NCBI RefSeq assembly: GCF_003606365.2
Contig: NZ_CP031933.2
Span: 372,001 to 436,000, forward strand
Direction: 5' to 3'
Length of the DNA stretch: 64,000 nucleotides
Source of the DNA: Companilactobacillus zhachilii
GTDB taxonomy: Bacteria; Bacillota; Bacilli; Lactobacillales; Lactobacillaceae
Shown here: positions 1 through 64,000 of the stretch, piece after piece
How positions within the stretch are numbered: the first letter of the stretch is position 1
Layout: each line of letters opens with the position of its first letter
Notes under the pieces: generated by a model
What the model was told of the DNA's origin: nothing
Database searches by the model: none
The model's input: only the letters and a program-made list of their open reading frames with translations
Made by a program: the position numbers and the translations under genes

Positions 1-884
1 AAGATAGTTGTCGGAACATTACTAATGAATTGACTAGTAATAATCGATGTTAAATAAGTGCTTGTTCTTGTTTGTAAAAATTGATGTAAGTTATTAACGA
101 TGGCTGGTTCACGATTAATATTACCAACGGCAATAAAGAAACACATGAAGATCAGTACGATTGAATAATCAACTGATTCAAGGATATGCGGGTTGATAAA
201 AATTACTAACAGCAGTGCCGCAATCAACGATCCCCACATTGGAATAACAGAAAAAATTCCAAGAAAAATTATAACTGTGACGGCAACTGTTAAAGTTAAA
301 CTAGGAATATTTAATTCCACGGCTGGCAACTCAGTCAATTCGATAGGATCCTTTGGAAAGAATCGAGTAACTAAGAAGATGGCAATGAAAGTAACAATTG
401 TTATCGGTGTCGACATGATAAAGAATTGTTTGATTCCAAGATTGAAATGCGTCAACAGGAATAAGTTGTGGGTATTACCAAACGGAGTAAAAATACTACC
501 AAGGTTAGCGGCCATCGCAATGATGATCACTGGAAAAATTGGATTGACTTTTATATGTTTGGAAAGTTGATAAAATAAAGGAACTAAAGTTAAAATCGTA
601 ACATCATTTGTTAAGAACATTGCTCCAAAAAAAGCTAATGAAGCTAACATAAATATCATTTGTCGCGTCGTTTTCGCTTTATGCGTCATATACGCCGCGT
701 AATATTTAAGAAAATCCAAATAATCATAGATTTGGATTATAATCATCATAGATAGAAGCGATGCGAGCGTCTTCCAATTAATATCCATCAATTGTGGTGG
801 ACTAATGAAGATAGACGTTAAAATTGCTGCGGCACCAGCAATCCACAACACCTTGTCTGAAAATACACGTTTAAATACGGCCAT
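1..884 (-). CDS. ArsB/NhaD-type anion permease, partial at its C-terminus
   Basis: Reading the minus strand from an ATG at 884 gives an open frame that runs off the left edge, about 294 residues without a stop. It is very hydrophobic, with several membrane segments. It contains the internal motifs TNDVTILTLVPL, GSIFTPFGNTHN and SNVPTTI, a pattern typical of the ArsB/NhaD/CitMHS/SLC13 ion-transporter superfamily, where two re-entrant Asn-containing loops bind substrate. It would sit in the cytoplasmic membrane and move an organic or inorganic anion, or exchange ions; the substrate cannot be read. No co-transcribed gene is visible in the window. Confidence 0.75.
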   Translation of the reverse strand, partial: MAVFKRVFSDKVLWIAGAAAILTSIFISPPQLMDINWKTLASLLSMMIIIQIYDYLDFLKYYAAYMTHKAKTTRQMIFMLASLAFFGAMFLTNDVTILTLVPLFYQLSKHIKVNPIFPVIIIAMAANLGSIFTPFGNTHNLFLLTHFNLGIKQFFIMSTPITIVTFIAIFLVTRFFPKDPIELTELPAVELNIPSLTLTVAVTVIIFLGIFSVIPMWGSLIAALLLVIFINPHILESVDYSIVLIFMCFFIAVGNINREPAIVNNLHQFLQTRTSTYLTSIITSQFISNVPTTI

Positions 885-1072
885 TTACGTTTCCCCTATA
901 AAAAAGAAGTACCTTATATAGTATAAAGATAAAAGTACGGTTAAAAAAGATAATTATACAAAAAATACGAAATAAGTTTCCAAAACTAAATTTTTTCAAA
1001 AATTATTTATATAAAAAGCATAATGTATTGTAACCTAAGTATAATAAATATCAACATGAGGGAGGGTAATAA

Positions 1073-1225
1073 ATGCAAATAATTTTATCAATTTTAATGT
1101 TCGTTGTAGGGATTGCCGTAATGACCGTATCTTTTAAAGCTAAGAAGGAATTGATATATTATCTGACCTTATCAATTGGCATAATCATTTTCTTTGCTGG
1201 TATTTTCGTAATTTTCCCAAAATAG
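1073..1225 (+). CDS. small hydrophobic membrane protein (50 aa)
   Basis: A strong GGGAGGG ribosome site lies just before the ATG at 1073. The 50-residue product starts MQIILSILMFVVGIAV and has two hydrophobic stretches (about residues 3-17 and 31-48) separated by a lysine-rich turn, so it is probably a two-span membrane protein. A TATAAT-like -10 box lies about 30 bases upstream of the start. No family is recognised. It may be co-transcribed with the similar small gene that follows. Confidence 0.5.
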   Translation: MQIILSILMFVVGIAVMTVSFKAKKELIYYLTLSIGIIIFFAGIFVIFPK

Positions 1226-1283
1226 TGGTCATGATTAATCGACATTGGTATAATTTTCGTAATTAAATATGGAGGGGATTGCC

Positions 1284-1454
1284 ATGGCTTTGAAACGTAC
1301 TTATATGTTGGTCCTTGTCTCAATGATCTTTAGTGTTGTTGAAATGACAGTCGACCCTGGATTCTTCGTAGGAAGAATTTCGTTGGCATTTTCAGGCTTT
1401 TTGATGGTTTTGTTGTCACTGTTATTTGTGAAAAACTTGCGACGCGCTGAATAA
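1284..1454 (+). CDS. small membrane protein (56 aa)
   Basis: The start is the ATG at 1284, preceded by GGAGGGG at a normal distance; an earlier in-frame ATG at 1269 overlaps that ribosome site and is unlikely. The 56-residue product begins MALKRTYMLVLVSMIFSVVE and has two hydrophobic segments, ending in the basic tail KNLRRAE. It resembles the short two-span proteins common in lactobacilli. Function unknown. Confidence 0.5.
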   Translation: MALKRTYMLVLVSMIFSVVEMTVDPGFFVGRISLAFSGFLMVLLSLLFVKNLRRAE

Positions 1455-1476
1455 ACAATAATTTGGTTTATTTTTT
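1450..1476 (+). terminator. weak rho-independent terminator
   Basis: AATAAAC and GTTTATT can pair around a 9-base loop and are followed by a short T run. The stem is AT-rich and short, so this may only be a partial terminator for the two small genes before it. Confidence 0.3.
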
Positions 1477-1618
1477 GCGGTTATTTTTAAATTTAAATTT
1501 AATCTGAGCGTTGTATCCGATTGGGAAATGACGCTTTTTTTGTGCAATAAGATGTTTTATTTGAGAAATTGACGCGTTAATATATTAGTAAATAGATAGT
1601 ACTTATTGGAGGTCAATC

Positions 1619-1663
1619 ATGATTGCTTTTAAGAGAGTATTACTCCATGTGGTCATAAAATAA
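1619..1663 (+). CDS. candidate leader peptide (14 aa) of the methyltransferase gene
   Basis: ATG at 1619 has a good GGAGG ribosome site 7 bases upstream and encodes MIAFKRVLLHVVIK before TAA. The frame ends 25 bases before the methyltransferase start, and codons 9-11 form the left arm of a hairpin whose right arm covers the next ribosome site. This is the arrangement of translational attenuators such as ermC leaders, but no inducer can be inferred. It could also be a chance ORF. Confidence 0.4.
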   Translation: MIAFKRVLLHVVIK

Positions 1664-1682
1664 TAAATTTAACTACATGGAG
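1643..1682 (+). promoter_or_regulatory. RBS-sequestering hairpin before the methyltransferase
   Basis: CTCCATGT (1643-1650) pairs perfectly with ACATGGAG (1675-1682) across a 24-base AT-rich loop. The right arm contains the GGAG ribosome site that serves the ATG at 1689, so translation should be low unless the left arm is occupied by a ribosome on the leader ORF. Confidence 0.4.
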
Positions 1683-1688
1683 AGTATT

Positions 1689-2429
1689 ATGAAAAATATA
1701 TATGATAATGAACAATTTTTTGAGAAATATAATCAAATGAACCGCAGTCAAAAGGGATTAGCTGGTGCTGGTGAATGGAGTACCTTGAAATCTATGTTGC
1801 CAGATTTTACCGATAAGTCAGTTTTGGATTTGGGCTGTGGTTATGGTTGGCATGATCGTTATGCGGTTGATAATGGTGCTAAATCAGTAATTGGTGTCGA
1901 TATGTCCGAGAAAATGCTGGATATGGCCAAATCGAAGACCAAGACTGATAAGATAACATATTTGCATAATGATATTACCAAGCTTGATTTTGGACAAAAC
2001 CAGTTTGATATTGTACTCAGTTCATTGGCACTACATTATGTGCCATCTTTTGATAAAGTAGTCCAACAAGTTAGTCATTATCTGAAACCTCAAGGAACAT
2101 TCATTTTTTCCGTTGAACATCCAATTTTTACAGCGCAAGGTCGTGAAGAATGGGATTACGATAGTGATGGAAAGATTAAAGATTTTCCGGTTGATAATTA
2201 CTTTTATGAAGGTAAACGAGAAACTGATTTCTTGGGAGAAACGGTTGTTAAGTATCATAAAACTTTAACGACTTATTTGAATGGATTGTTGAAGAATAAT
2301 TTTCAAATTTCACAAGTCGTTGAACCAATGCCACCTAAAAGCATGGTGAATTTGCCAGGAATGAAAGATGAAATGCGTCGACCTATGATGTTGATTATTT
2401 CGGCAGTGAATGAAAAGAAATTTAAATAA
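1689..2429 (+). CDS. class I SAM-dependent methyltransferase
   Basis: The product is about 246 residues. The motif VLDLGCGYGWH (near residue 44) is SAM-binding motif I, followed by VIGVDMSEKMLDMA (motif II with the acidic ribose ligand) and a hydrophobic strand FDIVLSSLALHY. This is the Methyltransf_11 fold, used for small molecules or tRNA; the substrate is not evident. The start at 1689 is preferred over the upstream ATG at 1677 because GGAG at 1679 is correctly spaced for it. A leader ORF and hairpin precede it. It appears to be a single-gene unit ended by a strong terminator. Confidence 0.85.
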   Translation: MKNIYDNEQFFEKYNQMNRSQKGLAGAGEWSTLKSMLPDFTDKSVLDLGCGYGWHDRYAVDNGAKSVIGVDMSEKMLDMAKSKTKTDKITYLHNDITKLDFGQNQFDIVLSSLALHYVPSFDKVVQQVSHYLKPQGTFIFSVEHPIFTAQGREEWDYDSDGKIKDFPVDNYFYEGKRETDFLGETVVKYHKTLTTYLNGLLKNNFQISQVVEPMPPKSMVNLPGMKDEMRRPMMLIISAVNEKKFK

Positions 2430-2439
2430 TAGATAGTGA

Positions 2440-2472
2440 AAGCAGGTATTCCAAAAGGAATGCCTGCTTTTT
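2440..2472 (+). terminator. rho-independent terminator of the methyltransferase gene
   Basis: AAGCAGGTATTCC pairs with GGAATGCCTGCTT around an AAAA loop, with one T-G wobble, followed by a T run. Confidence 0.88.
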
Positions 2473-2519
2473 GAGTCGCATGCATAACAAGAATAGAAAA
2501 AGTCTGCAACAACGTAGTG

Positions 2520-2767
2520 GAAATAAAGTTAAATTAATTTATTCTTTTTCATATTTTGTATTGATAATAGGATGCTACTATTTGCTTAAATCAGGTAATG
2601 AAGAAATGCCTATTTTTAGTTTTGACAGCAATTCTTATCAGGTGAAACAAGCAGAACATGTTTTACCAAAGGGTCAGTGGTTACTTGGAACAACGATTGC
2701 GTACCCAAATAGTATTTCTTATATGCAAGTAGGAGGAAATGAGTGGATAGAAATGACCGAAGGATAA
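2520..2767 (+). pseudogene. decayed tandem copy of the secreted SLAP-like protein gene
   Basis: The C-terminal half of this frame (PIFSFDSNSYQVKQAEH to VGGNEWIEM) is clearly related to the C-terminus of the intact gene at 2906. The DNA just before it (about 2526-2600) instead resembles the promoter and RBS region of that intact gene (about 2816-2890), translated by accident. The simplest reading is a tandem duplication followed by deletion of the signal peptide and first domain, fusing upstream DNA to the 3' part. The 98-residue open frame from 2471 is therefore probably not a real secreted protein. Confidence 0.6.
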
Positions 2768-2905
2768 TCTTAATTGATATCACTAATTTAAAATTACAGC
2801 AATAATTTGATTGAAATAAAATTAAAATAATTTATTCTTTTCCATATTTTGTACTGATAAGAAGGTGCTACTATTTGGTTAAATCAGATAGGGAGAGTGG
2901 AAAGA

Positions 2906-3427
2906 ATGAAAAAGTTTGTTAGATGGGTACTTGTTTCAGCTTTGGCACTTATTTCTTTTGGAAGTTTTAGTCAAATGGTTCATGCCAGATACATTGATGG
3001 ATTTCCATACGTTCGTACTTTTAAAACAACCCACTTGTATAAAGCAAAGCGGGTTTCAGGATACGATTGGGATCCTAAGTATGAATTTTCTGAAATTACT
3101 GACCGTGCACTATCAGCCAATACAAATTGGTATGCGGATCAGACGGGTGACACTGTTAATACAAAGGATGAATATGTCCGTGTCGCAACAAATGAGTGGG
3201 CTAAAACTAAAGATATTATAATTGTCAGTAAAGCATATACTTCGTTTGGATTGAAGACAAACAAAGATTATCCTATTTTTAGTTTTGATTCTAAAAATTA
3301 TAAAATGACAAAAACTGATAAAAAATTAGCGCAGGGTATGTGGCTATTTGGGGATTACGTTCAAATTCCTAATGAGGATGTGTATACAAGAGTAGGTGGC
3401 AATGAGTGGGTTCAATTAAATCCATAG
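2906..3427 (+). CDS. secreted SLAP/SH3-like domain protein (173 aa)
   Basis: The start is the ATG at 2906, with GGGAGAGTGG upstream. The N-terminus (MKKFVRWVLVSALALISFGS) is a signal peptide with likely cleavage after VHA, near residue 30. The rest holds two related segments of about 65-70 residues, each ending in a conserved R-V-x-x-N-E-W core (RVATNEW, RVGGNEW). The same core ends the DUF285 surface proteins at 35-42 kb (RVATNEF), which points to a SLAP-like wall-binding domain. There is no LPxTG motif or other catalytic domain, so non-covalent wall association is inferred. Confidence 0.72.
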   Translation: MKKFVRWVLVSALALISFGSFSQMVHARYIDGFPYVRTFKTTHLYKAKRVSGYDWDPKYEFSEITDRALSANTNWYADQTGDTVNTKDEYVRVATNEWAKTKDIIIVSKAYTSFGLKTNKDYPIFSFDSKNYKMTKTDKKLAQGMWLFGDYVQIPNEDVYTRVGGNEWVQLNP

Positions 3428-3458
3428 ATATCAAAAATTAATATATTTGATTTTAAAG

Positions 3459-3496
3459 AGGTACTTCTTGAATTATTTCAAGAGGTACCTTTTTTT
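3459..3496 (+). terminator. rho-independent terminator
   Basis: A 14-bp stem, AGGTACTTCTTGAA with TTCAAGAGGTACCT, has a 4-base loop and a seven-T tail. It closes the secreted-protein unit and insulates the sigma-54 promoter beyond. Confidence 0.88.
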
Positions 3497-3514
3497 GATG
3501 AGTATTAATTGATG

Positions 3515-3556
3515 TGTGTAAAGACTTAGATAAAAAGTTGTGTAAAGTGTGCAAAA
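3515..3556 (+). promoter_or_regulatory. candidate upstream activator site for the LevR-like regulator
   Basis: TGTGTAAAG occurs at 3515-3523 and again at 3539-3547, followed by TGTGCAAAA at 3548-3556. These direct repeats lie 40-80 bases upstream of the sigma-54 core, a reasonable place for an enhancer-binding protein. The assignment rests on repetition and position only. Confidence 0.3.
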
Positions 3557-3593
3557 TTGAAATAAGTCATTGATATATGAGCGTTTTTCAAAC

Positions 3594-3610
3594 TTGGCAC
3601 AGTACTTGCT
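3594..3610 (+). promoter_or_regulatory. sigma-54 (RpoN) -24/-12 promoter of the PTS operon
   Basis: TTGGCACAGTACTTGCT matches the sigma-54 consensus TGGCAC-N5-TTGCW exactly, with GG at 3596-3597 and GC at 3608-3609. The activator gene with a GAFTGA loop lies at the end of the same gene cluster, which supports the call strongly. The EIIA start is 37 bases downstream. Confidence 0.92.
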
Positions 3611-3646
3611 TATATAAAAGTGTAAGGATAAACGGGAAGTGATGTT

Positions 3647-4075
3647 ATGAAAATTGTATTAATCAGTCATAGCAATATGGCAGTCGGAATGAAGCAAACT
3701 TTAAATATGATTATTGGGGATGATAAGAATGTTCTTGCATTTGCGGCTTACGTAAATGGAAGTACGAAGGAAATTGATAAAGTAAAGAATTTAGTTGAAA
3801 CGAGTAAAGATGAACAATTCATTATTCTGACCGATTTGCTTGGCGGTAGTGTTAATAACGAAATGATGCAATTATTGGAAAATAACACCAATGTCAAATT
3901 GGTTACGGGAATGAACTTACCATTAGCAATGCAGTTGCAACTAAAAGGTAGTACAACAGAAAAAATTTCGGATGAAGAGTTATCCACAGTTATTAGTGAA
4001 AGTAAAAAATCATTAGCAAATGTAAAAAATTTATTGATGGAAAAGGAGAAGAGTGAAAATGATCAAATTTTGTAG
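3647..4075 (+). CDS. PTS mannose-family EIIA
   Basis: 142 residues, starting MKIVLISHSNMAVGM. His8 in the SHSNMA segment is the expected phosphorylation site that accepts phosphate from HPr and passes it to EIIB. LLGGSVNNEMMQLL is typical of the EIIA-Man fold. It is the first gene after the sigma-54 promoter. Its 3' end overlaps the EIIB start by 17 bases, suggesting translational coupling. Confidence 0.9.
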   Translation: MKIVLISHSNMAVGMKQTLNMIIGDDKNVLAFAAYVNGSTKEIDKVKNLVETSKDEQFIILTDLLGGSVNNEMMQLLENNTNVKLVTGMNLPLAMQLQLKGSTTEKISDEELSTVISESKKSLANVKNLLMEKEKSENDQIL

Positions 4076-4529
4076 AATTGACCATCGTCTATTACATGGA
4101 CAAGTTATTTTTTCTTGGACTAAGTCAGAGAGCATAGAGAGAATAATTGTTGTTGATGACACTGCAGCTAACGATGAATTCAAAAAAATGTCTCTAAGTT
4201 TATCAAAACCAACTGGAGTTAAATTAAATATTTTTTCAGTTGATACAGCGATTAAAAATATTTCTAAAATTAAGAAATTACCAGAGAATGTCATGTTGAT
4301 TTTTGGAAACACTGATTCGACATTGGCTTTTGTTAAAGAATACCAAGATATTAAAGAAATAAATTATGGAGGTATTCCTGAAAAAGAAGGTTCTAAAAAA
4401 TTTAGTAACACAATTGCTTTAACAGATAAGGATATTGAAAATTCTAAAGCTCTTAGTGAAATGGGTATAACCCTTTACATGCAACAAATCCCAACAACTA
4501 AGAGAGAATCTTTGAATGACAAATTATAA
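4059..4529 (+). CDS. PTS mannose/fructose/sorbose-family EIIB
   Basis: The start is ATG at 4059 with AAGGAG upstream; a GTG at 4053 is also in frame. The 156-residue cytosolic protein has the hallmark RIDHRLLHGQV near its N-terminus; the His before GQV is the phosphorylated residue that donates phosphate to the incoming sugar. It lies between EIIA and EIIC in one operon. Confidence 0.92.
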   Translation: MIKFCRIDHRLLHGQVIFSWTKSESIERIIVVDDTAANDEFKKMSLSLSKPTGVKLNIFSVDTAIKNISKIKKLPENVMLIFGNTDSTLAFVKEYQDIKEINYGGIPEKEGSKKFSNTIALTDKDIENSKALSEMGITLYMQQIPTTKRESLNDKL

Positions 4530-4545
4530 ATAGGGAGTGAGATCC

Positions 4546-5316
4546 ATGTTATATAAAGCACTGATATTAGGGATTATCGGTATTATCGTTGTTTGGGATT
4601 CGCGACTGTTTGGTCGTTTGAATGTTGAACAACCATTAATTGCAAGTACATTAGTCGGTATTGCTTTAGGTGATGTCACTAAAGGTTTAATGGTTGGTGC
4701 GACGCTTGAATTAATTTCATTAGGGCTAGTAAACGTTGGTGCAGCCGCTCCTCCAGATATGGCTATGGGTTCAATCATTGCTTCTGCATTTTCCATATTA
4801 TCAGGAGCATCAGCACAAACTGCTTTAACAATTGCAATTCCAATTGCTGTTTTGGGTCAGTTATTAGCCATTGTAATCAGAATGGGGATGTCTTCGTTCA
4901 ATGTTATGGCAAATCGCTACATTGAAGAAGGTAAGTTTAAATCAGCTACCAATTTACATATTATTTGGGGCCTTGGGTTATACGCCATAAGTTACTTCGT
5001 TCCCATTTTCGTTTCAATTTATTTTGGAACAGGTTTAGTAAAAAGTATTGTTGCGGTAATTCCAACTTGGTTAACAAATGGACTAACAGTTGCCAGTGCG
5101 GTCCTTCCAGCTTATGGATTTGCATTATTGCTTTCAACAATGCTTTCTAAAAAGATGGCACCATATTTCTTTATTGGTTTTCTAATTACAGCATATGCCA
5201 ATACTAGTGTTACTGGAGTTGCCCTCTTCGCCATTCTTATAGCAATTATTTTGGATCAAATTATTTATAAAGATAAATCTTCTTCTAATGATGACGACTC
5301 ATTAGATTCCTTATAG
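4546..5316 (+). CDS. PTS mannose-family EIIC, membrane channel subunit
   Basis: ATG at 4546 follows AGGGAG; an in-frame GTG at 4537 overlaps that site and is rejected. The 256-residue protein is hydrophobic through most of its length and contains the EIIC-Man signature LGDVTKGLMVGATLELISLG and the GAAAPPDM loop. It forms the sugar channel with EIID. The C-terminal tail is short and acidic (SSSNDDDSLDSL). Sixteen bases separate it from EIID. Confidence 0.92.
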   Translation: MLYKALILGIIGIIVVWDSRLFGRLNVEQPLIASTLVGIALGDVTKGLMVGATLELISLGLVNVGAAAPPDMAMGSIIASAFSILSGASAQTALTIAIPIAVLGQLLAIVIRMGMSSFNVMANRYIEEGKFKSATNLHIIWGLGLYAISYFVPIFVSIYFGTGLVKSIVAVIPTWLTNGLTVASAVLPAYGFALLLSTMLSKKMAPYFFIGFLITAYANTSVTGVALFAILIAIILDQIIYKDKSSSNDDDSLDSL

Positions 5317-5331
5317 AAAGAAGGTACTGTC

Positions 5332-6159
5332 ATGTCAGATGATAAAGTCATGAAAAAAGAGAATAACAAAAAATATTGGCAATTCTTCTGGCGTTCTTGG
5401 GCTATTCAAGCCTCCTGGAATTATGAACGTCAAATGAACTTAGGATTTTTGTATGGGATTGCTCCTACACTAAATAGAATCTACAAAGATCCTAAGGATA
5501 TAGATAAAAAGAAGGAAGCATATAAAAGACATCTAGCTTTTTATAACTGTACCCCTCAAACATCATCATTTGTATTGGGATTATCGGCATCTATGGAAGA
5601 ACAATTGGCTAAGAATCCTGATGATTTTGATCCAGAGTCAATTAGTGCCGTTAAGTCCAGTTTAATGGGTCCTTTGTCTGGTATTGGAGACTCATTCTTT
5701 CAAGGAACAGTTAAGGTGTTGGCCTTTGGCTTAGGAATTAACTTTGCCCAAAAAGGAAATATTCTTGGACCTATTCTAGCGTTATTAATTTGTTTAGTTC
5801 CTGCTTGGTTAGTTACTTGGTATGGAGCTAAATGGGGATATACTGCTGGAAATCAATTTTTAAGCAAATTGAACTCTGAAGGTGCGATGGACAGAGTTAT
5901 GTTCATTGCCGGAGTAGTTGGATTGATGGTAATTGGATCGATGGTTTCAAGTATGATCCCCCTAACTACACCATTACATATGGGAACAACGTTCAAGCTT
6001 CAATCAACACTTAATACCATAATGCCTAAATTAATACCGATTAGTTTGACAATGTTTATGTATTGGTTAATTCAAAAGAAAGTTAAAACAGGATGGATTT
6101 TAGCAATTTGTATCGTAGGCGGAATTTTAGCCAGTGTCTTTGGAATTTTGAAAGCTTAA
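5332..6159 (+). CDS. PTS mannose-family EIID, membrane subunit
   Basis: 275 residues. The N-terminal cytosolic part contains SWAIQASWNYERQMNLGFLY, the conserved EIID opening, and LMGPLSGIGDSFFQGT, the strongly conserved EIID loop. The C-terminal half holds membrane helices. With EIIC it makes the translocation complex. The specificity of mannose-family permeases cannot be read from sequence alone; the neighbouring deglycase-like gene suggests an Amadori compound. Confidence 0.92.
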   Translation: MSDDKVMKKENNKKYWQFFWRSWAIQASWNYERQMNLGFLYGIAPTLNRIYKDPKDIDKKKEAYKRHLAFYNCTPQTSSFVLGLSASMEEQLAKNPDDFDPESISAVKSSLMGPLSGIGDSFFQGTVKVLAFGLGINFAQKGNILGPILALLICLVPAWLVTWYGAKWGYTAGNQFLSKLNSEGAMDRVMFIAGVVGLMVIGSMVSSMIPLTTPLHMGTTFKLQSTLNTIMPKLIPISLTMFMYWLIQKKVKTGWILAICIVGGILASVFGILKA

Positions 6160-6254
6160 AAAGAAGGGAAAGATAGCGATGTTTGATTCTAGCTAGCGTA
6201 AAACGAAAATTTACTTATATAAATCAAACAGTAGAAAAATAGGAGGAATTTATT

Positions 6255-7226
6255 ATGTTATCACCAAAGGAAATTGTAGCTAAGATTTTTAAGGAAGAAT
6301 CAAATATTGAAAATGTGATGTTCGTTGGCTGTGGGGCTTCAATGGCAGACTTGTATCCTGCAAAATATTTTTTGGAAAAGAATGCTAAAAAACTTAGAGT
6401 TAGTCTTTCAACGGCAAATGAATTTAATTATGATACACCCGCATCATTAGGTAAAACATCTATCGTTATTGTTGCTTCACTTGGTGGAACAACTCCTGAA
6501 TCAGTTGAGGCAACCAAAGTAGCAAGCAAAGCTGGAGCACATGTGATTTCAGTTACAAATTCAGAAGGATCACCACTAACAGAAAATGCTGAGTATGTCA
6601 TTGTTCATGGATTCCATGAAAGTTATGCAGCAAAGACAGCTAAGATGAAGAATGTTTTGATTTTAGCTGTGGAAATTCTTCAAGCAAGTGAAAAATATGC
6701 TCACTATGATGAAATGATGGATGCTTTAAGTAAGATTGATGATTTGATTAATGAATCAGTTAAATCTGTGACACCAGCAGCTAAGACCTTTGCCGAGAAA
6801 TATAAGGATGATAAACTTATTTATGTCTTATCAAGTGGTGCTACGTTTGATGTTGCATACTCAACAGCTAGTTTCCTATTTATGGAAATGCAATGGATTG
6901 CAGCTCCAACGTTGAATACCGGTGAGTATTTCCATGGCCCATTTGAAATGACAGAAACCGATGTTCCATATTTACTATTTATGAATGATGGACCTACACG
7001 TCACTTGGATGCTCGTGCTTTAACTTTCTTACAAAGATTTGATGCTAAGGTAACAACAATTGATGCTAAAGATTATGGACTAGCTTCAATTGCTTCAGAC
7101 AATGTAATTGACTATTTGAATCCTATGTTGATCACAGGTGTAATGCGTGTATATGCAGAGGAGTTAGCGATTGCAAGAAAACATCCACTAACAAAACGTC
7201 GTTATATGTGGAAGTTAGAATACTAA
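6255..7226 (+). CDS. SIS-domain deglycase, FrlB/GfrF-like
   Basis: 323 residues with two SIS domains. The first has VGCGASMADLYPAKYF and SLGGTTPESVEATK (phosphosugar-binding Ser/Thr loop); the second has LSSGATFDVAYSTA. NTGEYFHGPFEM and the terminal RRYMWKLEY resemble fructosamine-6-phosphate deglycases (FrlB and GfrF end in RRYY...VEY). Such enzymes split phosphorylated fructosamines into sugar phosphate and amine. A mannose-type PTS, a LevR-type activator and a sigma-54 promoter in one cluster match the gfr-type glucoselysine/fructoselysine systems. The exact substrate is inferred; a generic sugar isomerase cannot be excluded. Confidence 0.75.
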   Translation: MLSPKEIVAKIFKEESNIENVMFVGCGASMADLYPAKYFLEKNAKKLRVSLSTANEFNYDTPASLGKTSIVIVASLGGTTPESVEATKVASKAGAHVISVTNSEGSPLTENAEYVIVHGFHESYAAKTAKMKNVLILAVEILQASEKYAHYDEMMDALSKIDDLINESVKSVTPAAKTFAEKYKDDKLIYVLSSGATFDVAYSTASFLFMEMQWIAAPTLNTGEYFHGPFEMTETDVPYLLFMNDGPTRHLDARALTFLQRFDAKVTTIDAKDYGLASIASDNVIDYLNPMLITGVMRVYAEELAIARKHPLTKRRYMWKLEY

Positions 7227-7245
7227 TAAATAATCAAGAGACCCC

Positions 7246-7275
7246 AAACGGATTGACAATTAGTCAACCCGTTTT
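7246..7275 (+). terminator. terminator between the deglycase and regulator genes
   Basis: AACGGATTGAC pairs with GTCAACCCGTT with one A-C mismatch, followed by five T. It separates the inducible structural genes from the regulator. Confidence 0.75.
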
Positions 7276-7307
7276 TGTGCATATATCATTTAATTAGGAG
7301 GTAGAAA

Positions 7308-10067
7308 ATGTCGGTAAATAAAATGGAAAAATATTTGGATAAGATTTCCCAAAGTGCCTTGGATTCACATGATTTTAAAATTTTGGAAACTTATAATATT
7401 GCTAAAAAGTTAAAATTATCTCGAAGTACAGTCAGTCGATATTTAAATGCCGGTTATGATGAAGGAATATTTTCAAAAATTCAAACTCATCCGGTTAAAT
7501 ACATTTCTGTAGAAATTTTAAATAAATATTTTGTTGATATTAGATTGAATTATGACAATATAGAAGAATTATTAGCCTCTAAGAGAAAAGAACAGACCAT
7601 TAATACAGATATATTCAAATCTGTAATTGGATCAGAGGGAAGTCTGGTAAACCAGATTGAGGAGATAAAAACTGCAACTCTCTATCCAGGAAAAGGATTG
7701 CCCATAATGTTGATGGGCCCCAGCGGTTCCGGTAAGACCTTTTTGGCTCGAAAAATATATGAGTATTGTCTAGAAAAGAATTTAATCAGAAAATCAGCAA
7801 AATTTCAGTCCTTAAATTGTGCCCAATACTTCAATAATCCAGAGCTATTATCTAGTTTGCTATTTGGATATACAAAAGGAGCCTTTACTGGTGCTTATCA
7901 GGATACTCCAGGACTTATCGAGAATGCTGATGGCGGTATATTGTTTTTGGATGAAGTTCATAGACTTACGCAAAGTGGTCAGGAAAAGCTTTTTTCATTT
8001 ATGGATACAGGTATGTATTCACCTATTGGAAACGATAGTATCAAAAGAAAAGCCTCAGTGAGACTGATTTTTGCTACAACAGAAAAATTGGACTCTACGT
8101 TTTTACCCACATTTGTGAGAAGAATTCCAGTCATTGTTAATATTCCAAGTTTTAGTTCAAGACCGCAGAATGAAAAAATACAGCTTATTGACTATTTCTT
8201 TATGGACGAAAGCAAAGTGTTGAAGAGAAAGTTATGTGTCTCTAATCAACTTATTAATGTATTAGCATCTGCCGATATGGAAGGAAATATTGGTAAGTTA
8301 AAAAATATAATTAAATATTCCAGTGGTAATGCGTATGCAAAATCGGTAAGTGATGGGAAGATTGACGTTAATCTGTCTAATATTCCGGCTAATTATTATC
8401 AAAATTTAATTAAATATGAAAAATTTGATAATGAATCAAATGATTCATCTTATTATGATTATCAAAATAAGGTGTTGCCACAACATTTAAATAAAATCAT
8501 TACTATCATGAAAGATATTTATAGTGATACCGTCAGTCGAATTTGGAGTTTTTTGAATAATGAGGTAACACAGCAACAATTTATAAATCATATTAATAAA
8601 AATGTTGATTTACTATTTGATAGTATTTTATTTCATACAGAGTACAAAAGTCATAATGATTCAGAATATGAGTTTTTGGTTTATCAGATAAAATCTGTGT
8701 TCAACTTTATGGAAGAAAGTTATGGTTATCCTAAAGATGGAAATCAAATATTGGCGATTGCTACTTTATTGAGATCGAAGAATTTACAATCAGTATTAAA
8801 GACAAATGAAATATGGAATAAAAATAAGAATCAGATTGTAAATGAAATTAAAATAAAATTTAGTCAGCCTTATCAAGTAGCCTCCAGAATATTAAAGCTT
8901 CTTTCTGACAAAATGGAGAGAGATATTCTACAAGAAGATATCATGATGGTTACGTTGTATGTCGCCAAAAACGAAAAAAATATTTCAAATCGTACTTTAC
9001 ATGCAGTTGTGGTTGCACATGGTTATTCCACTGCCAGTAGTTTGGCCAATGTGGCTAACAGAATGTTGAAGAGTAATATTTTTCAATCGATTGATATGCC
9101 AATAAATACAACTACCAAAGATATTGAGAGCAAGTTGGTTGATTATGTTAATACTGTTAATATCGATAAAGGCTTAGTCCTGTTAATTGATATGGGGTCA
9201 TTAAATCAATTAGGTGATGGATTAAATGAAAAGCTAAATGTTCCTATCTTGATGATAGATCATGTCTCAACGCCTTTAGTACTAAATGTTGGTACAATGA
9301 TTCTTCAGAATAAGGGATTAAATGATATTAGAAATGATGTTGATATTAATAATGTCGTAAGCAGTAAGATATTACTACCACATAAAAAGCAAAAGAAAGC
9401 AATTATAACTTGTTGTCATTCAGGAATGGGTAGTGCTGTACAAATTCAGGAAATAATTAAAAATACCCTTAATAAATTTAATGTTGATATTGAAGTTTTG
9501 CCGTATGAATTTAATAAATTGTCTAAGAATAAACAGGGCGAGCTTCCATTTGAACTTTATGATGTAATAGCTATCGTTGGAACAGCTAATCCTAATATTA
9601 GTGGAATTCCATATTTGTCATTGGATGGCCTTTTGTCTGGAGAGCACATTGATCAATTGATTGAAATTTTGAGCAATACGAAATCAATTGATTATTCTGA
9701 ACTAAAGAATGAATTACTAATAAACTTTACGATAAAACGAATGATTTCTAGCATTACAATATTGGATCCAACTAGTTTGTTAAAAATTGTAGATAATACA
9801 GTTACAAAAATGGAAAAACTACTATCAGTTCAATTTGAAACTAATAAAAGAGTATTACTGATTATTCACGAGGCTGGTATGGTCGAAAGGCTAGTGAGAA
9901 ATGAAAAAGTCGATAGTCAGCCGGATCTCAATCAGTTTATTGAAGAACACAAAAAGATGTTTGAATTGGTACATCAGTCATTAACGCCAATGGAAGAACA
10001 TTATGATGTGAAAGTAAGCAAAGAAGAAATAAGATTAATTATTGAAATTATTTTAGGGGACGATTAA
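7308..10067 (+). CDS. LevR/GfrR-type sigma-54 activator with PTS regulation domains
   Basis: 919 residues. Order: N-terminal helix-turn-helix (TYNIAKKLKLSRSTVSRYL); AAA+ domain from about 110 with Walker A GPSGSGKT, the GAFTGA loop that contacts sigma-54, and GGILFLDE (Walker B); a PRD; an EIIA-Man-like domain with VVAHGYSTAS near 570; an EIIB-Gat-like domain with CCHSGMGSA near 701; and a C-terminal PRD. This is the full LevR architecture. Phosphorylation by HPr and the cognate EIIB would set its activity. It should activate the sigma-54 promoter at 3594 and needs rpoN elsewhere in the genome. AGGAGG precedes the ATG. Confidence 0.92.
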   Translation: MSVNKMEKYLDKISQSALDSHDFKILETYNIAKKLKLSRSTVSRYLNAGYDEGIFSKIQTHPVKYISVEILNKYFVDIRLNYDNIEELLASKRKEQTINTDIFKSVIGSEGSLVNQIEEIKTATLYPGKGLPIMLMGPSGSGKTFLARKIYEYCLEKNLIRKSAKFQSLNCAQYFNNPELLSSLLFGYTKGAFTGAYQDTPGLIENADGGILFLDEVHRLTQSGQEKLFSFMDTGMYSPIGNDSIKRKASVRLIFATTEKLDSTFLPTFVRRIPVIVNIPSFSSRPQNEKIQLIDYFFMDESKVLKRKLCVSNQLINVLASADMEGNIGKLKNIIKYSSGNAYAKSVSDGKIDVNLSNIPANYYQNLIKYEKFDNESNDSSYYDYQNKVLPQHLNKIITIMKDIYSDTVSRIWSFLNNEVTQQQFINHINKNVDLLFDSILFHTEYKSHNDSEYEFLVYQIKSVFNFMEESYGYPKDGNQILAIATLLRSKNLQSVLKTNEIWNKNKNQIVNEIKIKFSQPYQVASRILKLLSDKMERDILQEDIMMVTLYVAKNEKNISNRTLHAVVVAHGYSTASSLANVANRMLKSNIFQSIDMPINTTTKDIESKLVDYVNTVNIDKGLVLLIDMGSLNQLGDGLNEKLNVPILMIDHVSTPLVLNVGTMILQNKGLNDIRNDVDINNVVSSKILLPHKKQKKAIITCCHSGMGSAVQIQEIIKNTLNKFNVDIEVLPYEFNKLSKNKQGELPFELYDVIAIVGTANPNISGIPYLSLDGLLSGEHIDQLIEILSNTKSIDYSELKNELLINFTIKRMISSITILDPTSLLKIVDNTVTKMEKLLSVQFETNKRVLLIIHEAGMVERLVRNEKVDSQPDLNQFIEEHKKMFELVHQSLTPMEEHYDVKVSKEEIRLIIEIILGDD

Positions 10068-10083
10068 AAACGTCTTTTTTTTA
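10056..10083 (+). terminator. short terminator overlapping the regulator stop codon
   Basis: GACG and CGTC pair around an 8-base A-rich loop next to a run of eight or more T. The short stem makes this a moderate call. From here to 10262 I see only AT-rich sequence with no convincing gene. Confidence 0.45.
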
Positions 10084-10262
10084 AATATTAAAATTATTGA
10101 TTTTCTGAAGTTAAGGCAGATTTAAATAAAAATTTTCAATTGCATGACTTTAACTAATACATTAAGGGAAAGCGCGCATCTTATTTGAGAGCGATAATTA
10201 TTATATGGTTTCATTATTAGGTAGTTTAAATGGTTAACAAAAGTTGACATCGGTAAAAAGAA

Positions 10263-10302
10263 AAAGGTCGAGTCCATTTAACAGGGACTCGGCCTTTTTT
10301 GA
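10263..10302 (-). terminator. bidirectional terminator after the DyP peroxidase gene
   Basis: AAAGGTCGAGTCC pairs with GGACTCGGCCTTT over 13 bp with one T-G, flanked by A and T runs so it can work on both strands. It lies 36 bases beyond the stop of the minus-strand peroxidase gene. Confidence 0.8.
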
Positions 10303-10338
10303 TATAGTATGAAACAAAAAATGTTTCACAAGAAACAT

Positions 10339-11280
10339 CTAATATTCACCTTCAGCAATTTTTTCTAAGGTGGTTTTTGAAGGGATGAAGAACAATGTAC
10401 CACTAATCGGTGTACTGAAATCTAACAATCTATCACTCTTAGTAAACATTCCATCCAACATTCGATTGGTAATTGAGAAATCTTTTGTGTAGGCAATGAA
10501 GTAAGTTCCCGTAATATCTTTAGCTGGGTCAGAATAAGGAACATTCATGCGGACAATTTTGTGTTCAACATCATCTTTCATATCTTTAGATACGACATTA
10601 TGAGCATTTGGCAATTTTTCATCATCTTCAAGTTCACGGTCAGAAAACTTATGACGACCAATGGCACGTTCCTGATCATCGGTTGATAAGTTTTTCCAAG
10701 CTTCCATATTATGAATATATTTTTGGGCAAATGCATAGGAACCATTTACAAATTCGGGGTCCTCATCTTCATCAATTAAAGTGTAATCCATCGATTCGAC
10801 GCCAGCAGGATTTTCGGTACCGTCAATAAAACCAATAATTGCACGGCCTTCGAGATATCGGAAACCATGAGTTTCATCTTCGACATCAGTAATAGGACGC
10901 AATATTTCCATAAATTGATCCATTAATTCGTAACAAACGGCCATATTTTTAGCGCGCACATGTAAGAAAATATCTCCAGGTGTAGATACAGCCGTATATT
11001 TGGGACCTTTGATTTCTTGGAAAGTATTCAATTGTGCAGGTTTAGGAGCGCTAGGAAAGAGATAATCCCATGCATCAGATCCAAAACCCCAGGCAATACT
11101 AGCCTGAGCTTCAGGGTCACGAGTACGCATACTATTGATAATCGAGTTAGATAAGTCAGCAAATTCAGCAATTGCTTCTTTTTCAGCAGCTTGGTCAGTA
11201 TGGTTCAATAAAAGCGTCGCAAAAATAACACTTTCACCAGCATCCTTATAAACGTCTTGAGCTTGTTTGATATCAGTCAT
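10339..11280 (-). CDS. DyP-type heme peroxidase (EfeB/YfeX-like, cytosolic)
   Basis: 313 residues from the ATG at 11280, which has GGAGGC at good spacing; the earlier in-frame ATG at 11295 overlaps that site. GFIDGTENP contains the GxxDG motif whose Asp is catalytic in DyP peroxidases. RHKFSD and the nearby histidines fit the proximal heme ligand region, and the C-terminal GTLFFIPSKTTLEKI is family-typical. There is no Tat signal, unlike EfeB, so a cytosolic enzyme is expected. The gene stands alone; a family-1 element lies upstream in the same orientation. Confidence 0.88.
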   Translation of the reverse strand: MTDIKQAQDVYKDAGESVIFATLLLNHTDQAAEKEAIAEFADLSNSIINSMRTRDPEAQASIAWGFGSDAWDYLFPSAPKPAQLNTFQEIKGPKYTAVSTPGDIFLHVRAKNMAVCYELMDQFMEILRPITDVEDETHGFRYLEGRAIIGFIDGTENPAGVESMDYTLIDEDEDPEFVNGSYAFAQKYIHNMEAWKNLSTDDQERAIGRHKFSDRELEDDEKLPNAHNVVSKDMKDDVEHKIVRMNVPYSDPAKDITGTYFIAYTKDFSITNRMLDGMFTKSDRLLDFSTPISGTLFFIPSKTTLEKIAEGEY

Positions 11281-11434
11281 GAAACTTGCCTCCAATGTAC
11301 TTGTTTACACATACTTTATCATATGAAAGAATTTAAGTAATGATTTAAACACTGAATTGTCGCATCTAAGAGTAAAAACTTCGGTCTCTAGTTTTGATTA
11401 GGATGTTTCTTCGAATTATTTATATTATGGATAT

Positions 11435-11619
11435 GCCGTCTCCAGATTCGGACAGTGGTCACTGGCGGTGCGGAACGGCCCGAGCCACGGTCTCGGACCT
11501 CGGTTTAAGCCTTGCAAGTTCGGCAAGTCTTAAACGCGCCCGGTGCTGTAAGAACGACAAAAGCGGTCGTCCTAACACCACTTTCACTGCCATTGACCAC
11601 TGTCCGAATCTTCCGACTA
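11435..11619 (-). repeat. family-1 structured element, copy 1 (subtype B)
   Basis: About 185 bp, read on the minus strand. Outer arm ATTCGGACAGTGG pairs with CCACTGTCCGAAT and closes three inner hairpins. It is nearly identical to copy 9 at 30354, including 22 bases beyond the element boundary (11620-11641), so one locus was copied from the other. One base pair differs in a compensated way: C11461-G11595 here, T30380-A30515 in copy 9. It lies upstream of the DyP gene and forms a head-to-head pair with copy 2. The ORF through this region is an artefact of the repeat. Confidence 0.85.
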
Positions 11620-11810
11620 GTTCTTTATTAGCTCAAGAATAGCTTTCAGACTAATTTGAAGACAGGCCATAGGTTATTTCTCGTTGATAGGTAATCATAA
11701 CTTGAGTGAGACAGTATACATTTTGACAATTTTATATTAATGATGATTAGGGGGGCCTAAGGAAAAATCCTAGTTTGAAGATATTAATCTCTGAATAATT
11801 AAGATAAATT

Positions 11811-11989
11811 AGTCGGAAGAACTGAGAGAATAGTCACTGGCAGTGAAAGTGGCGTTAGAGCTTTAGATCTTACACCACCGGGCGTGTTTGGAGACTTGCG
11901 GGTCTTGCAAGGCTTCAAACCGAGGACTGAGACTTTGGCTCAGTCCGGTCCGCACAGCCAGTGACTATTTTCTCAGTTCTGGAGACGGC
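11811..11989 (+). repeat. family-1 structured element, copy 2 (subtype B)
   Basis: The outer stem includes AACTGAGA and TCTCAGTT plus AGTCACTGGC and GCCAGTGACT. Inner hairpins: GTGGCGTTAGAG, GTGTTTGGAGACTTGC, and GGACTGAG with CTCAGTCC. It ends GGAGACGGC, 37 bases before the predicted promoter of the hydrolase gene at 12105. The 190 bases between copies 1 and 2 hold no gene. Confidence 0.85.
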
Positions 11990-12025
11990 CCTGAAAGAAT
12001 GTTTAAAAAATATAAATTAAAATTC

Positions 12026-12054
12026 TTGATTATGCTTTAATTTAGTAGAATAAT
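12026..12054 (+). promoter_or_regulatory. candidate sigma-A promoter of the hydrolase gene
   Basis: TTGATT, 17 bases, then AATAAT. It lies between family-1 copy 2 and the start codon, so copy 2 would be upstream of the transcript. Confidence 0.45.
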
Positions 12055-12104
12055 TAAATTAATAATTTAATTAGGAAAAACCGCCGAAAGGAAGTACCAA
12101 TAAT

Positions 12105-13094
12105 ATGTGCACAAGTCTTAGTCTAGGAGCTTTGGATGGCTCAAAATTTTTAGCCAGAACAATGGATTTTGCGTTTGAGTTGAATGGTCAACCAACATTT
12201 TTGCCTGAAAACTATGAATGGATTTCTTCATTTGATAAAAAAACTTATACAACTGATTACGCCATCATGGGAACTGGTGCTAAATACGGTAATAACTATA
12301 TGGTAGCCGATGGTTTCAATGAATATGGATTATCAGCTGCAGAATTGTATTTCGTTAATGCCGCTAAATACGATGATGAACCAACAGCAGGCAAAACTAA
12401 CTTAGTTTCTGAAGAATTTATTCTTTGGGCCTTGGGTAACAATAAGAATATCGAAGAACTACGTAAAAATTTGGAAAACGTTCGAATCATTGAATCAGAC
12501 GCTGGTGTTATGGGTCAAAACCAACCACTTCACTTTATCTTCAGCGATGCAACTGGAGCCACTTATGTCCTTGAACCAGAAGGCGACGGCTTAATTCTTG
12601 AAGAAGATAAAGTTGGCGTTATGACTAATACACCTGACTATGACTGGCACAAGACTAACTTGGCAAACTATTTGGGCACACAAACAACTGGCTTTAAAGC
12701 TAAAAAGTTTGGCGACGAAGAAGTTATTCCTGCCGGATCAAATGGTACTTTTAGATTACCTGGTGGTTTCACAGCGGTTGATCGTTTTGTTAGAACTGCT
12801 TTCATTCGTAATGAAATTGAAGAGCCTAAGGATGCTCAACAAGCTGTTAACACAATTTTGCACATTCTGGATAGTGTAACGGTTCCTCGTGGAATTAATA
12901 TGAAAGATAATGGTGAACCAAGCTATACTCAATATCAAACTGTTTTGGACTTAACAAATAAAATTATGTATTACGTCCCATATGGTAATCGAACTGTCTT
13001 TGAGCTTAAGATGACTGATGATATGATTAAAAATCAAAAAGAACCAAAGGAATTTGAAGTTGCTCTGAAGCAAGAGTTTTCAAGTTTGAATTAG
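12105..13094 (+). CDS. choloylglycine hydrolase family protein (bile salt hydrolase / penicillin V acylase)
   Basis: 329 residues. After removal of Met1, Cys2 is the N-terminal nucleophile (MCTSLSLGALDG). The early ARTMDF segment supplies the conserved Arg and Asp of the active site, and NTPDYDWHKTNL the conserved Asn region. This Ntn-hydrolase family splits amide bonds in conjugated bile salts, penicillin V or acyl-homoserine lactones. The long LNGQPTFLPENYEW loop seems closer to the PVA-like group than to classic BSH, but that is only an impression. No signal peptide, so intracellular. Confidence 0.85.
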   Translation: MCTSLSLGALDGSKFLARTMDFAFELNGQPTFLPENYEWISSFDKKTYTTDYAIMGTGAKYGNNYMVADGFNEYGLSAAELYFVNAAKYDDEPTAGKTNLVSEEFILWALGNNKNIEELRKNLENVRIIESDAGVMGQNQPLHFIFSDATGATYVLEPEGDGLILEEDKVGVMTNTPDYDWHKTNLANYLGTQTTGFKAKKFGDEEVIPAGSNGTFRLPGGFTAVDRFVRTAFIRNEIEEPKDAQQAVNTILHILDSVTVPRGINMKDNGEPSYTQYQTVLDLTNKIMYYVPYGNRTVFELKMTDDMIKNQKEPKEFEVALKQEFSSLN

Positions 13095-13101
13095 AAGAAC
13101 C

Positions 13102-13138
13102 AAGAGTGATACCTAAATTAAGGTACCACTCTTTTTTT
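13102..13138 (+). terminator. rho-independent terminator of the hydrolase gene
   Basis: AAGAGTGATACCT pairs with AGGTACCACTCTT with one mismatch and is followed by seven T. Confidence 0.85.
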
Positions 13139-13236
13139 GGTATCTAAGTAGGATATGTTATAAGATATAGTTAATAAAAAAGATAATCACCATGTCAAAA
13201 ATTGGTGCGACCCAATTATGAAATGAGGAATAGATA

Positions 13237-13965
13237 ATGGCCGATTTAGTTTATCAAAAAATTATTACATCATTAAAACAAGCAATCGATTCGGGTGAGT
13301 TTTCAGATATGCGTTTGCCTGATGAAAGATCACTTGCTGAAAGTTATAGCGTCAGCCGCAGTTCAATCAAGCGTGCATTAGGATTGATGGCTGATCAAGG
13401 AATCATTTTTAAAAAACGTGGTTCAGGAACCTTCGTTAATCCTTTGTATTTGAAACAAGGCTCATCATTCAATTACAGCGGTAAAAATCTAGGCATCACT
13501 GATAGTTTCAATGCCAACGGACAAAAACCAGGTGTCAAAGTATTGAGTTTTGAAGTGGTTCATCCAAGTAAAGATTTGCAAGATAATTTGTTCTTGAAAT
13601 CGTCAGAATTCGTTTATGCCTTCAAACGTTTACGTTTACTTGATGACGTTCCTTTTATGATTGAAACAGGTTACATTCCCATCAAACTGGCACCAGAGTT
13701 GTCAGAACAAATTGCTTCCGAATCTATCTTCAATTATGTAGAATCAGAATTAGGTAAGGAAGTTAACAAAACATACTTAACAATTTCCGCCGAACCATCT
13801 GATGAAGAAGGTAAAGAACTGTTGCATTTGAAAGACAATGAACCCGTCGGGTTAATGGAAGGAATCTTTTTCTTAGACGACGGAACACCGTTCGAATTTT
13901 CAACCATGAAGTTACATTATAAGTATTTCAAGTACGATTCATTTGTTGATTTAGCAAATAAGTAA
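13237..13965 (+). CDS. GntR family transcriptional regulator (HutC/UTRA type)
   Basis: 242 residues. Residues 1-70 form a winged helix-turn-helix (LPDERSLAESYSVSRSSIKRAL, then FKKRGSGTFV). Residues 80-240 form a UTRA ligand domain: FVYAFKRLRLLDDVPFMIETGYIP and the closing FEFSTMKLHYKYFKY are UTRA hallmarks. Such regulators answer to sugar phosphates or related metabolites. The next gene is phosphoketolase, so control of that gene is plausible, though the phosphoketolase promoter is separate. RBS GAGG is 9 bases before the ATG. Confidence 0.85.
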   Translation: MADLVYQKIITSLKQAIDSGEFSDMRLPDERSLAESYSVSRSSIKRALGLMADQGIIFKKRGSGTFVNPLYLKQGSSFNYSGKNLGITDSFNANGQKPGVKVLSFEVVHPSKDLQDNLFLKSSEFVYAFKRLRLLDDVPFMIETGYIPIKLAPELSEQIASESIFNYVESELGKEVNKTYLTISAEPSDEEGKELLHLKDNEPVGLMEGIFFLDDGTPFEFSTMKLHYKYFKYDSFVDLANK

Positions 13966-14004
13966 GAGCTTCCAAAGATTGGAACGCACCAATTATCCAA
14001 ATGG

Positions 14005-14033
14005 TTGACTTTTACACTTGTTCTAGTTATGAT
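14005..14033 (+). promoter_or_regulatory. sigma-A promoter of the phosphoketolase gene
   Basis: TTGACT, exactly 17 bases, then TATGAT. Transcription should start near 14040, about 55 bases before family-1 copy 3. There is no room for another promoter between that copy and the RBS, so the element should lie in the 5' UTR. Confidence 0.7.
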
Positions 14034-14094
14034 ATCCAATGTAAATAGATAACTAAAGAATTAAAAAAACGAGACTTATCTATATTAATAAATT

Positions 14095-14270
14095 AGCTGG
14101 AGGGAGTGAGAAAATTAGGTAGCCGTGCAGGTGGTGTTAGAGCTTTAGCTCTTACACCACGGGACGAGTTTTGAAATTCGCGCACTTTGCGAAGTTCAAA
14201 ATCGAGGTCTGAGACCTTGGCTCAGACCGGTCCCCACAGCAACCTAAATTTCTCACTCCCGGAGGCGGCA
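14095..14270 (+). repeat. family-1 structured element, copy 3 (subtype A), in the phosphoketolase leader
   Basis: A clear model copy. 5' boundary AGCTGG; outer stem GGGAGTGAGAAA with TTTCTCACTCCC; hairpin 1 GTGGTGTTAGAGC with GCTCTTACACCAC; hairpin 2 TTTTGAAATTCGC with GCGAAGTTCAAAA; hairpin 3 GGTCTGAG with CTCAGACC around ACCTTGG; 3' boundary GGAGGCGGCA. The phosphoketolase RBS follows 15 bases later and the only good promoter is upstream, so this copy is probably transcribed as a structured leader. Confidence 0.9.
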
Positions 14271-14301
14271 TATTTTAAACATATTAGGAGTGTGTGCTGT
14301 A

Positions 14302-16653
14302 ATGACAGATTACTCATCAAAAGAATACTTAAACTTAGTAGACAAATATTGGCAAGCAGCAAACTATATTTCTGTTGGTCAACTTTACTTAAAAGACAAT
14401 CCTTTATTGAGACGTGAATTAAAGCCTAGTGATGTTAAGGTTCACCCAATTGGACACTGGGGAACTATTGCTGGTCAAAACTTCATTTACGCCCATTTAA
14501 ACCGTGCTATCAACAAGTATGGTCTAAAAATGTTTTACATTGAAGGACCTGGTCATGGTGGGCAAGTAATGGTTTCTAACTCTTACCTTGATGGTAGTTA
14601 TACGGAAATCTATCCTGAAATTACTCAAGACACTAAGGGTATGCAAAAGCTATTCAAGCAATTTTCATTCCCAGGTGGTGTTGCATCTCATGCCGCTCCT
14701 GAAACTCCAGGATCAATGCATGAAGGTGGGGAATTAGGTTATTCTCTATCTCACGGTGTTGGTGCAATTCTTGATAATCCTGATGAAATCGCTGCGGTTG
14801 TTATCGGTGATGGTGAAGCTGAAACTGGTCCATTGGCTGCTTCATGGTTCTCCAATGTCTTCATTAACCCAGTTGATGATGGTGCTGTTTTACCAATCTT
14901 AAATCTTAATGGATTCAAGATTTCTAACCCAACAATTTTGTCACGTAAGAGTGATGAAGACTTAACGAAGTACTTTGAAGGTATGGGTTGGGAACCAATG
15001 TTTGTTGAAGGCACTGATCCTGAAAAGATGCATCCAGAAATGGCCAAGACCGTTGATGCGGCAATCGAAAAGATTCAAGCTATCCAAACAGAAGCTAGAA
15101 AACACCCTGCTTCAGAAGCTAAAATGCCTAAGTGGCCGGTTATCATTTTCCGTGCCCCTAAAGGCTGGACTGGTCCTAAGACTTGGGATGGCGAACCTAT
15201 CGAAGGTTCATTTAGAGCTCACCAAATTCCAATTCCTGTTGACCAAAATGACATGCAACATGCTGACAAATTGGTTGAATGGATGGAATCATACAAACCA
15301 GATGAACTATTTGATGAAAATGGTACTTTGAAGAGTGACATTGCTGCGATTGCTCCTAAGGGACAAAGCAGAATGGCTATGAACCCAATCGTTAACGGTG
15401 GGGTTGATCCAAAGCCACTTAAATTACCAGACTATAAGAACTACGCTTTGAACTTTGACAAACGTGGTACTAAAGTTGCTCAAGATATGATTGAACTAGG
15501 CAAGTATTTGGAAGCTGTTATCAAGAACAATCCGGATAACTTTAGATTATTTGGACCTGATGAAACAATGTCTAATCGTTTGTACGACATTTTTAAGACA
15601 ACTAACCGTCAATGGATGGAACCTGTTCATGAACCTAATGATCAATATGAAGCTCCTGCTGGTCGTATTATTGATTCACAACTTTCAGAACACCAAGCTG
15701 AAGGATTTAATGAAGGTTATACTTTGACCGGACGTCATGGAATTTTTGCTAGTTACGAAGCATTCTTGAGAGTTGTCGATTCAATGTTGACACAACACTT
15801 CAAGTGGTTGAGAAAAGCCAATGAATTGGGTTGGAGAAAGAAGTATCCTTCACTAAATGTGATTGCTACTTCAACAGCTTTCCAACAAGATCACAATGGT
15901 TACACTCACCAAGACCCAGGTATCATTACTCATTTGGCTGAAAAGAAACCTGAATACATTCGTGAATACTTCCCAGCCGACACAAACTCATTGTTAGCTG
16001 TTATGCCTAAGATTTTGGATGACCAAGAAAAAATCAATTTGTTGGTTACTTCAAAACAACCAAGACCACAATTCTACTCAATTGAAGAAGGTCAAGAATT
16101 GGCTGAAAAAGGACTCAAGGTAATTGACTGGGCATCAAATGACAACGGAGATCCTGATATTGTGATTGCTGCTGCCGGAACCGAACCAAACCTTGAAGCT
16201 TTGGCCGCAATTAGTATTCTTAGAAAAGAAAAACCAGAACTTAAGATTAGATTCGTTAACGTTGTTGACTTATTGAAGTTGAGATCACCAAAAGTTGACC
16301 CTCGTGGCCTAACGGATGAACAATTCAATGAAATTTTCACAGTTGATAAACCAGTATTGTTCGCATTCCATGGTTTCGAAGACATCATTAAAGATATCTT
16401 CTTTGATCGTGCAAACCATAACTTATATGTTCATGGATACCGTGAAAATGGAGATATCACCACACCATTTGATATGCGTGTAGTTAATGAGATGGATAGA
16501 TTCCACTTAGCAGAAGAAGCAGCCGTTGCCGTACAAGGAGACGCCGCCAGTGACTTTGCTGACGAGATGGAAGCAGAAGTTGATAAACATAACAAGTATA
16601 TTCGTGAACATGGTGATGACTTGCCAGAAGTTCAAGAATGGACATGGGAATAA
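14302..16653 (+). CDS. xfp: xylulose-5-phosphate/fructose-6-phosphate phosphoketolase
   Basis: 783 residues from ATG 14302; an in-frame GTG at 14290 overlaps the AGGAG site. Thiamine-diphosphate enzyme that splits xylulose-5-P or fructose-6-P with phosphate into acetyl-phosphate and an aldose phosphate, the key step of pentose fermentation in lactobacilli. Signatures: [46 protein letters not shown], and [14 protein letters not shown] (TPP/Mg binding). Length is normal. It has a family-1 element in its leader and a family-2 element after its stop. Codon use (strong preference for a few codons) suggests high expression. Confidence 0.97.
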
Positions 16654-16656
16654 TTT

Positions 16657-16776
16657 AGAGAGCGGAGACAGGGCGGTTAGCTCCCGAGCATTTTCGTAAC
16701 ATGATGAATTACCCGCTGCACTTTGCGGGTGATTTATCATGTTATGAAAAGCGGAACTCGTTTTAGAGCCACTGCC
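16657..16776 (+). ncRNA. family-2 structured 3' UTR element, copy a (after xfp)
   Basis: Starts three bases after the xfp stop with AGAGAGCGGAG and ends GAGCCACTGCC. The apical helix pairs ACATGAT with ATCATGT and ACCCGC with GCGGGT. Compared with copies c and d it lacks about 24 bases after AAGCGGAA, so the right arm of the outer stem is missing. A terminator follows 50 bases later, so it is transcribed as part of the mRNA tail. Confidence 0.75.
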
Positions 16777-16825
16777 TACATAACCGAACTAAAATACAAC
16801 TGACTAAAAAAATAATAAACGAAAT

Positions 16826-16862
16826 AAGAGATAGCCATAAATAATATTGGCTATCTCTTTTT
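16826..16862 (+). terminator. rho-independent terminator of the xfp transcript
   Basis: AAGAGATAGCC pairs with GGCTATCTCTT and is followed by a T run. Confidence 0.85.
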
Positions 16863-17235
16863 GATAACATAAATTCTAAAATTAGAAAAAAGATTAATAA
16901 ATCATCAAAAAATCTGTTCACAATCCATAAACAACTGTCCACAATCCCCGCCATATCAGCCTTTATAGAAAAATAAGTTTAAAAATAATTCTATAAGTTT
17001 AATTCTAAGAAACCTTCATAATTAATTTGAAAAAATGTGAGAGATTTGAAAATCCCTACTGCCAGTAGAATGAAAACTTTAATTTATTCTAAGACAATAA
17101 TAGGTATTATTAGAATGGAACAATTGTATTATTGAAAAGGCTATAATGCCTGGTGTGACGGGGTTGTTAAAGCCTTTTTAGCATGGTACTATCAGTTATG
17201 GAAAAAAGAGAAAAAGACACTAAGGGGTGGATGTT
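16863..17235. other. AT-rich intergenic region
   Basis: No protein gene seen. At 17135-17180, AAAAGGCT and AGCCTTTTT can pair around a 30-base loop with a T tail, a possible weak terminator or attenuator before the small gene at 17236. The rest is featureless. Confidence 0.35.
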
Positions 17236-17421
17236 ATGACAACAAGAAACGTAAAATTCATGAAAGTAGCACTAATGGCGGTAGTGGCCATATTATTAAT
17301 GATGTTATTCGTTTTGCAAAGCCGATACACCATTCCAGCAGTTGCAATTGCCGCAATCGCATTAGCAGTCTACTCAGAAGATAAAATTGCTAAGAAGCAT
17401 ACATTCAAGTTCATCGACTAA
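17236..17421 (+). CDS. small membrane protein (61 aa)
   Basis: GGGGTGG precedes the ATG at 17236; the in-frame ATG at 17227 lies within that site. The product MTTRNVKFMKVALMAVVAIL... has two hydrophobic segments (about residues 10-26 and 32-46) and a basic tail ending KKHTFKFID. Unknown function; a strong terminator follows directly. Confidence 0.55.
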   Translation: MTTRNVKFMKVALMAVVAILLMMLFVLQSRYTIPAVAIAAIALAVYSEDKIAKKHTFKFID

Positions 17422-17440
17422 TTAGCCGATATAAACCAAA

Positions 17441-17479
17441 AAGAGCCCTTCGATATACCAATCGAAAGGTTCTTTTTTT
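17441..17479 (+). terminator. rho-independent terminator
   Basis: AAGAGCCCTTCGAT pairs with ATCGAAAGGTTCTT (one C-A mismatch, one G-T) and is followed by a seven-T run. Its A-rich left side may also end the minus-strand gene at 17489. Confidence 0.85.
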
Positions 17480-17488
17480 CCAAATTTT

Positions 17489-18118
17489 CTACCAAATAAA
17501 TGGAATTAAGGATTTAGTTTTCTTTTTGTAATCAATGAAAGCTTGTCCATAGTGGCTTTCCAAATACTTGTCAGCATTAGGAATATATGAAAAAACAAAC
17601 ATGCATAGGAGAAATAGTGGAATGAGTAGTGACCAAAGATTTCCGGTTACTAAAGCAAAGCCTAAGACCCAGAGAACGTCTCCAAAATAGTTGATGTGCA
17701 CTGCGTATTTGAACAAACCACCGGTATATAATTTTCCTTTGTTGTTTGGATCGTCCTTAAATGGTTTCCGTAATAGTTCTGATAAGGAATTAATCGTTGA
17801 ACCGGCGATGAAAAGAATCCATCCGATCACTGCCAAGTTGACTGAACCCCATTGTGCTAAGAATGGAAATAGCAGGTAATAAAGAGCAAAGGCAGTGCTG
17901 TTGCCAATTGCTTCTTTCCAGCTGATACCGCGAGGTAACCAGATAAACATCATACAGTTCAAACGAGCAAAGGTAATTAGAATGAGTAATATCATGCTTA
18001 TCGTTGTCGATGGTGAAAGGTTAGGAAAAATAAAGCGAAAATCAATTAAAATATAGATTAACTGGGCAACTAAAATAAAAATTTTAGCACTGGTTGTTTT
18101 ACGATGAATTCCGTACAT
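17489..18118 (-). CDS. isoprenylcysteine carboxyl-methyltransferase/NnrU-like membrane protein
   Basis: 209 residues with about five membrane segments. The C-terminal part (HINYFGDVLWVLGFAL ... ESHYGQAFIDYKKKTKSLIPFIW) matches the pattern of the ICMT/PEMT/DUF1295 superfamily, in which the final helices and a Y-x-x-Y/K segment bind SAM or a nucleotide cofactor. True enzymatic activity in bacteria is rarely known. Monocistronic, read toward the small gene. Confidence 0.65.
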   Translation of the reverse strand: MYGIHRKTTSAKIFILVAQLIYILIDFRFIFPNLSPSTTISMILLILITFARLNCMMFIWLPRGISWKEAIGNSTAFALYYLLFPFLAQWGSVNLAVIGWILFIAGSTINSLSELLRKPFKDDPNNKGKLYTGGLFKYAVHINYFGDVLWVLGFALVTGNLWSLLIPLFLLCMFVFSYIPNADKYLESHYGQAFIDYKKKTKSLIPFIW

Positions 18119-18175
18119 AATAGCGACCCCTTTTGAAGTTATAACTTAATTATAGAGCAAAAAATTAAACACACA

Positions 18176-18214
18176 AAAAGCGTTGAATTCAATTTAGAAT
18201 CCAACGCTTTTTTT
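18176..18214 (-). terminator. bidirectional terminator after hxlR
   Basis: AAAAGCGTTG pairs with CAACGCTTTT, with A and T runs on both sides. It touches the stop codon of the minus-strand regulator. Confidence 0.85.
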
Positions 18215-18612
18215 AATCTGCATATGGCAAAGCATCGTTAGCAACATCTTCTTTATTCAAAAGAATAATATTTTCGCCTTTTTGCTTGCGCATTTCAATA
18301 TCATGTTCTCCCCAAACACAGAGATCTTCCAAAATCTTATTCAATGAGTGTCCGTAATCAGTCAATGAATATTCAACTTTAGGTGGAATTTGATTGTAAA
18401 CTTTACGAGCAACAATGCCGTCGTCTTCAAGTTCACGCAATTGTTGAGTTAACATTTTTTGAGTGATGTTAGGGATGGCACGACGTAATTCACCAGTACG
18501 CATTTTTCCGTGTTTTAAGTGGCAGAGAATAATTGGTTTCCACTTGCCACCGATAATTCTCATAGTTGCCTCAACACCAATATTGTAAATTGCCTGTTTC
18601 GTTAATCGTCAT
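18213..18612 (-). pseudogene. HxlR-type regulator with an apparent N-terminal frameshift
   Basis: Winged-helix HxlR protein: IIGGKWKPIILCHL, TGELRRAIPNITQKMLTQQL and PPKVEYSLTDYG are diagnostic. The longest frame with a standard start is 116 residues from 18563, but the conserved YNIGVEAT segment continues upstream with no ATG, GTG or TTG start before a stop. Removing one base from the triplet at 18587-18589 joins it to an ATG at 18612 and gives the family-like N-terminus MTINETGNYNIGVEAT. So the gene is frameshifted, uses an unusual start, or contains a sequencing error. It would normally repress the MFS gene just upstream on the same strand. Confidence 0.6.
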
Positions 18613-18654
18613 CCTCTCAATTCAGTATTTGTATCTTAACATCACAAGGTGGTC

Positions 18655-19861
18655 TTAGCAATTTTCCAAATCTAAATCTTTTGAATCAACGGTTGAACTT
18701 TCCATTTTCATCAAAACTAAAATCAAAACGATACTAGCAACCAACATGATAATTCCGATGAATGGTGTATTTAAGATTTGGTGGTGTGCTACGGCGATTC
18801 CGCCCATTGTTGAAGCAACAGAGATTCCGACGTTAAATGCTGAAATATTCAAAGCTGATGCCAAAGGTACTTCGTTAGGAGTATATTTTTCGGCCAGTTG
18901 AACGATGTAAAGTTGAAGTCCAGGAACGTTCATGAAAGCGAAGAGTCCCATCAATAGAACAGCTAGTAGTCCTAGGAAATGAAGGCCAATTGTTGCTCTA
19001 ATAACTAGTAAAGCCACTCCCAGTCCGATAAACATCCCCATCAAAGCTTTAAGCGGCTTCTTGTTAGCCCAGCGGCCACCAAGGGTGTTTCCGATAGCAA
19101 CGGCAACACCGTAGAAAATCAAAATTACAACAATAGCACTTTCAGACCAGCCCATATTTTTGTTCAAAATAGTTGTTAAATAAGTATAGACAGGGAAAGT
19201 AGCTCCATATCCTAAAGCTGTGATAACTAAAATTAATAGTAATTGTGGTTGTTTGATGATACGCCAGATACCTTTGATACTAGTTGGCTTTGGCAATGGT
19301 AATTCGTTTGGTACCAAAATGGCATTACTAATTAGTCCAACTAGACCAAGTGCGACAAGAAATGCAAATGACATTCTCCAACCAAAAGTTTGACCGATGA
19401 AAGTTCCGATGGGAACACCGGTAATTGTGGCAACAGTCAAACCAGTAAACATAACCGCAATGGCTGAAGCACGTTTGTTAGGTGCAACCACATCAGCGGC
19501 AATCAATGAAGCAATAGTCATGAAAATCCCATGTGATAAAGCAGCAATGACCCGACCTGCCAACAAAATAGCAAAAGTTGGTGCTAAAGTTGCCAAAAGA
19601 TTTCCAATGATGAAACTAATCATGATACCAATCAATAATTTTTACGGTTCCAACGATTAGTCACTAAAGCTAAAACAGGAGCACCAATCATCACGCCCAA
19701 TGCGTAAATTGAAACAGTTAAGCCCCCTCGGAAATAGAAATACCAAAAGTCTTTGTAAGTAATGGCATAATTCCGACACTAATAAATTCGGTAGATCCAA
19801 TGGCAAAAGCACTGATAGCTAATGACAACAGAATCCAATTTGGTGATATTTTCTTGTTCAT
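18655..19861 (-). pseudogene. MFS drug:H+ antiporter gene with two homopolymer frameshifts
   Basis: Start at 19861 (MNKKISPNWILLSLAISAFAIGSTEF), typical of AraJ/PbuE/EmrD-like DHA1 transporters. The frame breaks at the five-C run 19723-19727 (one base short) and again at the five-T run 19639-19643 (one base short). The middle piece LTVSIYALGVMIGAPVLALV lies in a second frame and the last 326 residues in a third. Correcting both runs gives one transporter of about 400 residues with 12 helices. Everything else is well conserved, so either a very recent loss or an assembly error is likely. The HxlR gene follows 43 bases on. Confidence 0.8.
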
Positions 19862-19901
19862 ATTATTTTCGCCCCTTATGTAAAAATTGAGTATGTGTAA
19901 C

Positions 19902-19929
19902 ATTATATGGGGTTAGAACAAATAAACAA
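19902..19929 (-). promoter_or_regulatory. promoter of the MFS/hxlR unit
   Basis: On the minus strand, TTGTTT, 16 bases, then TATAAT. Just upstream, GTACTTTAAAGTGC (19934-19947) is a near-palindrome and AAAGTAC recurs at 19960-19966. Such GTAC-ended repeats are the kind of site HxlR proteins bind, but this is inference. Confidence 0.55.
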
Positions 19930-19998
19930 TTACGTACTTTAAAGTGCAGTAGGGACTAAAAAGTACCTATAAGGATTTTTGGTAATGGGTTGGTTCAC

Positions 19999-20174
19999 TG
20001 CCGCCTCCAGGAACAAGAAATTGGGGTCGCTATGGGGACCGGTTGGAGCCAAGGTCTCCAACCTCGATTTTGAACCTCGCAAAGTGCACGAGTTTCAAAA
20101 GTCGTCCCGTGGTGTAATGGCTAAAGCCATAACGCCACCTTCATAGCGACCCCAATTTCTTGTTCCTTCCGGCT
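19999..20174 (-). repeat. family-1 structured element, copy 4 (subtype A)
   Basis: The outer stem is perfect over 25 bp (GGAACAAGAAATTGGGG region against its complement at the far end). It lies upstream of the minus-strand MFS gene and its promoter, and is the left member of a head-to-head pair with copy 5. Hairpin 1 here pairs G with T where the other strand would give C with A. Confidence 0.9.
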
Positions 20175-20345
20175 AAAACATTTTAAATTTATATGATACT
20201 TTTTTAGATACTTTATTTTTGATATTGGATTTTTAGTTTATTAAAAAATGTTCATTATTCAATATAATCAATAAATCTAGAGTATTTAATCTCTTGAAAG
20301 TATAATTTTATATCCATAATATTTTCCAAACAAAGGACAGACTAT

Positions 20346-20518
20346 AGTCGGAGGACGAACCGAAGAAGTCAGCAGTGGTAGTGGTGTTAGCGATTTATCG
20401 CTTACTCCACTGGACGTATTTTGAACTTCGCAAAGAACGCGAATTTCAAAATCGAGCTTGGAGACCTTGGCTCCGAGCGGTCCTCACAGCGACTTCTTCG
20501 GTTCGTCCGGAGACGGCA
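20346..20518 (+). repeat. family-1 structured element, copy 5 (subtype C)
   Basis: Outer stem GACGAACCGAAGAAGTC with GACTTCTTCGGTTCGTC, 17 bp perfect and unlike any other copy. Inner parts carry the shared GAGACCTTGGCTC hairpin and CGGTCCTCACAG. It ends 27 bases before the -35 box of the Phe-leader promoter. Partner of copy 4 across a 171-base AT-rich spacer. Confidence 0.9.
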
Positions 20519-20544
20519 ATAATTAAATAATTCTAATAAACTTA

Positions 20545-20575
20545 TTGACACATTAATTTTAAAATGTTTTACTAG
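20545..20575 (+). promoter_or_regulatory. promoter of the Phe-leader/ABC importer operon
   Basis: A perfect TTGACA -35 is followed after 17 bases by TTTACT, or after 19 by TACTAG. The leader peptide start lies about 35 bases further. Confidence 0.55.
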
Positions 20576-20608
20576 TCATTGTAAATTGAAAACGAGGAGC
20601 ACTTTATT

Positions 20609-20677
20609 ATGAAAACAAGTAATAATCTTAACTCACATTTAAATAATCAATTTGCCTTTAGCTTTTTCTTTAGATAG
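20609..20677 (+). CDS. phenylalanine-rich leader peptide (22 aa)
   Basis: A GAGGAGC ribosome site is 8 bases before ATG 20609. The peptide MKTSNNLNSHLNNQFAFSFFFR has five Phe in its last eight residues (codons at 20651, 20657, 20663, 20666 and 20669). The stop codon abuts the first arm of an attenuator. This is a classic ribosome-sensed leader: supply of Phe-tRNA controls how fast the ribosome moves. It is too short to be a functional protein otherwise. Confidence 0.85.
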   Translation: MKTSNNLNSHLNNQFAFSFFFR

Positions 20678-20855
20678 CGTTTGTATCCGGTTGTTGGATA
20701 CGAACGCGTACGTGTTCGTATCTATCGATTGGCTAAAGCTTTTAAGCATGTCATTTAAAGCCAGATAGATACAGGGTTGAATCTATCTGGAGAAAATATT
20801 TGGGCCCAATTATTTAACCAGTTAGATTCGTATCCGAATCTAGCTGGTTTTTTTT
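20677..20855 (+). promoter_or_regulatory. multi-segment transcription attenuator
   Basis: Seven segments can pair in alternating sets: 1 (20677-20688) with 2 (20696-20707); 2 with 3 (20714-20722); 3 (20718-20734) with 4 (20759-20772); 4 with 5 (20781-20790); 5 (20779-20790) with 6 (20818-20829); 6 (20816-20830) with 7 (20835-20849), the last being a 15-bp terminator with an eight-T tail. Pairings 1:2, 3:4 and 5:6 exclude the terminator; 2:3, 4:5 and 6:7 allow it. A ribosome paused early on Phe codons would leave arm 1 free, favouring readthrough; one reaching the stop would cover arm 1, favouring termination. The pairing is seen; the direction of control is inferred. Confidence 0.8.
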
Positions 20856-20879
20856 ATACATTTGGGAGGATGAATTTTC

Positions 20880-21848
20880 ATGAAAAAGACATTAATTGGT
20901 TTATTAACAGTAACAATGGTAGCACTTTTATTGGTGGGCTGCTCAAATAATTCAGCAAGTTCTAGCAAGAACTTAAACGTGGGGATTTTACAAATTGTGC
21001 CACATGGTTCACTTGATGCCGCTCGTAAAGGGTTCAAAGAAGAGCTCAACAAAGAGGTTAAACAGCACGATAAATCTATCAAGGTCAATTACAATTACCA
21101 AAATGCACAAGGGGATCAATCAAATCTAAATTCAATGGCACAACAATTGACGCAAAAGAAAAATGATTTGATTTTAGGTATCGCTACACCTTCTGCACAA
21201 GCTTTAGCTAAGAAAACTAAGTCAACACCAATCGTGGTTACGGCGGTTACTAATTTGGAAAGTGCTGGTTTGATTAAAAATGACGAAAAGCCTGGTACTA
21301 ATGTGACAGGGACTAAGGATCTGGGACCAGTTGATAAACAAGTTAAGTTATTAACAAGTTTGACAAAAAATAACAAGCCTATCGGAGTAATGTACAACTC
21401 ATCTGAAGAAAATTCGGTTCTTCAAATTAAGATGGTCAAAAAATACGCTAAGAACCACAATTTAAAATTAAATATTGTCAGTGTTACAAGCACTAATGAT
21501 GTTGCCAGTGCCTTATCCGGTATGGCTGACAAGGTTTCTGGAATTTATCTACCAACTGATAATTTGATGGCAAGTTCAATGAAGACTATCGGTAAAAAAG
21601 CTCGTGAAGCTAAATTGCCCGTCGTTACAGGTTCAATCGAAATGGCCGAAGATGGCGGTACAGCAACTTATGGTATCAATTACAAAGATCTTGGTAAACA
21701 AACAGCTAAGATGGCTTACAAGATTTTGATCGACAAAAAGAAGCCTCAAGATATGCCCGTTGAAACATCACATACATTGAGACTTTACGTTAACAAGGAC
21801 AATGCCAAGGCAGTTGGTATTAATCCTGATCAAATTCAAAAGCCTTAG
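20880..21848 (+). CDS. ABC importer substrate-binding lipoprotein (TrpX-like family)
   Basis: 322 residues. Lipoprotein signal peptide with lipobox LLVGC (Cys about 21). The mature part is the PF04392-type ABC_sub_bind fold: GILQIVPHGSLDAARKGFKEEL, LILGIATPSAQALAK, GVMYNSSEENS, GGTATYGINYKDLGKQTAKMA. Relatives are linked to aromatic amino acid uptake (TrpX in streptococci). The upstream Phe-rich leader argues that the substrate is phenylalanine or a Phe-containing or Phe-derived compound. GGGAGG precedes the start. First gene of a three-gene operon. Confidence 0.88.
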   Translation: MKKTLIGLLTVTMVALLLVGCSNNSASSSKNLNVGILQIVPHGSLDAARKGFKEELNKEVKQHDKSIKVNYNYQNAQGDQSNLNSMAQQLTQKKNDLILGIATPSAQALAKKTKSTPIVVTAVTNLESAGLIKNDEKPGTNVTGTKDLGPVDKQVKLLTSLTKNNKPIGVMYNSSEENSVLQIKMVKKYAKNHNLKLNIVSVTSTNDVASALSGMADKVSGIYLPTDNLMASSMKTIGKKAREAKLPVVTGSIEMAEDGGTATYGINYKDLGKQTAKMAYKILIDKKKPQDMPVETSHTLRLYVNKDNAKAVGINPDQIQKP

Positions 21849-21872
21849 TTAGAAATTTTGGAGGTAATAAAT

Positions 21873-22823
21873 ATGCTTATATCTAGTCTTGGACAAGGAT
21901 TACTGTGGGCGCCTTTAGCAATTGGTGTCTTTATCACATTTAGAATTTTGGATATTCCCGATTTAACAACTGAAGGTAGTTTTCCTTTTGGGGCAGCCGT
22001 CGCAGTTAGCTTAATGTTGAAAGGTCAATCAGCCATTACAGCCGCTTTAGCAGGTTTTGTGGCGGGATGTTTAGCCGGACTTATCACGGGAATTTTAGAT
22101 ACTAAATTACATATCCCATCACTTTTAGCCGGAATTTTAACAATGACTGGTTTGTACTCAATCAACATGCACATCATGGGTAAGTCCAATGTGCCACTTC
22201 TAAACGAAAAAGTTTTAACCGAATATTTACCAGCTAGTTGGAATTTAGACATTCAGACAATTGTCTTAGGATTACTCGTTACAAGTATCGTGGTCGCAAT
22301 TCTTTATCTGATGTTCAAAACTAGGTTAGGTTTGTCATTGATGGCGACTGGTAATAATAAAGATATGTCAGCTGCTAATGGTATCAATACTGACGGCATG
22401 ATTATTTTCGGCTACATGATTTCCAATGGATTCATCGCTTTGTCAGGTGCCTTGATTGCCCAAAGTAATGGTTACGCTGATATCGGCATGGGTATCGGAA
22501 CCATTGTTATCGGCTTGGCGTCAGTCTTAGTTGGGGAAATTTTCCTACGTGGACACAATATTTTAACAAGATTAATTGCCATGGTCGTCGGAGCTGTCGT
22601 TTACCGTTTGCTCTTGACGGTGGCAATGGGATTAGGATTCCCACCAGATGATCTGAAGATTCTTTCAGCCGTTATTTTGGTAATCGTAATCTGTGTACCA
22701 ATTATCCAAAATCGTATCAGAACGAAACGTCAATTGAAGAAATACTTAGAACAAATGGAGGACCAAGACGATGAACGTATTACAAGTGAAACACCTACAA
22801 AAGGTATTCTTTCCCGGGACTGA
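21873..22823 (+). CDS. ABC importer permease (TrpY-like)
   Basis: 316 residues from ATG 21873, which has GGAGG nine bases upstream. About eight to nine membrane helices; FRILDIPDLTTEGSFPFGAA and GLASVLVGEIFLRGHN are typical of BPD_transp_2 permeases (COG4120). The C-terminus is charged (RTKRQLKKYLEQMEDQDDER). Overlaps the ATPase start by 53 bases. Confidence 0.88.
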   Translation: MLISSLGQGLLWAPLAIGVFITFRILDIPDLTTEGSFPFGAAVAVSLMLKGQSAITAALAGFVAGCLAGLITGILDTKLHIPSLLAGILTMTGLYSINMHIMGKSNVPLLNEKVLTEYLPASWNLDIQTIVLGLLVTSIVVAILYLMFKTRLGLSLMATGNNKDMSAANGINTDGMIIFGYMISNGFIALSGALIAQSNGYADIGMGIGTIVIGLASVLVGEIFLRGHNILTRLIAMVVGAVVYRLLLTVAMGLGFPPDDLKILSAVILVIVICVPIIQNRIRTKRQLKKYLEQMEDQDDERITSETPTKGILSRD

Positions 22824-23526
22824 TAATGAACGCCACGTCTTAAAAAATATCAATTTGCAAGTAGATGAGGGCGACTTTATTTCTGTTATCGGAAACAATG
22901 GTGCCGGTAAATCAACTTTGTTAAATACAATCGCTGGAACTTTGCACGCTGATGCTGGAGAAATCGACTTAGCTGCTCACAATGTTTCTAAGAAATCAGT
23001 TGCCTATCGTTCACGCTGGATGTCACGCGTGTTTCAAGATCCTAAAATGGGTACAGCCGGTGATTTGACAGTTATGCAAAATTTGGTGTTAGCCCAGAGC
23101 CATACCAATACCATCAATTTAAAATGGTATCAACGAAAAGGGGATGTCGAAGAGTATCAAGAATTGCTCAAGACCTTGAATATGGGACTAGAGAACTTCA
23201 TGGATACTCAAGTAAAATATTTGTCTGGTGGTCAAAGACAAGCCTTGTCACTTTTGATGGCTACGTTGAGTAAACCAAAGTTGTTGTTGCTAGATGAACA
23301 TACCGCAGCCCTTGATCCAAAAACTAGCCAAGAAGTTATGAGAATAACTAATGAAATGGTTCAAAGAGAACATTTAACAACTATGATGATTACACATAAA
23401 ATGTCTGATGCGTTGAAATATGGTAATCGTTTAGTCATGGTTCAAGATGGTCAAATTAAGTTAGATGTGAAGGGTGCTGAGAAAGATAACCTTGATACAG
23501 CTCAATTGTTGGAAGCATTTGAATAA
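22771..23526 (+). CDS. ABC importer ATPase (TrpZ-like)
   Basis: 251 residues. Walker A GNNGAGKST, signature LSGGQRQALSLL and Walker B LLLLDEHTAALDP, with the H-loop at MMITHK. The His after Walker B Glu and the QALS variant of the signature are usual in COG1101 ATPases. The start lies inside the permease gene with its own GGAGG, so the two are translationally linked. Confidence 0.9.
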   Translation: MNVLQVKHLQKVFFPGTDNERHVLKNINLQVDEGDFISVIGNNGAGKSTLLNTIAGTLHADAGEIDLAAHNVSKKSVAYRSRWMSRVFQDPKMGTAGDLTVMQNLVLAQSHTNTINLKWYQRKGDVEEYQELLKTLNMGLENFMDTQVKYLSGGQRQALSLLMATLSKPKLLLLDEHTAALDPKTSQEVMRITNEMVQREHLTTMMITHKMSDALKYGNRLVMVQDGQIKLDVKGAEKDNLDTAQLLEAFE

Positions 23527-23649
23527 ATAGTTATTGAATTGGTTTTGATGTTTATGAAGTCAATTTGATTTATATCTTTTAAATGTTTTAAATTTCAAAT
23601 TTAGTATTTTTAACTAAAGGAAGAAAGTTTCGCTATTTTTTAATGAATT

Positions 23650-23827
23650 AGCTGGAGGACGGTAGGGATTGAATATCAGCAGTGATAGAGGCGTTAGGGA
23701 TTTATCCCTTACGGCACAGGACGTATTTTGAGATTCGCGAATTGTGCGAAGCTCAAAATCGAGGCTCGAGACCTTGGCTCGAGCCGGTCCCACAGCAGAT
23801 TTCAATCTCTACCGTCCTCCGGCGGCA
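23650..23827 (+). repeat. family-1 structured element, copy 6 (subtype C)
   Basis: Outer stem GGACGGTAGGGATTGAA with TTCAATCTCTACCGTCC, one G-T in 17. Hairpin 1 is poorly paired here (GAGGCGTTAGGGAT against ATCCCTTACGGCAC). It lies after the ABC operon and is followed within 20 bases by a terminator, so it could be a separate small transcript or the operon's 3' end. No gene starts after it. Confidence 0.88.
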
Positions 23828-23845
23828 ATGTTCAAGACAAAATAA

Positions 23846-23886
23846 AAAAAGCCAATCACTGAAGTAGAATTCAGTAATTGGCTTTT
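23846..23886 (+). terminator. bidirectional terminator after family-1 copy 6
   Basis: AAAAGCCAATCACTGAA pairs with TTCAGTAATTGGCTTTT (one mismatch) with A and T runs on both sides. It can end transcripts that cross copy 6. Confidence 0.85.
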
Positions 23887-24125
23887 ATTTGTGTTAATCC
23901 ATTTATCAGGGGGGAAGGATGGATTACGAATTAGTTATGTTTTAATGAGAATCATTATCTATATCTATTTTTAATATGAAGAGAGTTACTTTATAGGGGG
24001 GATAAGCTAAAGGATTTTCTTCTCCTTTAACTTATAAGTACATCATAACCAGTAAATGTGAAGAAATTATGATGCCAATGTTTTAAAAATACGAAGATTG
24101 TTTAAAAATATGTTTTTTTTAAATA
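23887..24125. other. non-coding AT-rich stretch inside the three-element cluster
   Basis: No ORF with an RBS. Two short purine-rich runs with five to six G (near 23910 and 23996) stand out, but I see no clear promoter pair. Together with copies 6, 7 and 8, the 1.1 kb from 23527 to 24645 contains no protein gene. Confidence 0.4.
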
Positions 24126-24308
24126 TGCCACCTCCAGAAACAAGAAAATTGAGTTCACTGTGGGGACCGGCACGAGCCAGAAAACGGTCTCGTACCTCGA
24201 TTTTGAACCTCGCAAAAGCCGCGAGTTTCAAAAGTCGTCCCGTGGTGTAAGAGCTAAAGCTCCAACACCACCTTCACAGTGAACTCAATTTTCTTGTTCC
24301 TTCCGGTT
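24126..24308 (-). repeat. family-1 structured element, copy 7 (subtype A)
   Basis: The outer stem is perfect over 24 bp (AACAAGAAAATTGAG with CTCAATTTTCTTGTT continuing inward). Hairpin 3 has an enlarged loop (CCAGAAAACGGT read on the plus strand), shared only with copy 17. Left member of a head-to-head pair with copy 8; no minus-strand gene follows it. Confidence 0.9.
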
Positions 24309-24386
24309 AGGTTGTTTGATATTTTTGAAACACTTTTAAAATTTTCTACTGTTCTAGATAATAATGTCATAGCTAACAGACATAAT

Positions 24387-24437
24387 AAAAAAGTGATTCT
24401 AGCAATCTAAAAATGGATTACAGGAATCACTTTTATT
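24387..24437 (+). terminator. bidirectional terminator between copies 7 and 8
   Basis: AAAAGTGATTC pairs with GAATCACTTTT and a second inner stem CAATC with GATTA extends it. On the minus strand it would end the phosphatase transcript after crossing copy 8. Confidence 0.8.
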
Positions 24438-24462
24438 AATATCTATTATTAACAAATACATT

Positions 24463-24635
24463 AGCCGGAAGACGGTGGGAAGAAAGTCAGCCGTGACGGC
24501 AGAGTTAGAGCTTTAGCTCTTACTCTGCGGACGTATTTTGAGATTCGCGTGTTTTGCGAAGCTCAAAATCGAGCCTTGAGACCTTGGCTCAAGGCGGTCC
24601 CACAGCAGACTTTCTTCCCACCGTCTGGAGGCGGA
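24463..24635 (+). repeat. family-1 structured element, copy 8 (subtype C)
   Basis: Outer stem AGACGGTGGGAAGAAAGTC with GACTTTCTTCCCACCGTCT, 19 bp perfect. It ends 10 bases from the stop codon of the minus-strand phosphatase gene, so it is convergent with that gene and its complement would form that gene's 3' UTR. Confidence 0.9.
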
Positions 24636-24645
24636 ACTTTAAAAC

Positions 24646-25449
24646 CTATTCAAGATAAATCTTCTTCAAAGACTCAATCTCTGAAGAACTAATCTTCAAT
24701 TCTTTTTTGATATAATTGTTTATATTGCCATACGTTTTGTCGATTGTTTTGAGAGCTGTGGCCAAGTAATTATAATGAACGGTCATTAAATCTCTAACAG
24801 AATTGATAACGTCGGGATCTTTGTAACCTTTGGAATCCAACAATCCTAAGAGGTCGTCGACGAACTCTTTATTAGCTACATTAGTTAACAAGTAATCGGC
24901 TTTGATTGTTTCAAATGGGACACCTAAAGCGGTTAAGAAGAAGACAGCGCCCATACCGGTTCTATCTTTACCGGCACTACAATGGAAAATCAAAACTTCG
25001 TTATCATTCTTATTTAGTAATAATTGCGTAAAGAATTTCCGATAAGCAGCTTTTGAACTATCCTTTGTGATAATATCACGGTAAACATCAATCATATGTG
25101 CATAACCGTCAGTTGGATCACCGTCAATTTCAGGGATGTAGCCGTCACTTTGGACTTCGGAGGCCTTCGTTTCATCTTCTTCAAAAACGGGTGCCCAAAC
25201 GTAACGTACTCCCTCAGGACGTCTGTCTGGCTTTTTGTCAATTTCTTGTTTAGAACGGAAATCGACATCAATTTTCAAACCATAATCTTTCAACATTTGT
25301 AGATCATTGTCAGTCAAGTCAGCTAATCCGGCTGATCTTAAAACCTTATGATACTTAACTGTTCTCCCATCGGTTGTTTGATAGCCGCCAAGTTCACGGA
25401 AATTAACACCTTTTTCAAGGTTTAAAACACGTTCATTATCGTTAGCCAT
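24646..25449 (-). CDS. tyrosine/phosphoinositide phosphatase (Y_phosphatase3 family)
   Basis: 267 residues from the ATG at 25449 (MANDNERVLNLEKGVNFREL), chosen because GAGG is nine bases upstream; an in-frame ATG at 25455 is too close to it. HCSAGKDRTG is the Cys-x5-Arg catalytic loop, with GKDR as in lipid/tyrosine phosphatases of the LipA/Lmo type. NFRELGGYQT and VDFRS are the family's opening motifs. The enzyme is cytosolic with no signal peptide. It is transcribed divergently from the glycerate-kinase-like gene. Confidence 0.88.
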   Translation of the reverse strand: MANDNERVLNLEKGVNFRELGGYQTTDGRTVKYHKVLRSAGLADLTDNDLQMLKDYGLKIDVDFRSKQEIDKKPDRRPEGVRYVWAPVFEEDETKASEVQSDGYIPEIDGDPTDGYAHMIDVYRDIITKDSSKAAYRKFFTQLLLNKNDNEVLIFHCSAGKDRTGMGAVFFLTALGVPFETIKADYLLTNVANKEFVDDLLGLLDSKGYKDPDVINSVRDLMTVHYNYLATALKTIDKTYGNINNYIKKELKISSSEIESLKKIYLE

Positions 25450-25514
25450 TCTCATTTACCTCGGTTATTTTATTCTATTTACTATTATAACAAAAAGGAA
25501 GAGTCATCCTTATT

Positions 25515-26627
25515 ATGAAGTTCATTATTGCGCCTGGAAAATATAATAATCATGTTAGCTCGGAAAAAATTGGCCAAGCTATTTATAGTGGTATATCTCG
25601 TGCCTTACCAAATGCCGAAATTGCGACCATGCCTGTGACTGATAGTAAGTACGGCATGCCAGCATTAGTTGAGCATACGGTCGGCGGACAGTGGAATGAA
25701 CTGGCTTTTTTTGATGCTTTTTGGAACAGTAAAATTGGTCGTTATTTGATTACTAATATCGATAGTCAAGATACCGCTATTATTGATTCGGAGCAAGTGG
25801 TCGGAGTAGATTTGGCAAAAAATAAATCGCGTGATCAGTTGTTCCATGCAACAAGTTATGGTATTGGAGAATTGATTGTTGACGCAGTGACAAGTGGAAT
25901 CAAAAATATTGTACTTTGTTTAGGTAAGACTGCAGTAGCTGATGGCGGCTTAGGCGTCTTACAAGCACTCGGAGCTAAGATTTATGATGAGAATGGGTCG
26001 TTGATACCAGAAGGCGAGAATCCGCTTATAAGCGCTGATAGGATTGATTTAGAAGATGTAACGCAATTACTTGGCAATCGGACCCGAATAACCGTATTAT
26101 TGAACTATTCAAGTGCCTATAAATTATGTGATACGGTAGAGTATTTAAACGAAGCACAAGAAAGTTTTTTGGAAGATAATTTAGTTTATATTAGCGAAAA
26201 AATGAATCAGAAGTATAATTTAGATATACACCCGATGCCACATTCGGATTCAATTAAGACGTTGGCAGGGGCGTTTGCAATGATTAATGCACGGATTTCT
26301 CGGTCGTCATTTGAGTGGGTTGCTAAAGTAACCGGAATGAATGAAACCATTCGTTCGGCGGATATTTTGATTACAGCGACAGACAAAATTTCTGGTAACT
26401 CAATGCATGATGATATTTTGTATCATTTGAGTCGAGTGGCTGGTTCGGAAAAAATTCCCACATTTGTTTTATGTAATAATTTTGTTGATAATTTTAATAA
26501 TGATGAACAACTATTCACAGGCATATTTTCAACTCAAATGACCGAGTATGACGATGAAATTACTATATTTGAAAATTACGAATCAGTCGCAAATCAGTTA
26601 GCAAGGACTCTTTTGGCATTTAAGTAG
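25515..26627 (+). CDS. divergent glycerate kinase-like protein
   Basis: 370 residues, the usual length for class II-type glycerate kinases (GarK/GlxK family). The opening KFIIAPGKYNNHVSSEKIGQAI and LGKTAVADGGLGVLQALGAKI align with the family's IAPDSFKESL and LGGSATNDGGAGMLQALG. But the hallmark ADGGEGT segment near residue 40 reads DSKYGMPALV, and LGGSAT reads LGKTAV. The core active-site loops are therefore altered, and activity on glycerate is doubtful. Shares a short divergent promoter region with the phosphatase. Confidence 0.7.
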   Translation: MKFIIAPGKYNNHVSSEKIGQAIYSGISRALPNAEIATMPVTDSKYGMPALVEHTVGGQWNELAFFDAFWNSKIGRYLITNIDSQDTAIIDSEQVVGVDLAKNKSRDQLFHATSYGIGELIVDAVTSGIKNIVLCLGKTAVADGGLGVLQALGAKIYDENGSLIPEGENPLISADRIDLEDVTQLLGNRTRITVLLNYSSAYKLCDTVEYLNEAQESFLEDNLVYISEKMNQKYNLDIHPMPHSDSIKTLAGAFAMINARISRSSFEWVAKVTGMNETIRSADILITATDKISGNSMHDDILYHLSRVAGSEKIPTFVLCNNFVDNFNNDEQLFTGIFSTQMTEYDDEITIFENYESVANQLARTLLAFK

Positions 26628-26707
26628 TTATTTCATTGAATATTACATATGAATGCATTAATCTAAAATTAAAAGGATTTTCAATAAGCGCATTGGAGGA
26701 TTGAATT

Positions 26708-27199
26708 ATGGAACAAGATTATAAGAGAATTTTGGTTCCGGTAGATGGATCAAATGAAGCAGAAATGGCTTTTAAGAAAGCCGTAACAGTTGCCAAGATG
26801 AACGGTGGACACATCGACGTTTTGACAGTGCTAGATACCAAACAATTCATCGGTTTACATGGTGGAATGCTTAATGGGGACGTTATTTACCAACTATCCG
26901 AAGATGCTCAAAAATATCTTAATGAATTAAAAGATAGTGCGGTTAAAGACGGATTCGAGGAAGACGACATCGACATCCACGTTCGTTTTGGTGAACCAAA
27001 GACAGTTATCTCACAAGAGTTCATTGACGAATATAAGAACGATTTGATTATGATTGGATCAACCGGAATGAACGCCGTAACACGTTTGTTAGTAGGTTCA
27101 GTTTCAGAATACGTTACAAGAAATGCTAGAACTGACGTTATTATTGTTAGAACTGATGTTGATAATAAGAAATTGGTTGATAAGAAGCACAAAAAATAG
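26708..27199 (+). CDS. universal stress protein, UspA family
   Basis: 163 residues. KRILVPVDGSNEAEMAF opens the Usp fold. The ATP-binding motif G-2x-G-9x-G-S is present in IGSTGMNAVTRLLVGSVSEYV, so it is probably an ATP-binding Usp. A short lysine-rich tail ends the protein. GGAGG is upstream. Two family-2 elements follow the stop codon in tandem. Confidence 0.93.
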   Translation: MEQDYKRILVPVDGSNEAEMAFKKAVTVAKMNGGHIDVLTVLDTKQFIGLHGGMLNGDVIYQLSEDAQKYLNELKDSAVKDGFEEDDIDIHVRFGEPKTVISQEFIDEYKNDLIMIGSTGMNAVTRLLVGSVSEYVTRNARTDVIIVRTDVDNKKLVDKKHKK

Positions 27200-27320
27200 A
27201 GAGCGGAGCAGGCCCGGGAATTTCCGAGCATTTGCATGACTTCACGAATTATCCGCGTACTTTGCGGATGATTTGGGAAGTTATGCAAAGCGGAAGAAAT
27301 TGGCCTGTGCAGCTCGTTTC
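27198..27320 (+). ncRNA. family-2 structured 3' UTR element, copy b (after uspA)
   Basis: Starts within the stop codon of the usp gene. Outer stem CAGGCC with GGCCTG; lower helix TTTGCAT with ATGCAAA; apical helix ATCCGC with GCGGAT. These replace, with pairing kept, the bases seen in copies c and d. It lacks the final AGAGCCACTGCC. Almost identical to copy e at 46776. Confidence 0.8.
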
Positions 27321-27326
27321 AAAATC

Positions 27327-27463
27327 AGAGAGCGGAGATGGGGCGTTCAGCTCCCGAGCATTTTCGTAGAACTGTGAATTGCACGCTGGGTTTGCGTGTG
27401 ATTTACAGTTCTATGAAAAGCGGAAGGAGTTGCCCCATCGTAGCTCGTTTCAGAGCCACTGCC
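27327..27463 (+). ncRNA. family-2 structured 3' UTR element, copy c
   Basis: A complete copy: outer stem GATGGGGC with GCCCCATC; helix TTTTC with GAAAA; helix AGAACTGT with ACAGTTCT; tip GCACGC with GCGTGT. Ends CAGAGCCACTGCC. It is in tandem with copy b, seven bases apart, and closer to copy d (44191) than to its neighbour, so the tandem arose by two insertions or copies, not local duplication. Confidence 0.82.
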
Positions 27464-27522
27464 AAACCAGCCGCTCTAAAAGACAACTGACTATATATTA
27501 AACAAACAAATAAACACCAAGA

Positions 27523-27554
27523 AAAAAGCTGGCACTTACCTACGCCAGCTTTTT
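27523..27554 (+). terminator. terminator of the uspA transcript
   Basis: AAAAAGCTGGC pairs with GCCAGCTTTTT. It follows both family-2 copies, so both are in the usp mRNA tail. Confidence 0.88.
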
Positions 27555-27575
27555 CTATTGAAAGGAATAAAATCT

Positions 27576-28121
27576 ATGAGATGCGAATGGGCCAACAGTT
27601 CCAAAGAAATGCAAGCATACCACGATAATGAATGGGGCAAGCCCAGCCATGACGAACGTTATTTTTTTGAAATGTTAACTTTAGAAGGTGCCCAAGCAGG
27701 TTTATCATGGGCAACAATTATCAAGCGCCGTCAAACATATCGACAAGCATACGATAACTTTGAAATTGATAAAGTAGCCGCTTTTGACCAATCAAAACGT
27801 GACGATTTATTACAGGACAAAGGAATTATCCGGAATCACTTAAAGGTAGACTCATCAATAAGCAATGCCAAACTCATTCAATCAATGCATGATAATAATA
27901 AAAAATTTTCCGATTATATCTGGAAATTTGTTGATAATAAACCAATAATTAATCATTATAGTGATATGGAAGAAATGCCTGCCCAAACAGAGTTATCACA
28001 AATGATCAGTAAGGATTTAAAGAAAAAAGGGTTTCGATTTGTTGGACCAACGATAATTTATTCATTCTTACAAGCTGTCGGTGTGATCAATGATCATTTA
28101 GATAACTGTGATTTCAAGTGA
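27576..28121 (+). CDS. tag: DNA-3-methyladenine glycosylase I
   Basis: 181 residues from ATG 27576 (AAGGA upstream). MRCEWANSSKEMQAYHDNEWG carries the Cys and His that bind zinc with the C-terminal H-x3-C (HLDNC); EGAQAGLSWATIIKRRQTYRQAYDNF is the conserved helix-hairpin-helix region with the base-binding Glu and Trp. Removes 3-methyladenine from DNA as the first step of base excision repair. Length and zinc ligands are normal. Confidence 0.95.
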   Translation: MRCEWANSSKEMQAYHDNEWGKPSHDERYFFEMLTLEGAQAGLSWATIIKRRQTYRQAYDNFEIDKVAAFDQSKRDDLLQDKGIIRNHLKVDSSISNAKLIQSMHDNNKKFSDYIWKFVDNKPIINHYSDMEEMPAQTELSQMISKDLKKKGFRFVGPTIIYSFLQAVGVINDHLDNCDFK

Positions 28122-28217
28122 AAATTAGTATAATAGTACTGGATGTAAAAAATACCCTGGGTACTTGCCCGTAAATTTGGCATATTTAAAAAGCAATAGC
28201 AATATCGGAGGAGAATT

Positions 28218-28706
28218 ATGGATTCTGAAACTATTAGTAAATTAGCTGAAAAGCTATATGAAGATCGTAATAAAATTGAAGATAAGTCCCAAAAATTTGA
28301 TGCTCAAGAAGTTTATGACATTTTAGATTCTCTTGAAGTCTTGAGAAAGCCAATCAAAACATACTTTGATATGACTGAGGATGACTACTATCAAAATGAA
28401 TCAGATCATCGCTTGACTTTACAAAATCCGACTCAAAAATTAAGTGAATTACATGATCGTGTTCAAGTTAACCACGTTGATGGTTCATTGGATGCTCATG
28501 AGATCAATTTCACATATAATCACGAAGATCCCTACGCAACTGGCGATTACAAAGTTAAAACTGATTTAAGTTTAGTTAGTTTTGCTTTCACAGTAATTGG
28601 TGCAGTTTACGATAATACAATTGTCGCTGATGTTAGAAACTCCCTTTCAAAGGATGCAGTTTTATCAATTGGATTAGCAGCTCGTGCAATTGGGGATTGG
28701 CAATAA
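28218..28706 (+). CDS. conserved hypothetical protein (162 aa)
   Basis: GGAGGAG precedes ATG 28218. The first 100 residues are acidic and helical (MDSETISKLAEKLYEDRNKIEDK, FDAQEVYDILDSLEVL); the last 45 contain a hydrophobic segment (LSLVSFAFTVIGAVYDNTIVADV). I do not recognise a family. It overlaps the ABC ATPase start by one base (TAATG), so it is probably part of the same ABC unit. A small helical hairpin may form at 28155-28185 before it. Confidence 0.6.
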   Translation: MDSETISKLAEKLYEDRNKIEDKSQKFDAQEVYDILDSLEVLRKPIKTYFDMTEDDYYQNESDHRLTLQNPTQKLSELHDRVQVNHVDGSLDAHEINFTYNHEDPYATGDYKVKTDLSLVSFAFTVIGAVYDNTIVADVRNSLSKDAVLSIGLAARAIGDWQ

Positions 28707-29533
28707 TGAAATTAATATCAGTCAATGATTTATCATTGCAAGACAACGGCTACTTTGCATTCAAGCATGTAGCTTTTTCTTTATCCCAAAATGAGATTAT
28801 CGGTATCAATGGCGACAATGGTAGTGGTAAGACAACACTTTTGGAAGCAATTGCTAATCATCAGACACCAGATAGTGGGGAAATTGAGTATACACCAGGC
28901 GTTCGAATTGGCTATATGCCACAAGTTAATCCACAAGTAATCGACCAGTCGGTGCTGAAATATTTAGAAAGCATTCGACGTTTGTCGAAAGATTTAGCTG
29001 TCAGACCAGAACAAATGCAAGGGATGATTACCTTTTTAGGAATGAGTCCTTATTTGGATCAACCAGTGCGGCAGTTATCAGTCGGATTACAAAGACGAGT
29101 GGACTTTTTAGCTGCGGTGGTAGGACATCCGAATGTGTTGTTATTAGATGAGCCATTTATTTTTCAAACGACTAAAACAGTAAAAAGTATGTTGAGTTTG
29201 ATACAAGACTTGAAGGATAACGGTTCAGGAGTAGTGATTGCGGGGACTCATTTTGATGGGATGATTAATCATTATTTAGATAATGGTTATTTTTTGAAGG
29301 ACAACCGGCTTGAAAAAATTGCTTCAACAACCAATAAAGAAGTTAAAGTTGAATTGATCTTCAGCGTGCATCCCAATTCAGTGGCGGTAACATCGGATAT
29401 TGAGAGATATATCACTTCCAATCTCAATAACGTTGTTACGTTGACTTTGCCAGTGTCGTTGAAGAATGCCATGGTTGAAAAAATGACCCGACTCAATTAT
29501 CAATTGGAAGGGGAAAAGCGTAGTGAAAATTAG
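28706..29533 (+). CDS. ABC transporter ATPase
   Basis: 275 residues from ATG 28706; an in-frame ATG at 28697 lies inside the previous gene. Walker A GDNGSGKTT, a variant signature LSVGLQRRVDFLA, and Walker B VLLLDEPF. The SVG in place of SGG in the signature is unusual but occurs in exporters of this type. The C-terminal 70 residues form an extra domain. Translationally coupled on both sides; with the next gene it makes a small two-component exporter. Confidence 0.82.
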   Translation: MKLISVNDLSLQDNGYFAFKHVAFSLSQNEIIGINGDNGSGKTTLLEAIANHQTPDSGEIEYTPGVRIGYMPQVNPQVIDQSVLKYLESIRRLSKDLAVRPEQMQGMITFLGMSPYLDQPVRQLSVGLQRRVDFLAAVVGHPNVLLLDEPFIFQTTKTVKSMLSLIQDLKDNGSGVVIAGTHFDGMINHYLDNGYFLKDNRLEKIASTTNKEVKVELIFSVHPNSVAVTSDIERYITSNLNNVVTLTLPVSLKNAMVEKMTRLNYQLEGEKRSEN

Positions 29534-30188
29534 GATTTTATTGAAAAGTTATTTACAAATGTTTTTTCAAGATTTCTTATATTTAACAATGCTGTTTGGA
29601 ATGATTGTTGTTGGATTGACGGCTGAGAGTTTATTTAATATTAGTCCAGTCAAAAAATACAGTTTATTACTGATGGGAGCATTCTTTCTAGCACTATTTT
29701 CGACCATGCACTTATACTACAACGATAGCCGCCAAAATAAGTATTTAAAACAAAAGGTAGCCAGTTATTGGGCTGATACCTTGAGTCAATTTTTAGTAGC
29801 AATCATCGTCAATCTTTTTTCAGGTATATTAATCTTTATTTTTAGTTTAATTTTGAATCGTGACGTGATGCTAGATACGGTTGGGATTTTGACCTTAGTT
29901 GCTGTAGGTTTTTTAGGCAGTTCCATTGCCACACTCTTTAAAACCCAGTGGGGAAAACATTCAAGTTTGGGACAGGTCGGAATATTAATCTTCGTCTATT
30001 TAGCATTATCAGGTAGCGTAATTGGTTTGTTAGAACCAGTAGATTGGATTTTTCCACCTTTATCCAAACTGATAGTCACTTTACAAACAAGTCCAGAGAT
30101 AACCGAATTATTGCCAATTGCAGGCCAAACATTCCTTTACGGACTAGTTTTATTTACCATTAGTAGCTTAATTTATAAGAAAAAGTAG
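29523..30188 (+). CDS. ABC transporter membrane subunit (221 aa)
   Basis: A GTG start at 29523 overlaps the ATPase end by 11 bases. Six hydrophobic segments are spread over the protein. No sequence signature for substrate. The overlap and size fit an ABC-2-like permease partner. No clear terminator follows; family-1 copy 9 begins 166 bases later. Confidence 0.75.
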   Translation: MKIRILLKSYLQMFFQDFLYLTMLFGMIVVGLTAESLFNISPVKKYSLLLMGAFFLALFSTMHLYYNDSRQNKYLKQKVASYWADTLSQFLVAIIVNLFSGILIFIFSLILNRDVMLDTVGILTLVAVGFLGSSIATLFKTQWGKHSSLGQVGILIFVYLALSGSVIGLLEPVDWIFPPLSKLIVTLQTSPEITELLPIAGQTFLYGLVLFTISSLIYKKK

Positions 30189-30353
30189 CAAATACTTATT
30201 CATCCGATTAGTTTTTAGTTGCAAAGTAACAAAAATGGTGTTTTAATTATTCCTTTGTGAACGAAGCATAAAGCAACTTTAGGTGTGATTGGAGCAACAA
30301 GACTTAAAGTATAATTTTAAGATTTCAGCTTTTATGATTGTTAAACTAAGGTG

Positions 30354-30539
30354 TGCCGTCTTCAGATTCGGACAGTGGTTACTGGCGGTGCGGAACGGTC
30401 CGAGCCACGGTCTCGGACCTCGGTTTAAGCCTTGCAAGTTCGGCAAGTCTTAAACGCGCCCGGTGCTGTAAGAACGACAAAAGCGGTCGTCCTAACAGCA
30501 CTTTCACTGCCAGTAACCACTGTCCGAATCTTCCGACTA
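30354..30539 (-). repeat. family-1 structured element, copy 9 (subtype B)
   Basis: A near-twin of copy 1, with about six differences in 185 bases and the same flank TTCTTTATTAGCTCAAGAAT on its right. Outer stem GGACAGTGGTTACTGG with CCAGTAACCACTGTCC is fully paired. It follows the plus-strand ABC membrane gene and is the left member of a head-to-head pair with copy 10. Confidence 0.9.
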
Positions 30540-30675
30540 GTTCTTTATTAGCTCAAGAATAACTTGATACTTCAAATATTTTTTACCGTCTTGATAGGAT
30601 TTTGGAACAACCATACTCTTAAAATACTTATCGGTATCAGAATAAATTCTTATTAGATTAATTTGAAGAAGACCC

Positions 30676-30850
30676 TAGTCGGAAGAACTGAGACGATAGT
30701 TACTGGCAGTGACAGTGGCGTTAGAGCTTTAACTCTTACACCACCGGGCGTGTTTGAAGACTTGCTTGCAAGGCTTCAAACCGAGGAATGAGACCTTGGC
30801 TCATTCCGGTCCGCACAGCCAGTGACTATTGTCTCAGCTCTGGAGACGGA
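30676..30850 (+). repeat. family-1 structured element, copy 10 (subtype B)
   Basis: Closest to copy 2, so the pair 9/10 mirrors the pair 1/2. Hairpin 2 has a shortened tip (GACTTGCTTGCAAGGC). Outer stem ACTGAGAC with GTCTCAG(C)T contains G-T and A-C steps. It lies about 100 bases upstream of the GNAT gene. Confidence 0.88.
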
Positions 30851-30949
30851 ATATATCCATCACTCAAATAAAAATCAAAAAAGTTAATTAAAATTGTTGC
30901 TTTGTGACATACTTTTCTGTTTTAATACACGGATGATAAGGAGGCAGCT

Positions 30950-31474
30950 ATGAGTAATATTTATTTACGTCAAGCAAATATTGACGATTTGCCAAGAATT
31001 ATTGAAATTATTGATAGTGCGAAGAAAACCTTAAGGGACCGTGGCGTTGACCAATGGCAAAGCGGCTACCCGGATAATGAAATTTTGAAACAAGATATTG
31101 AAGAAGATATAAGTTATGTTTTAATACTAAATGGTGAGGTCGTTGGAGCAGCTGCATTGCAACAAGGCTATGATCAGAACTATCAAAACATGACATCAGG
31201 TACATGGGATAGTGAATCAGATGTCACTTATTCTGTGATTCATCGGATTGCGATTGAAGCTGACCATCAAGGCGAACACCTTAGTGCGGCTTTGATTCAA
31301 CAATTACTTACTATGTCACATTATTTGGGCTATCAAGATGTCAGAATTGATACGCATCCTGATAACCACGTAATGCAACACATCATTTTGAGTAATGGCT
31401 TTGAAGAAAAGGGTACCATTACAATGGATGAAGATCATGGGGTCAGAAAGGCTTACCAAATTCTTTTGAAATAA
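30950..31474 (+). CDS. GNAT family N-acetyltransferase
   Basis: 174 residues. IYLRQANIDDLPRIIEII opens the fold; VIHRIAIEADHQGEHLSAALIQ is motif A, where the acetyl-CoA pyrophosphate loop Q/R-x-x-G/A reads HQGEHLSA; DVRIDTHPDNHVMQHIILSNGFEE is the motif B region. Acceptor unknown. GGAGG before the start. A terminator follows 50 bases later. Confidence 0.88.
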   Translation: MSNIYLRQANIDDLPRIIEIIDSAKKTLRDRGVDQWQSGYPDNEILKQDIEEDISYVLILNGEVVGAAALQQGYDQNYQNMTSGTWDSESDVTYSVIHRIAIEADHQGEHLSAALIQQLLTMSHYLGYQDVRIDTHPDNHVMQHIILSNGFEEKGTITMDEDHGVRKAYQILLK

Positions 31475-31524
31475 GCTAAGATAGATTATTTTTCATATTT
31501 TTGATATATAATTGAACCATAATT

Positions 31525-31548
31525 AACCATCGTTAAGATGGTTTTTTT
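31525..31548 (+). terminator. rho-independent terminator of the GNAT gene
   Basis: AACCATC pairs with GATGGTT around a five-base loop, followed by seven T. Confidence 0.8.
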
Positions 31549-31593
31549 AATATATTTATATCCACGGTTTGGATATTAGGAGAGAACGGTAAA

Positions 31594-32763
31594 TTGAAAA
31601 TCAAAAATATTGCAAGAAGGGTGCTTTCACCTAGACCTTCAGAATTTATTTCAACTCAAACAGATAACTTTTTGAGAAGATTAAAGCCGAGACCTTTTGT
31701 TGTTGATTATATTGAAGGTGTTTATAAGAATAATGTCTTACCGCACGTCAATGATGATACAGTGACAATTTCTGTTCTAACTGATACTCACGCTAAGGCT
31801 GTTGTCAGTTCTTCCTATTATGGAATCAACGGCATGCGGCATATCATTGAGGCCAATAAAGTCAGCGATGACGTTGGGGTTGACCTGAATGTTCATTTAG
31901 GCGATCTGATGGATGGTAGTGATAAACCTGAGATTAGTCGTGGTATTTTGAGATTTGCGGTTGAGAGTTATCGCTCCAGCAAAGCTCCATTCTTCATTAT
32001 TGAGGGAAATCACGATGAGAATGATAAATACGACGAACATCGCTTCTTTAAAACTGCATCATTTCATCGAGATGATTACGATTCACTAGTAACTAAATAT
32101 GACTTTGAGCAACCAGAGATTCTTCGTTTGAATCCTGTTTCAAAAGTTGGTTGGTATGATAAGGGTGACGTTCGTGTTATCTTTATTGATACTAGTGATA
32201 TTCCTTATATTCTTAGTAACGGTTCTAAGAAATATGACTTCAAGAAGGTTCGTGGGGTCAGAGAGCAACAACTAGAGGATTTAACTACCGTTTTAGAGCG
32301 GACTGTCGATAAGCATGTGGTTGTAATGGGCCATGCAAATATTGTTAGTCCAAGTGGACGCAGTGCGTTAAACTTTAACGGTGATCTAGTGCAACAATTG
32401 TTGGTCGCATTTAACAATAAAGCTTCAGGACAATTGAAAAATGAATTAACTGGAGATTTTGGAGTTAATATCCGCTATGATTTCTCGTCTACCGGCATTT
32501 CGAAGGTGACAACTTATCTTTGTGGACACATGCATTACGAAAAAAACTACAAAGTTTCTGAAATTAATCATATAATATTAAATTGTTCGGCCCTTATGGG
32601 GAAGAAGCACGGTTTAACGACTGATTACAATAAAAAATGGGACAGACGATATAATGAAGTTTCCGAATTAGCCGGATATTTCATTAATATCGACCCGAAT
32701 AAACTACGCTTACAGATATTTGGTTACGGAGCCGCAACAAGGTATGTAAGTTTTGAAATATAA
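31594..32763 (+). CDS. calcineurin-like metallophosphoesterase
   Basis: 389 residues from a TTG start at 31594, with TAGGAG nine bases upstream; no ATG in frame is better placed. Metal-binding blocks in order: LTDTHAKA, HLGDLMDGS, IEGNHDEN, VMGHANI, LCGHMHYE. These are the five metallophosphoesterase motifs, though DTHA replaces the usual D-x-H-x pattern only slightly. No signal peptide, so cytosolic. It is 14 bases from the asparagine-synthetase-like gene, so the two form an operon; the link is unexplained. Confidence 0.85.
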   Translation: MKIKNIARRVLSPRPSEFISTQTDNFLRRLKPRPFVVDYIEGVYKNNVLPHVNDDTVTISVLTDTHAKAVVSSSYYGINGMRHIIEANKVSDDVGVDLNVHLGDLMDGSDKPEISRGILRFAVESYRSSKAPFFIIEGNHDENDKYDEHRFFKTASFHRDDYDSLVTKYDFEQPEILRLNPVSKVGWYDKGDVRVIFIDTSDIPYILSNGSKKYDFKKVRGVREQQLEDLTTVLERTVDKHVVVMGHANIVSPSGRSALNFNGDLVQQLLVAFNNKASGQLKNELTGDFGVNIRYDFSSTGISKVTTYLCGHMHYEKNYKVSEINHIILNCSALMGKKHGLTTDYNKKWDRRYNEVSELAGYFINIDPNKLRLQIFGYGAATRYVSFEI

Positions 32764-32777
32764 GGGAGAATTATTTT

Positions 32778-34685
32778 ATGTGTGGAATTGTCGGATTCGT
32801 AGATAAAAATATTGCAGACAAAAAGCCTGTAATTGAAGCGATGATGGAAACAATCAAGCATCGTGGACCAAACAGTTCTGGTGAACTATTTGAAGGTGAC
32901 GCTGCATTAGGTTTTCGCCGTTTGAGTATTATTGATATCAACAGTGGTATGCAACCTATTTATAATGAAGATCGCTCAAAAGCCATTATTTTCAATGGTG
33001 AAATTTACAACTATCAAGATATTAGAAAAGATTTGAAAAAAGACGGACATATTTTCACAACCGATACTGATACTGAAGTTCTTTTGCATGGTTTTGAAGA
33101 ATGGGGTATCGAAGGTTTATTGAAGAAAGTTCGCGGAATGTTTGCATTCGTTATTTATGATCTTAAAACTGGTGATATGACAGGTGCGAGAGATTTCTTT
33201 GGTATCAAACCTTTATATTACTATAATCGTGAAGGTACATTTATTTTTGGTTCAGAAATCAAAGCATTTTTGAAAGAACCAAACTTCAAGATGGAACTAA
33301 ATAAAGCTGCTTTGAAGCCATATTTGACTTTCCAATATTCAGCTATGAATGAAACATTTTTCAAGAATGTTTTCAAGATTCCAGAAGGCCACTACTTTAC
33401 ATACAAGAACGGTAAGTTAAGTATCAAGAAGTATTGGGACATGGAATTCAAAGAAAATAACTTGTCATTTGAAGAAACAGTTAAACGTATCGACAAGTCA
33501 TTACGTGACTCTGTTGAAGAACATTCAATCAGTGATGTGCCAGTTGGTTCATTACTATCAAGTGGTGTTGATTCAAGTTACGTTACAGCTATTTTGAAAC
33601 CACAACATACGTACTCAATCGATTTTGATACAAGTACTTATGAAGAAGGTACCGCTGCTAAGTTACTAGCTGATAAATTAGGTCTTGAAAATACCCGTGG
33701 TATCGTAACAAAAGAAGAGGCCATCAAGTCACTTCCTTTGATTCAATACTATATGGATGAACCAGATGCTAACCCTTCATCCGTTCCGTTGTATTTCTTA
33801 ACAAAATTAGCTAGTCGAGACGTTACCGTTATCCTTTCAGGTGAAGGTGCCGATGAATTATTTGCCGGTTACGCTAACTATGGTTTCCATTCACATTCAA
33901 AAACAATTCGTGTAGTTGCTGAAGAATTGAAGAAACTACCTAAGGGTGTTAAATACAAGTTAGCTCATGGCTTGAAGAAGATGCCTAATTTCCCAGGAAG
34001 ATTGCATTTGTACGAATCAACAGCTAAGGCTGAAGAGTTCTTTATCGGACAAGCTAAGGTCTTCACTGAAAAAGAAGCCGCTGCTTTAGTTAAGCCAGAA
34101 TTTGAAAAATCACGTTCCGTTCATGACATTGTTATGAAGAGTTATAACAAGGTTCGTGACTACAAGGATGAAGTTAAGAAGATGCAATATCTTGACCTTC
34201 ACCAATTCATGGCTGGCGATATCATTCTAAAGGCTGACCGTATGAGTATGGCCAACTCAATGGAATTACGTGTTCCGTTCCTAGATAAAGAAGTTGCCAA
34301 AGTCGCTGCCGGCGTACCTACAAAGTATCTTTTGAACAGTAAAGATAGTAAGTATGCTTTGCGTGTTGCTGCTGAACGTGCACTTCCTTCAGAATGGGCT
34401 AAACGTGAAAAACTAGGCTTCCCAGTGCCAATCCGTGATTGGATCAGAACTAAGGAAGTTTATGAAGATTTCCGCAAGTTGTTCAGTGCTGACTTTGCGG
34501 CTGAATTCTTTGACCAAGATGCAATTTTGAAGATGCTTGATGGATGTTATCGTGGTGAAAACGATGATCGTCGTAAAGTATGGACAATTTATTCATTCTT
34601 GATTTGGTATAAAGTATTCTTTATTGATGGTGGTAAGAAGCCAGATGTTGATCCACAAGTACTTGTACCTGGGGATGAAAAATAA
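32778..34685 (+). CDS. glutamine-dependent asparagine synthetase family amidotransferase
   Basis: 635 residues. MCGIVGF gives the class II glutaminase nucleophile Cys2; HRGPNSSGE, RLSIIDI and NGEIYN complete that domain. SSGVDSSYV near residue 260 is the PP-loop that makes the acyl-AMP, followed by SIDFDTSTYEEG and LSGEGADELFAGY. It could make free asparagine (AsnB) or, as shown for lactobacillus AsnB1 and lactococcal AsnH, amidate peptidoglycan precursors. The D-Asp-ligase-like gene at 42424 makes an AsnH-like role worth considering. Confidence 0.9.
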   Translation: MCGIVGFVDKNIADKKPVIEAMMETIKHRGPNSSGELFEGDAALGFRRLSIIDINSGMQPIYNEDRSKAIIFNGEIYNYQDIRKDLKKDGHIFTTDTDTEVLLHGFEEWGIEGLLKKVRGMFAFVIYDLKTGDMTGARDFFGIKPLYYYNREGTFIFGSEIKAFLKEPNFKMELNKAALKPYLTFQYSAMNETFFKNVFKIPEGHYFTYKNGKLSIKKYWDMEFKENNLSFEETVKRIDKSLRDSVEEHSISDVPVGSLLSSGVDSSYVTAILKPQHTYSIDFDTSTYEEGTAAKLLADKLGLENTRGIVTKEEAIKSLPLIQYYMDEPDANPSSVPLYFLTKLASRDVTVILSGEGADELFAGYANYGFHSHSKTIRVVAEELKKLPKGVKYKLAHGLKKMPNFPGRLHLYESTAKAEEFFIGQAKVFTEKEAAALVKPEFEKSRSVHDIVMKSYNKVRDYKDEVKKMQYLDLHQFMAGDIILKADRMSMANSMELRVPFLDKEVAKVAAGVPTKYLLNSKDSKYALRVAAERALPSEWAKREKLGFPVPIRDWIRTKEVYEDFRKLFSADFAAEFFDQDAILKMLDGCYRGENDDRRKVWTIYSFLIWYKVFFIDGGKKPDVDPQVLVPGDEK

Positions 34686-34727
34686 AGTCTGCTTTATAGT
34701 CTGAATATAATAATTGAAAAAAATAAA

Positions 34728-34779
34728 AGAAGTTGTTTCTAACTTGAGATTAGTTCAAGTCTGAAACGGCTTCTTTTTT
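34728..34779 (+). terminator. rho-independent terminator of the asn operon
   Basis: AGAAGTTGTTTC pairs with GAAACGGCTTCT, and inside it ACTTGA pairs with TCAAGT. Six T follow. Confidence 0.85.
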
Positions 34780-35005
34780 GTCGTGGTGGAAAAAATTATA
34801 TCAAGATTGATTAAATAAAATAATGTTTATGAAAGCGTTTTAATAAATAGTTTATGGGGTTATTATTAAATGTATTAAAGATATTTTTGTGTTAGAAAGA
34901 AAGGTCTGAAAGGACCCTGTAGCTCTGGTATTAAACGTATTAATTTTTATTTATTGTTTGGCAAGAGAATTTATTAATTAAGTAAATTTTTCCGGGAGGC
35001 AACGA
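34780..35005. other. upstream region of the first DUF285 surface-protein gene
   Basis: AT-rich. TGAAAGCGTTTTAA at 34830-34843 resembles a CcpA cre site but misses the final CA. The segment TTATGGGGTTATTATTAAA (34851 on) recurs in altered form before the second surface gene (near 37831), which shows their upstream regions share ancestry. An RBS GGGAGG lies at 34994. Confidence 0.4.
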
Positions 35006-37627
35006 ATGAGATTTAATCAATTGAAAAGAGACCCTAACACGGTTATCAGAAAAAAACTTTATAAGAAAGGTAAGAGTTGGGTAGTCGCTTCATCTTTGGC
35101 GTTTGCTAGTAGCTTGATTTTTTTAGGAGCTAGTGGGATTTCAATACAAGCAGATGTAGTTAATTCAGATGTACAAGTGCAATCTGTTGTAGATGTTGAT
35201 GATGTTCAACAGAAAGAAGCTACTCCAAAAGAAGACAGTGAAACTGCGGTAATACCATCAAGTTCTTCAATAGATGAACCCCAAGATACAGATGAGCAAG
35301 TATCTGATGTAGTATCTTCAAACGATTCAGCAGATGAAGACCGACCACCAATTGAAAAGACAGATACCAATATTGAAGATTCTTCAGTTGGCAATGAAAC
35401 GCAACAAACAATAATAAAAGATTATAATCCAGGTGCAAAATTTGTTGATAATACAGATGGATATTACAAGTCTGGAACAGACTATACGATTCCTGATGAG
35501 CAAATTCCTGATAGAATTCATCAAGAAGGTATTTTTCAAAGTGGAATGGATGGAACTGCACCTTACTTTATAACTAATGAAAAAAATCTTTATTTTCTTA
35601 ATGGGACATTGGATGCCACTTATACTAGAAATTTGATTGGTGATTCTGATTTTATGAAAGAGCATGTTCTTAATATTGATACGTCTTTAGTAAAGCATGT
35701 ATATTTTCCTAAAAATTCAGATTACATGTTTTCCCAACTTGGAAGCGAGGGCTTTTTTGGGATGGTCGCAGAATATGCTCCGAAATTGAATCTTTCTGGG
35801 GCTGATACAAGTAATGTGACTAGTATGAATAGCTTGTTTAGTGGTGCCTATCTTTCATCACTTGATTTAAGTAGTTTTGATACAAGTAATGTAACCGATA
35901 TGTCTAATATGTTTGGTGGCATGACAGTACCAAAACTTGATTTCAGCTCCTTCGATACAAGTAATGTGACTGATATGTCTTACATGTTTAATGATACAGC
36001 AATTCCAGTGCTGGATTTAAGTGGCTTTAATACAATAAGCGTGAAGAATATGTCTAATATGTTCAGTAGTATTAATGACCAAAATGCGATTTCAGGATTA
36101 CCGGTGACATCACTTGATTTAAGTAGCTTCAATACAAGTAATGTAACTAATATGTCTAATATGTTTAGTTCTTCAGTATTTTCAACGCTTAATTTAAAGT
36201 CTTTTGATACTAGTCAAGTGACAGATATGTCAAATATGTTTTCACAAGCAGCAATTCCAATACTAGATTTAAGTGGTTTCGATACAAGCAATGTTCAAAC
36301 AATGCAGTCAATGTTTTCTGAATTGAATACAGTACAAAATGGTAGTGATGGTAAGTTTGTATATTCTCCTGCTATTTTGAATGTTTCTAATTTTAATGGT
36401 GATGGGTTAAGTGACTCCAATGCTATTAATAGTATGTTTAGTAGTGCGAGAGTCAAAGATATAAACATGCCAGATTTTAGAATCAAGTCAGAAAAAGTTA
36501 CTTCAGCTAACGCAATGTTTCGAGGAATAACGGCAGACACCGTTTCTATTCCTAATTTGGAAGGTGCCAATATTGAAAATTGGTTTCAGACTTTTTTGGG
36601 TGCACGTATAAATAAACTAAATATTAGTAATTGGAATACATTAAATAATTCAAACATCAATATATTTGAAAGTGCAGTTATCAAACAAATTACATTAGGC
36701 CCAACAAATAAGTTTGCAAAGGATACGAATTTGGCCTTTAAATATGATGATGAAGGACAAGCTTATCCAGATGAAAGTGATCAATGGATCAGCATTGGTG
36801 AAAATGGAGTAATCGATAGCTCTTCAATTACCTTTTACGCTCGCCCAAGTAGTGACAATAATGGAATGGGTTTTTATTATGATGGCTCGGGCCAAACTGG
36901 AGTCAAAACTTTTGTACCAGATGTTGATATTATTGGTAAAGTTACTTTGAATGTTCCTACTACAGTTGATGGTAAAGCTGATGTAGATGTGATATATCCT
37001 GATTTATATGGGAAAGTTGGTATTCCAATCACACTCGATGTACCTGAAAAAGAAGGTTATCAAGCGGATAAGAAGACCATAACCGCAACTGTAACGGACA
37101 ATGGCATCACAACTGATGATGTTATTAACTATACAAAGATTCCAACTGGAAGTAGTGGCACATCACAAAATATTTTCATTTCTGAAAGACCTCAAACCTC
37201 AAGTTTTCAAAGGATTTCCATTTATCCTGATCAAGGTAATGTAACTTTATACAAACAAGAAGGTCAGAAATTTGTACCTATCACGAATCGTGAATTGGCA
37301 GCTGGTAGTGGTTGGTATTACGATAAAGTTGCTCATGTTGGTAGTGAAAACTCTAGTATGAAGTATTATCGGGTATCAACTAATGAATGGGTCAGAGCAA
37401 ACCAAGCCTATCTATACCAACCTAATAAGGTCATTATCAGAACTAAGGCTGGTGCTCCAAAACAATTAATTCATGCTGAAGGAACTTTAGTAACGAACAG
37501 AATGATTAGTTCAAATTCTGATTGGTACAGCGATTTGATTGGTAATCTTGGTGAAGGCCAATATTATCGAGTAGCTACGAATGAGTTTGTTAATAAAGCA
37601 GATGTTACAGTAATTAGAAATGCATAG
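35006..37627 (+). CDS. BspA-like (DUF285) surface protein, paralog 1
   Basis: 873 residues. The KxYKxGKxW-type signal peptide KLYKKGKSW (residues 10-18) is followed by a hydrophobic stretch. Residues 50-130 are Ser/Thr/Asp-rich. From about 250 to 430 there are BspA-type repeats built on LDLSSFDTSNVTDMSNMF. A MucBP-like module (VTLNVPTTVDGKA to TKIPTG) follows, and the last 150 residues hold two SLAP-like repeats ending RVSTNEW and RVATNEF. No LPxTG motif, so non-covalent wall binding is expected. Such proteins often act in adhesion. Confidence 0.88.
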   Translation: MRFNQLKRDPNTVIRKKLYKKGKSWVVASSLAFASSLIFLGASGISIQADVVNSDVQVQSVVDVDDVQQKEATPKEDSETAVIPSSSSIDEPQDTDEQVSDVVSSNDSADEDRPPIEKTDTNIEDSSVGNETQQTIIKDYNPGAKFVDNTDGYYKSGTDYTIPDEQIPDRIHQEGIFQSGMDGTAPYFITNEKNLYFLNGTLDATYTRNLIGDSDFMKEHVLNIDTSLVKHVYFPKNSDYMFSQLGSEGFFGMVAEYAPKLNLSGADTSNVTSMNSLFSGAYLSSLDLSSFDTSNVTDMSNMFGGMTVPKLDFSSFDTSNVTDMSYMFNDTAIPVLDLSGFNTISVKNMSNMFSSINDQNAISGLPVTSLDLSSFNTSNVTNMSNMFSSSVFSTLNLKSFDTSQVTDMSNMFSQAAIPILDLSGFDTSNVQTMQSMFSELNTVQNGSDGKFVYSPAILNVSNFNGDGLSDSNAINSMFSSARVKDINMPDFRIKSEKVTSANAMFRGITADTVSIPNLEGANIENWFQTFLGARINKLNISNWNTLNNSNINIFESAVIKQITLGPTNKFAKDTNLAFKYDDEGQAYPDESDQWISIGENGVIDSSSITFYARPSSDNNGMGFYYDGSGQTGVKTFVPDVDIIGKVTLNVPTTVDGKADVDVIYPDLYGKVGIPITLDVPEKEGYQADKKTITATVTDNGITTDDVINYTKIPTGSSGTSQNIFISERPQTSSFQRISIYPDQGNVTLYKQEGQKFVPITNRELAAGSGWYYDKVAHVGSENSSMKYYRVSTNEWVRANQAYLYQPNKVIIRTKAGAPKQLIHAEGTLVTNRMISSNSDWYSDLIGNLGEGQYYRVATNEFVNKADVTVIRNA

Positions 37628-37638
37628 ATTTTAAGGAA

Positions 37639-37672
37639 AATATTCAACTAATAAGGTTGGGTATTTTTTTAT
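37639..37672 (+). terminator. terminator of surface-protein paralog 1
   Basis: AATATTCAAC pairs with GTTGGGTATT (two T-G) followed by seven T. Confidence 0.7.
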
Positions 37673-38136
37673 TGTCAAAATGTATCAATCAAGAATCTCC
37701 AAAAAAGGTTCCATTTTAGTATTTAGGGCAATATTTCTAATAGTATTTTCTTATATTCAAAAAAACTAAACATATTTTAAAAATAATAAGAAAAGGATAA
37801 TTTATTCGATATTAATTGAACGGTAAATTATATATGGGGTATTATTGAGTTATTAAAGGATGGGTATGTTAATTGAATACAGTATAAGGAAATAATGAAT
37901 ACAACTAAAAAGGGATGCATGTATTTGATTGATCGCCTTGAGGAAGGTGAGAGCAACAAACTTGTTACCAGTAAGCTTGTAAAAAGTAAAAACGTTAATT
38001 GATATTGATAAGTAGGAATCACTGAAAAATAACTTATAGGAGAGTTTATTTTTTTCAGTTATAGTATTTTTTTGAAAATTTTATTATTTGTAAGAGAGCC
38101 ATGAAATTATAAGTTAGTTCTCCAGGGAGACGTCTA
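37673..38136. other. intergenic region before surface-protein paralog 2
   Basis: Mostly AT-rich. A 35-codon frame at 37895-38002 (MNTTKKGCMYLIDRLEEGES...) has AAGGA only four bases upstream; I consider it doubtful. The part near 37831-37865 resembles the upstream region of paralog 1. An RBS-like CAGGGAG precedes the gene at 38137. Confidence 0.35.
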
Positions 38137-40422
38137 ATGAGATTTAATCAATTAAAAAAGAATCCTAATGCAATTATTCGAAAGAAGCTTTACAAGAAAG
38201 GTAAATGTTGGGTGGTCGCTTCATTATTGGCTTTTGCTAGTGGACTGATATTCTTAGGTGCTAGTGGTTTTTCCGTACAAGCTGATGTAACTAATTCAGA
38301 AACACAATCTCAATCTGTAGCAAGTGTTAATGAAGCTCAGCAGAAGAAGGTTACTTCAACAGATGACAATCAAACGACTGGAACAAAAATGCCTATGTCA
38401 TCGAATACTTCTGCGGGAGAACAACAACAGGTTACAGCGGAACAAACTTCTAATGAAGCACACTCAACAAGTTCAACAGGTTCAACAGACTCGACGGGTT
38501 CAACAGATTCCGCCGATGACGAACAACAGCCGATAGAAAATACGGATACTACTCCTGATGATTCTTCAACTGGTACTGAAACACAACAAACGGTAATAAA
38601 AGATTATAATCCTAATGCAGATTTTGTTGATAATACTAATAATTATTACATGTCTGGAACAGACTATACGATTCCAGATGCACAAGTACCCGATAAAATT
38701 AAGCAAGAAGGTATCTATCAACGAGGTATGGACGGTACGTCACCTTATTTTATAACTAATGAAAATAATTTGTATTTTTTGGATGGAACGTTAGATAACA
38801 ATTACGGGTATAAAAAATTGTGGGGTGACCAGGATTTAAAGAATCATATTCTTAAATTAGATACATCATTAGCAAAAAATAAGGTATATTTACCTACGGA
38901 TTCAGAATACATCTTTTCCAATTTAGGTCATACAAATAATAGGGATGATCAGATGATTGTCAGTGTTGATTTGTCGAAAGTAGACACTACACATGTGACA
39001 AGTATGGACAGTATGTTTAGATCATCGTCAATTCGAGAACTTGATTTGACAAGCTTTAATACAGCTAATGTTTTCAATATGAACTTCATGTTTGGTGGCT
39101 TAAATAATAGTTCTTGGACAGAACCAGATCAAATGATTGCAAATAATTATCCGCCCTGCAATTTAAAAGTATCTCAAAATTTTGTAGGTTCTGGGTTGAC
39201 CGATGAAGGTGGAGTTTATGATATGTTTGAATCAGCTAACATTACCGGATTACGGAAATTTGACTTTAAATTAAATCCTAAGGTTACTGATATATCTAAT
39301 ATGTTTTTTGGAATCAATGCAAATGAAATTGTGGTCCCATCAATGGATACATCCCATGTGAAAGATTGGGATACAATGTTTAGCTATTCCTTAGTTAAAT
39401 ACATGGATATCAGTCAGTTGGATATGTCAGGTAATTCTGGAAATAATGCATTCTTTGATGATTCATATATCGGGAAAATCACCTTGGGACCCGGAAATAA
39501 ATTTGGAAATGAAGATACTTTGCCAATCACCCTTAAAGATGGTGAGAAAGCAGCCGCACCGTATCAATGGATTAGTATTCAAAGTAACGGAGTAGTCGAT
39601 AGTCCTGAAAAGGCGTTGACATTTTATGCAAAACCTCAGAATGGAGCGGATGGTCTGGCTAAATATTATGATGGTTCAGGAAAAACTGGAGTCAAAACCT
39701 TCGTACCAGATGTTGATATCACTGATAAAGTAACATTGAATGTCCCTACGACAGTTGATGGTAAAGCCGACGAAAATGTAACATATCCTGATTTATACGG
39801 AAAAGTTGGTATTCCAATTACACTTGATGTTCCCGAAAAGGAGGGCTATCAAGCAGATAAAAAGACTATAACCGCAACTGTAACGAACAATGGCATCACA
39901 ACCGATGATGTTATTAACTATACAAAGATTCCAACAGGAGGAACTGGTGGGACCCAACAAAATATTTTCATCTCTGACAGACCACAATCAGCAACCACTC
40001 CTCAAAGGATTTCCATTTATCCTGACCAAGGCAGCGTAACTTTATACAAACAAGAAGGTCAAAAATTTGTACCTATCACAAACCGTGAATTAGCAGCCGG
40101 CAGTGATTGGTATTATGATAAAGTTGCTCATGTTGGTAGTGAAAATTCTGATATGAAGTATTATCGGGTATCAACTAATGAATGGGTTAGAGCAAACCAA
40201 GCCTATCTATATCAACCTAATAAGGTCATTATCAGAACTAAGGCTGGTGCTCCAAAGCAATTGATTCACGCTGAAGGAACTTTAGCAACAAGTAGAATGA
40301 TCAGTCCTAATACTGATTGGTACAGCGATTTAATTGGTGACCTTGGCGAAGGCCAATATTATCGTGTAGCAACGAATGAATTTGTTAATAAAGCAGATGT
40401 TACGGTAATTAGAAATGCGTAA
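38137..40422 (+). CDS. BspA-like (DUF285) surface protein, paralog 2
   Basis: 761 residues with the same plan as the preceding gene: KLYKKGKCW signal motif, a low-complexity segment containing an STGSTDSTGSTDS repeat (near residue 110), a shared PYFITNENNLYFLDGTLD domain, fewer and more diverged DUF285 repeats, the MucBP-like module, and two C-terminal SLAP-like repeats. From VKTFVPDVDI to the end the two proteins are nearly identical, while the middle parts differ strongly. This suggests recent exchange of the anchoring half. Confidence 0.88.
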   Translation: MRFNQLKKNPNAIIRKKLYKKGKCWVVASLLAFASGLIFLGASGFSVQADVTNSETQSQSVASVNEAQQKKVTSTDDNQTTGTKMPMSSNTSAGEQQQVTAEQTSNEAHSTSSTGSTDSTGSTDSADDEQQPIENTDTTPDDSSTGTETQQTVIKDYNPNADFVDNTNNYYMSGTDYTIPDAQVPDKIKQEGIYQRGMDGTSPYFITNENNLYFLDGTLDNNYGYKKLWGDQDLKNHILKLDTSLAKNKVYLPTDSEYIFSNLGHTNNRDDQMIVSVDLSKVDTTHVTSMDSMFRSSSIRELDLTSFNTANVFNMNFMFGGLNNSSWTEPDQMIANNYPPCNLKVSQNFVGSGLTDEGGVYDMFESANITGLRKFDFKLNPKVTDISNMFFGINANEIVVPSMDTSHVKDWDTMFSYSLVKYMDISQLDMSGNSGNNAFFDDSYIGKITLGPGNKFGNEDTLPITLKDGEKAAAPYQWISIQSNGVVDSPEKALTFYAKPQNGADGLAKYYDGSGKTGVKTFVPDVDITDKVTLNVPTTVDGKADENVTYPDLYGKVGIPITLDVPEKEGYQADKKTITATVTNNGITTDDVINYTKIPTGGTGGTQQNIFISDRPQSATTPQRISIYPDQGSVTLYKQEGQKFVPITNRELAAGSDWYYDKVAHVGSENSDMKYYRVSTNEWVRANQAYLYQPNKVIIRTKAGAPKQLIHAEGTLATSRMISPNTDWYSDLIGDLGEGQYYRVATNEFVNKADVTVIRNA

Positions 40423-40426
40423 GTTT

Positions 40427-40470
40427 AAAAAAGAATCAGTAATCCAAAAACGGATTGCTGATTCTTTTTG
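40427..40470 (+). terminator. terminator of surface-protein paralog 2
   Basis: AAAAGAATCAGTAATCC pairs with GGATTGCTGATTCTTTT (one mismatch), then a T run. Confidence 0.85.
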
Positions 40471-40620
40471 ATTACATGTTGGCAGATAAAGTTAAGAAAC
40501 CGTAAAAAAACTCCCAAACCTAATGAGTGAATAAAATTATCTGATATAGTAAACTTGTTATTTTTCTAAGCTGAGAAGAATTAAGGGGTTGCAGTTTAGA
40601 ATTGAATTAGGGGTGTAAAA

Positions 40621-41940
40621 ATGGATACTAGCAATGTTACTAATATGAGCCAAATGTTCCTGAATTGTCGGTCACTAAAAAAACTAGATTTATCCAGTTT
40701 TAATACTAATAGTGTCCAAGATATGTCACAGATGTTTGGTGGATGCAGTGATTTACGCATGCTCAACATAACTAATTTTGATACGAGCAAAGTTACCAAT
40801 ATGAATGGGATGTTTGCAGGCTGTGAAACTTTGGAAGAACTAGATTTATCTAATTTTGACACGAAGAATGTTCAAAGTATGGATAATATGTTCCAAGCAA
40901 CCGATGCTTTGAAGTCACTTAAGTTGGGTGATAAATTTGTTGTTCCTGAAAATAAGGAAAAAGATTTGAAGCTAGTCGATCGTACATGGATCGATGTCGG
41001 CACTGGAACTACCAAGAATCCCAAGCCAACCAATAAAATCGGTATTAGTTCCGATGAACTCTTGAAACACCATGATAAAGGTAACTGGGTCGTGAAACCC
41101 GAAAAGGAATATCTCGGCAACTTTAGAATTATGGTTGCTAATAATTTGCACAAGGATATTGTGGTGACTGTTCCTGATAATATCCGTCCGGAATATGTTG
41201 GCAGTGTATTTGAAGTTGATGTGCCAAAGATTACAGGTTATACCGCTGATAAAAAGACATTGACCATTACTGCAATTGATGAAGGTTTGATCAGCAATGA
41301 TGAAATTACTTATACCAAAGTTGAGACTAAGCCAGCGGTGAAATCTGTTCCGACACAAACTACAGTTAAACCAAGTAATTCGTTGAGATTAGCAGAAGAT
41401 ATTATCAAACCAAAGAGTGTTGCTACAGCCGAGCCAAAGACTGAGTCAAAGATTGAACCAGAGACTCCAGCAAAACCAGAAGTTTCAGTGGACTCAGAAC
41501 CAGATGTTCAAGCAGAACAAGGTAAAGTTTCTAAGTTTATGAACTATATCTCAGTTCATTCAGATATCAAAGAAGCCAAAACGTACAGCATGGATGGACA
41601 ACTAAACGAAGGTAATACTTTAAGAAGAAGTTATAGCTGGTTTAGTGATAAAGAACTAAAATTAGGCAATCAAAAATATTATCATGTGTTGGGTGATTCA
41701 TGGGTCAAAGCGGAAGATGTTTATATTTATCGTGAAGCCCAAAATCTCGTTAAAACAAGTAGTGACGTTGTTATGACTAACTTGTACAATAGTCGTGCTG
41801 AATTACTAACTAATCGGGGATTAAGTGCAGGTAGCACTTGGCAAACTTCAAAAGAGGTCATGTTAAACAACCATAAGTACTATCAAATTACTGCAAACGA
41901 GTTTGTAGATTCTGATAATGTTGAAGTTGTTAATGGTTAG
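40621..41940 (+). pseudogene. BspA-like surface protein, paralog 3, missing its secretion signal
   Basis: The open frame of 439 residues begins directly inside a DUF285 repeat (MDTSNVTNMSQMFLN) and contains three or four repeats, a MucBP-like module (VTVPDNIRPEYVG), a Pro/Glu-rich linker and two SLAP-like C-terminal repeats. There is no signal peptide, and an in-frame stop lies 17 bases upstream. AGGGGTG sits at a usable distance before the ATG, so a cytosolic fragment could be made, but it cannot reach the wall. A 5' deletion of a larger gene is the simplest explanation. Confidence 0.7.
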
Positions 41941-42037
41941 TTGCACCCAGAGACTAATATATTTGTTATTTTTAATACGATACAATTAACTAATTCGATA
42001 AAAAAAGTGCTGTATTATTTGAAATTGAGCATAGTCG

Positions 42038-42094
42038 AAAAGGCTAGATATTTTTTCTGGATGTATACCAAGAAAAATATCTAGCTTTTTTTAC
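42038..42094 (+). terminator. long terminator hairpin after paralog 3
   Basis: AGGCTAGATATTTTTTCT pairs with AGAAAAATATCTAGCTTT, followed by T. From 42095 to 42360 I see no gene; CGTTTTC and GAAAACG at 42282-42310 can form a small hairpin. Confidence 0.8.
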
Positions 42095-42360
42095 ATTCGA
42101 TTATATAATCAAAGCTGACCATGTTTTGTCACACTCTTCTTTTTTATCAAAAAAGCAATAAATATGATAACTAGGTAGCGTTATGACGTTACTGTCTATA
42201 TGTGATATATTAATAAGCACCAACATAAAATAATTATCGATTTATGTGAGAAAAATTATGAAGGATTCGCCATTTCAAGCCGTTTTCGTACGATAAATTA
42301 AGAAAACGATAAGGCTCTAAAATTAAAACCTATAACGATACTCGTTGTGATAAATTGAGT

Positions 42361-42370
42361 ATGGTATAAT
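42361..42370 (+). promoter_or_regulatory. extended -10 promoter of the ATP-grasp gene
   Basis: ATGGTATAAT contains the TGn extension before a perfect TATAAT; the -35 is weak (TCGTTG). Transcription would start about 50 bases before the gene. Confidence 0.5.
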
Positions 42371-42423
42371 TTTGTTTGAAATGTGTGAAAAATTAAAAAT
42401 AGAATTAATAATATAGTAAGAGG

Positions 42424-43704
42424 TTGATCCCTATCGAAACTGAATCAGGAAAAAAATTCACGCCTATTTTACTAGGTAGTGATATGAATGTTTACGGAAT
42501 GGCTCGTGCTTTCCATGAACTTTATGGGGGCACTGTTAAGGCCTATGCTGATATCCAATTGGCACCTACAAGATATACGAACATCTTAAACTTAACACTT
42601 CACCCAGGCTTTTCTGAAGACCCTGTTTTTATTGAAAAAATGCGTGAAATTGCGAAAGTTTACCAAAATCATGACGAACCAGTTATTTTATTGGCCTGTG
42701 GTGATGGTTATGCCGAACTTATCAGCAAACACAAAGATGAATTATCAAAGACATTTGTCTGCCCATATGTCGATTATGATCTATTAAAATCATTGAATAA
42801 TAAAGAGAGCTTTTATAAGGTCGCTGACAAACATGGTTTGCCACATCCTTTGACAAAGATCATTACAAAAGATATGTACGAGGACAAGCAGGATATGGAT
42901 GTGCCATTTGATTTCCCAGTGGCTCTAAAACCTGCTAATAGTGTGGAATGGTTAGATATCCATTTTGAAGGACGTAAAAAAGCCTTCACTATCCATTCTC
43001 AAGAAGAATATATGACTATCGTCGGCAAAATTTATGACAACGGCTATAAGTCTGATCTTATTTTGCAAGACTTTATCCCTGGTGATGACTCCAACATGCG
43101 TGTGTTGAATGCCTATGTTGATCAAGAACATCACGTTAAGATGATGTGTTTAGGTCACCCAATCTTGGAAGATCCAACACCACAATCAATTGGTAACTAC
43201 GTGGCTATCATTCCTGAATTTAATCAGGATGTTTACGATCGTGTTCAAAAGTTCCTTGAAGATATCGAATTTACAGGTTATGCCAACTTCGATATGAAAT
43301 ATGATTCACGTGACAAGACATTTAAGTTCTTTGAAATCAACCTACGTCAAGGTAGAAGTAGTTTCTTTGTAACCTTAAATGGTTATAACCTATCCAAATA
43401 TGTTGTTGAAGACTATGTTGAAGGCAATCTGGAGAATGAACCAACCGTTTATGCTAACAAGAATAAAGCTCAACATAAACTTTGGTTAGGAGTGCCAGTT
43501 AAAGTCTTTAAGAAATATGCTGCCAAAAACGATGCGACTGAATATGCTAACGAGTTGATCAAACAAGATCGCGTTGGTACAACCGTCTTTTATGACAAAG
43601 ATAAATCATTCAGACGTTGGTTGCTGTTGACATACATGTTCCATAACTACGTCAAGAGATTTGATAAGTACTTCCAGGAAAACAAAGGACGCGATTTTAA
43701 ATAA
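42424..43704 (+). CDS. ATP-grasp ligase, D-aspartate ligase-like
   Basis: About 426 residues. FTPILLGSDMNVYGMARAFHE opens a Rossmann-like domain; FPVALKPANSVEW is the ATP-grasp lysine strand; LQDFIPGDDSNMRVLNAYVD and FFEINLRQGRSSFF hold the metal and ATP ligands. The pattern fits the family of enterococcal D-aspartate ligase, which adds D-Asp to the lysine of peptidoglycan precursors. The start is unclear: TTG at 42424 directly abuts AAGAGG, and ATC at 42433 is better spaced but non-standard. A UspA gene follows 17 bases later. Confidence 0.72.
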   Translation: MIPIETESGKKFTPILLGSDMNVYGMARAFHELYGGTVKAYADIQLAPTRYTNILNLTLHPGFSEDPVFIEKMREIAKVYQNHDEPVILLACGDGYAELISKHKDELSKTFVCPYVDYDLLKSLNNKESFYKVADKHGLPHPLTKIITKDMYEDKQDMDVPFDFPVALKPANSVEWLDIHFEGRKKAFTIHSQEEYMTIVGKIYDNGYKSDLILQDFIPGDDSNMRVLNAYVDQEHHVKMMCLGHPILEDPTPQSIGNYVAIIPEFNQDVYDRVQKFLEDIEFTGYANFDMKYDSRDKTFKFFEINLRQGRSSFFVTLNGYNLSKYVVEDYVEGNLENEPTVYANKNKAQHKLWLGVPVKVFKKYAAKNDATEYANELIKQDRVGTTVFYDKDKSFRRWLLLTYMFHNYVKRFDKYFQENKGRDFK

Positions 43705-43721
43705 TTAAGGAGGATTTATTG

Positions 43722-44186
43722 ATGGACGAAATAAAAGGATACAAAGTTAAAAAGGTAGATTATTCTAAGATTTTGATTTGTGTCGACTCAGACGATTTTG
43801 TGTCATCGAAAAACGCTTTTAATTATGCCTGTTCACTAGCAAGACATCACGATGCTGAGTTAGGAATAGTTTCAGTATTGGAGACAGGTGATTTGAATAT
43901 ATTCCAATCACTAGATCCAGAAGTCTTAAAAGAACGCCGTGAAGAAATCAAAGAATTACTGGAAATGTACGGAAAGAAAGCCGAAGATTTCGGAGTTAAA
44001 AATATTCATTTGATGGTAACAGAAGGAACACCAGGAACAACAATCGTTGATAAAGTGATTCCAAGTTTTGAACCAGATTTAGTTATTGTGGGTGTTGAAG
44101 AGAAGAATAGAACACGCAATACAGTAGGTTCACAAGCAGCTAAGATTGTTAATAATTCTAGATGTTCGGTTAGTGTTATTAGATAG
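43722..44186 (+). CDS. universal stress protein, divergent UspA family member
   Basis: 154 residues from ATG 43722 (AAGGAGG upstream). YSKILICVDSDDFVSSKNAFNYAC matches the Usp opening with DSDDF in place of DGS. The C-terminal region IVGVEEKNRTRNTVGSQAAKIV has no G-2x-G, so ATP binding is doubtful, unlike the Usp at 26708. Co-transcribed with the ATP-grasp gene; a family-2 element follows. Confidence 0.87.
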   Translation: MDEIKGYKVKKVDYSKILICVDSDDFVSSKNAFNYACSLARHHDAELGIVSVLETGDLNIFQSLDPEVLKERREEIKELLEMYGKKAEDFGVKNIHLMVTEGTPGTTIVDKVIPSFEPDLVIVGVEEKNRTRNTVGSQAAKIVNNSRCSVSVIR

Positions 44187-44190
44187 CAGC

Positions 44191-44327
44191 AGAGAGCGCA
44201 GATGGGGCGCCCAGCTCCCGAGCATTTTCGTAGCTTTGTGAATTGCACGCCGATTTTGCGGGCGATTTACAAAGCTATGAAAAGCGGAAGGAGTTGCCCC
44301 ATCGTAGCTCGTTTTAGAGCCACTGCC
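44191..44327 (+). ncRNA. family-2 structured 3' UTR element, copy d (after uspA)
   Basis: Begins four bases after the usp stop. Outer stem GATGGGGC with GCCCCATC as in copy c, but the middle helix is AGCTTTGT with ACAAAGCT instead of AGAACTGT with ACAGTTCT, a set of compensated changes. Ends GAGCCACTGCC. Confidence 0.82.
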
Positions 44328-44437
44328 TATCCAGCCGCACTAAAAGACAATTGCCTAAAAAGTGGTAGCTTTCTCCAAAGCCATCTACAAAAGAAAAGCG
44401 GTTTTAAAAAAATCACTAACCTTAAAAAATAAACAAA

Positions 44438-44481
44438 AAAATAGTGGACAATCCCAAAAAGAGGGCATGTCCACTATTTTT
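44438..44481 (+). terminator. terminator of the ATP-grasp/usp transcript
   Basis: AAATAGTGGACA pairs with TGTCCACTATTT; T run follows. It lies after the family-2 copy. Confidence 0.87.
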
Positions 44482-44573
44482 CGTAGGAACCAAGATTGTT
44501 TTTTGTGTTTTGTTTTTTTGATTTATGTACTAAAATGCAAAACCAAAACCTAATAACCAATTTCTAGCCAAAG

Positions 44574-44751
44574 AGCCGGAGGGAGGTAGAGGATAGTGTC
44601 AGCAGTGAAAATTCTGTTATGACGTTTCGTCATTACAGAATGGACGTGTTTTGAAATTCGTGTGATTTTCACGAAGTTCAAAACCGAGGTTCGAGACCTT
44701 GGCTCGAACCGGTCCCACAGCAGACACTATCCTCTACCTCCCGGAGGCGGA
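44574..44751 (+). repeat. family-1 structured element, copy 11 (subtype C)
   Basis: Outer stem GGGAGGTAGAGGATAGTGTC with its exact 20-base complement at the other end. Hairpin 1 is diverged (ATTCTGTTATGACG with CGTCATTACAGAAT) but still pairs, replacing the GTGG/CCAC seen elsewhere. Seventy-five bases upstream of pepO1, with a possible TTCTAA-N17-TATAGT promoter between. Confidence 0.9.
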
Positions 44752-44826
44752 AAAAATCATAAAAATTCTAATAAAATCTAAAGAGTGATATAGTAGTCAC
44801 TAAAAAATAACGGCGGTGGAGTATAT

Positions 44827-46770
44827 ATGTTAATGAGTAAAGTTATCGGTGGTTCAGGTGACATGGTTGATGCCAAACCAGCCGATTTTAAAGATAATTT
44901 GTATTTAGCAGTCAATGGAGCTTGGCAAGAAAATGCTAAAATTCCAGCTGATAAATCACGTACCGGTGGTTTCATGGATCTTGACGAAGGTGTCGAGAAG
45001 AAGTTGATGAAAGAATTTCATGAATATGCTGATGGTGAAAAAGAACTAGATGATAAATTGATGATGCAAGCAGTTAAGTTATACCGTTTAGCGAATAATG
45101 TTGATCATTTAAGCAAATTTCATCAACAACCAATTTTGAAAGACATGCAACGAATTAGTGATTTGAACGATTTACAAGACTTGAGTGAAAATATGGCTCA
45201 ACTATCAAAAGATGGTTTCCCATTGCCAATCGATGGTGACGTTGATGCTGACATGAAAAATACCGCTAAGAATGCATTCTATATTGGCGGTGCCGGTTTA
45301 ATTTTACCCGACAAGTCATATTATGCAGAAGATAATGAGTCAGGTAAGAAATTATTGGCTAAGTACGCTGAAATTGCTGGCCGTTTACTTTCAATGATCG
45401 GTTACAAGTTAGATGATGCTAAAGAAATTGTTGAAAAAGCCTTAGCATTTGATAAGTCACTAGTTCCAATCGTAAAGAGTTCTGAAGAATGGGCTGATTA
45501 TACTAAAGTTTATAATCCAATGGACTTCAGTGAATTCGTCACAAAGTCAGATAAACTAGATTTGAAGAGCTTAGTCGTTGATTTAATCAATGATACACCG
45601 GACAAAGTTATCATCACAGAACCAAGATATTTGGACAACTTGAACAAATTAATCAATGACGGTACTTTCGAAAATATCAAAGCTTGGATGATGGTTAAAT
45701 TCGTCACAGGTAACGCTTCAATTCTTGATGAAGAATTCCGTCAAACAATCGGCGAATATCAACTTGCTAAAAGTGGTGCTAAGGAACTTCAAAATAGAAC
45801 AAAGTATGCTTATCACTTAGCTTCAGGTATTTTTAGTGAAGTTGTTGGAGCTTATTATGGTAAGAAATACTTTGGCGAAAAGGCTAAAGCAGACGTTCGT
45901 AGTATGGTTAAAAAGATGATTGCCATTTACGAACAAAGACTTTCTAACAACACTTGGTTGAGCGAAGATACTAAGAAAAAAGCTATCGTTAAACTAGATA
46001 AGATCGTAATTAAAGTAGGTTATCCTGATAAGATTCAAGATATTTACAGTAAATTTGAAATTAATGAAAATGATTCATTGTATGACAATATTTCACGTAT
46101 CAAGAAAATTATCACACAAGATTCATTGGATCAATATCACAAGCCAGTTGACCGTGAAAAATGGTTGATGCCAGGACACATGGTTAACGCTTGTTATGAT
46201 CCATCAAGAAATGACATCACTTTCCCAGCCGCTATTTTGCAAGCACCATTTTATAGTTTAGAGCAAACAAATAGTCAAAACTTCGGAGGAATCGGAGCCG
46301 TTATTGCCCATGAAATCTCACACGCCTTTGATAACAACGGGGCTCAATTTGATGAATACGGTAATATGAATAATTGGTGGACTAAAGAAGATTACGCTAA
46401 ATTCAAAGATCTAACTAAGAAAATGATTGAAGAATTTGACGGCATTCCATATGCAGGTAGTAAAGTAAATGGTACTTTAGTTGTCAGTGAAAACGTAGCC
46501 GACGTCGGTGGACTTCGTTGTGCCTTAGAAGCAGCAAAAGAAGATGCAGATTTCGATGCCAAAGCCTTCTTTACAAACTGGGCCAAAGTATGGAGAAATA
46601 AGTCAACAAAACAATTAACAGAAATGTTCCTATCAATTGACGTTCACTCACCAGCACCATTGCGTGCTAATGTTATGGCACAAAACATGGATGAATTCTA
46701 TGAAGCCTTTGACGTTAAACCAGGCGATGGTATGTGGTTGGATGAAGATAAGAGAGTTAATATCTGGTAG
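44827..46770 (+). CDS. pepO: M13 family endopeptidase PepO, paralog 1
   Basis: 647 residues. HEISHAFD (near 495) is the zinc-binding HExxH motif, with the third ligand in ENVADVGGL (near 555); NAYYDPS-like NACYDPSRNDI and the closing PGDGMWL are M13 family traits. Neprilysin-like oligopeptidase; no signal peptide, so cytosolic peptide breakdown. GGTGGAG precedes the ATG. About 70 percent similar by eye to the next pepO gene, a tandem duplication. Family-1 element upstream and family-2 element downstream. Confidence 0.95.
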   Translation: MLMSKVIGGSGDMVDAKPADFKDNLYLAVNGAWQENAKIPADKSRTGGFMDLDEGVEKKLMKEFHEYADGEKELDDKLMMQAVKLYRLANNVDHLSKFHQQPILKDMQRISDLNDLQDLSENMAQLSKDGFPLPIDGDVDADMKNTAKNAFYIGGAGLILPDKSYYAEDNESGKKLLAKYAEIAGRLLSMIGYKLDDAKEIVEKALAFDKSLVPIVKSSEEWADYTKVYNPMDFSEFVTKSDKLDLKSLVVDLINDTPDKVIITEPRYLDNLNKLINDGTFENIKAWMMVKFVTGNASILDEEFRQTIGEYQLAKSGAKELQNRTKYAYHLASGIFSEVVGAYYGKKYFGEKAKADVRSMVKKMIAIYEQRLSNNTWLSEDTKKKAIVKLDKIVIKVGYPDKIQDIYSKFEINENDSLYDNISRIKKIITQDSLDQYHKPVDREKWLMPGHMVNACYDPSRNDITFPAAILQAPFYSLEQTNSQNFGGIGAVIAHEISHAFDNNGAQFDEYGNMNNWWTKEDYAKFKDLTKKMIEEFDGIPYAGSKVNGTLVVSENVADVGGLRCALEAAKEDADFDAKAFFTNWAKVWRNKSTKQLTEMFLSIDVHSPAPLRANVMAQNMDEFYEAFDVKPGDGMWLDEDKRVNIW

Positions 46771-46775
46771 AAATC

Positions 46776-46909
46776 AGAGGGCGGAGCAGGCCCGGGAATT
46801 TCCGAGCATTTGCATGACTTCACGAATCATCCGCGTGTTTTGCGGATGATTTGGGAAGTTAGGCAAAGCGGAAGAAATTGGCCTGTGCAGCCCGTTTTAA
46901 AGCCACTGC
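46776..46909 (+). ncRNA. family-2 structured 3' UTR element, copy e (after pepO1)
   Basis: Starts five bases after the stop. Almost the same sequence as copy b at 27198 (CAGGCC/GGCCTG, ATCCGC/GCGGAT), but with the complete 3' end AAAGCCACTGC. The shared unusual features suggest b and e derive from one another. The terminator comes 18 bases later. Confidence 0.8.
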
Positions 46910-46926
46910 ATATATAAAAAATTACA

Positions 46927-46982
46927 AAAAAAGATAGCACAAAGAAAACAATCTAAAAGATGTTTCTTGAAGCTATCTTTTT
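46927..46982 (+). terminator. terminator of the pepO1 transcript
   Basis: AAAAAGATAGC pairs with GCTATCTTTTT, with an inner AAGAAA and TTTCTT stem. Confidence 0.82.
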
Positions 46983-47027
46983 AAATTCCGTATATTTTAT
47001 CCAGTAATTAAAAACAACGAATAAACT

Positions 47028-47207
47028 AGCCGGAAGGAGCAAAAAATTTAGGTCGCTATGCAGGTGGCGTTATGGCTTCAGCCATTACACCACGGGACGA
47101 CTTTTGAAATTCGCGAACTTTGCGAATTTCAAAATCGAGACTTGAGACCGCTCCTTGGCTCAAGTCGGTCCCCATAGCGACCTAAATTTCTTGCTCCTGG
47201 AGGCGGA
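47028..47207 (+). repeat. family-1 structured element, copy 12 (subtype A)
   Basis: 25-bp outer stem from GGAGCAAAAAATTTAGG with one A-C position that would be G-T on the other strand. Hairpin 3 has four extra bases in its loop (GACCGCTCCTTGG). The flank CAACGAATAAAC is shared with copy 16. The pepO2 promoter lies directly after it. Confidence 0.9.
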
Positions 47208-47226
47208 ACATTTCAACAGCTTACGA

Positions 47227-47255
47227 TTGTTCTAATATGATTAGAAGAGTATTAT
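47227..47255 (+). promoter_or_regulatory. promoter of pepO2
   Basis: TTGTTC, 17 bases, TATTAT, 34 bases before the start codon and 20 after family-1 copy 12. Confidence 0.6.
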
Positions 47256-47288
47256 AGAAACACAAAACTAGTTATGGCGGTGAATCAA

Positions 47289-49235
47289 TTGAGAATTAAT
47301 AAAATTATTGGTGGTGCAGGCGATTTAGCATTGGATACTAAACCAACCGACTACAAAGATAACCTTTATTTAGCAGTCAATGGAGCTTGGCAAGATTCTG
47401 CCAAAATTCCAGCGGATAAATCTAGTGCCGGAGCTTCAGTCGATTTGGAATTAGAGATTGAAAAGAACTTAATGCAAGAATTTCATGATTTTGCTGAAAA
47501 TGATGAAAAAGTTGGTAGTTCTGAATTATTACAAGCCATCAAACTTTATCGTGTAGCGAAAAATACTGAAACATCACAAATGGTTCAAACTAATTCACTT
47601 TTAAAAGATATTGACCGTATCAAAGCATTAAAATCTTTAGCTGATTTGGATAAAAATTTAGCAACTTTGGATAAAGATAATTTTGTTTTGCCGATATCGA
47701 TTTTTGTGGAAGCAGATATGAAAAATACTGCCAAACACGTTGCTTACGTTGCAGCAACGGACTTATTTTTGCCAGATAAATCTTACTATGAGTCTGACAA
47801 TGAATTTGGGAAAAAACTTTTAGACAAGTATCTTGATGTTGCTACACGTTTGTTGCAGAAACTTGGATATAGTGAGCAAAATGCCCAAGCGACTGTTCAA
47901 AAGGCTGCTAATTTTGATAAAGCACTAGTCCCAATTGTAAAGAGTTCTGAAGAATGGGCCGAGTATACCAAGATTTATAATCCTTATTCTTTGGCAGATT
48001 ACGCCGCCAAGTCACAGTATTTGAATTTACAAGCTTTTGTTGAAAATGAAATTGATGCTACACCAGAGAAAGTTATTGTAGTAGAACCAAGATTTATGGA
48101 TCATTTGGATGAATTAATAAATGATGATAATTTTGCTGATATTCAAGCGTGGATGATTGTTAGATATGTGATGGACAACGCCGAGATGGTCAGTGAAGAA
48201 TTTCGACAAATTTTTGGTGAGTTCAGATTGGCACGAAGCGGTGCTAAAGAATTGCCTAGTCGAGTCAAATTTGCTTATCATTTAGCTTCAAGAACGTTTG
48301 ATGAAGTAGTTGGTGTATATTACGGTCAGAAGTATTTTGGAGAAAAAGCTAAAGCCGACGTTACCAAAATGATTGAACAGATGATTGCCATTTATAAGCA
48401 ACGATTGTCTGATAACGATTGGCTAAGTGAGGCCACTAAAGAAAAAGCAATCGTCAAGTTGAATAAAATCGTACTAAAAGTCGGATATCCCGATAAAATT
48501 GAAGATATTTATCGTCAATTAACAATTGATGAATCAGCAACCTTGTACGATAACATGATTAAATTAAAGCAAATTTTGACCAAAGATAATTTAGCAGATT
48601 ATAAACGTCCCGTTGATCGAACAAAATGGTTGATGCCAGGACACATGGTAAATGCCTGTTATGATTCGTCCCGCAATGATATCACCTTCCCAGCAGCCAT
48701 TTTACAAGCACCGTTTTATAGTTTGAAACAAACAACCAGCGAAAATTATGGTGGAATTGGAGCTACAATCGCTCATGAAATTTCCCATGCTTTTGATAAC
48801 AACGGTGCCCAATTTGATGAGTACGGCAATATGCATGATTGGTGGACTAAAGAAGATTATGCCAAATTTAAAGAATTGACCCAAAAGATGATTGATCAAT
48901 TCCAAGGCATCGTTTATGCAGGTGGCAAAGTTAACGGAAAACTAGTTGTCAGTGAAAATATCGCAGACGTCGGCGGAATGCGCTGTGCCATTGAAGCGGC
49001 TAAGTTAGAACCAGATTATGACCCCAAGCAATTCTTCATTCAATGGGCCAAATCATGGCGCTATAAAGCTACCCAAGAATACAATCAAGACCTCTTAGCA
49101 ACCGACGTCCACGCTCCACAACCAATGCGAGCAAACGTCATGTCACAAGATTTAGACGAATTTTATGAAGCCTTCGATGTGAAACCAGGCGACGGTATGT
49201 GGTTAGACCCTAAGGATAGAATTACGATTTGGTAA
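47289..49235 (+). CDS. pepO: M13 family endopeptidase PepO, paralog 2
   Basis: 648 residues from a TTG start at 47289. The ATG at 47274 has no RBS and codes over GGCGGTG, the site that in pepO1 serves as the RBS at the matching place; aligning the two genes puts TTG opposite the pepO1 ATG. HEISHAFD and ENIADVGGM are intact, so the enzyme should be active. Sequence differences from paralog 1 are spread throughout, so the duplication is old. It has its own promoter. Confidence 0.93.
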   Translation: MRINKIIGGAGDLALDTKPTDYKDNLYLAVNGAWQDSAKIPADKSSAGASVDLELEIEKNLMQEFHDFAENDEKVGSSELLQAIKLYRVAKNTETSQMVQTNSLLKDIDRIKALKSLADLDKNLATLDKDNFVLPISIFVEADMKNTAKHVAYVAATDLFLPDKSYYESDNEFGKKLLDKYLDVATRLLQKLGYSEQNAQATVQKAANFDKALVPIVKSSEEWAEYTKIYNPYSLADYAAKSQYLNLQAFVENEIDATPEKVIVVEPRFMDHLDELINDDNFADIQAWMIVRYVMDNAEMVSEEFRQIFGEFRLARSGAKELPSRVKFAYHLASRTFDEVVGVYYGQKYFGEKAKADVTKMIEQMIAIYKQRLSDNDWLSEATKEKAIVKLNKIVLKVGYPDKIEDIYRQLTIDESATLYDNMIKLKQILTKDNLADYKRPVDRTKWLMPGHMVNACYDSSRNDITFPAAILQAPFYSLKQTTSENYGGIGATIAHEISHAFDNNGAQFDEYGNMHDWWTKEDYAKFKELTQKMIDQFQGIVYAGGKVNGKLVVSENIADVGGMRCAIEAAKLEPDYDPKQFFIQWAKSWRYKATQEYNQDLLATDVHAPQPMRANVMSQDLDEFYEAFDVKPGDGMWLDPKDRITIW

Positions 49236-49281
49236 TATTGACTTCGAGTGCAAGAAAACTCAGAGGTTAAAAAATAAATAT

Positions 49282-49330
49282 AAACACCTATAAGACTATC
49301 GGTTTGATGGTTTTGTGCGGGTGTTTTTTT
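49282..49330 (+). terminator. terminator of pepO2
   Basis: AAACACC pairs with GGGTGTTT at the base, with ACTATC and GATGGT inside; seven T follow. Confidence 0.65.
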
Positions 49331-49391
49331 GTTCTTAGAACCATATACCTTATTAGACAAATTAAGACCATTAAACTAAATCAAACAAAAT

Positions 49392-49567
49392 AGTCGGAGG
49401 AGGAGAGAAAATGTACCTGCTGTGAAAGTGGCGTTAGAGCTTTAGCTCTTACACCACCGGGCGTGTTTGAAGACTTGCTGAACTTGCAAGGCTTCAAACC
49501 GAGGCCTGAGACCTTGGCTCAGGCCGGTCCGCATAGCAGGTGCATTTTCTCTCCTCCGGAGACGGCC
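49392..49567 (+). repeat. family-1 structured element, copy 13 (subtype B)
   Basis: Outer stem GGAGGAGAGAAAATG with CATTTTCTCTCCTCC and ACCTGC with GCAGGT, containing one T-G that would be A-C on the other strand. Hairpin 2 GTTTGAAGACTTGC with GCAAGGCTTCAAAC. Upstream of the MFS gene and its promoter; copy 14, inverted, lies at the gene's other end. Confidence 0.9.
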
Positions 49568-49580
49568 AAATATAAAATTA

Positions 49581-49609
49581 TTGCTAACCAAAAACAAATA
49601 TGATAAGAT
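49581..49609 (+). promoter_or_regulatory. candidate promoter of the MFS gene
   Basis: TTGCTA, 17 bases, TAAGAT, directly after family-1 copy 13. Confidence 0.45.
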
Positions 49610-49650
49610 TTTTCAGCTTGTTATAAATCCATAATAAAGGGGGGATTTTT

Positions 49651-50898
49651 ATGGAAAAAGAAACATTTGCTATCGAGAATTGGCGCCGCAATATTTACCT
49701 ATTTTTAACTGGACAATTCTTATCAGGAATTACCAGTATGGTGGTTCAATACGCTATTATTTGGTATCTAACGAAACAGACCGGTTCGGCGACTGTCCTG
49801 AGTATGGCAACATTGTTAGGCATGTTGCCAATGATTTTGTTGAGCCCATTTGTAGGACCTTACGTTGATAGGACGAACAAAAAAGTGTTATTGATCGTAC
49901 CGGATATTATTGCCGCATTAGTAGCGGTAGTATTAGCAACTGTAGGTTTTGTCACACACAACTTTCCAATTTGGTTAGTTTTCATTTCGTTGGTTATTCG
50001 TGCGATTGCACAAACTTTTCAAATGCCCACCATTCAATCTATTTTGCCAACTATGGTACCAAAAGATCAGTTGACGAAAATCAATGGTCAGTTAGGAATG
50101 GTGCAGTCAGCTAATTTCATCATTGCACCAGCGTTAGGAGCCTTTTTATTTGCTATCATTTCCATGCCCGTTTTAATTTTATTTGACGTTTTGGGAGCGA
50201 TTGTCGGAGTAACGATTATCTTATTCGTAAAAATCCCTGAAAATGTTCAAATTGATGAGAAAGTTCATGTTTTGGCAGATGCTAAATTTGGCTTAGATCA
50301 ATTGCGTGCCAAGAAAGGATTGTGGTACATCACTTTAATGGGAGCCGCCTTCACGTTAATGTTTATGCCCGCAGTCAGCATGTATCCATTAATGACCATG
50401 TCTTATTTCAAGGGTACAGTTGCCCAAGCAGGTATAATTGAAATGATTTATTCCGTTGGAGCATTAATCGGTGGAACCATTATCGGTTTTCTAGGAAACT
50501 GGTCCGATCGACTAAAACCAATTTTAATATCAATGTTTATTATGGGCATCACCATGGGAGCCAGTGGTTTCTTACCAAGAAATTACACCGGATTTTTGTG
50601 GTTCTTTGTCCTGAACGCTATCGGAGGAATCGCAGCACCATTTTTTAATACTCTATTGATGGCAATAATCCAACAAAGCTACCCACCTGAACATTTAGGT
50701 CGAGTATTAGGAATCATGAATTCACTAATGAGTTTAGCTGGACCAGTTGGACTAATTTTTGCTGGTCCTTTGGCTGATAAAATTGGTGTAAATAATTTAT
50801 TTGTAATTGCAGGAGTTGGAACAATTGTTTGTGGAATTTTTGTTTTGATGAATGGGTCAACTCGTAATTATGATAAAGAATTACAAAAAGAATTGTAG
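49651..50898 (+). CDS. MFS transporter, Mef-like drug efflux family
   Basis: 415 residues with 12 predicted helices. GQFLSGITSMVVQYAIIWYL, the loop GPYVDRTNKKVLL (motif A) and LGRVLGIMNSLMSLAGPVGL resemble MefA/MefE-type macrolide exporters and other MFS_3/DHA3 members, which pump out hydrophobic compounds by proton exchange. The substrate is unknown, and many housekeeping members share this pattern. GGGGGG RBS before the ATG. Confidence 0.82.
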   Translation: MEKETFAIENWRRNIYLFLTGQFLSGITSMVVQYAIIWYLTKQTGSATVLSMATLLGMLPMILLSPFVGPYVDRTNKKVLLIVPDIIAALVAVVLATVGFVTHNFPIWLVFISLVIRAIAQTFQMPTIQSILPTMVPKDQLTKINGQLGMVQSANFIIAPALGAFLFAIISMPVLILFDVLGAIVGVTIILFVKIPENVQIDEKVHVLADAKFGLDQLRAKKGLWYITLMGAAFTLMFMPAVSMYPLMTMSYFKGTVAQAGIIEMIYSVGALIGGTIIGFLGNWSDRLKPILISMFIMGITMGASGFLPRNYTGFLWFFVLNAIGGIAAPFFNTLLMAIIQQSYPPEHLGRVLGIMNSLMSLAGPVGLIFAGPLADKIGVNNLFVIAGVGTIVCGIFVLMNGSTRNYDKELQKEL

Positions 50899-50910
50899 GG
50901 TGTTTAAGTA

Positions 50911-51086
50911 TACCGCCGCAAGGAGTAAGAAATTTGAGTCGCTATGGGGACCGACCTGAGCCAAGGTCTCAGGTCTCGATTTTGAGCCTTGCATAAACCG
51001 CAAGTCTCAAAACTCGTCCCGTGGTGTAAGCACTAAAGTGCTAACACCACCTTCATAGCGACTCAAATTCTTACTCCTTGTGGCTA
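50911..51086 (-). repeat. family-1 structured element, copy 14 (subtype A)
   Basis: Starts 13 bases after the MFS stop, in inverse orientation. The outer stem AAGGAGTAAGAA with TTCTTACTCCTT has one bulge. In the MFS mRNA its complement would form the 3' UTR before the terminator at 51142. Left member of a head-to-head pair with copy 15. Confidence 0.9.
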
Positions 51087-51141
51087 GTGTATTTTTTTAA
51101 TGTTTGGTTGATTATTGAATTTTTTAATATTAGGTCAGATT

Positions 51142-51171
51142 AGTCAGATTATGGTTATCTGGCTTTTTTTA
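51142..51171 (+). terminator. terminator between family-1 copies 14 and 15
   Basis: AGTCAGAT pairs with ATCTGGCT (one T-G) and seven T follow. It ends plus-strand transcripts that cross copy 14. Confidence 0.75.
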
Positions 51172-51235
51172 TTTGTAATTAGATATTAAAAGTTTAATTT
51201 AAGTTATCAGATTATTCTCGAATGAATAAGGGACC

Positions 51236-51420
51236 AGTCGGAAGAGTTGGACAGTGGTTACTGGCAGTGAAAGTGGTGTTAGGACGACTGGTTCTGTCGT
51301 TCTTACAGCACCGGGCGAGTTGAAGACTTGCTGGGCTTGCAAGGCTTCAACCGAGGTCCGAGACCTTGGCTCGGGCCGTTCCGCACTGCCAGTAACCACT
51401 GTCCAACTCTGGAGACGGCA
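51236..51420 (+). repeat. family-1 structured element, copy 15 (subtype B)
   Basis: Outer stem GAGTTGGACAGTGGTTACTG with its complement, 21 bp perfect, related in part to copies 1 and 9. Hairpin 1 is lengthened (GGACGACTGGTTCTGTCGTTC). Ends GGAGACGGCA, 31 bases before the -35 box of the ABC gene. Confidence 0.9.
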
Positions 51421-51450
51421 AGCAGAAACTACCAAAAAAATTATTATTTT

Positions 51451-51478
51451 TTGTTCTGAATCCGTTTTCTTATATAAT
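51451..51478 (+). promoter_or_regulatory. promoter of the FtsX-type ABC operon
   Basis: TTGTTC, 16 bases, TATAAT; start codon 29 bases on with GAGG between. Confidence 0.65.
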
Positions 51479-51506
51479 GGTAGGTAACGAAGAAAGGTGA
51501 GGGGCA

Positions 51507-52208
51507 ATGGCATACATTGAAGTTAGAAATGAATCGAAACGTTATCACATGGGAGAAACGACGATTGTTGCTAATAATAATCTGAGTTTTGATGTGGACA
51601 AAGGTAAATTAACTGTAATCTTAGGACCAAGTGGTGCTGGTAAATCGACAGTTCTTAATATTTTAGGGGGTATGGATACACCGACTGAAGGTCAAGTAAT
51701 TATCGACGGGACCGATATTGCTACTTTCTCAGAACGTGAATTGACGACTTATCGCCGGAATGATGTTGGTTTTATTTTTCAGTTTTATAACTTGATACCT
51801 AATTTAACAACCAAGGAGAATGTGGAATTAGCTTCAGCAATTGTTAAAGATGCTTTGGATGCCACTAGTACCTTGCAGGCAGTTGGGTTAGGTGATCGAA
51901 TCGATAATTTTCCTTCTCAACTATCTGGTGGTGAACAACAACGTGTTGCGATTGCTAGAGCTTTAGCCAAAAATCCTAAATTATTGTTGTGTGATGAGCC
52001 GACTGGTGCGCTTGATTATGAAACTGGTAAGCAAGTTTTAGCCTTGTTACAAAATGCTAGTCGTTTAAATAATAAGACCGTGATTGTCATTACTCACAAT
52101 TCAGCCTTAGCCAAGATGGCTGATCGAGTGATTCGGATTCATGATGCCAAAGTTCAGTCGATTGAAGATAACCCTTACCCTACTCCAGTCCAAGATATTG
52201 AATGGTAG
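51507..52208 (+). CDS. ABC transporter ATPase (MacB/LolD type)
   Basis: 233 residues. Walker [11 protein letters not shown]-loop [13 protein letters not shown], signature [15 protein letters not shown] and Walker [13 protein letters not shown] are all intact. This class works with FtsX-fold membrane proteins and uses ATP to drive mechanical movement across the envelope, such as peptide or lipoprotein handling, rather than transport through a channel. The partner gene begins 9 bases later. Confidence 0.92.
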
Positions 52209-52217
52209 GTGATGAAA

Positions 52218-54743
52218 ATGAGTCCTCTAACGAGAAATATGTGGCGTGATATTCGTAAATCCAAAGGACGTTTTATTGCCATCATTTTAATTATTATGTT
52301 GGGTGTTTTAATTTTTGTTGGTGTAAAAGCTGCCGGTCCTAGTTTGAATGATTCACTGAATAAAACGGTAGCTGATAAAAATTTGTCAGATATCCAAGTT
52401 ATTTCGACCACGGGATTTTCAGAAACGGATTTGAAACTGGCTCGAAAAGTCCCAGGGGCCCAAGTTGAAGCCACTAAAATGAAATACGTTATCGGTGGTA
52501 AAAGTAAAGTCGCGGTAGCTTTGTATGGCTATGATGACGATGCTAAGCAAAATCAATTGATTATGCGTAGTGGGCGTTTGCCCCAGAAAGCTAATGAGGT
52601 TGTTTTAGATAAGAATGCTAAATCGAAATATAGTTATAAAATAGGGCAAACTTTTAAATTTGCTAATGATTCAGGTTTGAAACAGAAAAACTATAAAATT
52701 GTCGGGTTTGCTGATTCACCACAATTTATTGATAATCAGTCACGTGGTGCAACTAATATTGCCGATGGGCAAGTACAATTATTTGCTTACATTCCTCAAT
52801 CACAATTGGACATGTCGGTCGCTACAATGCTGAATTTACACTTCAACTCTTTGAAGGATAAAAATACCTTCAGTGACAGCTATAAAGATAGTGTCGATAA
52901 AAAATTATCAATTTTAAAGCGAAAGTTTAAGGACCGTGACTATCAACGGACAACTGAAGTTACAGCTGACTATTTAAAGCAATTTGATCAACAACAAGCT
53001 CAATTAGACCAATTGCGAGCAATCGATCCGCAAATGGCTAGTCAACAACAAGTTAAGTTAAATGAGGCACGTACTAAAGCCTTGAAAAAAGCTAAGACGA
53101 CTTATACATGGCAAACGAGGGAAGATTTACCAGGCTTTTCAGCATATGGCGAAAGTTCAGATCGAATCGCTGCTATTGCCAATGTTTTCCCAGTCTTTTT
53201 CTTCTTAATTGCAGCGTTGATTACCTTTACGACAATAACTCGGATGGTGGAAGAAGCTAGAAGTGAGATTGGAACCTTCAAAGCCTTTGGTTATACTAAA
53301 TGGGAAATTTCTAAGAATTATTATTACTACGCTATTTCTGCAGGTGTGATCGGGGCGATTTTAGGGGCAGTGATTGGTAATGAAAGTTTACCAAGAATTG
53401 TTTTGGCACTCTATAAGCAGTATATTGCGCTTGATTGGGTAGTTGGCTTGCAGTGGTGGGTGATTTTGATTGCCTTAGTCTTTTCATTGTTAGCAACACT
53501 TGGTGCCGCGGTCATCGTTATTCGTAAAGAATTAGTCGAAGGACCAGCCGCTTTGATGCGCCCTAAGTCACCGAAGTCAGCAAAGAAAATTTTGTTGGAA
53601 CGGATCAAGCCACTTTGGAATCATTTGAGCTTTAATCGGAAAGTTAGTTATCGGAATTTGTTTAGATTTAAGTCACGGATGTTTATGACCATTATCGGGA
53701 TTGCTGGTGGGACAGCCTTGATTTTGACAGGTTTTGGAATACAAAATTCTATTGGTGCCAGTGGTAATCGCCAGTATAGTGAGATTTTTGATTACCAAGC
53801 AGTGGTTAAACTAAATGATGATGCTAACCAAACTAAAGTAAAAAATATTTTGCAACAAGATAAGCAATATAAAAATAGTACGGCGATTAACTCTACGACG
53901 GCCAAGTTGAAGGCCAATGGTCAACAAGTTAATGACGTTAATGTTTATACGCCAAACTCGTTGCAGCAGTTTAAGAAATATGTTCATTTAAAAAATAATT
54001 TACAAAAACAAGGCGTAATTTTATCTAAGAAGACGGCTCAATTGTTAAATGTTAAAAAGGGCGATCAATTGAGAGTGACCCTGACTGGTGGTAAAAAAGT
54101 CAGTCTTAAAGTCGGATCTATAACTGATAACTTTATTGGACATTTCTTGTACTTGAGTCCGCAAGTCTACCAAAATAAATTGGGGAAGGTTGCCACCAGC
54201 AATACATTATTGTTGCATTTAAGTTCACAAACTAGCGCCCAAAGAAAACATTTAGCTAATAGGTTATTGGATTCTGGTGAAGTCATGGGAACGAGTTACA
54301 CCCACGATGTTCTGGACACTGTTTCAAAAATGTCATCTTCATTGAAACCAATTATTTTGATTTTTGTCTTGCTATCAGGAACTTTATCCTTTGTTGTCTT
54401 GTACAATTTGACTAATATCAACGTTTCTGAACGAATTCGTGAACTTTCAACGATAAAAGTTTTAGGCTTTTATAATAATGAAGTGACGATGTATATTGTT
54501 CGGGAAAATATTATTTTGACAATTTTCGGTATCATTGTCGGGTACGGAGTTGGTAATTTATTGACAGCCTATATCTTGCATCAGGCCGCGACCGAACAAG
54601 TTATTTTTCCACTAACTATTAGCTGGTTTGGTTATTTAGTTGCCACTTTATTGATGATAATTTTCACAGCTATTGTTATGCTAGTTACGCACAATAAATT
54701 GAAACATATTGATATGATCGGTGCGTTAAAATCTAATGAATGA
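52218..54743 (+). CDS. FtsX-type ABC transporter permease (two FtsX domains)
   Basis: 842 residues from ATG 52218, chosen because AGGTG is seven bases before; in-frame GTG and ATG at 52209 and 52212 are too close. One N-terminal helix, a large extracytoplasmic domain (about 50-330), three helices in the first FtsX domain, a second external domain (about 510-690), then three more helices. KSKGRFIAIILIIMLGVLIFVGVKAAG is only partly quoted here as RFIAIILIIMLGVLIF. No BceRS-type two-component genes are nearby, so antibiotic sensing is not indicated. Confidence 0.88.
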   Translation: MSPLTRNMWRDIRKSKGRFIAIILIIMLGVLIFVGVKAAGPSLNDSLNKTVADKNLSDIQVISTTGFSETDLKLARKVPGAQVEATKMKYVIGGKSKVAVALYGYDDDAKQNQLIMRSGRLPQKANEVVLDKNAKSKYSYKIGQTFKFANDSGLKQKNYKIVGFADSPQFIDNQSRGATNIADGQVQLFAYIPQSQLDMSVATMLNLHFNSLKDKNTFSDSYKDSVDKKLSILKRKFKDRDYQRTTEVTADYLKQFDQQQAQLDQLRAIDPQMASQQQVKLNEARTKALKKAKTTYTWQTREDLPGFSAYGESSDRIAAIANVFPVFFFLIAALITFTTITRMVEEARSEIGTFKAFGYTKWEISKNYYYYAISAGVIGAILGAVIGNESLPRIVLALYKQYIALDWVVGLQWWVILIALVFSLLATLGAAVIVIRKELVEGPAALMRPKSPKSAKKILLERIKPLWNHLSFNRKVSYRNLFRFKSRMFMTIIGIAGGTALILTGFGIQNSIGASGNRQYSEIFDYQAVVKLNDDANQTKVKNILQQDKQYKNSTAINSTTAKLKANGQQVNDVNVYTPNSLQQFKKYVHLKNNLQKQGVILSKKTAQLLNVKKGDQLRVTLTGGKKVSLKVGSITDNFIGHFLYLSPQVYQNKLGKVATSNTLLLHLSSQTSAQRKHLANRLLDSGEVMGTSYTHDVLDTVSKMSSSLKPIILIFVLLSGTLSFVVLYNLTNINVSERIRELSTIKVLGFYNNEVTMYIVRENIILTIFGIIVGYGVGNLLTAYILHQAATEQVIFPLTISWFGYLVATLLMIIFTAIVMLVTHNKLKHIDMIGALKSNE

Positions 54744-54757
54744 TTGAAGGTAATAAT

Positions 54758-55462
54758 ATGAGTTTAGAGAATGACAAAGTTCTAGTCATCGGTGGAACAT
54801 CTGGCTTTGGCAAGGAAGTTGCGATTATGGCAAAACATAAGAAAGCAGATGTCTATGCTATCGGCCGTGATCAAGAACGTGTGAATGAATTAAGATATGA
54901 TGAAAATATTCAAGGTAGTTCATTAGATGCACAAGATGAAAAACAGTTAGAACACTTCTTTGAAAAATATGGTTCCTTTGATCACATTGTTTCTATGTTA
55001 GGTGGTGCCATGGGCGGAGGCTTTTTGAATAGCTCAGTCGCTGATATTCGGAAAGCGGTTGAAGATAAATTTTTTGCTAATTTACAGCTAGTTCAAGTTG
55101 CCAGCAAACACTTGCGTAATAATGGTTCAATTATTTTAACCTCAGGTTCCGGCGGCCATCCATATGATGCTTCAGGAGCAATTATTGGTAATCAGGCAAT
55201 CAATACGATGGTACAAGGAGTAGCAGTTGAGTTAGCTCCCAACCATCGAATCAATGCCGTTTCACCAACATGGACACCAACAGGCTTGTGGCGCGATATG
55301 AATTCTAAACAGTTGGCAAAACAAAAGACCAATGTTGCGGAAAATGTGCCCTTGGGCCGTGTCGCAGAAATTGGTGAAGTAGCTTCAGCCTACATATACT
55401 TGATGGAAAATGACTTCATTACGGGTCAAATTTTAAAAGTAGATGGTGGCGTGGATTTGTAA
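54758..55462 (+). CDS. SDR-fold protein lacking the usual Tyr-x3-Lys
   Basis: 234 residues from ATG 54758. GGTSGFGKEVA is the NAD(P)-binding loop, and GSIILTSGSGGHPY holds the usual Ser. Where SDR enzymes have Y-x3-K, this protein reads around GAIIGNQAINTMVQGVAVELAP with no Lys at the expected place. It may be a weakly active or non-catalytic member, or belong to the SDR subgroup with a shifted active site. It follows the ABC permease by 14 bases, so it is probably in that operon. Confidence 0.78.
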   Translation: MSLENDKVLVIGGTSGFGKEVAIMAKHKKADVYAIGRDQERVNELRYDENIQGSSLDAQDEKQLEHFFEKYGSFDHIVSMLGGAMGGGFLNSSVADIRKAVEDKFFANLQLVQVASKHLRNNGSIILTSGSGGHPYDASGAIIGNQAINTMVQGVAVELAPNHRINAVSPTWTPTGLWRDMNSKQLAKQKTNVAENVPLGRVAEIGEVASAYIYLMENDFITGQILKVDGGVDL

Positions 55463-55472
55463 TAGGTGTTAC

Positions 55473-55492
55473 ACTTAAAGCCAACTTTAAGT
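55473..55492 (+). promoter_or_regulatory. AdhR-like operator before the merR gene
   Basis: ACTTAAAGCCAACTTTAAGT contains CTTAAAG-N4-CTTTAAG, the inverted repeat reported for Bacillus subtilis AdhR. It suggests that the MerR protein controls its own gene. Confidence 0.7.
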
Positions 55493-55505
55493 AGAGGTGT
55501 AAATA

Positions 55506-55952
55506 ATGCCAGTAGAAATTGAAAGAAAATATCGTATCGGTGATTTTTCTGAATTAATTGGTTTGAATAGTCCCACACTTCGTTATTATGAAAAAGAAGG
55601 CCTGATCAAACCACATCGAACAGAAAATGGTGTCCGCTATTATACTGATTTAGATGCTAAGTGGGTCCGTTTCTTGTTACATTTGAAGAGTACAGGGATG
55701 ACGATTGAACAGTTGAAACGTTATGTTAAATTACGTGCAGAAGGCGATTCAACCATCAATCAACGTATTGAGTTACTCGAAGAAGTTCGTCGTAATTTTG
55801 AAGTCGAATTTCAACAAATGCAAGATAGCTGGACAATTTTAAACGATAAGCTCGATTGGTATAAAGGTAAGATGGGCGGACATATCGAAGATAGTGAACA
55901 GTTCTCTGATTACTTGCAGAGCTTGAATCATGGATATTTAGAAGAACGATAG
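55506..55952 (+). CDS. MerR family regulator, AdhR-like
   Basis: 148 residues. YRIGDFSELIGLNSPTLRYYEKEGLI is the winged helix-turn-helix, followed by RTENGVRYYTDLD, then a coiled-coil dimer helix (about 85-125). No Cys-rich metal site, so it belongs to the small-molecule or aldehyde-responsive MerR group. Its own promoter region and that of the 56398 operon both carry CTTAAAG-N4-CTTTAAG. The target genes (CMD, cupin, NAD-binding proteins) fit a carbonyl or electrophile response. Confidence 0.88.
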   Translation: MPVEIERKYRIGDFSELIGLNSPTLRYYEKEGLIKPHRTENGVRYYTDLDAKWVRFLLHLKSTGMTIEQLKRYVKLRAEGDSTINQRIELLEEVRRNFEVEFQQMQDSWTILNDKLDWYKGKMGGHIEDSEQFSDYLQSLNHGYLEER

Positions 55953-55962
55953 TTATTAAGTC

Positions 55963-56006
55963 AAAAGGGACATCAATTCTGAAGATGAGTTGGTGTCCTT
56001 TTTTTA
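55963..56006 (+). terminator. terminator of the merR gene
   Basis: AAAAGGGACATCAA pairs with TTGGTGTCCTTTT with two wobble pairs, then T. Confidence 0.82.
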
Positions 56007-56143
56007 GTGGAGAAAAGTAGGTTTTGTTTTAAATTATTTTTTGACAATATCTTTAAATCGTTTAGTGATGATAAGAAATGTCAAATCGCGCAATCATTAA
56101 GAATGCAGTAATACTAAAAATTATCCAAACCAACGAATAAACG

Positions 56144-56322
56144 AGACGGAAGAAGCAAGAAAAATTAGGACGCTGTGAAGGTGGCGTTAAGGCTTTAGCC
56201 TTTACACCACGGGACGATTTTTGAAATTTGAGCGGTCTTCTCAAAGTTCAAAATCGAGCCTGGAGACCTTGGCTCCAGGCGGTCCCCACAGCGACCTAAT
56301 TTTCTTGCTTCTGGAGGCGGCA
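56144..56322 (+). repeat. family-1 structured element, copy 16 (subtype A)
   Basis: Outer stem GAAGCAAGAAAA with TTTTCTTGCTTC, continuing inward with one bulge. Hairpin 2 has an altered tip (TTTGAGCGGTCTTCTCAAA). It ends 19 bases before the -35 box of the MerR-controlled promoter, and copy 17, inverted, lies at the far end of that operon. Confidence 0.9.
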
Positions 56323-56341
56323 AATTTATTTATAATAACCC

Positions 56342-56372
56342 TTGACTTAAAGTTAACTTTAAGTAGTTTAAT
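56342..56372 (+). promoter_or_regulatory. MerR-type promoter with 19-bp spacer and perfect operator
   Basis: TTGACT (56342-56347), 19 bases, TTTAAT (56367-56372). The spacer and -35 hold ACTTAAAGTTAACTTTAAGT, a perfect 20-bp palindrome. An over-long spacer with the operator inside is the MerR-family hallmark, where the activator untwists the DNA. Confidence 0.88.
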
Positions 56373-56397
56373 ATAAATCGGCAAGGAGGAATTGATT

Positions 56398-56721
56398 ATG
56401 GCAAAACAAACAGCAGGACATGACCTATTAGGAGATTTTGCTCCACAATTTGCAGAATTAAATGATGATGTACTTTTCGGAGAAGTTTGGAGTAAAGAAT
56501 CCGAACTCTCAGCACATGATCGTTCACTCATCACGATTGCAAGTATTATCTCAGCAGGAAACACCGAGCAACTTGATGCTCATTTAAAGATTGGTAAGAA
56601 AAACGGTATTACTAAAGAAGAAATTGTAGCAGAAATTACACATTTATCATTTTACGCAGGATGGCCTAAGGCATGGTCGGCATTTAATCGTGCAAAAGAA
56701 ATTTGGAAGGATGAAAAATAA
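56398..56721 (+). CDS. carboxymuconolactone decarboxylase family protein
   Basis: 107 residues from ATG 56398 with AAGGAGG upstream. LIGDFAPQFAEL-type opening (LLGDFAPQFAELNDDVLFGEVW), SLITIASIISAGNTEQLDAH and EIVAEITHLSFYAGWPKAWS are CMD-fold features. It lacks the CxxC-H of AhpD, so peroxidase activity is unlikely. The B. subtilis AdhR regulon also contains a CMD protein (YraC). First gene of the MerR-controlled operon. Confidence 0.88.
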   Translation: MAKQTAGHDLLGDFAPQFAELNDDVLFGEVWSKESELSAHDRSLITIASIISAGNTEQLDAHLKIGKKNGITKEEIVAEITHLSFYAGWPKAWSAFNRAKEIWKDEK

Positions 56722-56723
56722 TT

Positions 56724-57134
56724 ATGGCAAAAAATGAAGAATTAAAAACAAATGGAGTTTTCCCAGTTGGGGATAAGAATGATGCATATGCACAATACTT
56801 TATCGGACAAAGTTATCTCAAAGGGTTAGTGAGTCCGGAAGATAATATTGATTTTGGTATCGGTAATGTAACTTTTGAACCAGGTTGTCGCAACGATTGG
56901 CACATTCACCATGATGGTTATCAAATTCTTTTGGTAACTGGTGGTGAAGGCTGGTATCAAGAATGGGGCAAACCCGCACAATTATTGAAACAAGGTGACG
57001 TCGTTGTTATCAAAGAAGGCGTTAAACATTGGCATGGTGCAACTAAAGACAGTTGGTTCAGTCATGTAGCTATTACTAAAGGTACGTCAGAATGGCTCGA
57101 AAAAGTTACTGACGAAGAATATAACCAATTATAA
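56724..57134 (+). CDS. cupin-domain protein
   Basis: 136 residues. HIHHDGYQILLVTGGEGWYQ supplies the first cupin motif (H-x-H...E) and PAQLLKQGDVVVIKEGVKHWHGA the second, so a metal site is expected. Small single-cupin proteins beside CMD genes are common and may act on quinones, aldehydes or sugars. Two bases separate it from the CMD gene. Confidence 0.88.
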   Translation: MAKNEELKTNGVFPVGDKNDAYAQYFIGQSYLKGLVSPEDNIDFGIGNVTFEPGCRNDWHIHHDGYQILLVTGGEGWYQEWGKPAQLLKQGDVVVIKEGVKHWHGATKDSWFSHVAITKGTSEWLEKVTDEEYNQL

Positions 57135-57143
57135 GAGGTAAAA

Positions 57144-57779
57144 ATGACAAAAAAAGTTTTGATTTTAGGCGCGGCGAGTCAAATTAGTCATTATTTGATT
57201 CCCGATTTATTGGAGCAAACAGATGCACAATTGACCTTATTTGCTCGAAATGCTCAAAATCGTTTAAAAGAATATCAAAGTAAGACCAAAATTATTGATG
57301 GCGATTGGACCAATTCAGAAGAGTTATTAGCAGCCTTAAAGGGACAAGATATTGTCTATTTAGCGACTGTTCCTAATACTAAGACTTCAGAAGTAATCGT
57401 TAGGACAATGAAACAAGCCAATGTTAAGCGTCTGATAGTCGCTGGTGGATTAGGTATTTTCGATGAGGTCGCTGGCAAATTTGGTGAATGGAATGCTCGA
57501 ATGATTGGTGACTATTCAGCGATAAAAGAGGCTTCCTTTACCTTGTGTGATAAAGATTTAGACGTAACCTTTTTGAGAATGTCTTGGCTATACGACCAAG
57601 ATAATAATACGAAATATGAAATTGTTCCTGAAGGTAAACCCTACAAAGGAACACAAGTAACTAGACAAGCAGTGGCACAATTGATTACAAATATAGTCAA
57701 AAAGCCATCGCTTTATAACAACCAAAACATCGGTGTCGTTGAACCCAATACAGAATGGGACAAACCATCGTTTTACTAA
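57144..57779 (+). CDS. NAD(P)H-binding (NmrA/YwnB-like) protein
   Basis: 211 residues. KKVLILGAASQISHYLIPDLL is a variant of the G-x-x-G-x-x-G nucleotide loop (GAASQIS, with the last Gly replaced). VKRLIVAGGLGIFDE and LRMSWLYDQ follow the extended-SDR pattern of atypical members. It may use NADPH to reduce quinones or carbonyls, or only bind it. Third gene of the operon. Confidence 0.82.
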   Translation: MTKKVLILGAASQISHYLIPDLLEQTDAQLTLFARNAQNRLKEYQSKTKIIDGDWTNSEELLAALKGQDIVYLATVPNTKTSEVIVRTMKQANVKRLIVAGGLGIFDEVAGKFGEWNARMIGDYSAIKEASFTLCDKDLDVTFLRMSWLYDQDNNTKYEIVPEGKPYKGTQVTRQAVAQLITNIVKKPSLYNNQNIGVVEPNTEWDKPSFY

Positions 57780-57791
57780 GAGAGGAAACTT

Positions 57792-58532
57792 ATGATTAAA
57801 GATAAAGTCGTAGTAATCACTGGTGCATCAAGTGGTATCGGTGAAGCAACTGCCAAAATGTTGGCTAAAAATGGAGCCAAAGTTGTGTTAGGCGCCCGCC
57901 GTGAAAATCGTTTGCAAGCAATTGTTGACGATATTAAACAAGCTGGTGGACAAGCAGTTTACAAAGCAACCGATGTCAGGGATGCTAAAGAAGTCGCCGA
58001 TTTAGTGGCACTCGCTAAAACAGAATTTGGTGGATTGGATGTAATTTTTAATAATGCAGGAATTATGCCAAGTTCTCCGATCAGTGCTTTACATACAAAA
58101 GAATGGAATGACATGATCGACATTAATATAAAAGGCGTTTTGAATGGAGTAGCGGCTGTCATGCCAGACTTTGTAAAAAATAAACAAGGTCACATAATTA
58201 CAACCTCATCAGTGGCTGGAATCAAGAGCTTCACCGGTGCTGGGGTATACGGAGCAACTAAATATGCTGTCCGTAATTTGATGGAAGTCATTCGCATGGA
58301 AAGTGCTCAAGAAGGAACCAATATTCGTACAACAACACTTTATCCAGCAGCAATCAATACCGAACTTTTGCATACAATTACAGATAAAGATACTAAGAAA
58401 AATATGGATGCCTTTTACCAACAAGTTGGCATTTCACCAGAAGCTATTGCTCGAGTAGTAAACTTTGCGATTGACCAACCAGAAGAAGTAAATGTTAATG
58501 AATTTACAATTTACCCAACAAAGCAAATGTAG
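57792..58532 (+). CDS. short-chain dehydrogenase/reductase
   Basis: 246 residues. VVITGASSGIGEATAKML is the cofactor loop, NNAGIMP is present, and TTSSVAGIKSFTGAGVYGATK gives Ser and Tyr-x3-Lys, so this is a canonical active SDR. Acts in the cytosol on an unknown alcohol or carbonyl; the regulator suggests aldehydes. Last gene of the MerR-controlled operon; family-1 copy 17 begins 10 bases after the stop. Confidence 0.93.
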   Translation: MIKDKVVVITGASSGIGEATAKMLAKNGAKVVLGARRENRLQAIVDDIKQAGGQAVYKATDVRDAKEVADLVALAKTEFGGLDVIFNNAGIMPSSPISALHTKEWNDMIDINIKGVLNGVAAVMPDFVKNKQGHIITTSSVAGIKSFTGAGVYGATKYAVRNLMEVIRMESAQEGTNIRTTTLYPAAINTELLHTITDKDTKKNMDAFYQQVGISPEAIARVVNFAIDQPEEVNVNEFTIYPTKQM

Positions 58533-58542
58533 TAATAGTTTT

Positions 58543-58722
58543 CCACCTCCAAGAGCAAGAAAATTTTGGTCGTTATGGGGACCGATTCGAGCCAGAAAGC
58601 GGTCTCGAATCTCGATTTTGAAACTCGCAAAAACCGCGAGTTTCAAAAGTCGTCCCGTGATGTAAGGGATAAATCCCTAACATCACCTGCACAGCGACCA
58701 AAATTTCTTGCTCTTTCCGGTT
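58543..58722 (-). repeat. family-1 structured element, copy 17 (subtype A)
   Basis: Outer stem AAGAGCAAGAAA with TTTCTTGCTCTT. Hairpin 3 has the enlarged loop CCAGAAAGCGGT seen also in copy 7. It follows the SDR gene directly, so its complement would be the operon's 3' UTR. Left member of a pair with copy 18; the 220-base spacer (58723-58944) is AT-rich and empty. Confidence 0.9.
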
Positions 58723-58944
58723 CGTTCGTTTTTTGTTTGTGATAAACAATTAGAGAATCTTGAGTATTAAAGTGTGGCTTTGAATATTTTTGTGTGATTA
58801 ATGACAAGATTAAAATGGTTTTAAGTCTTTGTTAGTAGCGTAAAAGCAAATTAAGGACGAGATTACAACTAGTGCTATGTACAAAGTAAATTAATTTGTT
58901 TCAATTTTAAATAAATCTATGAAAATTAATTAATAGTTCAACTA

Positions 58945-59119
58945 ACCGTAGGAAGAGAGAAATTTAGTCAGCAGTGCAGGTGGCGTTATGGCTTTAGCCA
59001 TTACACCACGGGACGAGTTTTGAAATTCGCGTACTTTGCGAAGTTCAAAATCGAGACTTGAGACCTTGGCTCAAGTCGGTCCCCACAGCAGACTAAATTT
59101 CTCTCTTCCGGAGGTGGCA
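58945..59119 (+). repeat. family-1 structured element, copy 18 (subtype A)
   Basis: Outer stem GGAAGAGAGAAATTTAGTC with GACTAAATTTCTCTCTTCC, 19 bp perfect. Boundary variants are AACCGTAGG at the left and GGAGGTGGCA at the right. A terminator follows six bases later, so any transcript of this copy would end before the ugp promoter. Confidence 0.9.
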
Positions 59120-59124
59120 TAATC

Positions 59125-59156
59125 AAAAATAGACCATAAAAATGGCCTATTTTTTT
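59125..59156 (+). terminator. terminator directly after family-1 copy 18
   Basis: AAAAATAGACCAT pairs with ATGGCCTATTTTT (one A-C mismatch) with a T run. There is no protein gene between the previous operon's end and this point, so it terminates either copy 18 RNA or readthrough. Confidence 0.75.
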
Positions 59157-59187
59157 ACACTAATTTTACATTAAATAGATTATATAT
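59154..59187 (+). promoter_or_regulatory. ugp promoter region with PhoP-like direct repeats
   Basis: TTTACA at 59154 and again at 59165, exactly 11 bases apart, matches the half-site and spacing of Firmicutes PhoP boxes. A TATATA-rich -10 region lies about 20 bases further. Control by phosphate is plausible for ugp genes but inferred. Confidence 0.4.
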
Positions 59188-59237
59188 ATACATCGTCTCC
59201 CCATACTGTAGGTAATGACTTATTTGGAGGGAAGATA

Positions 59238-60326
59238 ATGTCTACAGTATTAACTAATATTACGAAGAGCTACGATTCAGAAAAAGATGTGTTGACTGAT
59301 GTTAACGCCGAGATTAAAACCGGGGAATTTTTTGTAATCGTTGGCCCATCAGGTTGTGGTAAAAGTACATTGTTACGAATGATTGCTGGTCTAACACCAA
59401 TCAGTGAAGGTGAGATTCGTATTAACGATGAACTTGTTAACGACTTACCACCTAAGGACCGTAATTTAACAATGGTTTTCCAAAGCTATGCTTTGTTCCC
59501 ATTTTTGAATGTTTGGGATAATGTTGCCTTTGGTCTTAAAGCGCGTAAGAACACTTCTCAATCTGAAATTGAAGAACGTGTAAATGATGCTTTGAAGATG
59601 GTTAATTTGGAAGATTTGAAAGACAGAAAGCCTCGTGAACTTTCTGGTGGACAAAGACAACGTGTGGCCTTAGCTCGTGCTGTAGCTAGTGATGCCAAGA
59701 TTTGTTTGATGGATGAACCGCTATCTAACTTGGATGCGCAATTGCGTATTAAGATGCGTCAAGAAATCTATGCTTTACAAAGAAAATTGGGATTAACTTT
59801 AATTTACGTTACTCATGATCAAGTGGAAGCTATGACAATGGCTGACCACATCATGGTTTTACATGATTCAAAGGTTCAACAAATTGGAACTCCGGCCGAA
59901 ATTTATAAGTATCCAGCTAATGAATTTGTGGCTAGTTTCTTCGGGGTTCCACCAATCAATATCTTGCCTGCAGTCAAAGTTTCTGACAGCCGTATCAATG
60001 TTAATAATGATTTTGAAGTTGATATTGATCAACAAGTTCCAAACCATGATTTAAAGGTTGGTATCAGACCAAACGAATTGACGCTTGAAAAGACAGATGA
60101 ATTGCATGCCAATGCTTCTGTTAAAGCCATTGAATTTTTAGGTGATGAAAAAATCGTCTACATCAAGATGAGTAGTAATGACCTTGAAATTTCCGCTATT
60201 GTTGCTAGTGATGCTGAATTTAAGGCTTATGACACTATTAAGGTAACTGCCACTAACAACGTTATCTTATTCAATGGCGATGGGGTAAATATCACAAAAA
60301 ATGCGGAGGATTTGGTCAATGCTTAA
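59238..60326 (+). CDS. ugpC: ABC importer ATPase, UgpC/MalK-like
   Basis: 362 residues. Walker A GPSGCGKST, Q-loop, signature LSGGQRQRVALARAV and Walker B CLMDEPLSNLDAQLR, then a C-terminal TOBE domain (VGIRPNELTL). Such ATPases can be shared between sugar importers. Membership in a ugp operon is inferred from the binding protein at the end. GGAGGG RBS; overlaps the next gene by 8 bases. Confidence 0.88.
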   Translation: MSTVLTNITKSYDSEKDVLTDVNAEIKTGEFFVIVGPSGCGKSTLLRMIAGLTPISEGEIRINDELVNDLPPKDRNLTMVFQSYALFPFLNVWDNVAFGLKARKNTSQSEIEERVNDALKMVNLEDLKDRKPRELSGGQRQRVALARAVASDAKICLMDEPLSNLDAQLRIKMRQEIYALQRKLGLTLIYVTHDQVEAMTMADHIMVLHDSKVQQIGTPAEIYKYPANEFVASFFGVPPINILPAVKVSDSRINVNNDFEVDIDQQVPNHDLKVGIRPNELTLEKTDELHANASVKAIEFLGDEKIVYIKMSSNDLEISAIVASDAEFKAYDTIKVTATNNVILFNGDGVNITKNAEDLVNA

Positions 60327-61260
60327 GACTTCGACAACTGATGTTGTTTCTGAGAAGAAAGCTACGACAACTAAACGCCATAGCTTCCGGCTAAATGCTA
60401 AGGATAATTATTATGCCTCAATCTTTTTAGGACCATCACTATTAGTATTAGGACTATTTGTTTTCTATCCAATGCTTAAAACGCTCTACATCAGTCTTTT
60501 CCTAACTAATACACTTGGTAAAACAACTGTCTATGTTGGGTTAAGCAATTATGCTAAATTGATTACTTCTCCTGATTTTATTTCCAGTATGGGAGTCACG
60601 CTGTTCTATGTGGCTGCCGTGACCGTATTAACCGTCGGTTTAGGATTACTATTAGCCAATTTAGCTAGTCAAAAGTTAGCTGGAATCGGTATTTTTAGAA
60701 CACTTTATTCAGTAACCATGGGTGTTTCTGTGGCCGTAGCTGCTATTTTCTGGTTGTTTATTTTTAATCCATCAACAGGTTTCTTCACTTTATTGAGTAA
60801 TGCACTACATTTGCCAGTTGTTAATTGGTTGACTAATCCAACTAGTGCTATGTGGGCTGTTATTATTACAACCGTTTGGATGAATCTTGGATTTACTTTC
60901 TTGATTTTGCTAGGTGCCATCCAATCGGTACCAAATACCTTGTATGAAGCTGCCGACGTTGAAGGGGCTTCACCAACATTCCAATTCTTCAATATTACTA
61001 TTCCAATGATTTCCCCAACATTATTTTTCGTTTCAACAATTACGATCATTGGGGCTTTCAAGAGTTTTGGTTTGATTGATTTGATCACTAAAGGTGGTCC
61101 AACTAATGCTACAAACATGCTAGTTTACCGTATTTACAAGGATGCCTTTTACAGTGGTAACTATGCTAAATCTAGTGCAGAAGCAATTATTTTAACAATT
61201 ATCATTGCCTTCTTCACATTGCTTCAATTTAAGTTCTTAGAAAAGAAGGTGAATTACTAA
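60319..61260 (+). CDS. ugpA: ABC importer permease, UgpA-like
   Basis: 313 residues from ATG 60319; GGAGG lies ten bases before. Six helices; the EAA loop reads YEAADVEGASPTFQFFNITIP. In E. coli UgpA pairs with UgpE to form the channel for glycerol-3-phosphate and glycerophosphodiesters. Its stop overlaps the next start. Confidence 0.87.
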   Translation: MLKTSTTDVVSEKKATTTKRHSFRLNAKDNYYASIFLGPSLLVLGLFVFYPMLKTLYISLFLTNTLGKTTVYVGLSNYAKLITSPDFISSMGVTLFYVAAVTVLTVGLGLLLANLASQKLAGIGIFRTLYSVTMGVSVAVAAIFWLFIFNPSTGFFTLLSNALHLPVVNWLTNPTSAMWAVIITTVWMNLGFTFLILLGAIQSVPNTLYEAADVEGASPTFQFFNITIPMISPTLFFVSTITIIGAFKSFGLIDLITKGGPTNATNMLVYRIYKDAFYSGNYAKSSAEAIILTIIIAFFTLLQFKFLEKKVNY

Positions 61261-62087
61261 TGGAATTAGATGAACGTGCTGTTATTAAACGTGTTCTTAA
61301 TTACTTACTACTAATTGCCTTGGCAGTTGTTATCTTAGCGCCATTCTTTATCGGGATTTGGACTAGTTTCTTGCCAACAATGGATATTGCTAAAGGAAAT
61401 TTTTTCAGTACTAACGTTTCACTAGATAACTATGTAGCAGCCTTTACAAAGACACCAATTTTGCGCTATCTAGCTAATACAGTAGTAATTGCTACAATCA
61501 CAATGTTGGCACAATTATTGTTCTGTTCCATGAGTGCCTATGCATTCGTTTTCCTTAAGTTTAGATTTAGAAAAACTTTCTTTACTCTCTTCTTAGTAAC
61601 AATGATGTTGCCTTTTGAAGCCGAAATTATTCCTAACTTTGCGACGGTTAAACAAATGGGATTGCTAGACAACTACGCTGCTTTGATTATTCCATTTCTA
61701 ACATCAGCCTTTGGGACATTCATGTTGCGTCAATCATTCCTCCAAACACCAGCTGAATTGAAGGAAGCTTCAGATATTGAAGGATTGAATCATTTCCAAT
61801 TTTACTGGAAAATCGTTTTGCCATATAACAAGATCAGTATGATTACTTTAGGAGCTTATAGTTTCTTGGGGGCTTGGAATCAATATTTATGGCCAATGTT
61901 GACAACTTTCAGTAACAATTCACGTGTGATTCAAAACGGATTGAAACAATTACAATCAGAAGAAACATTCAACGACTGGGGTATGATTCAAGCTAGTGCG
62001 GCAATTATCGTTATTCCAACGATTATCGTTCTTTTTGTCGGTCAACATTACTTCAAGTCAGGGATGAATGAGGGGGCTGTTAAATAA
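61260..62087 (+). CDS. ugpE: ABC importer permease, UgpE-like
   Basis: 275 residues, six helices; EAA loop LKEASDIEGLNHFQFYWKIVLP. ATG overlaps the previous stop (TAATG), and its own stop overlaps the next ATG, so the four proteins are made in a coupled way. Confidence 0.87.
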   Translation: MELDERAVIKRVLNYLLLIALAVVILAPFFIGIWTSFLPTMDIAKGNFFSTNVSLDNYVAAFTKTPILRYLANTVVIATITMLAQLLFCSMSAYAFVFLKFRFRKTFFTLFLVTMMLPFEAEIIPNFATVKQMGLLDNYAALIIPFLTSAFGTFMLRQSFLQTPAELKEASDIEGLNHFQFYWKIVLPYNKISMITLGAYSFLGAWNQYLWPMLTTFSNNSRVIQNGLKQLQSEETFNDWGMIQASAAIIVIPTIIVLFVGQHYFKSGMNEGAVK

Positions 62088-63439
62088 TGGTGAAGTACAA
62101 GAAGTTAGCATTACCGCTGATTTTGATTTTAGGAGTTGTTTTAATTGCCGTATTTGGCAAAGCAATCTCTGCTAAGTCGGCCACAAATGACAATCGAACA
62201 GAAGTTGTTTTCTGGCATGAAATGGGTGGACCTTCTGAACAAGCTTTGGAAAAAGTGGTTGATGGATTCAACAAATCACAAAACAAATACAAGGTAGTAC
62301 CTAAGTATCAAGGTACTTACGATGAAGCTATCCAAAAAATCTTACAAACACACAACACAAGTACTTCACCAGCTGTGTTCCAAGCCTTTGATATTTCAAC
62401 AGCTCAAATGCTACACAGTGGTTATACAACACCGGTTCAAAATTTTATTGATGAAGATAATTATGATGTAAGTAAAATTTCATCTGTTGCTCGTGCCTTC
62501 TACGCCAACGATGGTAAGCAACAAGCTATGCCATTTAATACTTCTCAACCAGTCTTGTACTACAATGCCACCTTGTTGAAGAAGTATGGAATTACACCAC
62601 CACCAGTTTCACCTTCATATAGTGACATCACTCGTGTTGCCAAAGAATTGTACGAGAAGTCAGGTCACAAGACTAAAGGTATGACTGTGCAAGTTTATGG
62701 TTGGTTCATGGAACAAGCCTTGGCCAATGCTAATCGCCAATTAGCTAATAATAATGACGGTCATACAGGTAATCCAACTAAAGTAAATATCGACAATCCT
62801 GATACGGTAGAATTTTTGAAGTGGATCAAGGAAAATATTAAAGCTGATGATTTCATCGATTATGGTTCTGGTGCCAGTGCTGGTGCTAACCAAACGGCTG
62901 GTTTCTTGTCAGATAAAGTCGGAATCTTTATTCAATCTTCAGCAAGTATCGGTCAATTAAGCAAAAATAACAAAAATGAATTAGGTATTACATATTTCCC
63001 ACATCCAGATGGTAAAAAAGCTAATGGTGTTGCCATTGGTGGAGCGGCCCTTTGGATCTCAAATGATAAACCAAAGAACGTTCAACGTGGTGCCTTTGAA
63101 TTTATTAAGTATACTTTGAAACCAGAAGTACAAGCCCAATGGCAAAAATCAACTGGTTACTTAGCCTTGAATAAAGACTCACAAAAGACAAGTATTTTGA
63201 AAGATTTATATGCCAAGAATCCCGCAGCCAAAGTTCCAGGTGAACAATTAGCTAATGCCAAAGCTAATTTCTCAAACTCTGGTATTTTGATGGAAGGGAT
63301 GCAATTAGCTCGTCAATTAGAAGAAGTTGCCATGGAAACTGTTTATAACGGTGGCGACATTAATTCTGCTTTGAAGACAGCTGATAGAAGCATTAACGAG
63401 AACTTAGCTCAATTGAATAAAGCTAACGGGTTTAAGTAA
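62087..63439 (+). CDS. ugpB: glycerol-3-phosphate-type substrate-binding protein, UgpB-like
   Basis: 450 residues. VVFWHEMGGPSEQALEKVV, KVVPKYQGTYDEA, and MPFNTSQPVLYYN match the UgpB pattern (WHSMEG, VPTYKGNYE, MPFNSSTPVLYYN). The N-terminus KKLALPLILILGVVLIAVFG is a hydrophobic anchor, but I see no lipobox Cys, so the protein is either a membrane-anchored or a cleaved secreted form, unusual for a Gram-positive ABC binding protein. Likely role: uptake of glycerol phosphates as a phosphate or carbon source. Confidence 0.87.
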   Translation: MVKYKKLALPLILILGVVLIAVFGKAISAKSATNDNRTEVVFWHEMGGPSEQALEKVVDGFNKSQNKYKVVPKYQGTYDEAIQKILQTHNTSTSPAVFQAFDISTAQMLHSGYTTPVQNFIDEDNYDVSKISSVARAFYANDGKQQAMPFNTSQPVLYYNATLLKKYGITPPPVSPSYSDITRVAKELYEKSGHKTKGMTVQVYGWFMEQALANANRQLANNNDGHTGNPTKVNIDNPDTVEFLKWIKENIKADDFIDYGSGASAGANQTAGFLSDKVGIFIQSSASIGQLSKNNKNELGITYFPHPDGKKANGVAIGGAALWISNDKPKNVQRGAFEFIKYTLKPEVQAQWQKSTGYLALNKDSQKTSILKDLYAKNPAAKVPGEQLANAKANFSNSGILMEGMQLARQLEEVAMETVYNGGDINSALKTADRSINENLAQLNKANGFK

Positions 63440-63443
63440 AATA

Positions 63444-63480
63444 AAAAATCATTCCTCCTAATCGGAAGAATGATTTTTTT
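63444..63480 (+). terminator. bidirectional terminator between ugpB and the EamA gene
   Basis: AAAAATCATTC and GAATGATTTTT pair, with TCC and GGA inside, and A and T runs on both sides, serving both convergent genes. Confidence 0.88.
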
Positions 63481-64000
63481 GATACCTTCGTAGATTAAAT
63501 AAATTAGGTGGTAAAGCTTGTAGGAAGGTAATACCAAGAATCAAGAGAGCACCCGCAATTTCCGCAGCACTGACATGGGTTTTCAAGACAGTTACTGCCA
63601 AAACTGTAGCGGTTAGTGGTTCGAATGCACTCAACATTCCAGTTGTTGCTGGTGTTAAATAGTTCAGACTTTGGAGATAGAACAAGTAAGAAAACATCGT
63701 CCCACCAGTGACGATAAAGATGATGCAAAGTATAGCAGTCCCAGTTAGTGCAGGTACGTGTGATAAATCAGCAAATGGTGCAAAGACAATACCACCAAGT
63801 AGCATGGACCAGCCAGTAACAATCCGAGCATCAAATCGCTTTAATAATTCTCGAGGAAGTAAAGTATATGATGCCTGACTAATACCAGCGCCGACACCCC
63901 ATAAAACAGCAGCAGGAGACAACATCAATTGATTAATGTGTCCGTGAGTAACTAGTAAGAACGTTCCCAGAATCGCTAAGAAAATAGAGATAATATCGAT
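63458..64000 (-). CDS. EamA/DMT family transporter, N-terminus outside the window
   Basis: The minus-strand frame is open from the right edge and ends at 63458, about 180 residues. It covers the second EamA repeat: SPAAVLWGVGAGISQASYTLL, and near the end PATTGMLSAFEPLTATVLAV with AAEIAGALLILGITFLQAL. Ten-helix drug/metabolite transporters of this family export amino acids or other metabolites; the substrate is unknown. The in-window start at 63928 is not real, because the conserved frame continues upstream. Confidence 0.85.
   Translation of the reverse strand: MDIISIFLAILGTFLLVTHGHINQLMLSPAAVLWGVGAGISQASYTLLPRELLKRFDARIVTGWSMLLGGIVFAPFADLSHVPALTGTAILCIIFIVTGGTMFSYLFYLQSLNYLTPATTGMLSAFEPLTATVLAVTVLKTHVSAAEIAGALLILGITFLQALPPNLFNLRRYQKNHSSD

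Follow-up and report, generated by a model that had tools for sequence, protein, structure and literature searches.

The window, which is the whole 64,000-nucleotide stretch of Companilactobacillus zhachilii DNA analysed here, carries 18 copies of an element that is probably the structured core of a non-autonomous mobile family in the Lactobacillales, expanded to ~500 copies in this genome. Matching changes at paired positions maintain its branched fold, and close neighbours nearly always lie tail-out. Some subfamilies insert as DNA, with inverted repeats at their termini and target duplications of 8 bp, and near relatives may hold a copy at a given site or have the site empty. The best reading is that the element is a new structured branch of the MITE/REP-like mobile repeats. 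The mobility of the elements is the best-supported addition to the preliminary description of this DNA, in which it was not proposed. We will use the term R1 for the element (~182 bp) and for its covariance model, and R2 for a second model. As a new family of the Rfam type, R1 would number thousands of members.

Copies in the window and in the genome

The preliminary description placed 18 copies between positions 11435 and 59119, and R1 finds them all to within a few bases of the positions given, as 18 sense matches of 156-201 bits. The next-best R1 matches are the antisense strands of the same copies, there is no further full copy in the window, and R2 recovers the identical set. Twelve copies lie on the plus strand and six on the minus strand:

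11432..11621, minus: copy 1 (type A), left member of tail-out pair 1; R1 156.1 bits, R2 130.5
11808..11992, plus: copy 2, right member of pair 1; R1 183.7 bits
14092..14272, plus: copy 3, single; same copy at the matched C. nantensis position (91%); R1 201.1 bits
19997..20177, minus: copy 4, left member of pair 2; C. nantensis carries another variant (68%); R1 198.3 bits
20343..20520, plus: copy 5, right member of pair 2; copy shared with C. nantensis (92%); R1 163.3 bits
23647..23829, plus: copy 6; same copy in C. nantensis (91%); R1 167.2 bits
24124..24311, minus: copy 7, left member of pair 3; R1 181.0 bits
24460..24638, plus: copy 8, right member of pair 3; R1 182.8 bits
30352..30541, minus: copy 9 (type A), left member of pair 4; R1 161.8 bits
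30674..30853, plus: copy 10, right member of pair 4; R1 168.6 bits
44571..44754, plus: copy 11, single; matched C. nantensis copy 81%; R1 165.8 bits
47025..47210, plus: copy 12, single; different variant at the matched C. nantensis position (65%, right flank 94%); R1 185.4 bits
49389..49569, plus: copy 13, single; C. nantensis carries another variant (67%; 89% in the right flank); R1 196.7 bits
50909..51088, minus: copy 14, left member of pair 5; R1 190.9 bits
51233..51422, plus: copy 15 (type A), right member of pair 5; C. nantensis carries another variant (62%); R1 157.9 bits
56141..56324, plus: copy 16, single; R1 181.4 bits
58539..58725, minus: copy 17, left member of pair 6; R1 180.5 bits
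58941..59121, plus: copy 18, right member of pair 6; R1 198.3 bits

Each of the six minus-strand copies is followed by a plus-strand copy at a gap of 132-215 bp, giving six tail-out pairs that had gone unmentioned.

The copies had also been described as intergenic and GC-richer than their surroundings, and both statements hold. A simple ORF caller places no gene over any of the 18 (1 of 89 copies overlaps one in a larger set), and the mean GC content of 89 copies is 51%, compared with 27% and 31% in the left and right 150-bp flanks. The end motifs said to be common to all copies are less general: AGYCGGA is found in 11, GGAGRCGGC in 8 and GAGACCTTGGCTC in 12 of the 18. The ends of R1 copies vary, and several departures from the motifs retain pairing (e.g., GYC/GRC replaced by ACC/GGT).

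A systematic, unbiased 400-kb sample of the genome holds 77 further copies, 71 of them above 120 bits, and the genome total is therefore roughly 480-520. Among the matches listed genome-wide (at least 150), all 150 scored candidates match. This single repeat, whose sequence changes and whose fold persists, makes up about 3.5% of the C. zhachilii genome. The orientation of R1 to neighbouring genes is mixed (29 same vs 24 opposite in tandem contexts), and single copies have no clear orientation preference. Promoter-like sites reading into R1 show no excess in the flanks (28% vs 29% in shuffles), and a dedicated promoter role is not supported. In a crude scan, terminator-like sites (a hairpin followed by a T-run) have been found in 1-8% of the 150-bp flanks and in 0-1% of shuffled ones; the scarcity of these sites and the lack of a clear orientation preference in single copies led to the rejection of a terminator or insulator role.

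Fold, covariation and distribution

The element had been likened to a four-way junction; the predicted fold instead has two nested three-way junctions, in which the outer stem leads to hairpin 1 and an inner stem, and the inner stem leads to hairpins 2 and 3. The window copies with their flanks have folding energies of -86 to -112 kcal/mol. The fold has conserved loops, and conserved mismatches persist within the arms (a 3x3 loop near the base, one mismatch in hairpin 1 and one in hairpin 2).

The arms had been said to keep pairing while losing sequence, and the covariation that bears this out is very strong. Changes on both sides are seen in 57 of 60 pairs among 30 sequences from several genera and in 59 of 60 pairs in a second set of 43 distinct rows. 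The cross-genus covariation score is 0.62 (0.17 shuffled) in the first set and 0.66 (0.17 shuffled) in the second, and none of 500 shuffles reaches the observed score in either. The alignments A2-A6 are fitted to the model structure, which favours that structure, and A6 includes L226, a row in antisense, as well as L235, a place that also went into building R2.

The 5,340 pair cells of 89 copies comprise 5,043 Watson-Crick, 138 G-U, 36 A-C and 77 other pairs, with 46 gaps. The excess of G-U over A-C on one strand points to the fold of that strand as the constrained one. Unpaired transitions give no preference to the G-U-producing kind (169 vs 215). Two pairs supply 44 of the 138 G-U cells, and the asymmetry is weaker elsewhere: the cross-genus set has 76 G-U and 40 A-C cells, and matched copies have 12 and 8.

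Among 395 genomes and 80 genera of the order, R2 has detected the fold in 50 and 13, respectively, with cross-family matches at E values of 1e-6 to 1e-13, not every one of which is certain. The loci from other genera were chosen for holding a match and are not an even sample. Within one genus, the copy number ranges from 0 to about 500. Its share of about 3.5% of one genome and the occurrence of its fold in at least 13 genera make R1 a test case for whether the structure of a bacterial repeat is a by-product of its palindrome or is needed for movement. A match in Rfam, which had been named as a finding that would end the novelty, does not overlap any copy examined. Rfam 15 at the gathering score gives 0 matches in the window and, across 36 loci from relatives, three that all lie outside the copies; a relaxed threshold on one copy gives four matches with E values of 1.2-7.2, taken as chance. 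Phage and plasmid collections contain no copies by BLAST with one window copy, and copies from three relatives have no match in the plasmid collection. One viral contig contains the motif, yet it has no model match.

Mobility, pairing and replacement

R1 is the core of non-autonomous mobile units. By alignment, terminal inverted repeats are present in subfamilies S1, S2 and type A, and 8-bp target duplications in S1 and S2. The mean longest shared flank is 5.86 bases, compared with 3.94 in shuffles (maximum 4.68 of 300 shuffles; n = 22), and at least 8 bases are shared in 6 of the 22 rows. The S1 and S2 rows share at least 7 bases in 8 of 17 cases and at least 8 in 6 of 17. The type A units show no target duplication (0 of 5), sharing 3-6 bases in the five rows. 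A clean 307-bp empty site in C. huachuanensis is filled in C. nantensis; such a clean site is seen at only one of seven presence/absence loci aligned in detail.

Close neighbours (<600 bp) are tail-out (-,+) in 51 of 56 cases, a total to which one place seen twice (L198 = L235) contributes two entries, its (-,+) pair and an additional (-,-) neighbour. The pair has been rejected as the moving unit because spacers are not shared between different pairs. At four loci C. nantensis has one pair member only, and at two it is apparently without both; in its unit L118:3322, one pair member forms its own unit with an 8-bp duplication. In the one tail-out interval of 600-6000 bp that was read, no transposase was seen.

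At 7 of 14 matched C. nantensis positions, the copy is not the closest relative of its counterpart, and position and orientation are kept. These 14 remain from 20 position matches with relatives after leaving out two double assignments and four to species other than C. nantensis. Small blocks also differ between matched copies, as in hairpin 2 of the copy at 20343, which suggests conversion. Both the tail-out rule and replacement at fixed sites are directly testable by strain comparison.

Several candidate mobilising partners have been considered. A search for the Y1 tyrosine transposase (PF01797) gives 0 matches in the C. zhachilii genome, with a positive control in 5 of 14 genomes, and a RAYT transposase was rejected as partner since it is absent from the genome. 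One ISL3-type transposase is present, and 11 of the first 13 bases at the ends of its locus resemble the S1 ends, a partial likeness judged by eye; a fuzzy search for S1 and S2 ends finds no match in the locus. An autonomous ISL3 partner was set aside because the resemblance is partial only. A 41-aa frame beside type A looked coding. This genome contains 27 matches to it, several of which are interrupted by stops, and 24 relatives contain none. The proposal of an autonomous element in the type A spacer was dropped, as the frame is confined to this genome and carries stops and indels.

Explanations and related repeats

If R1 is a mobile family, some enzyme would act on the units that carry it. 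The plus-strand fold, as RNA or single-stranded DNA, may be needed for propagation or survival of R1 itself, which would explain why the fold is intact at hundreds of unrelated sites. Also, copies may overwrite one another, either through ectopic conversion or by inserting again at the same place, which would account for arms that are replaced at positions that stay fixed. A bolder and tentative version, rather doubtful as a whole, is that R1 would be the first mobile repeat in bacteria to rely on one folded strand for its spread. It would be SINE-like and its branched fold ancient; it would have reached ~500 copies in one lineage, with one or two old copies persisting in a large genus of family f4, and next to other copies it would land or survive almost exclusively in the tail-out arrangement. 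It would move either as retro-copied plus-strand RNA or as a hairpin of plus-strand DNA.

The preliminary description had offered two readings, selected RNA structure and a palindrome renewed by arm conversion, and each stands in part. The strong covariation with conserved loops and the G-U over A-C asymmetry favour a selected structure, and a host regulatory RNA (a cis-acting leader, 3'-UTR element or small RNA of many genes, its fold kept for host function) would also account for old copies at the same site in relatives, such as the one that four genomes in family f4 keep between ORFs with matches to IF-2 and RbfA. The mixed gene orientation (29 vs 24 in tandem) and the lack of a promoter-like excess count against it, as do gene contexts that differ, a copy number of 0 to ~500 within one genus, and empty sites with target duplications; we regard such a host function as quite unlikely. 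A passive palindromic MITE, in which long inverted arms produce the fold only incidentally, quasi-palindrome correction or inter-copy conversion preserves it and the folded strand is not selected, seems unlikely too. It fits the mobility of the copies, the replacement of arms or whole copies at fixed positions (half of the matched C. nantensis copies are another variant) and the conversion-like small blocks. However, template correction should erase the conserved arm mismatches that survive, pure DNA arm conversion would not predict more G-U than A-C on one strand, and the same branched fold occurs in other genera and families with unlike arms.

Far less probable is a REP-like dimer, in which a dedicated transposase, of the tyrosine (Y1/RAYT) type or similar, moves two inverted R1 copies jointly and singles are broken dimers. 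The 51 tail-out neighbours of 56 and the two loci where C. nantensis apparently lacks both members are in its favour, and published REP dimers are described as likewise avoiding direct orientation, with partners often unlike and spacers variable (PMC3733652). The genome has no Y1 transposase, however, the spacers are not common to pairs, C. nantensis has a single member at four loci, and its L118:3322 member stands as a separate unit that has an 8-bp duplication.

The reading of R1 as a structured branch of mobile repeats places it beside several known systems. Like the bacterial MITEs, which in the accounts cited include bcr1-bcr3, BOX and RUP (PMC3446304, PMC3049150, PMC10969869), R1 is short, non-coding, intergenic and present in many copies with a stable fold, and some subfamilies have inverted-repeat ends and target duplications; the lack of coding capacity by which MITEs are recognised applies to R1. 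MITEs are described as typically AT-rich (PMC10969869), whereas the R1 core has a GC content of 51% against 27-31% in its flanks. R1 also differs in its ~500 copies, its tail-out pairing rule and a covarying branched fold that recurs across genera with different arms. REPs are described as single hairpins of 20-40 bp with GTAG or CGTC tags, some families being without a dedicated transposase (PMC3733652). R1 shares with REPs and their dimers as described there the palindromic character, intergenic location, high copy number, neighbour orientation rule, unlike partners and variable spacers. On the other hand, it is ~182 nt long, has two junctions and lies in a genome with no Y1 transposase.

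The Efa-1 repeats of Enterococcus faecalis, also named Efar, can be likened to R1 by description only. They are reported as 163 bp long, present in 65 copies, intergenic and structured (PMC2267715), and R1 is likewise intergenic, structured and found in the order Lactobacillales. By the same description, Efa-1 is set apart from R1 by its predicted structure of two adjacent stem-loops (PMC2267715).

The R1 element and its abundance

The ~182-bp repeat element R1 is present in the window in 18 copies. The covariance model that the preliminary description had asked for was built from these copies (also called R1) and, on the sense strand, recovers these 18 and no others in the window, confirming that the copies are real. 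Folded individually, all 18 give the same branched structure, as had been claimed, while the proposed four-way junction gives way to a predicted fold of two nested three-way junctions. The A1 alignment (MAFFT) combined with RNAalifold yields 60 pairs, 39 of which show a change on both sides in one or more sequences. The mismatch-containing pattern GAG-A-C / G-G-CUC occurs in both hairpin 2 and hairpin 3, as though one motif served twice, and hairpin 3 is absent from R1-like copies in several other genera.

The genome holding the window is a single contig of 2,714,973 bp with at least 150 R1 matches (150 of 150 scored candidates match). Twenty evenly spaced 20-kb stretches contain 77 R1 copies or pieces, 71 of them above 120 bits, and therefore ~480–520 are estimated per genome, or 3.5% of the sequence. 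Two of the 20 stretches are without any copy. R1 matches were also obtained in 22 of 24 congeners, with the best 65 candidates per genome scored, and the matches in a pattern scan of named genomes are mostly Companilactobacillus records.

Strand asymmetry, pairing and replacement

Across the 60 pairs in 89 copies, 5,043 cells are Watson-Crick, 138 G-U, 36 A-C, 77 other, and 46 are gaps. Two pairs contribute 44 of the G-U cells; leaving them out, G-U versus A-C is 94 versus 36. Mutation bias does not explain the excess, because G-U-making transitions are not commoner in the unpaired columns of the 89 copies (169 versus 215). The excess of G-U over A-C points to the plus strand (the sense strand of R1) as the folded form, either as RNA or as single-stranded DNA. 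It is weaker across genera (76 versus 40 in the cross-genus set) and slight among position-matched copies (12 versus 8).

Six of the 18 window copies lie on the minus strand, and a plus copy comes next after each. Neighbours less than 600 bp apart are in the tail-out (-,+) arrangement in 22/24 cases in this genome, 15/16 in congeners, and 14/16 in other genera (P = 2e-25 against a one-in-four expectation, treating cases as independent). A comparison of the spacers found none common to different pairs. Among the matches listed, C. nantensis has a single member at four pair loci and apparently neither at two.

Fourteen positions in C. nantensis were matched through their flanks, and the copy at each was compared with 31 copies. 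Of the 31, the one at the matched position ranks closest in seven cases (81–96%) and does not in the other seven (62–77%, six of them at 62–72%), although the right flanks of these seven are 79–94% identical; random pairs of copies show 70 ± 6% identity. Orientation and the right boundary are kept at the matched positions. Most of the left flanks show poor conservation. Either conversion among copies or re-insertion at the same site would account for the replaced copies. In the mechanism we propose, an enzyme would act in trans on R1 units, the plus-strand fold would be required for propagation, and copies would overwrite each other.

Longer units and their surroundings

Subfamilies aligned together with their flanks define units longer than the R1 core.

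Units carrying the R1 core
S1 unit, ~320–375 bp between ends: starts GGTTCTTTCTYAA and finishes with the reverse complement of GGTTCTTTCTYAA
S2 unit, ~290–355 bp: starts CGTGGTGCTAGTT
Type A unit: TGTCTTCAAATTATT at its ends

Among units with both ends (n = 22), the mean length of the longest shared flank is 5.86 bases versus 3.94 in shuffles. C. huachuanensis lacks one S1-like unit, with a clean 307-bp gap in its place, and C. nantensis has this unit at 96% identity. At six further loci compared, presence differs but the flanks have diverged. Some subfamilies have inserted with duplications.

The S1 left extension contains a terminator-like hairpin, AAAAGGCTAGATAT...ATATCTAGCCTTTT (e.g., locus L130 at about 6090–6160, and L141:5219), and some S1 left ends occur alone without R1 (L140:1983, L141:5219). 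The only match in the genome to an ISL3-type transposase is L175 (own genome 1254239–1257847), which is probably broken because it is read in two frames.

In 19 of 89 copies the right end has a facing stop codon within 30 nt; no left end does (0 of 89), perhaps because the units extend further on the left. Orientation relative to genes is mixed, promoter-like sites reading into R1 show no excess in the flanks, and terminator-like sites there are few.

A second GC-rich palindromic repeat family, AGAGAGCGGAG... ...GTAGCTCGTTT, is unrelated to R1 and located after genes; a search with window 10300–30200 found more copies in relatives.

Other repeats in the window
16652–16823, second palindromic family
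27193–27510, second palindromic family
44186–44374, second palindromic family
46771–46901, second palindromic family
35006–41940, three long reading frames with tandem 75–78-bp repeats, presumably of the kind known from BspA-like surface proteins

Known kinds and breadth across Lactobacillales

The novelty suggested in the preliminary description withstood comparison with Rfam, in which no match overlaps any copy examined (the relaxed search covered one copy), and a literature search covering few subscription journals found no paper describing the repeat. Bacterial MITEs and REP dimers come nearest among known kinds. R1 has defining features in common with both, but it lacks the AT-richness of MITEs, and the Y1 transposase of the REP system is absent. 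Because one defining feature of each fails, R1 is a variant beside these kinds, not a member.

Among 198 genomes of the order, the R1 model has hits in 9, and these copies keep the branched fold with unlike arms. The covariation across genomes expected of an RNA role is present, with 57 of 60 pairs covarying in 30 sequences. A second model, R2, built from the R1-found copies of other genomes in the order, matches 50 of 395 genomes and 13 of 80 genera, and 59 of 60 pairs covary in the newly found copies. Many genera of the same family have at least several copies each (best seven candidates per genome scored). In family f4, perhaps the streptococci, as we assume, 18 genomes of one genus match, with one copy each and two in one genome; the copy sits between the IF-2 and RbfA reading frames in the four genomes examined (names confirmed in one). 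A few matches fall in families f2, f5, and f7. The class-wide search matched 6 of 398 genomes, all within Lactobacillales. In an f7 genome, a Bacillus-plasmid RNA (RF01691, L201:1760–1828) lies ~95 nt from an R1-like copy.
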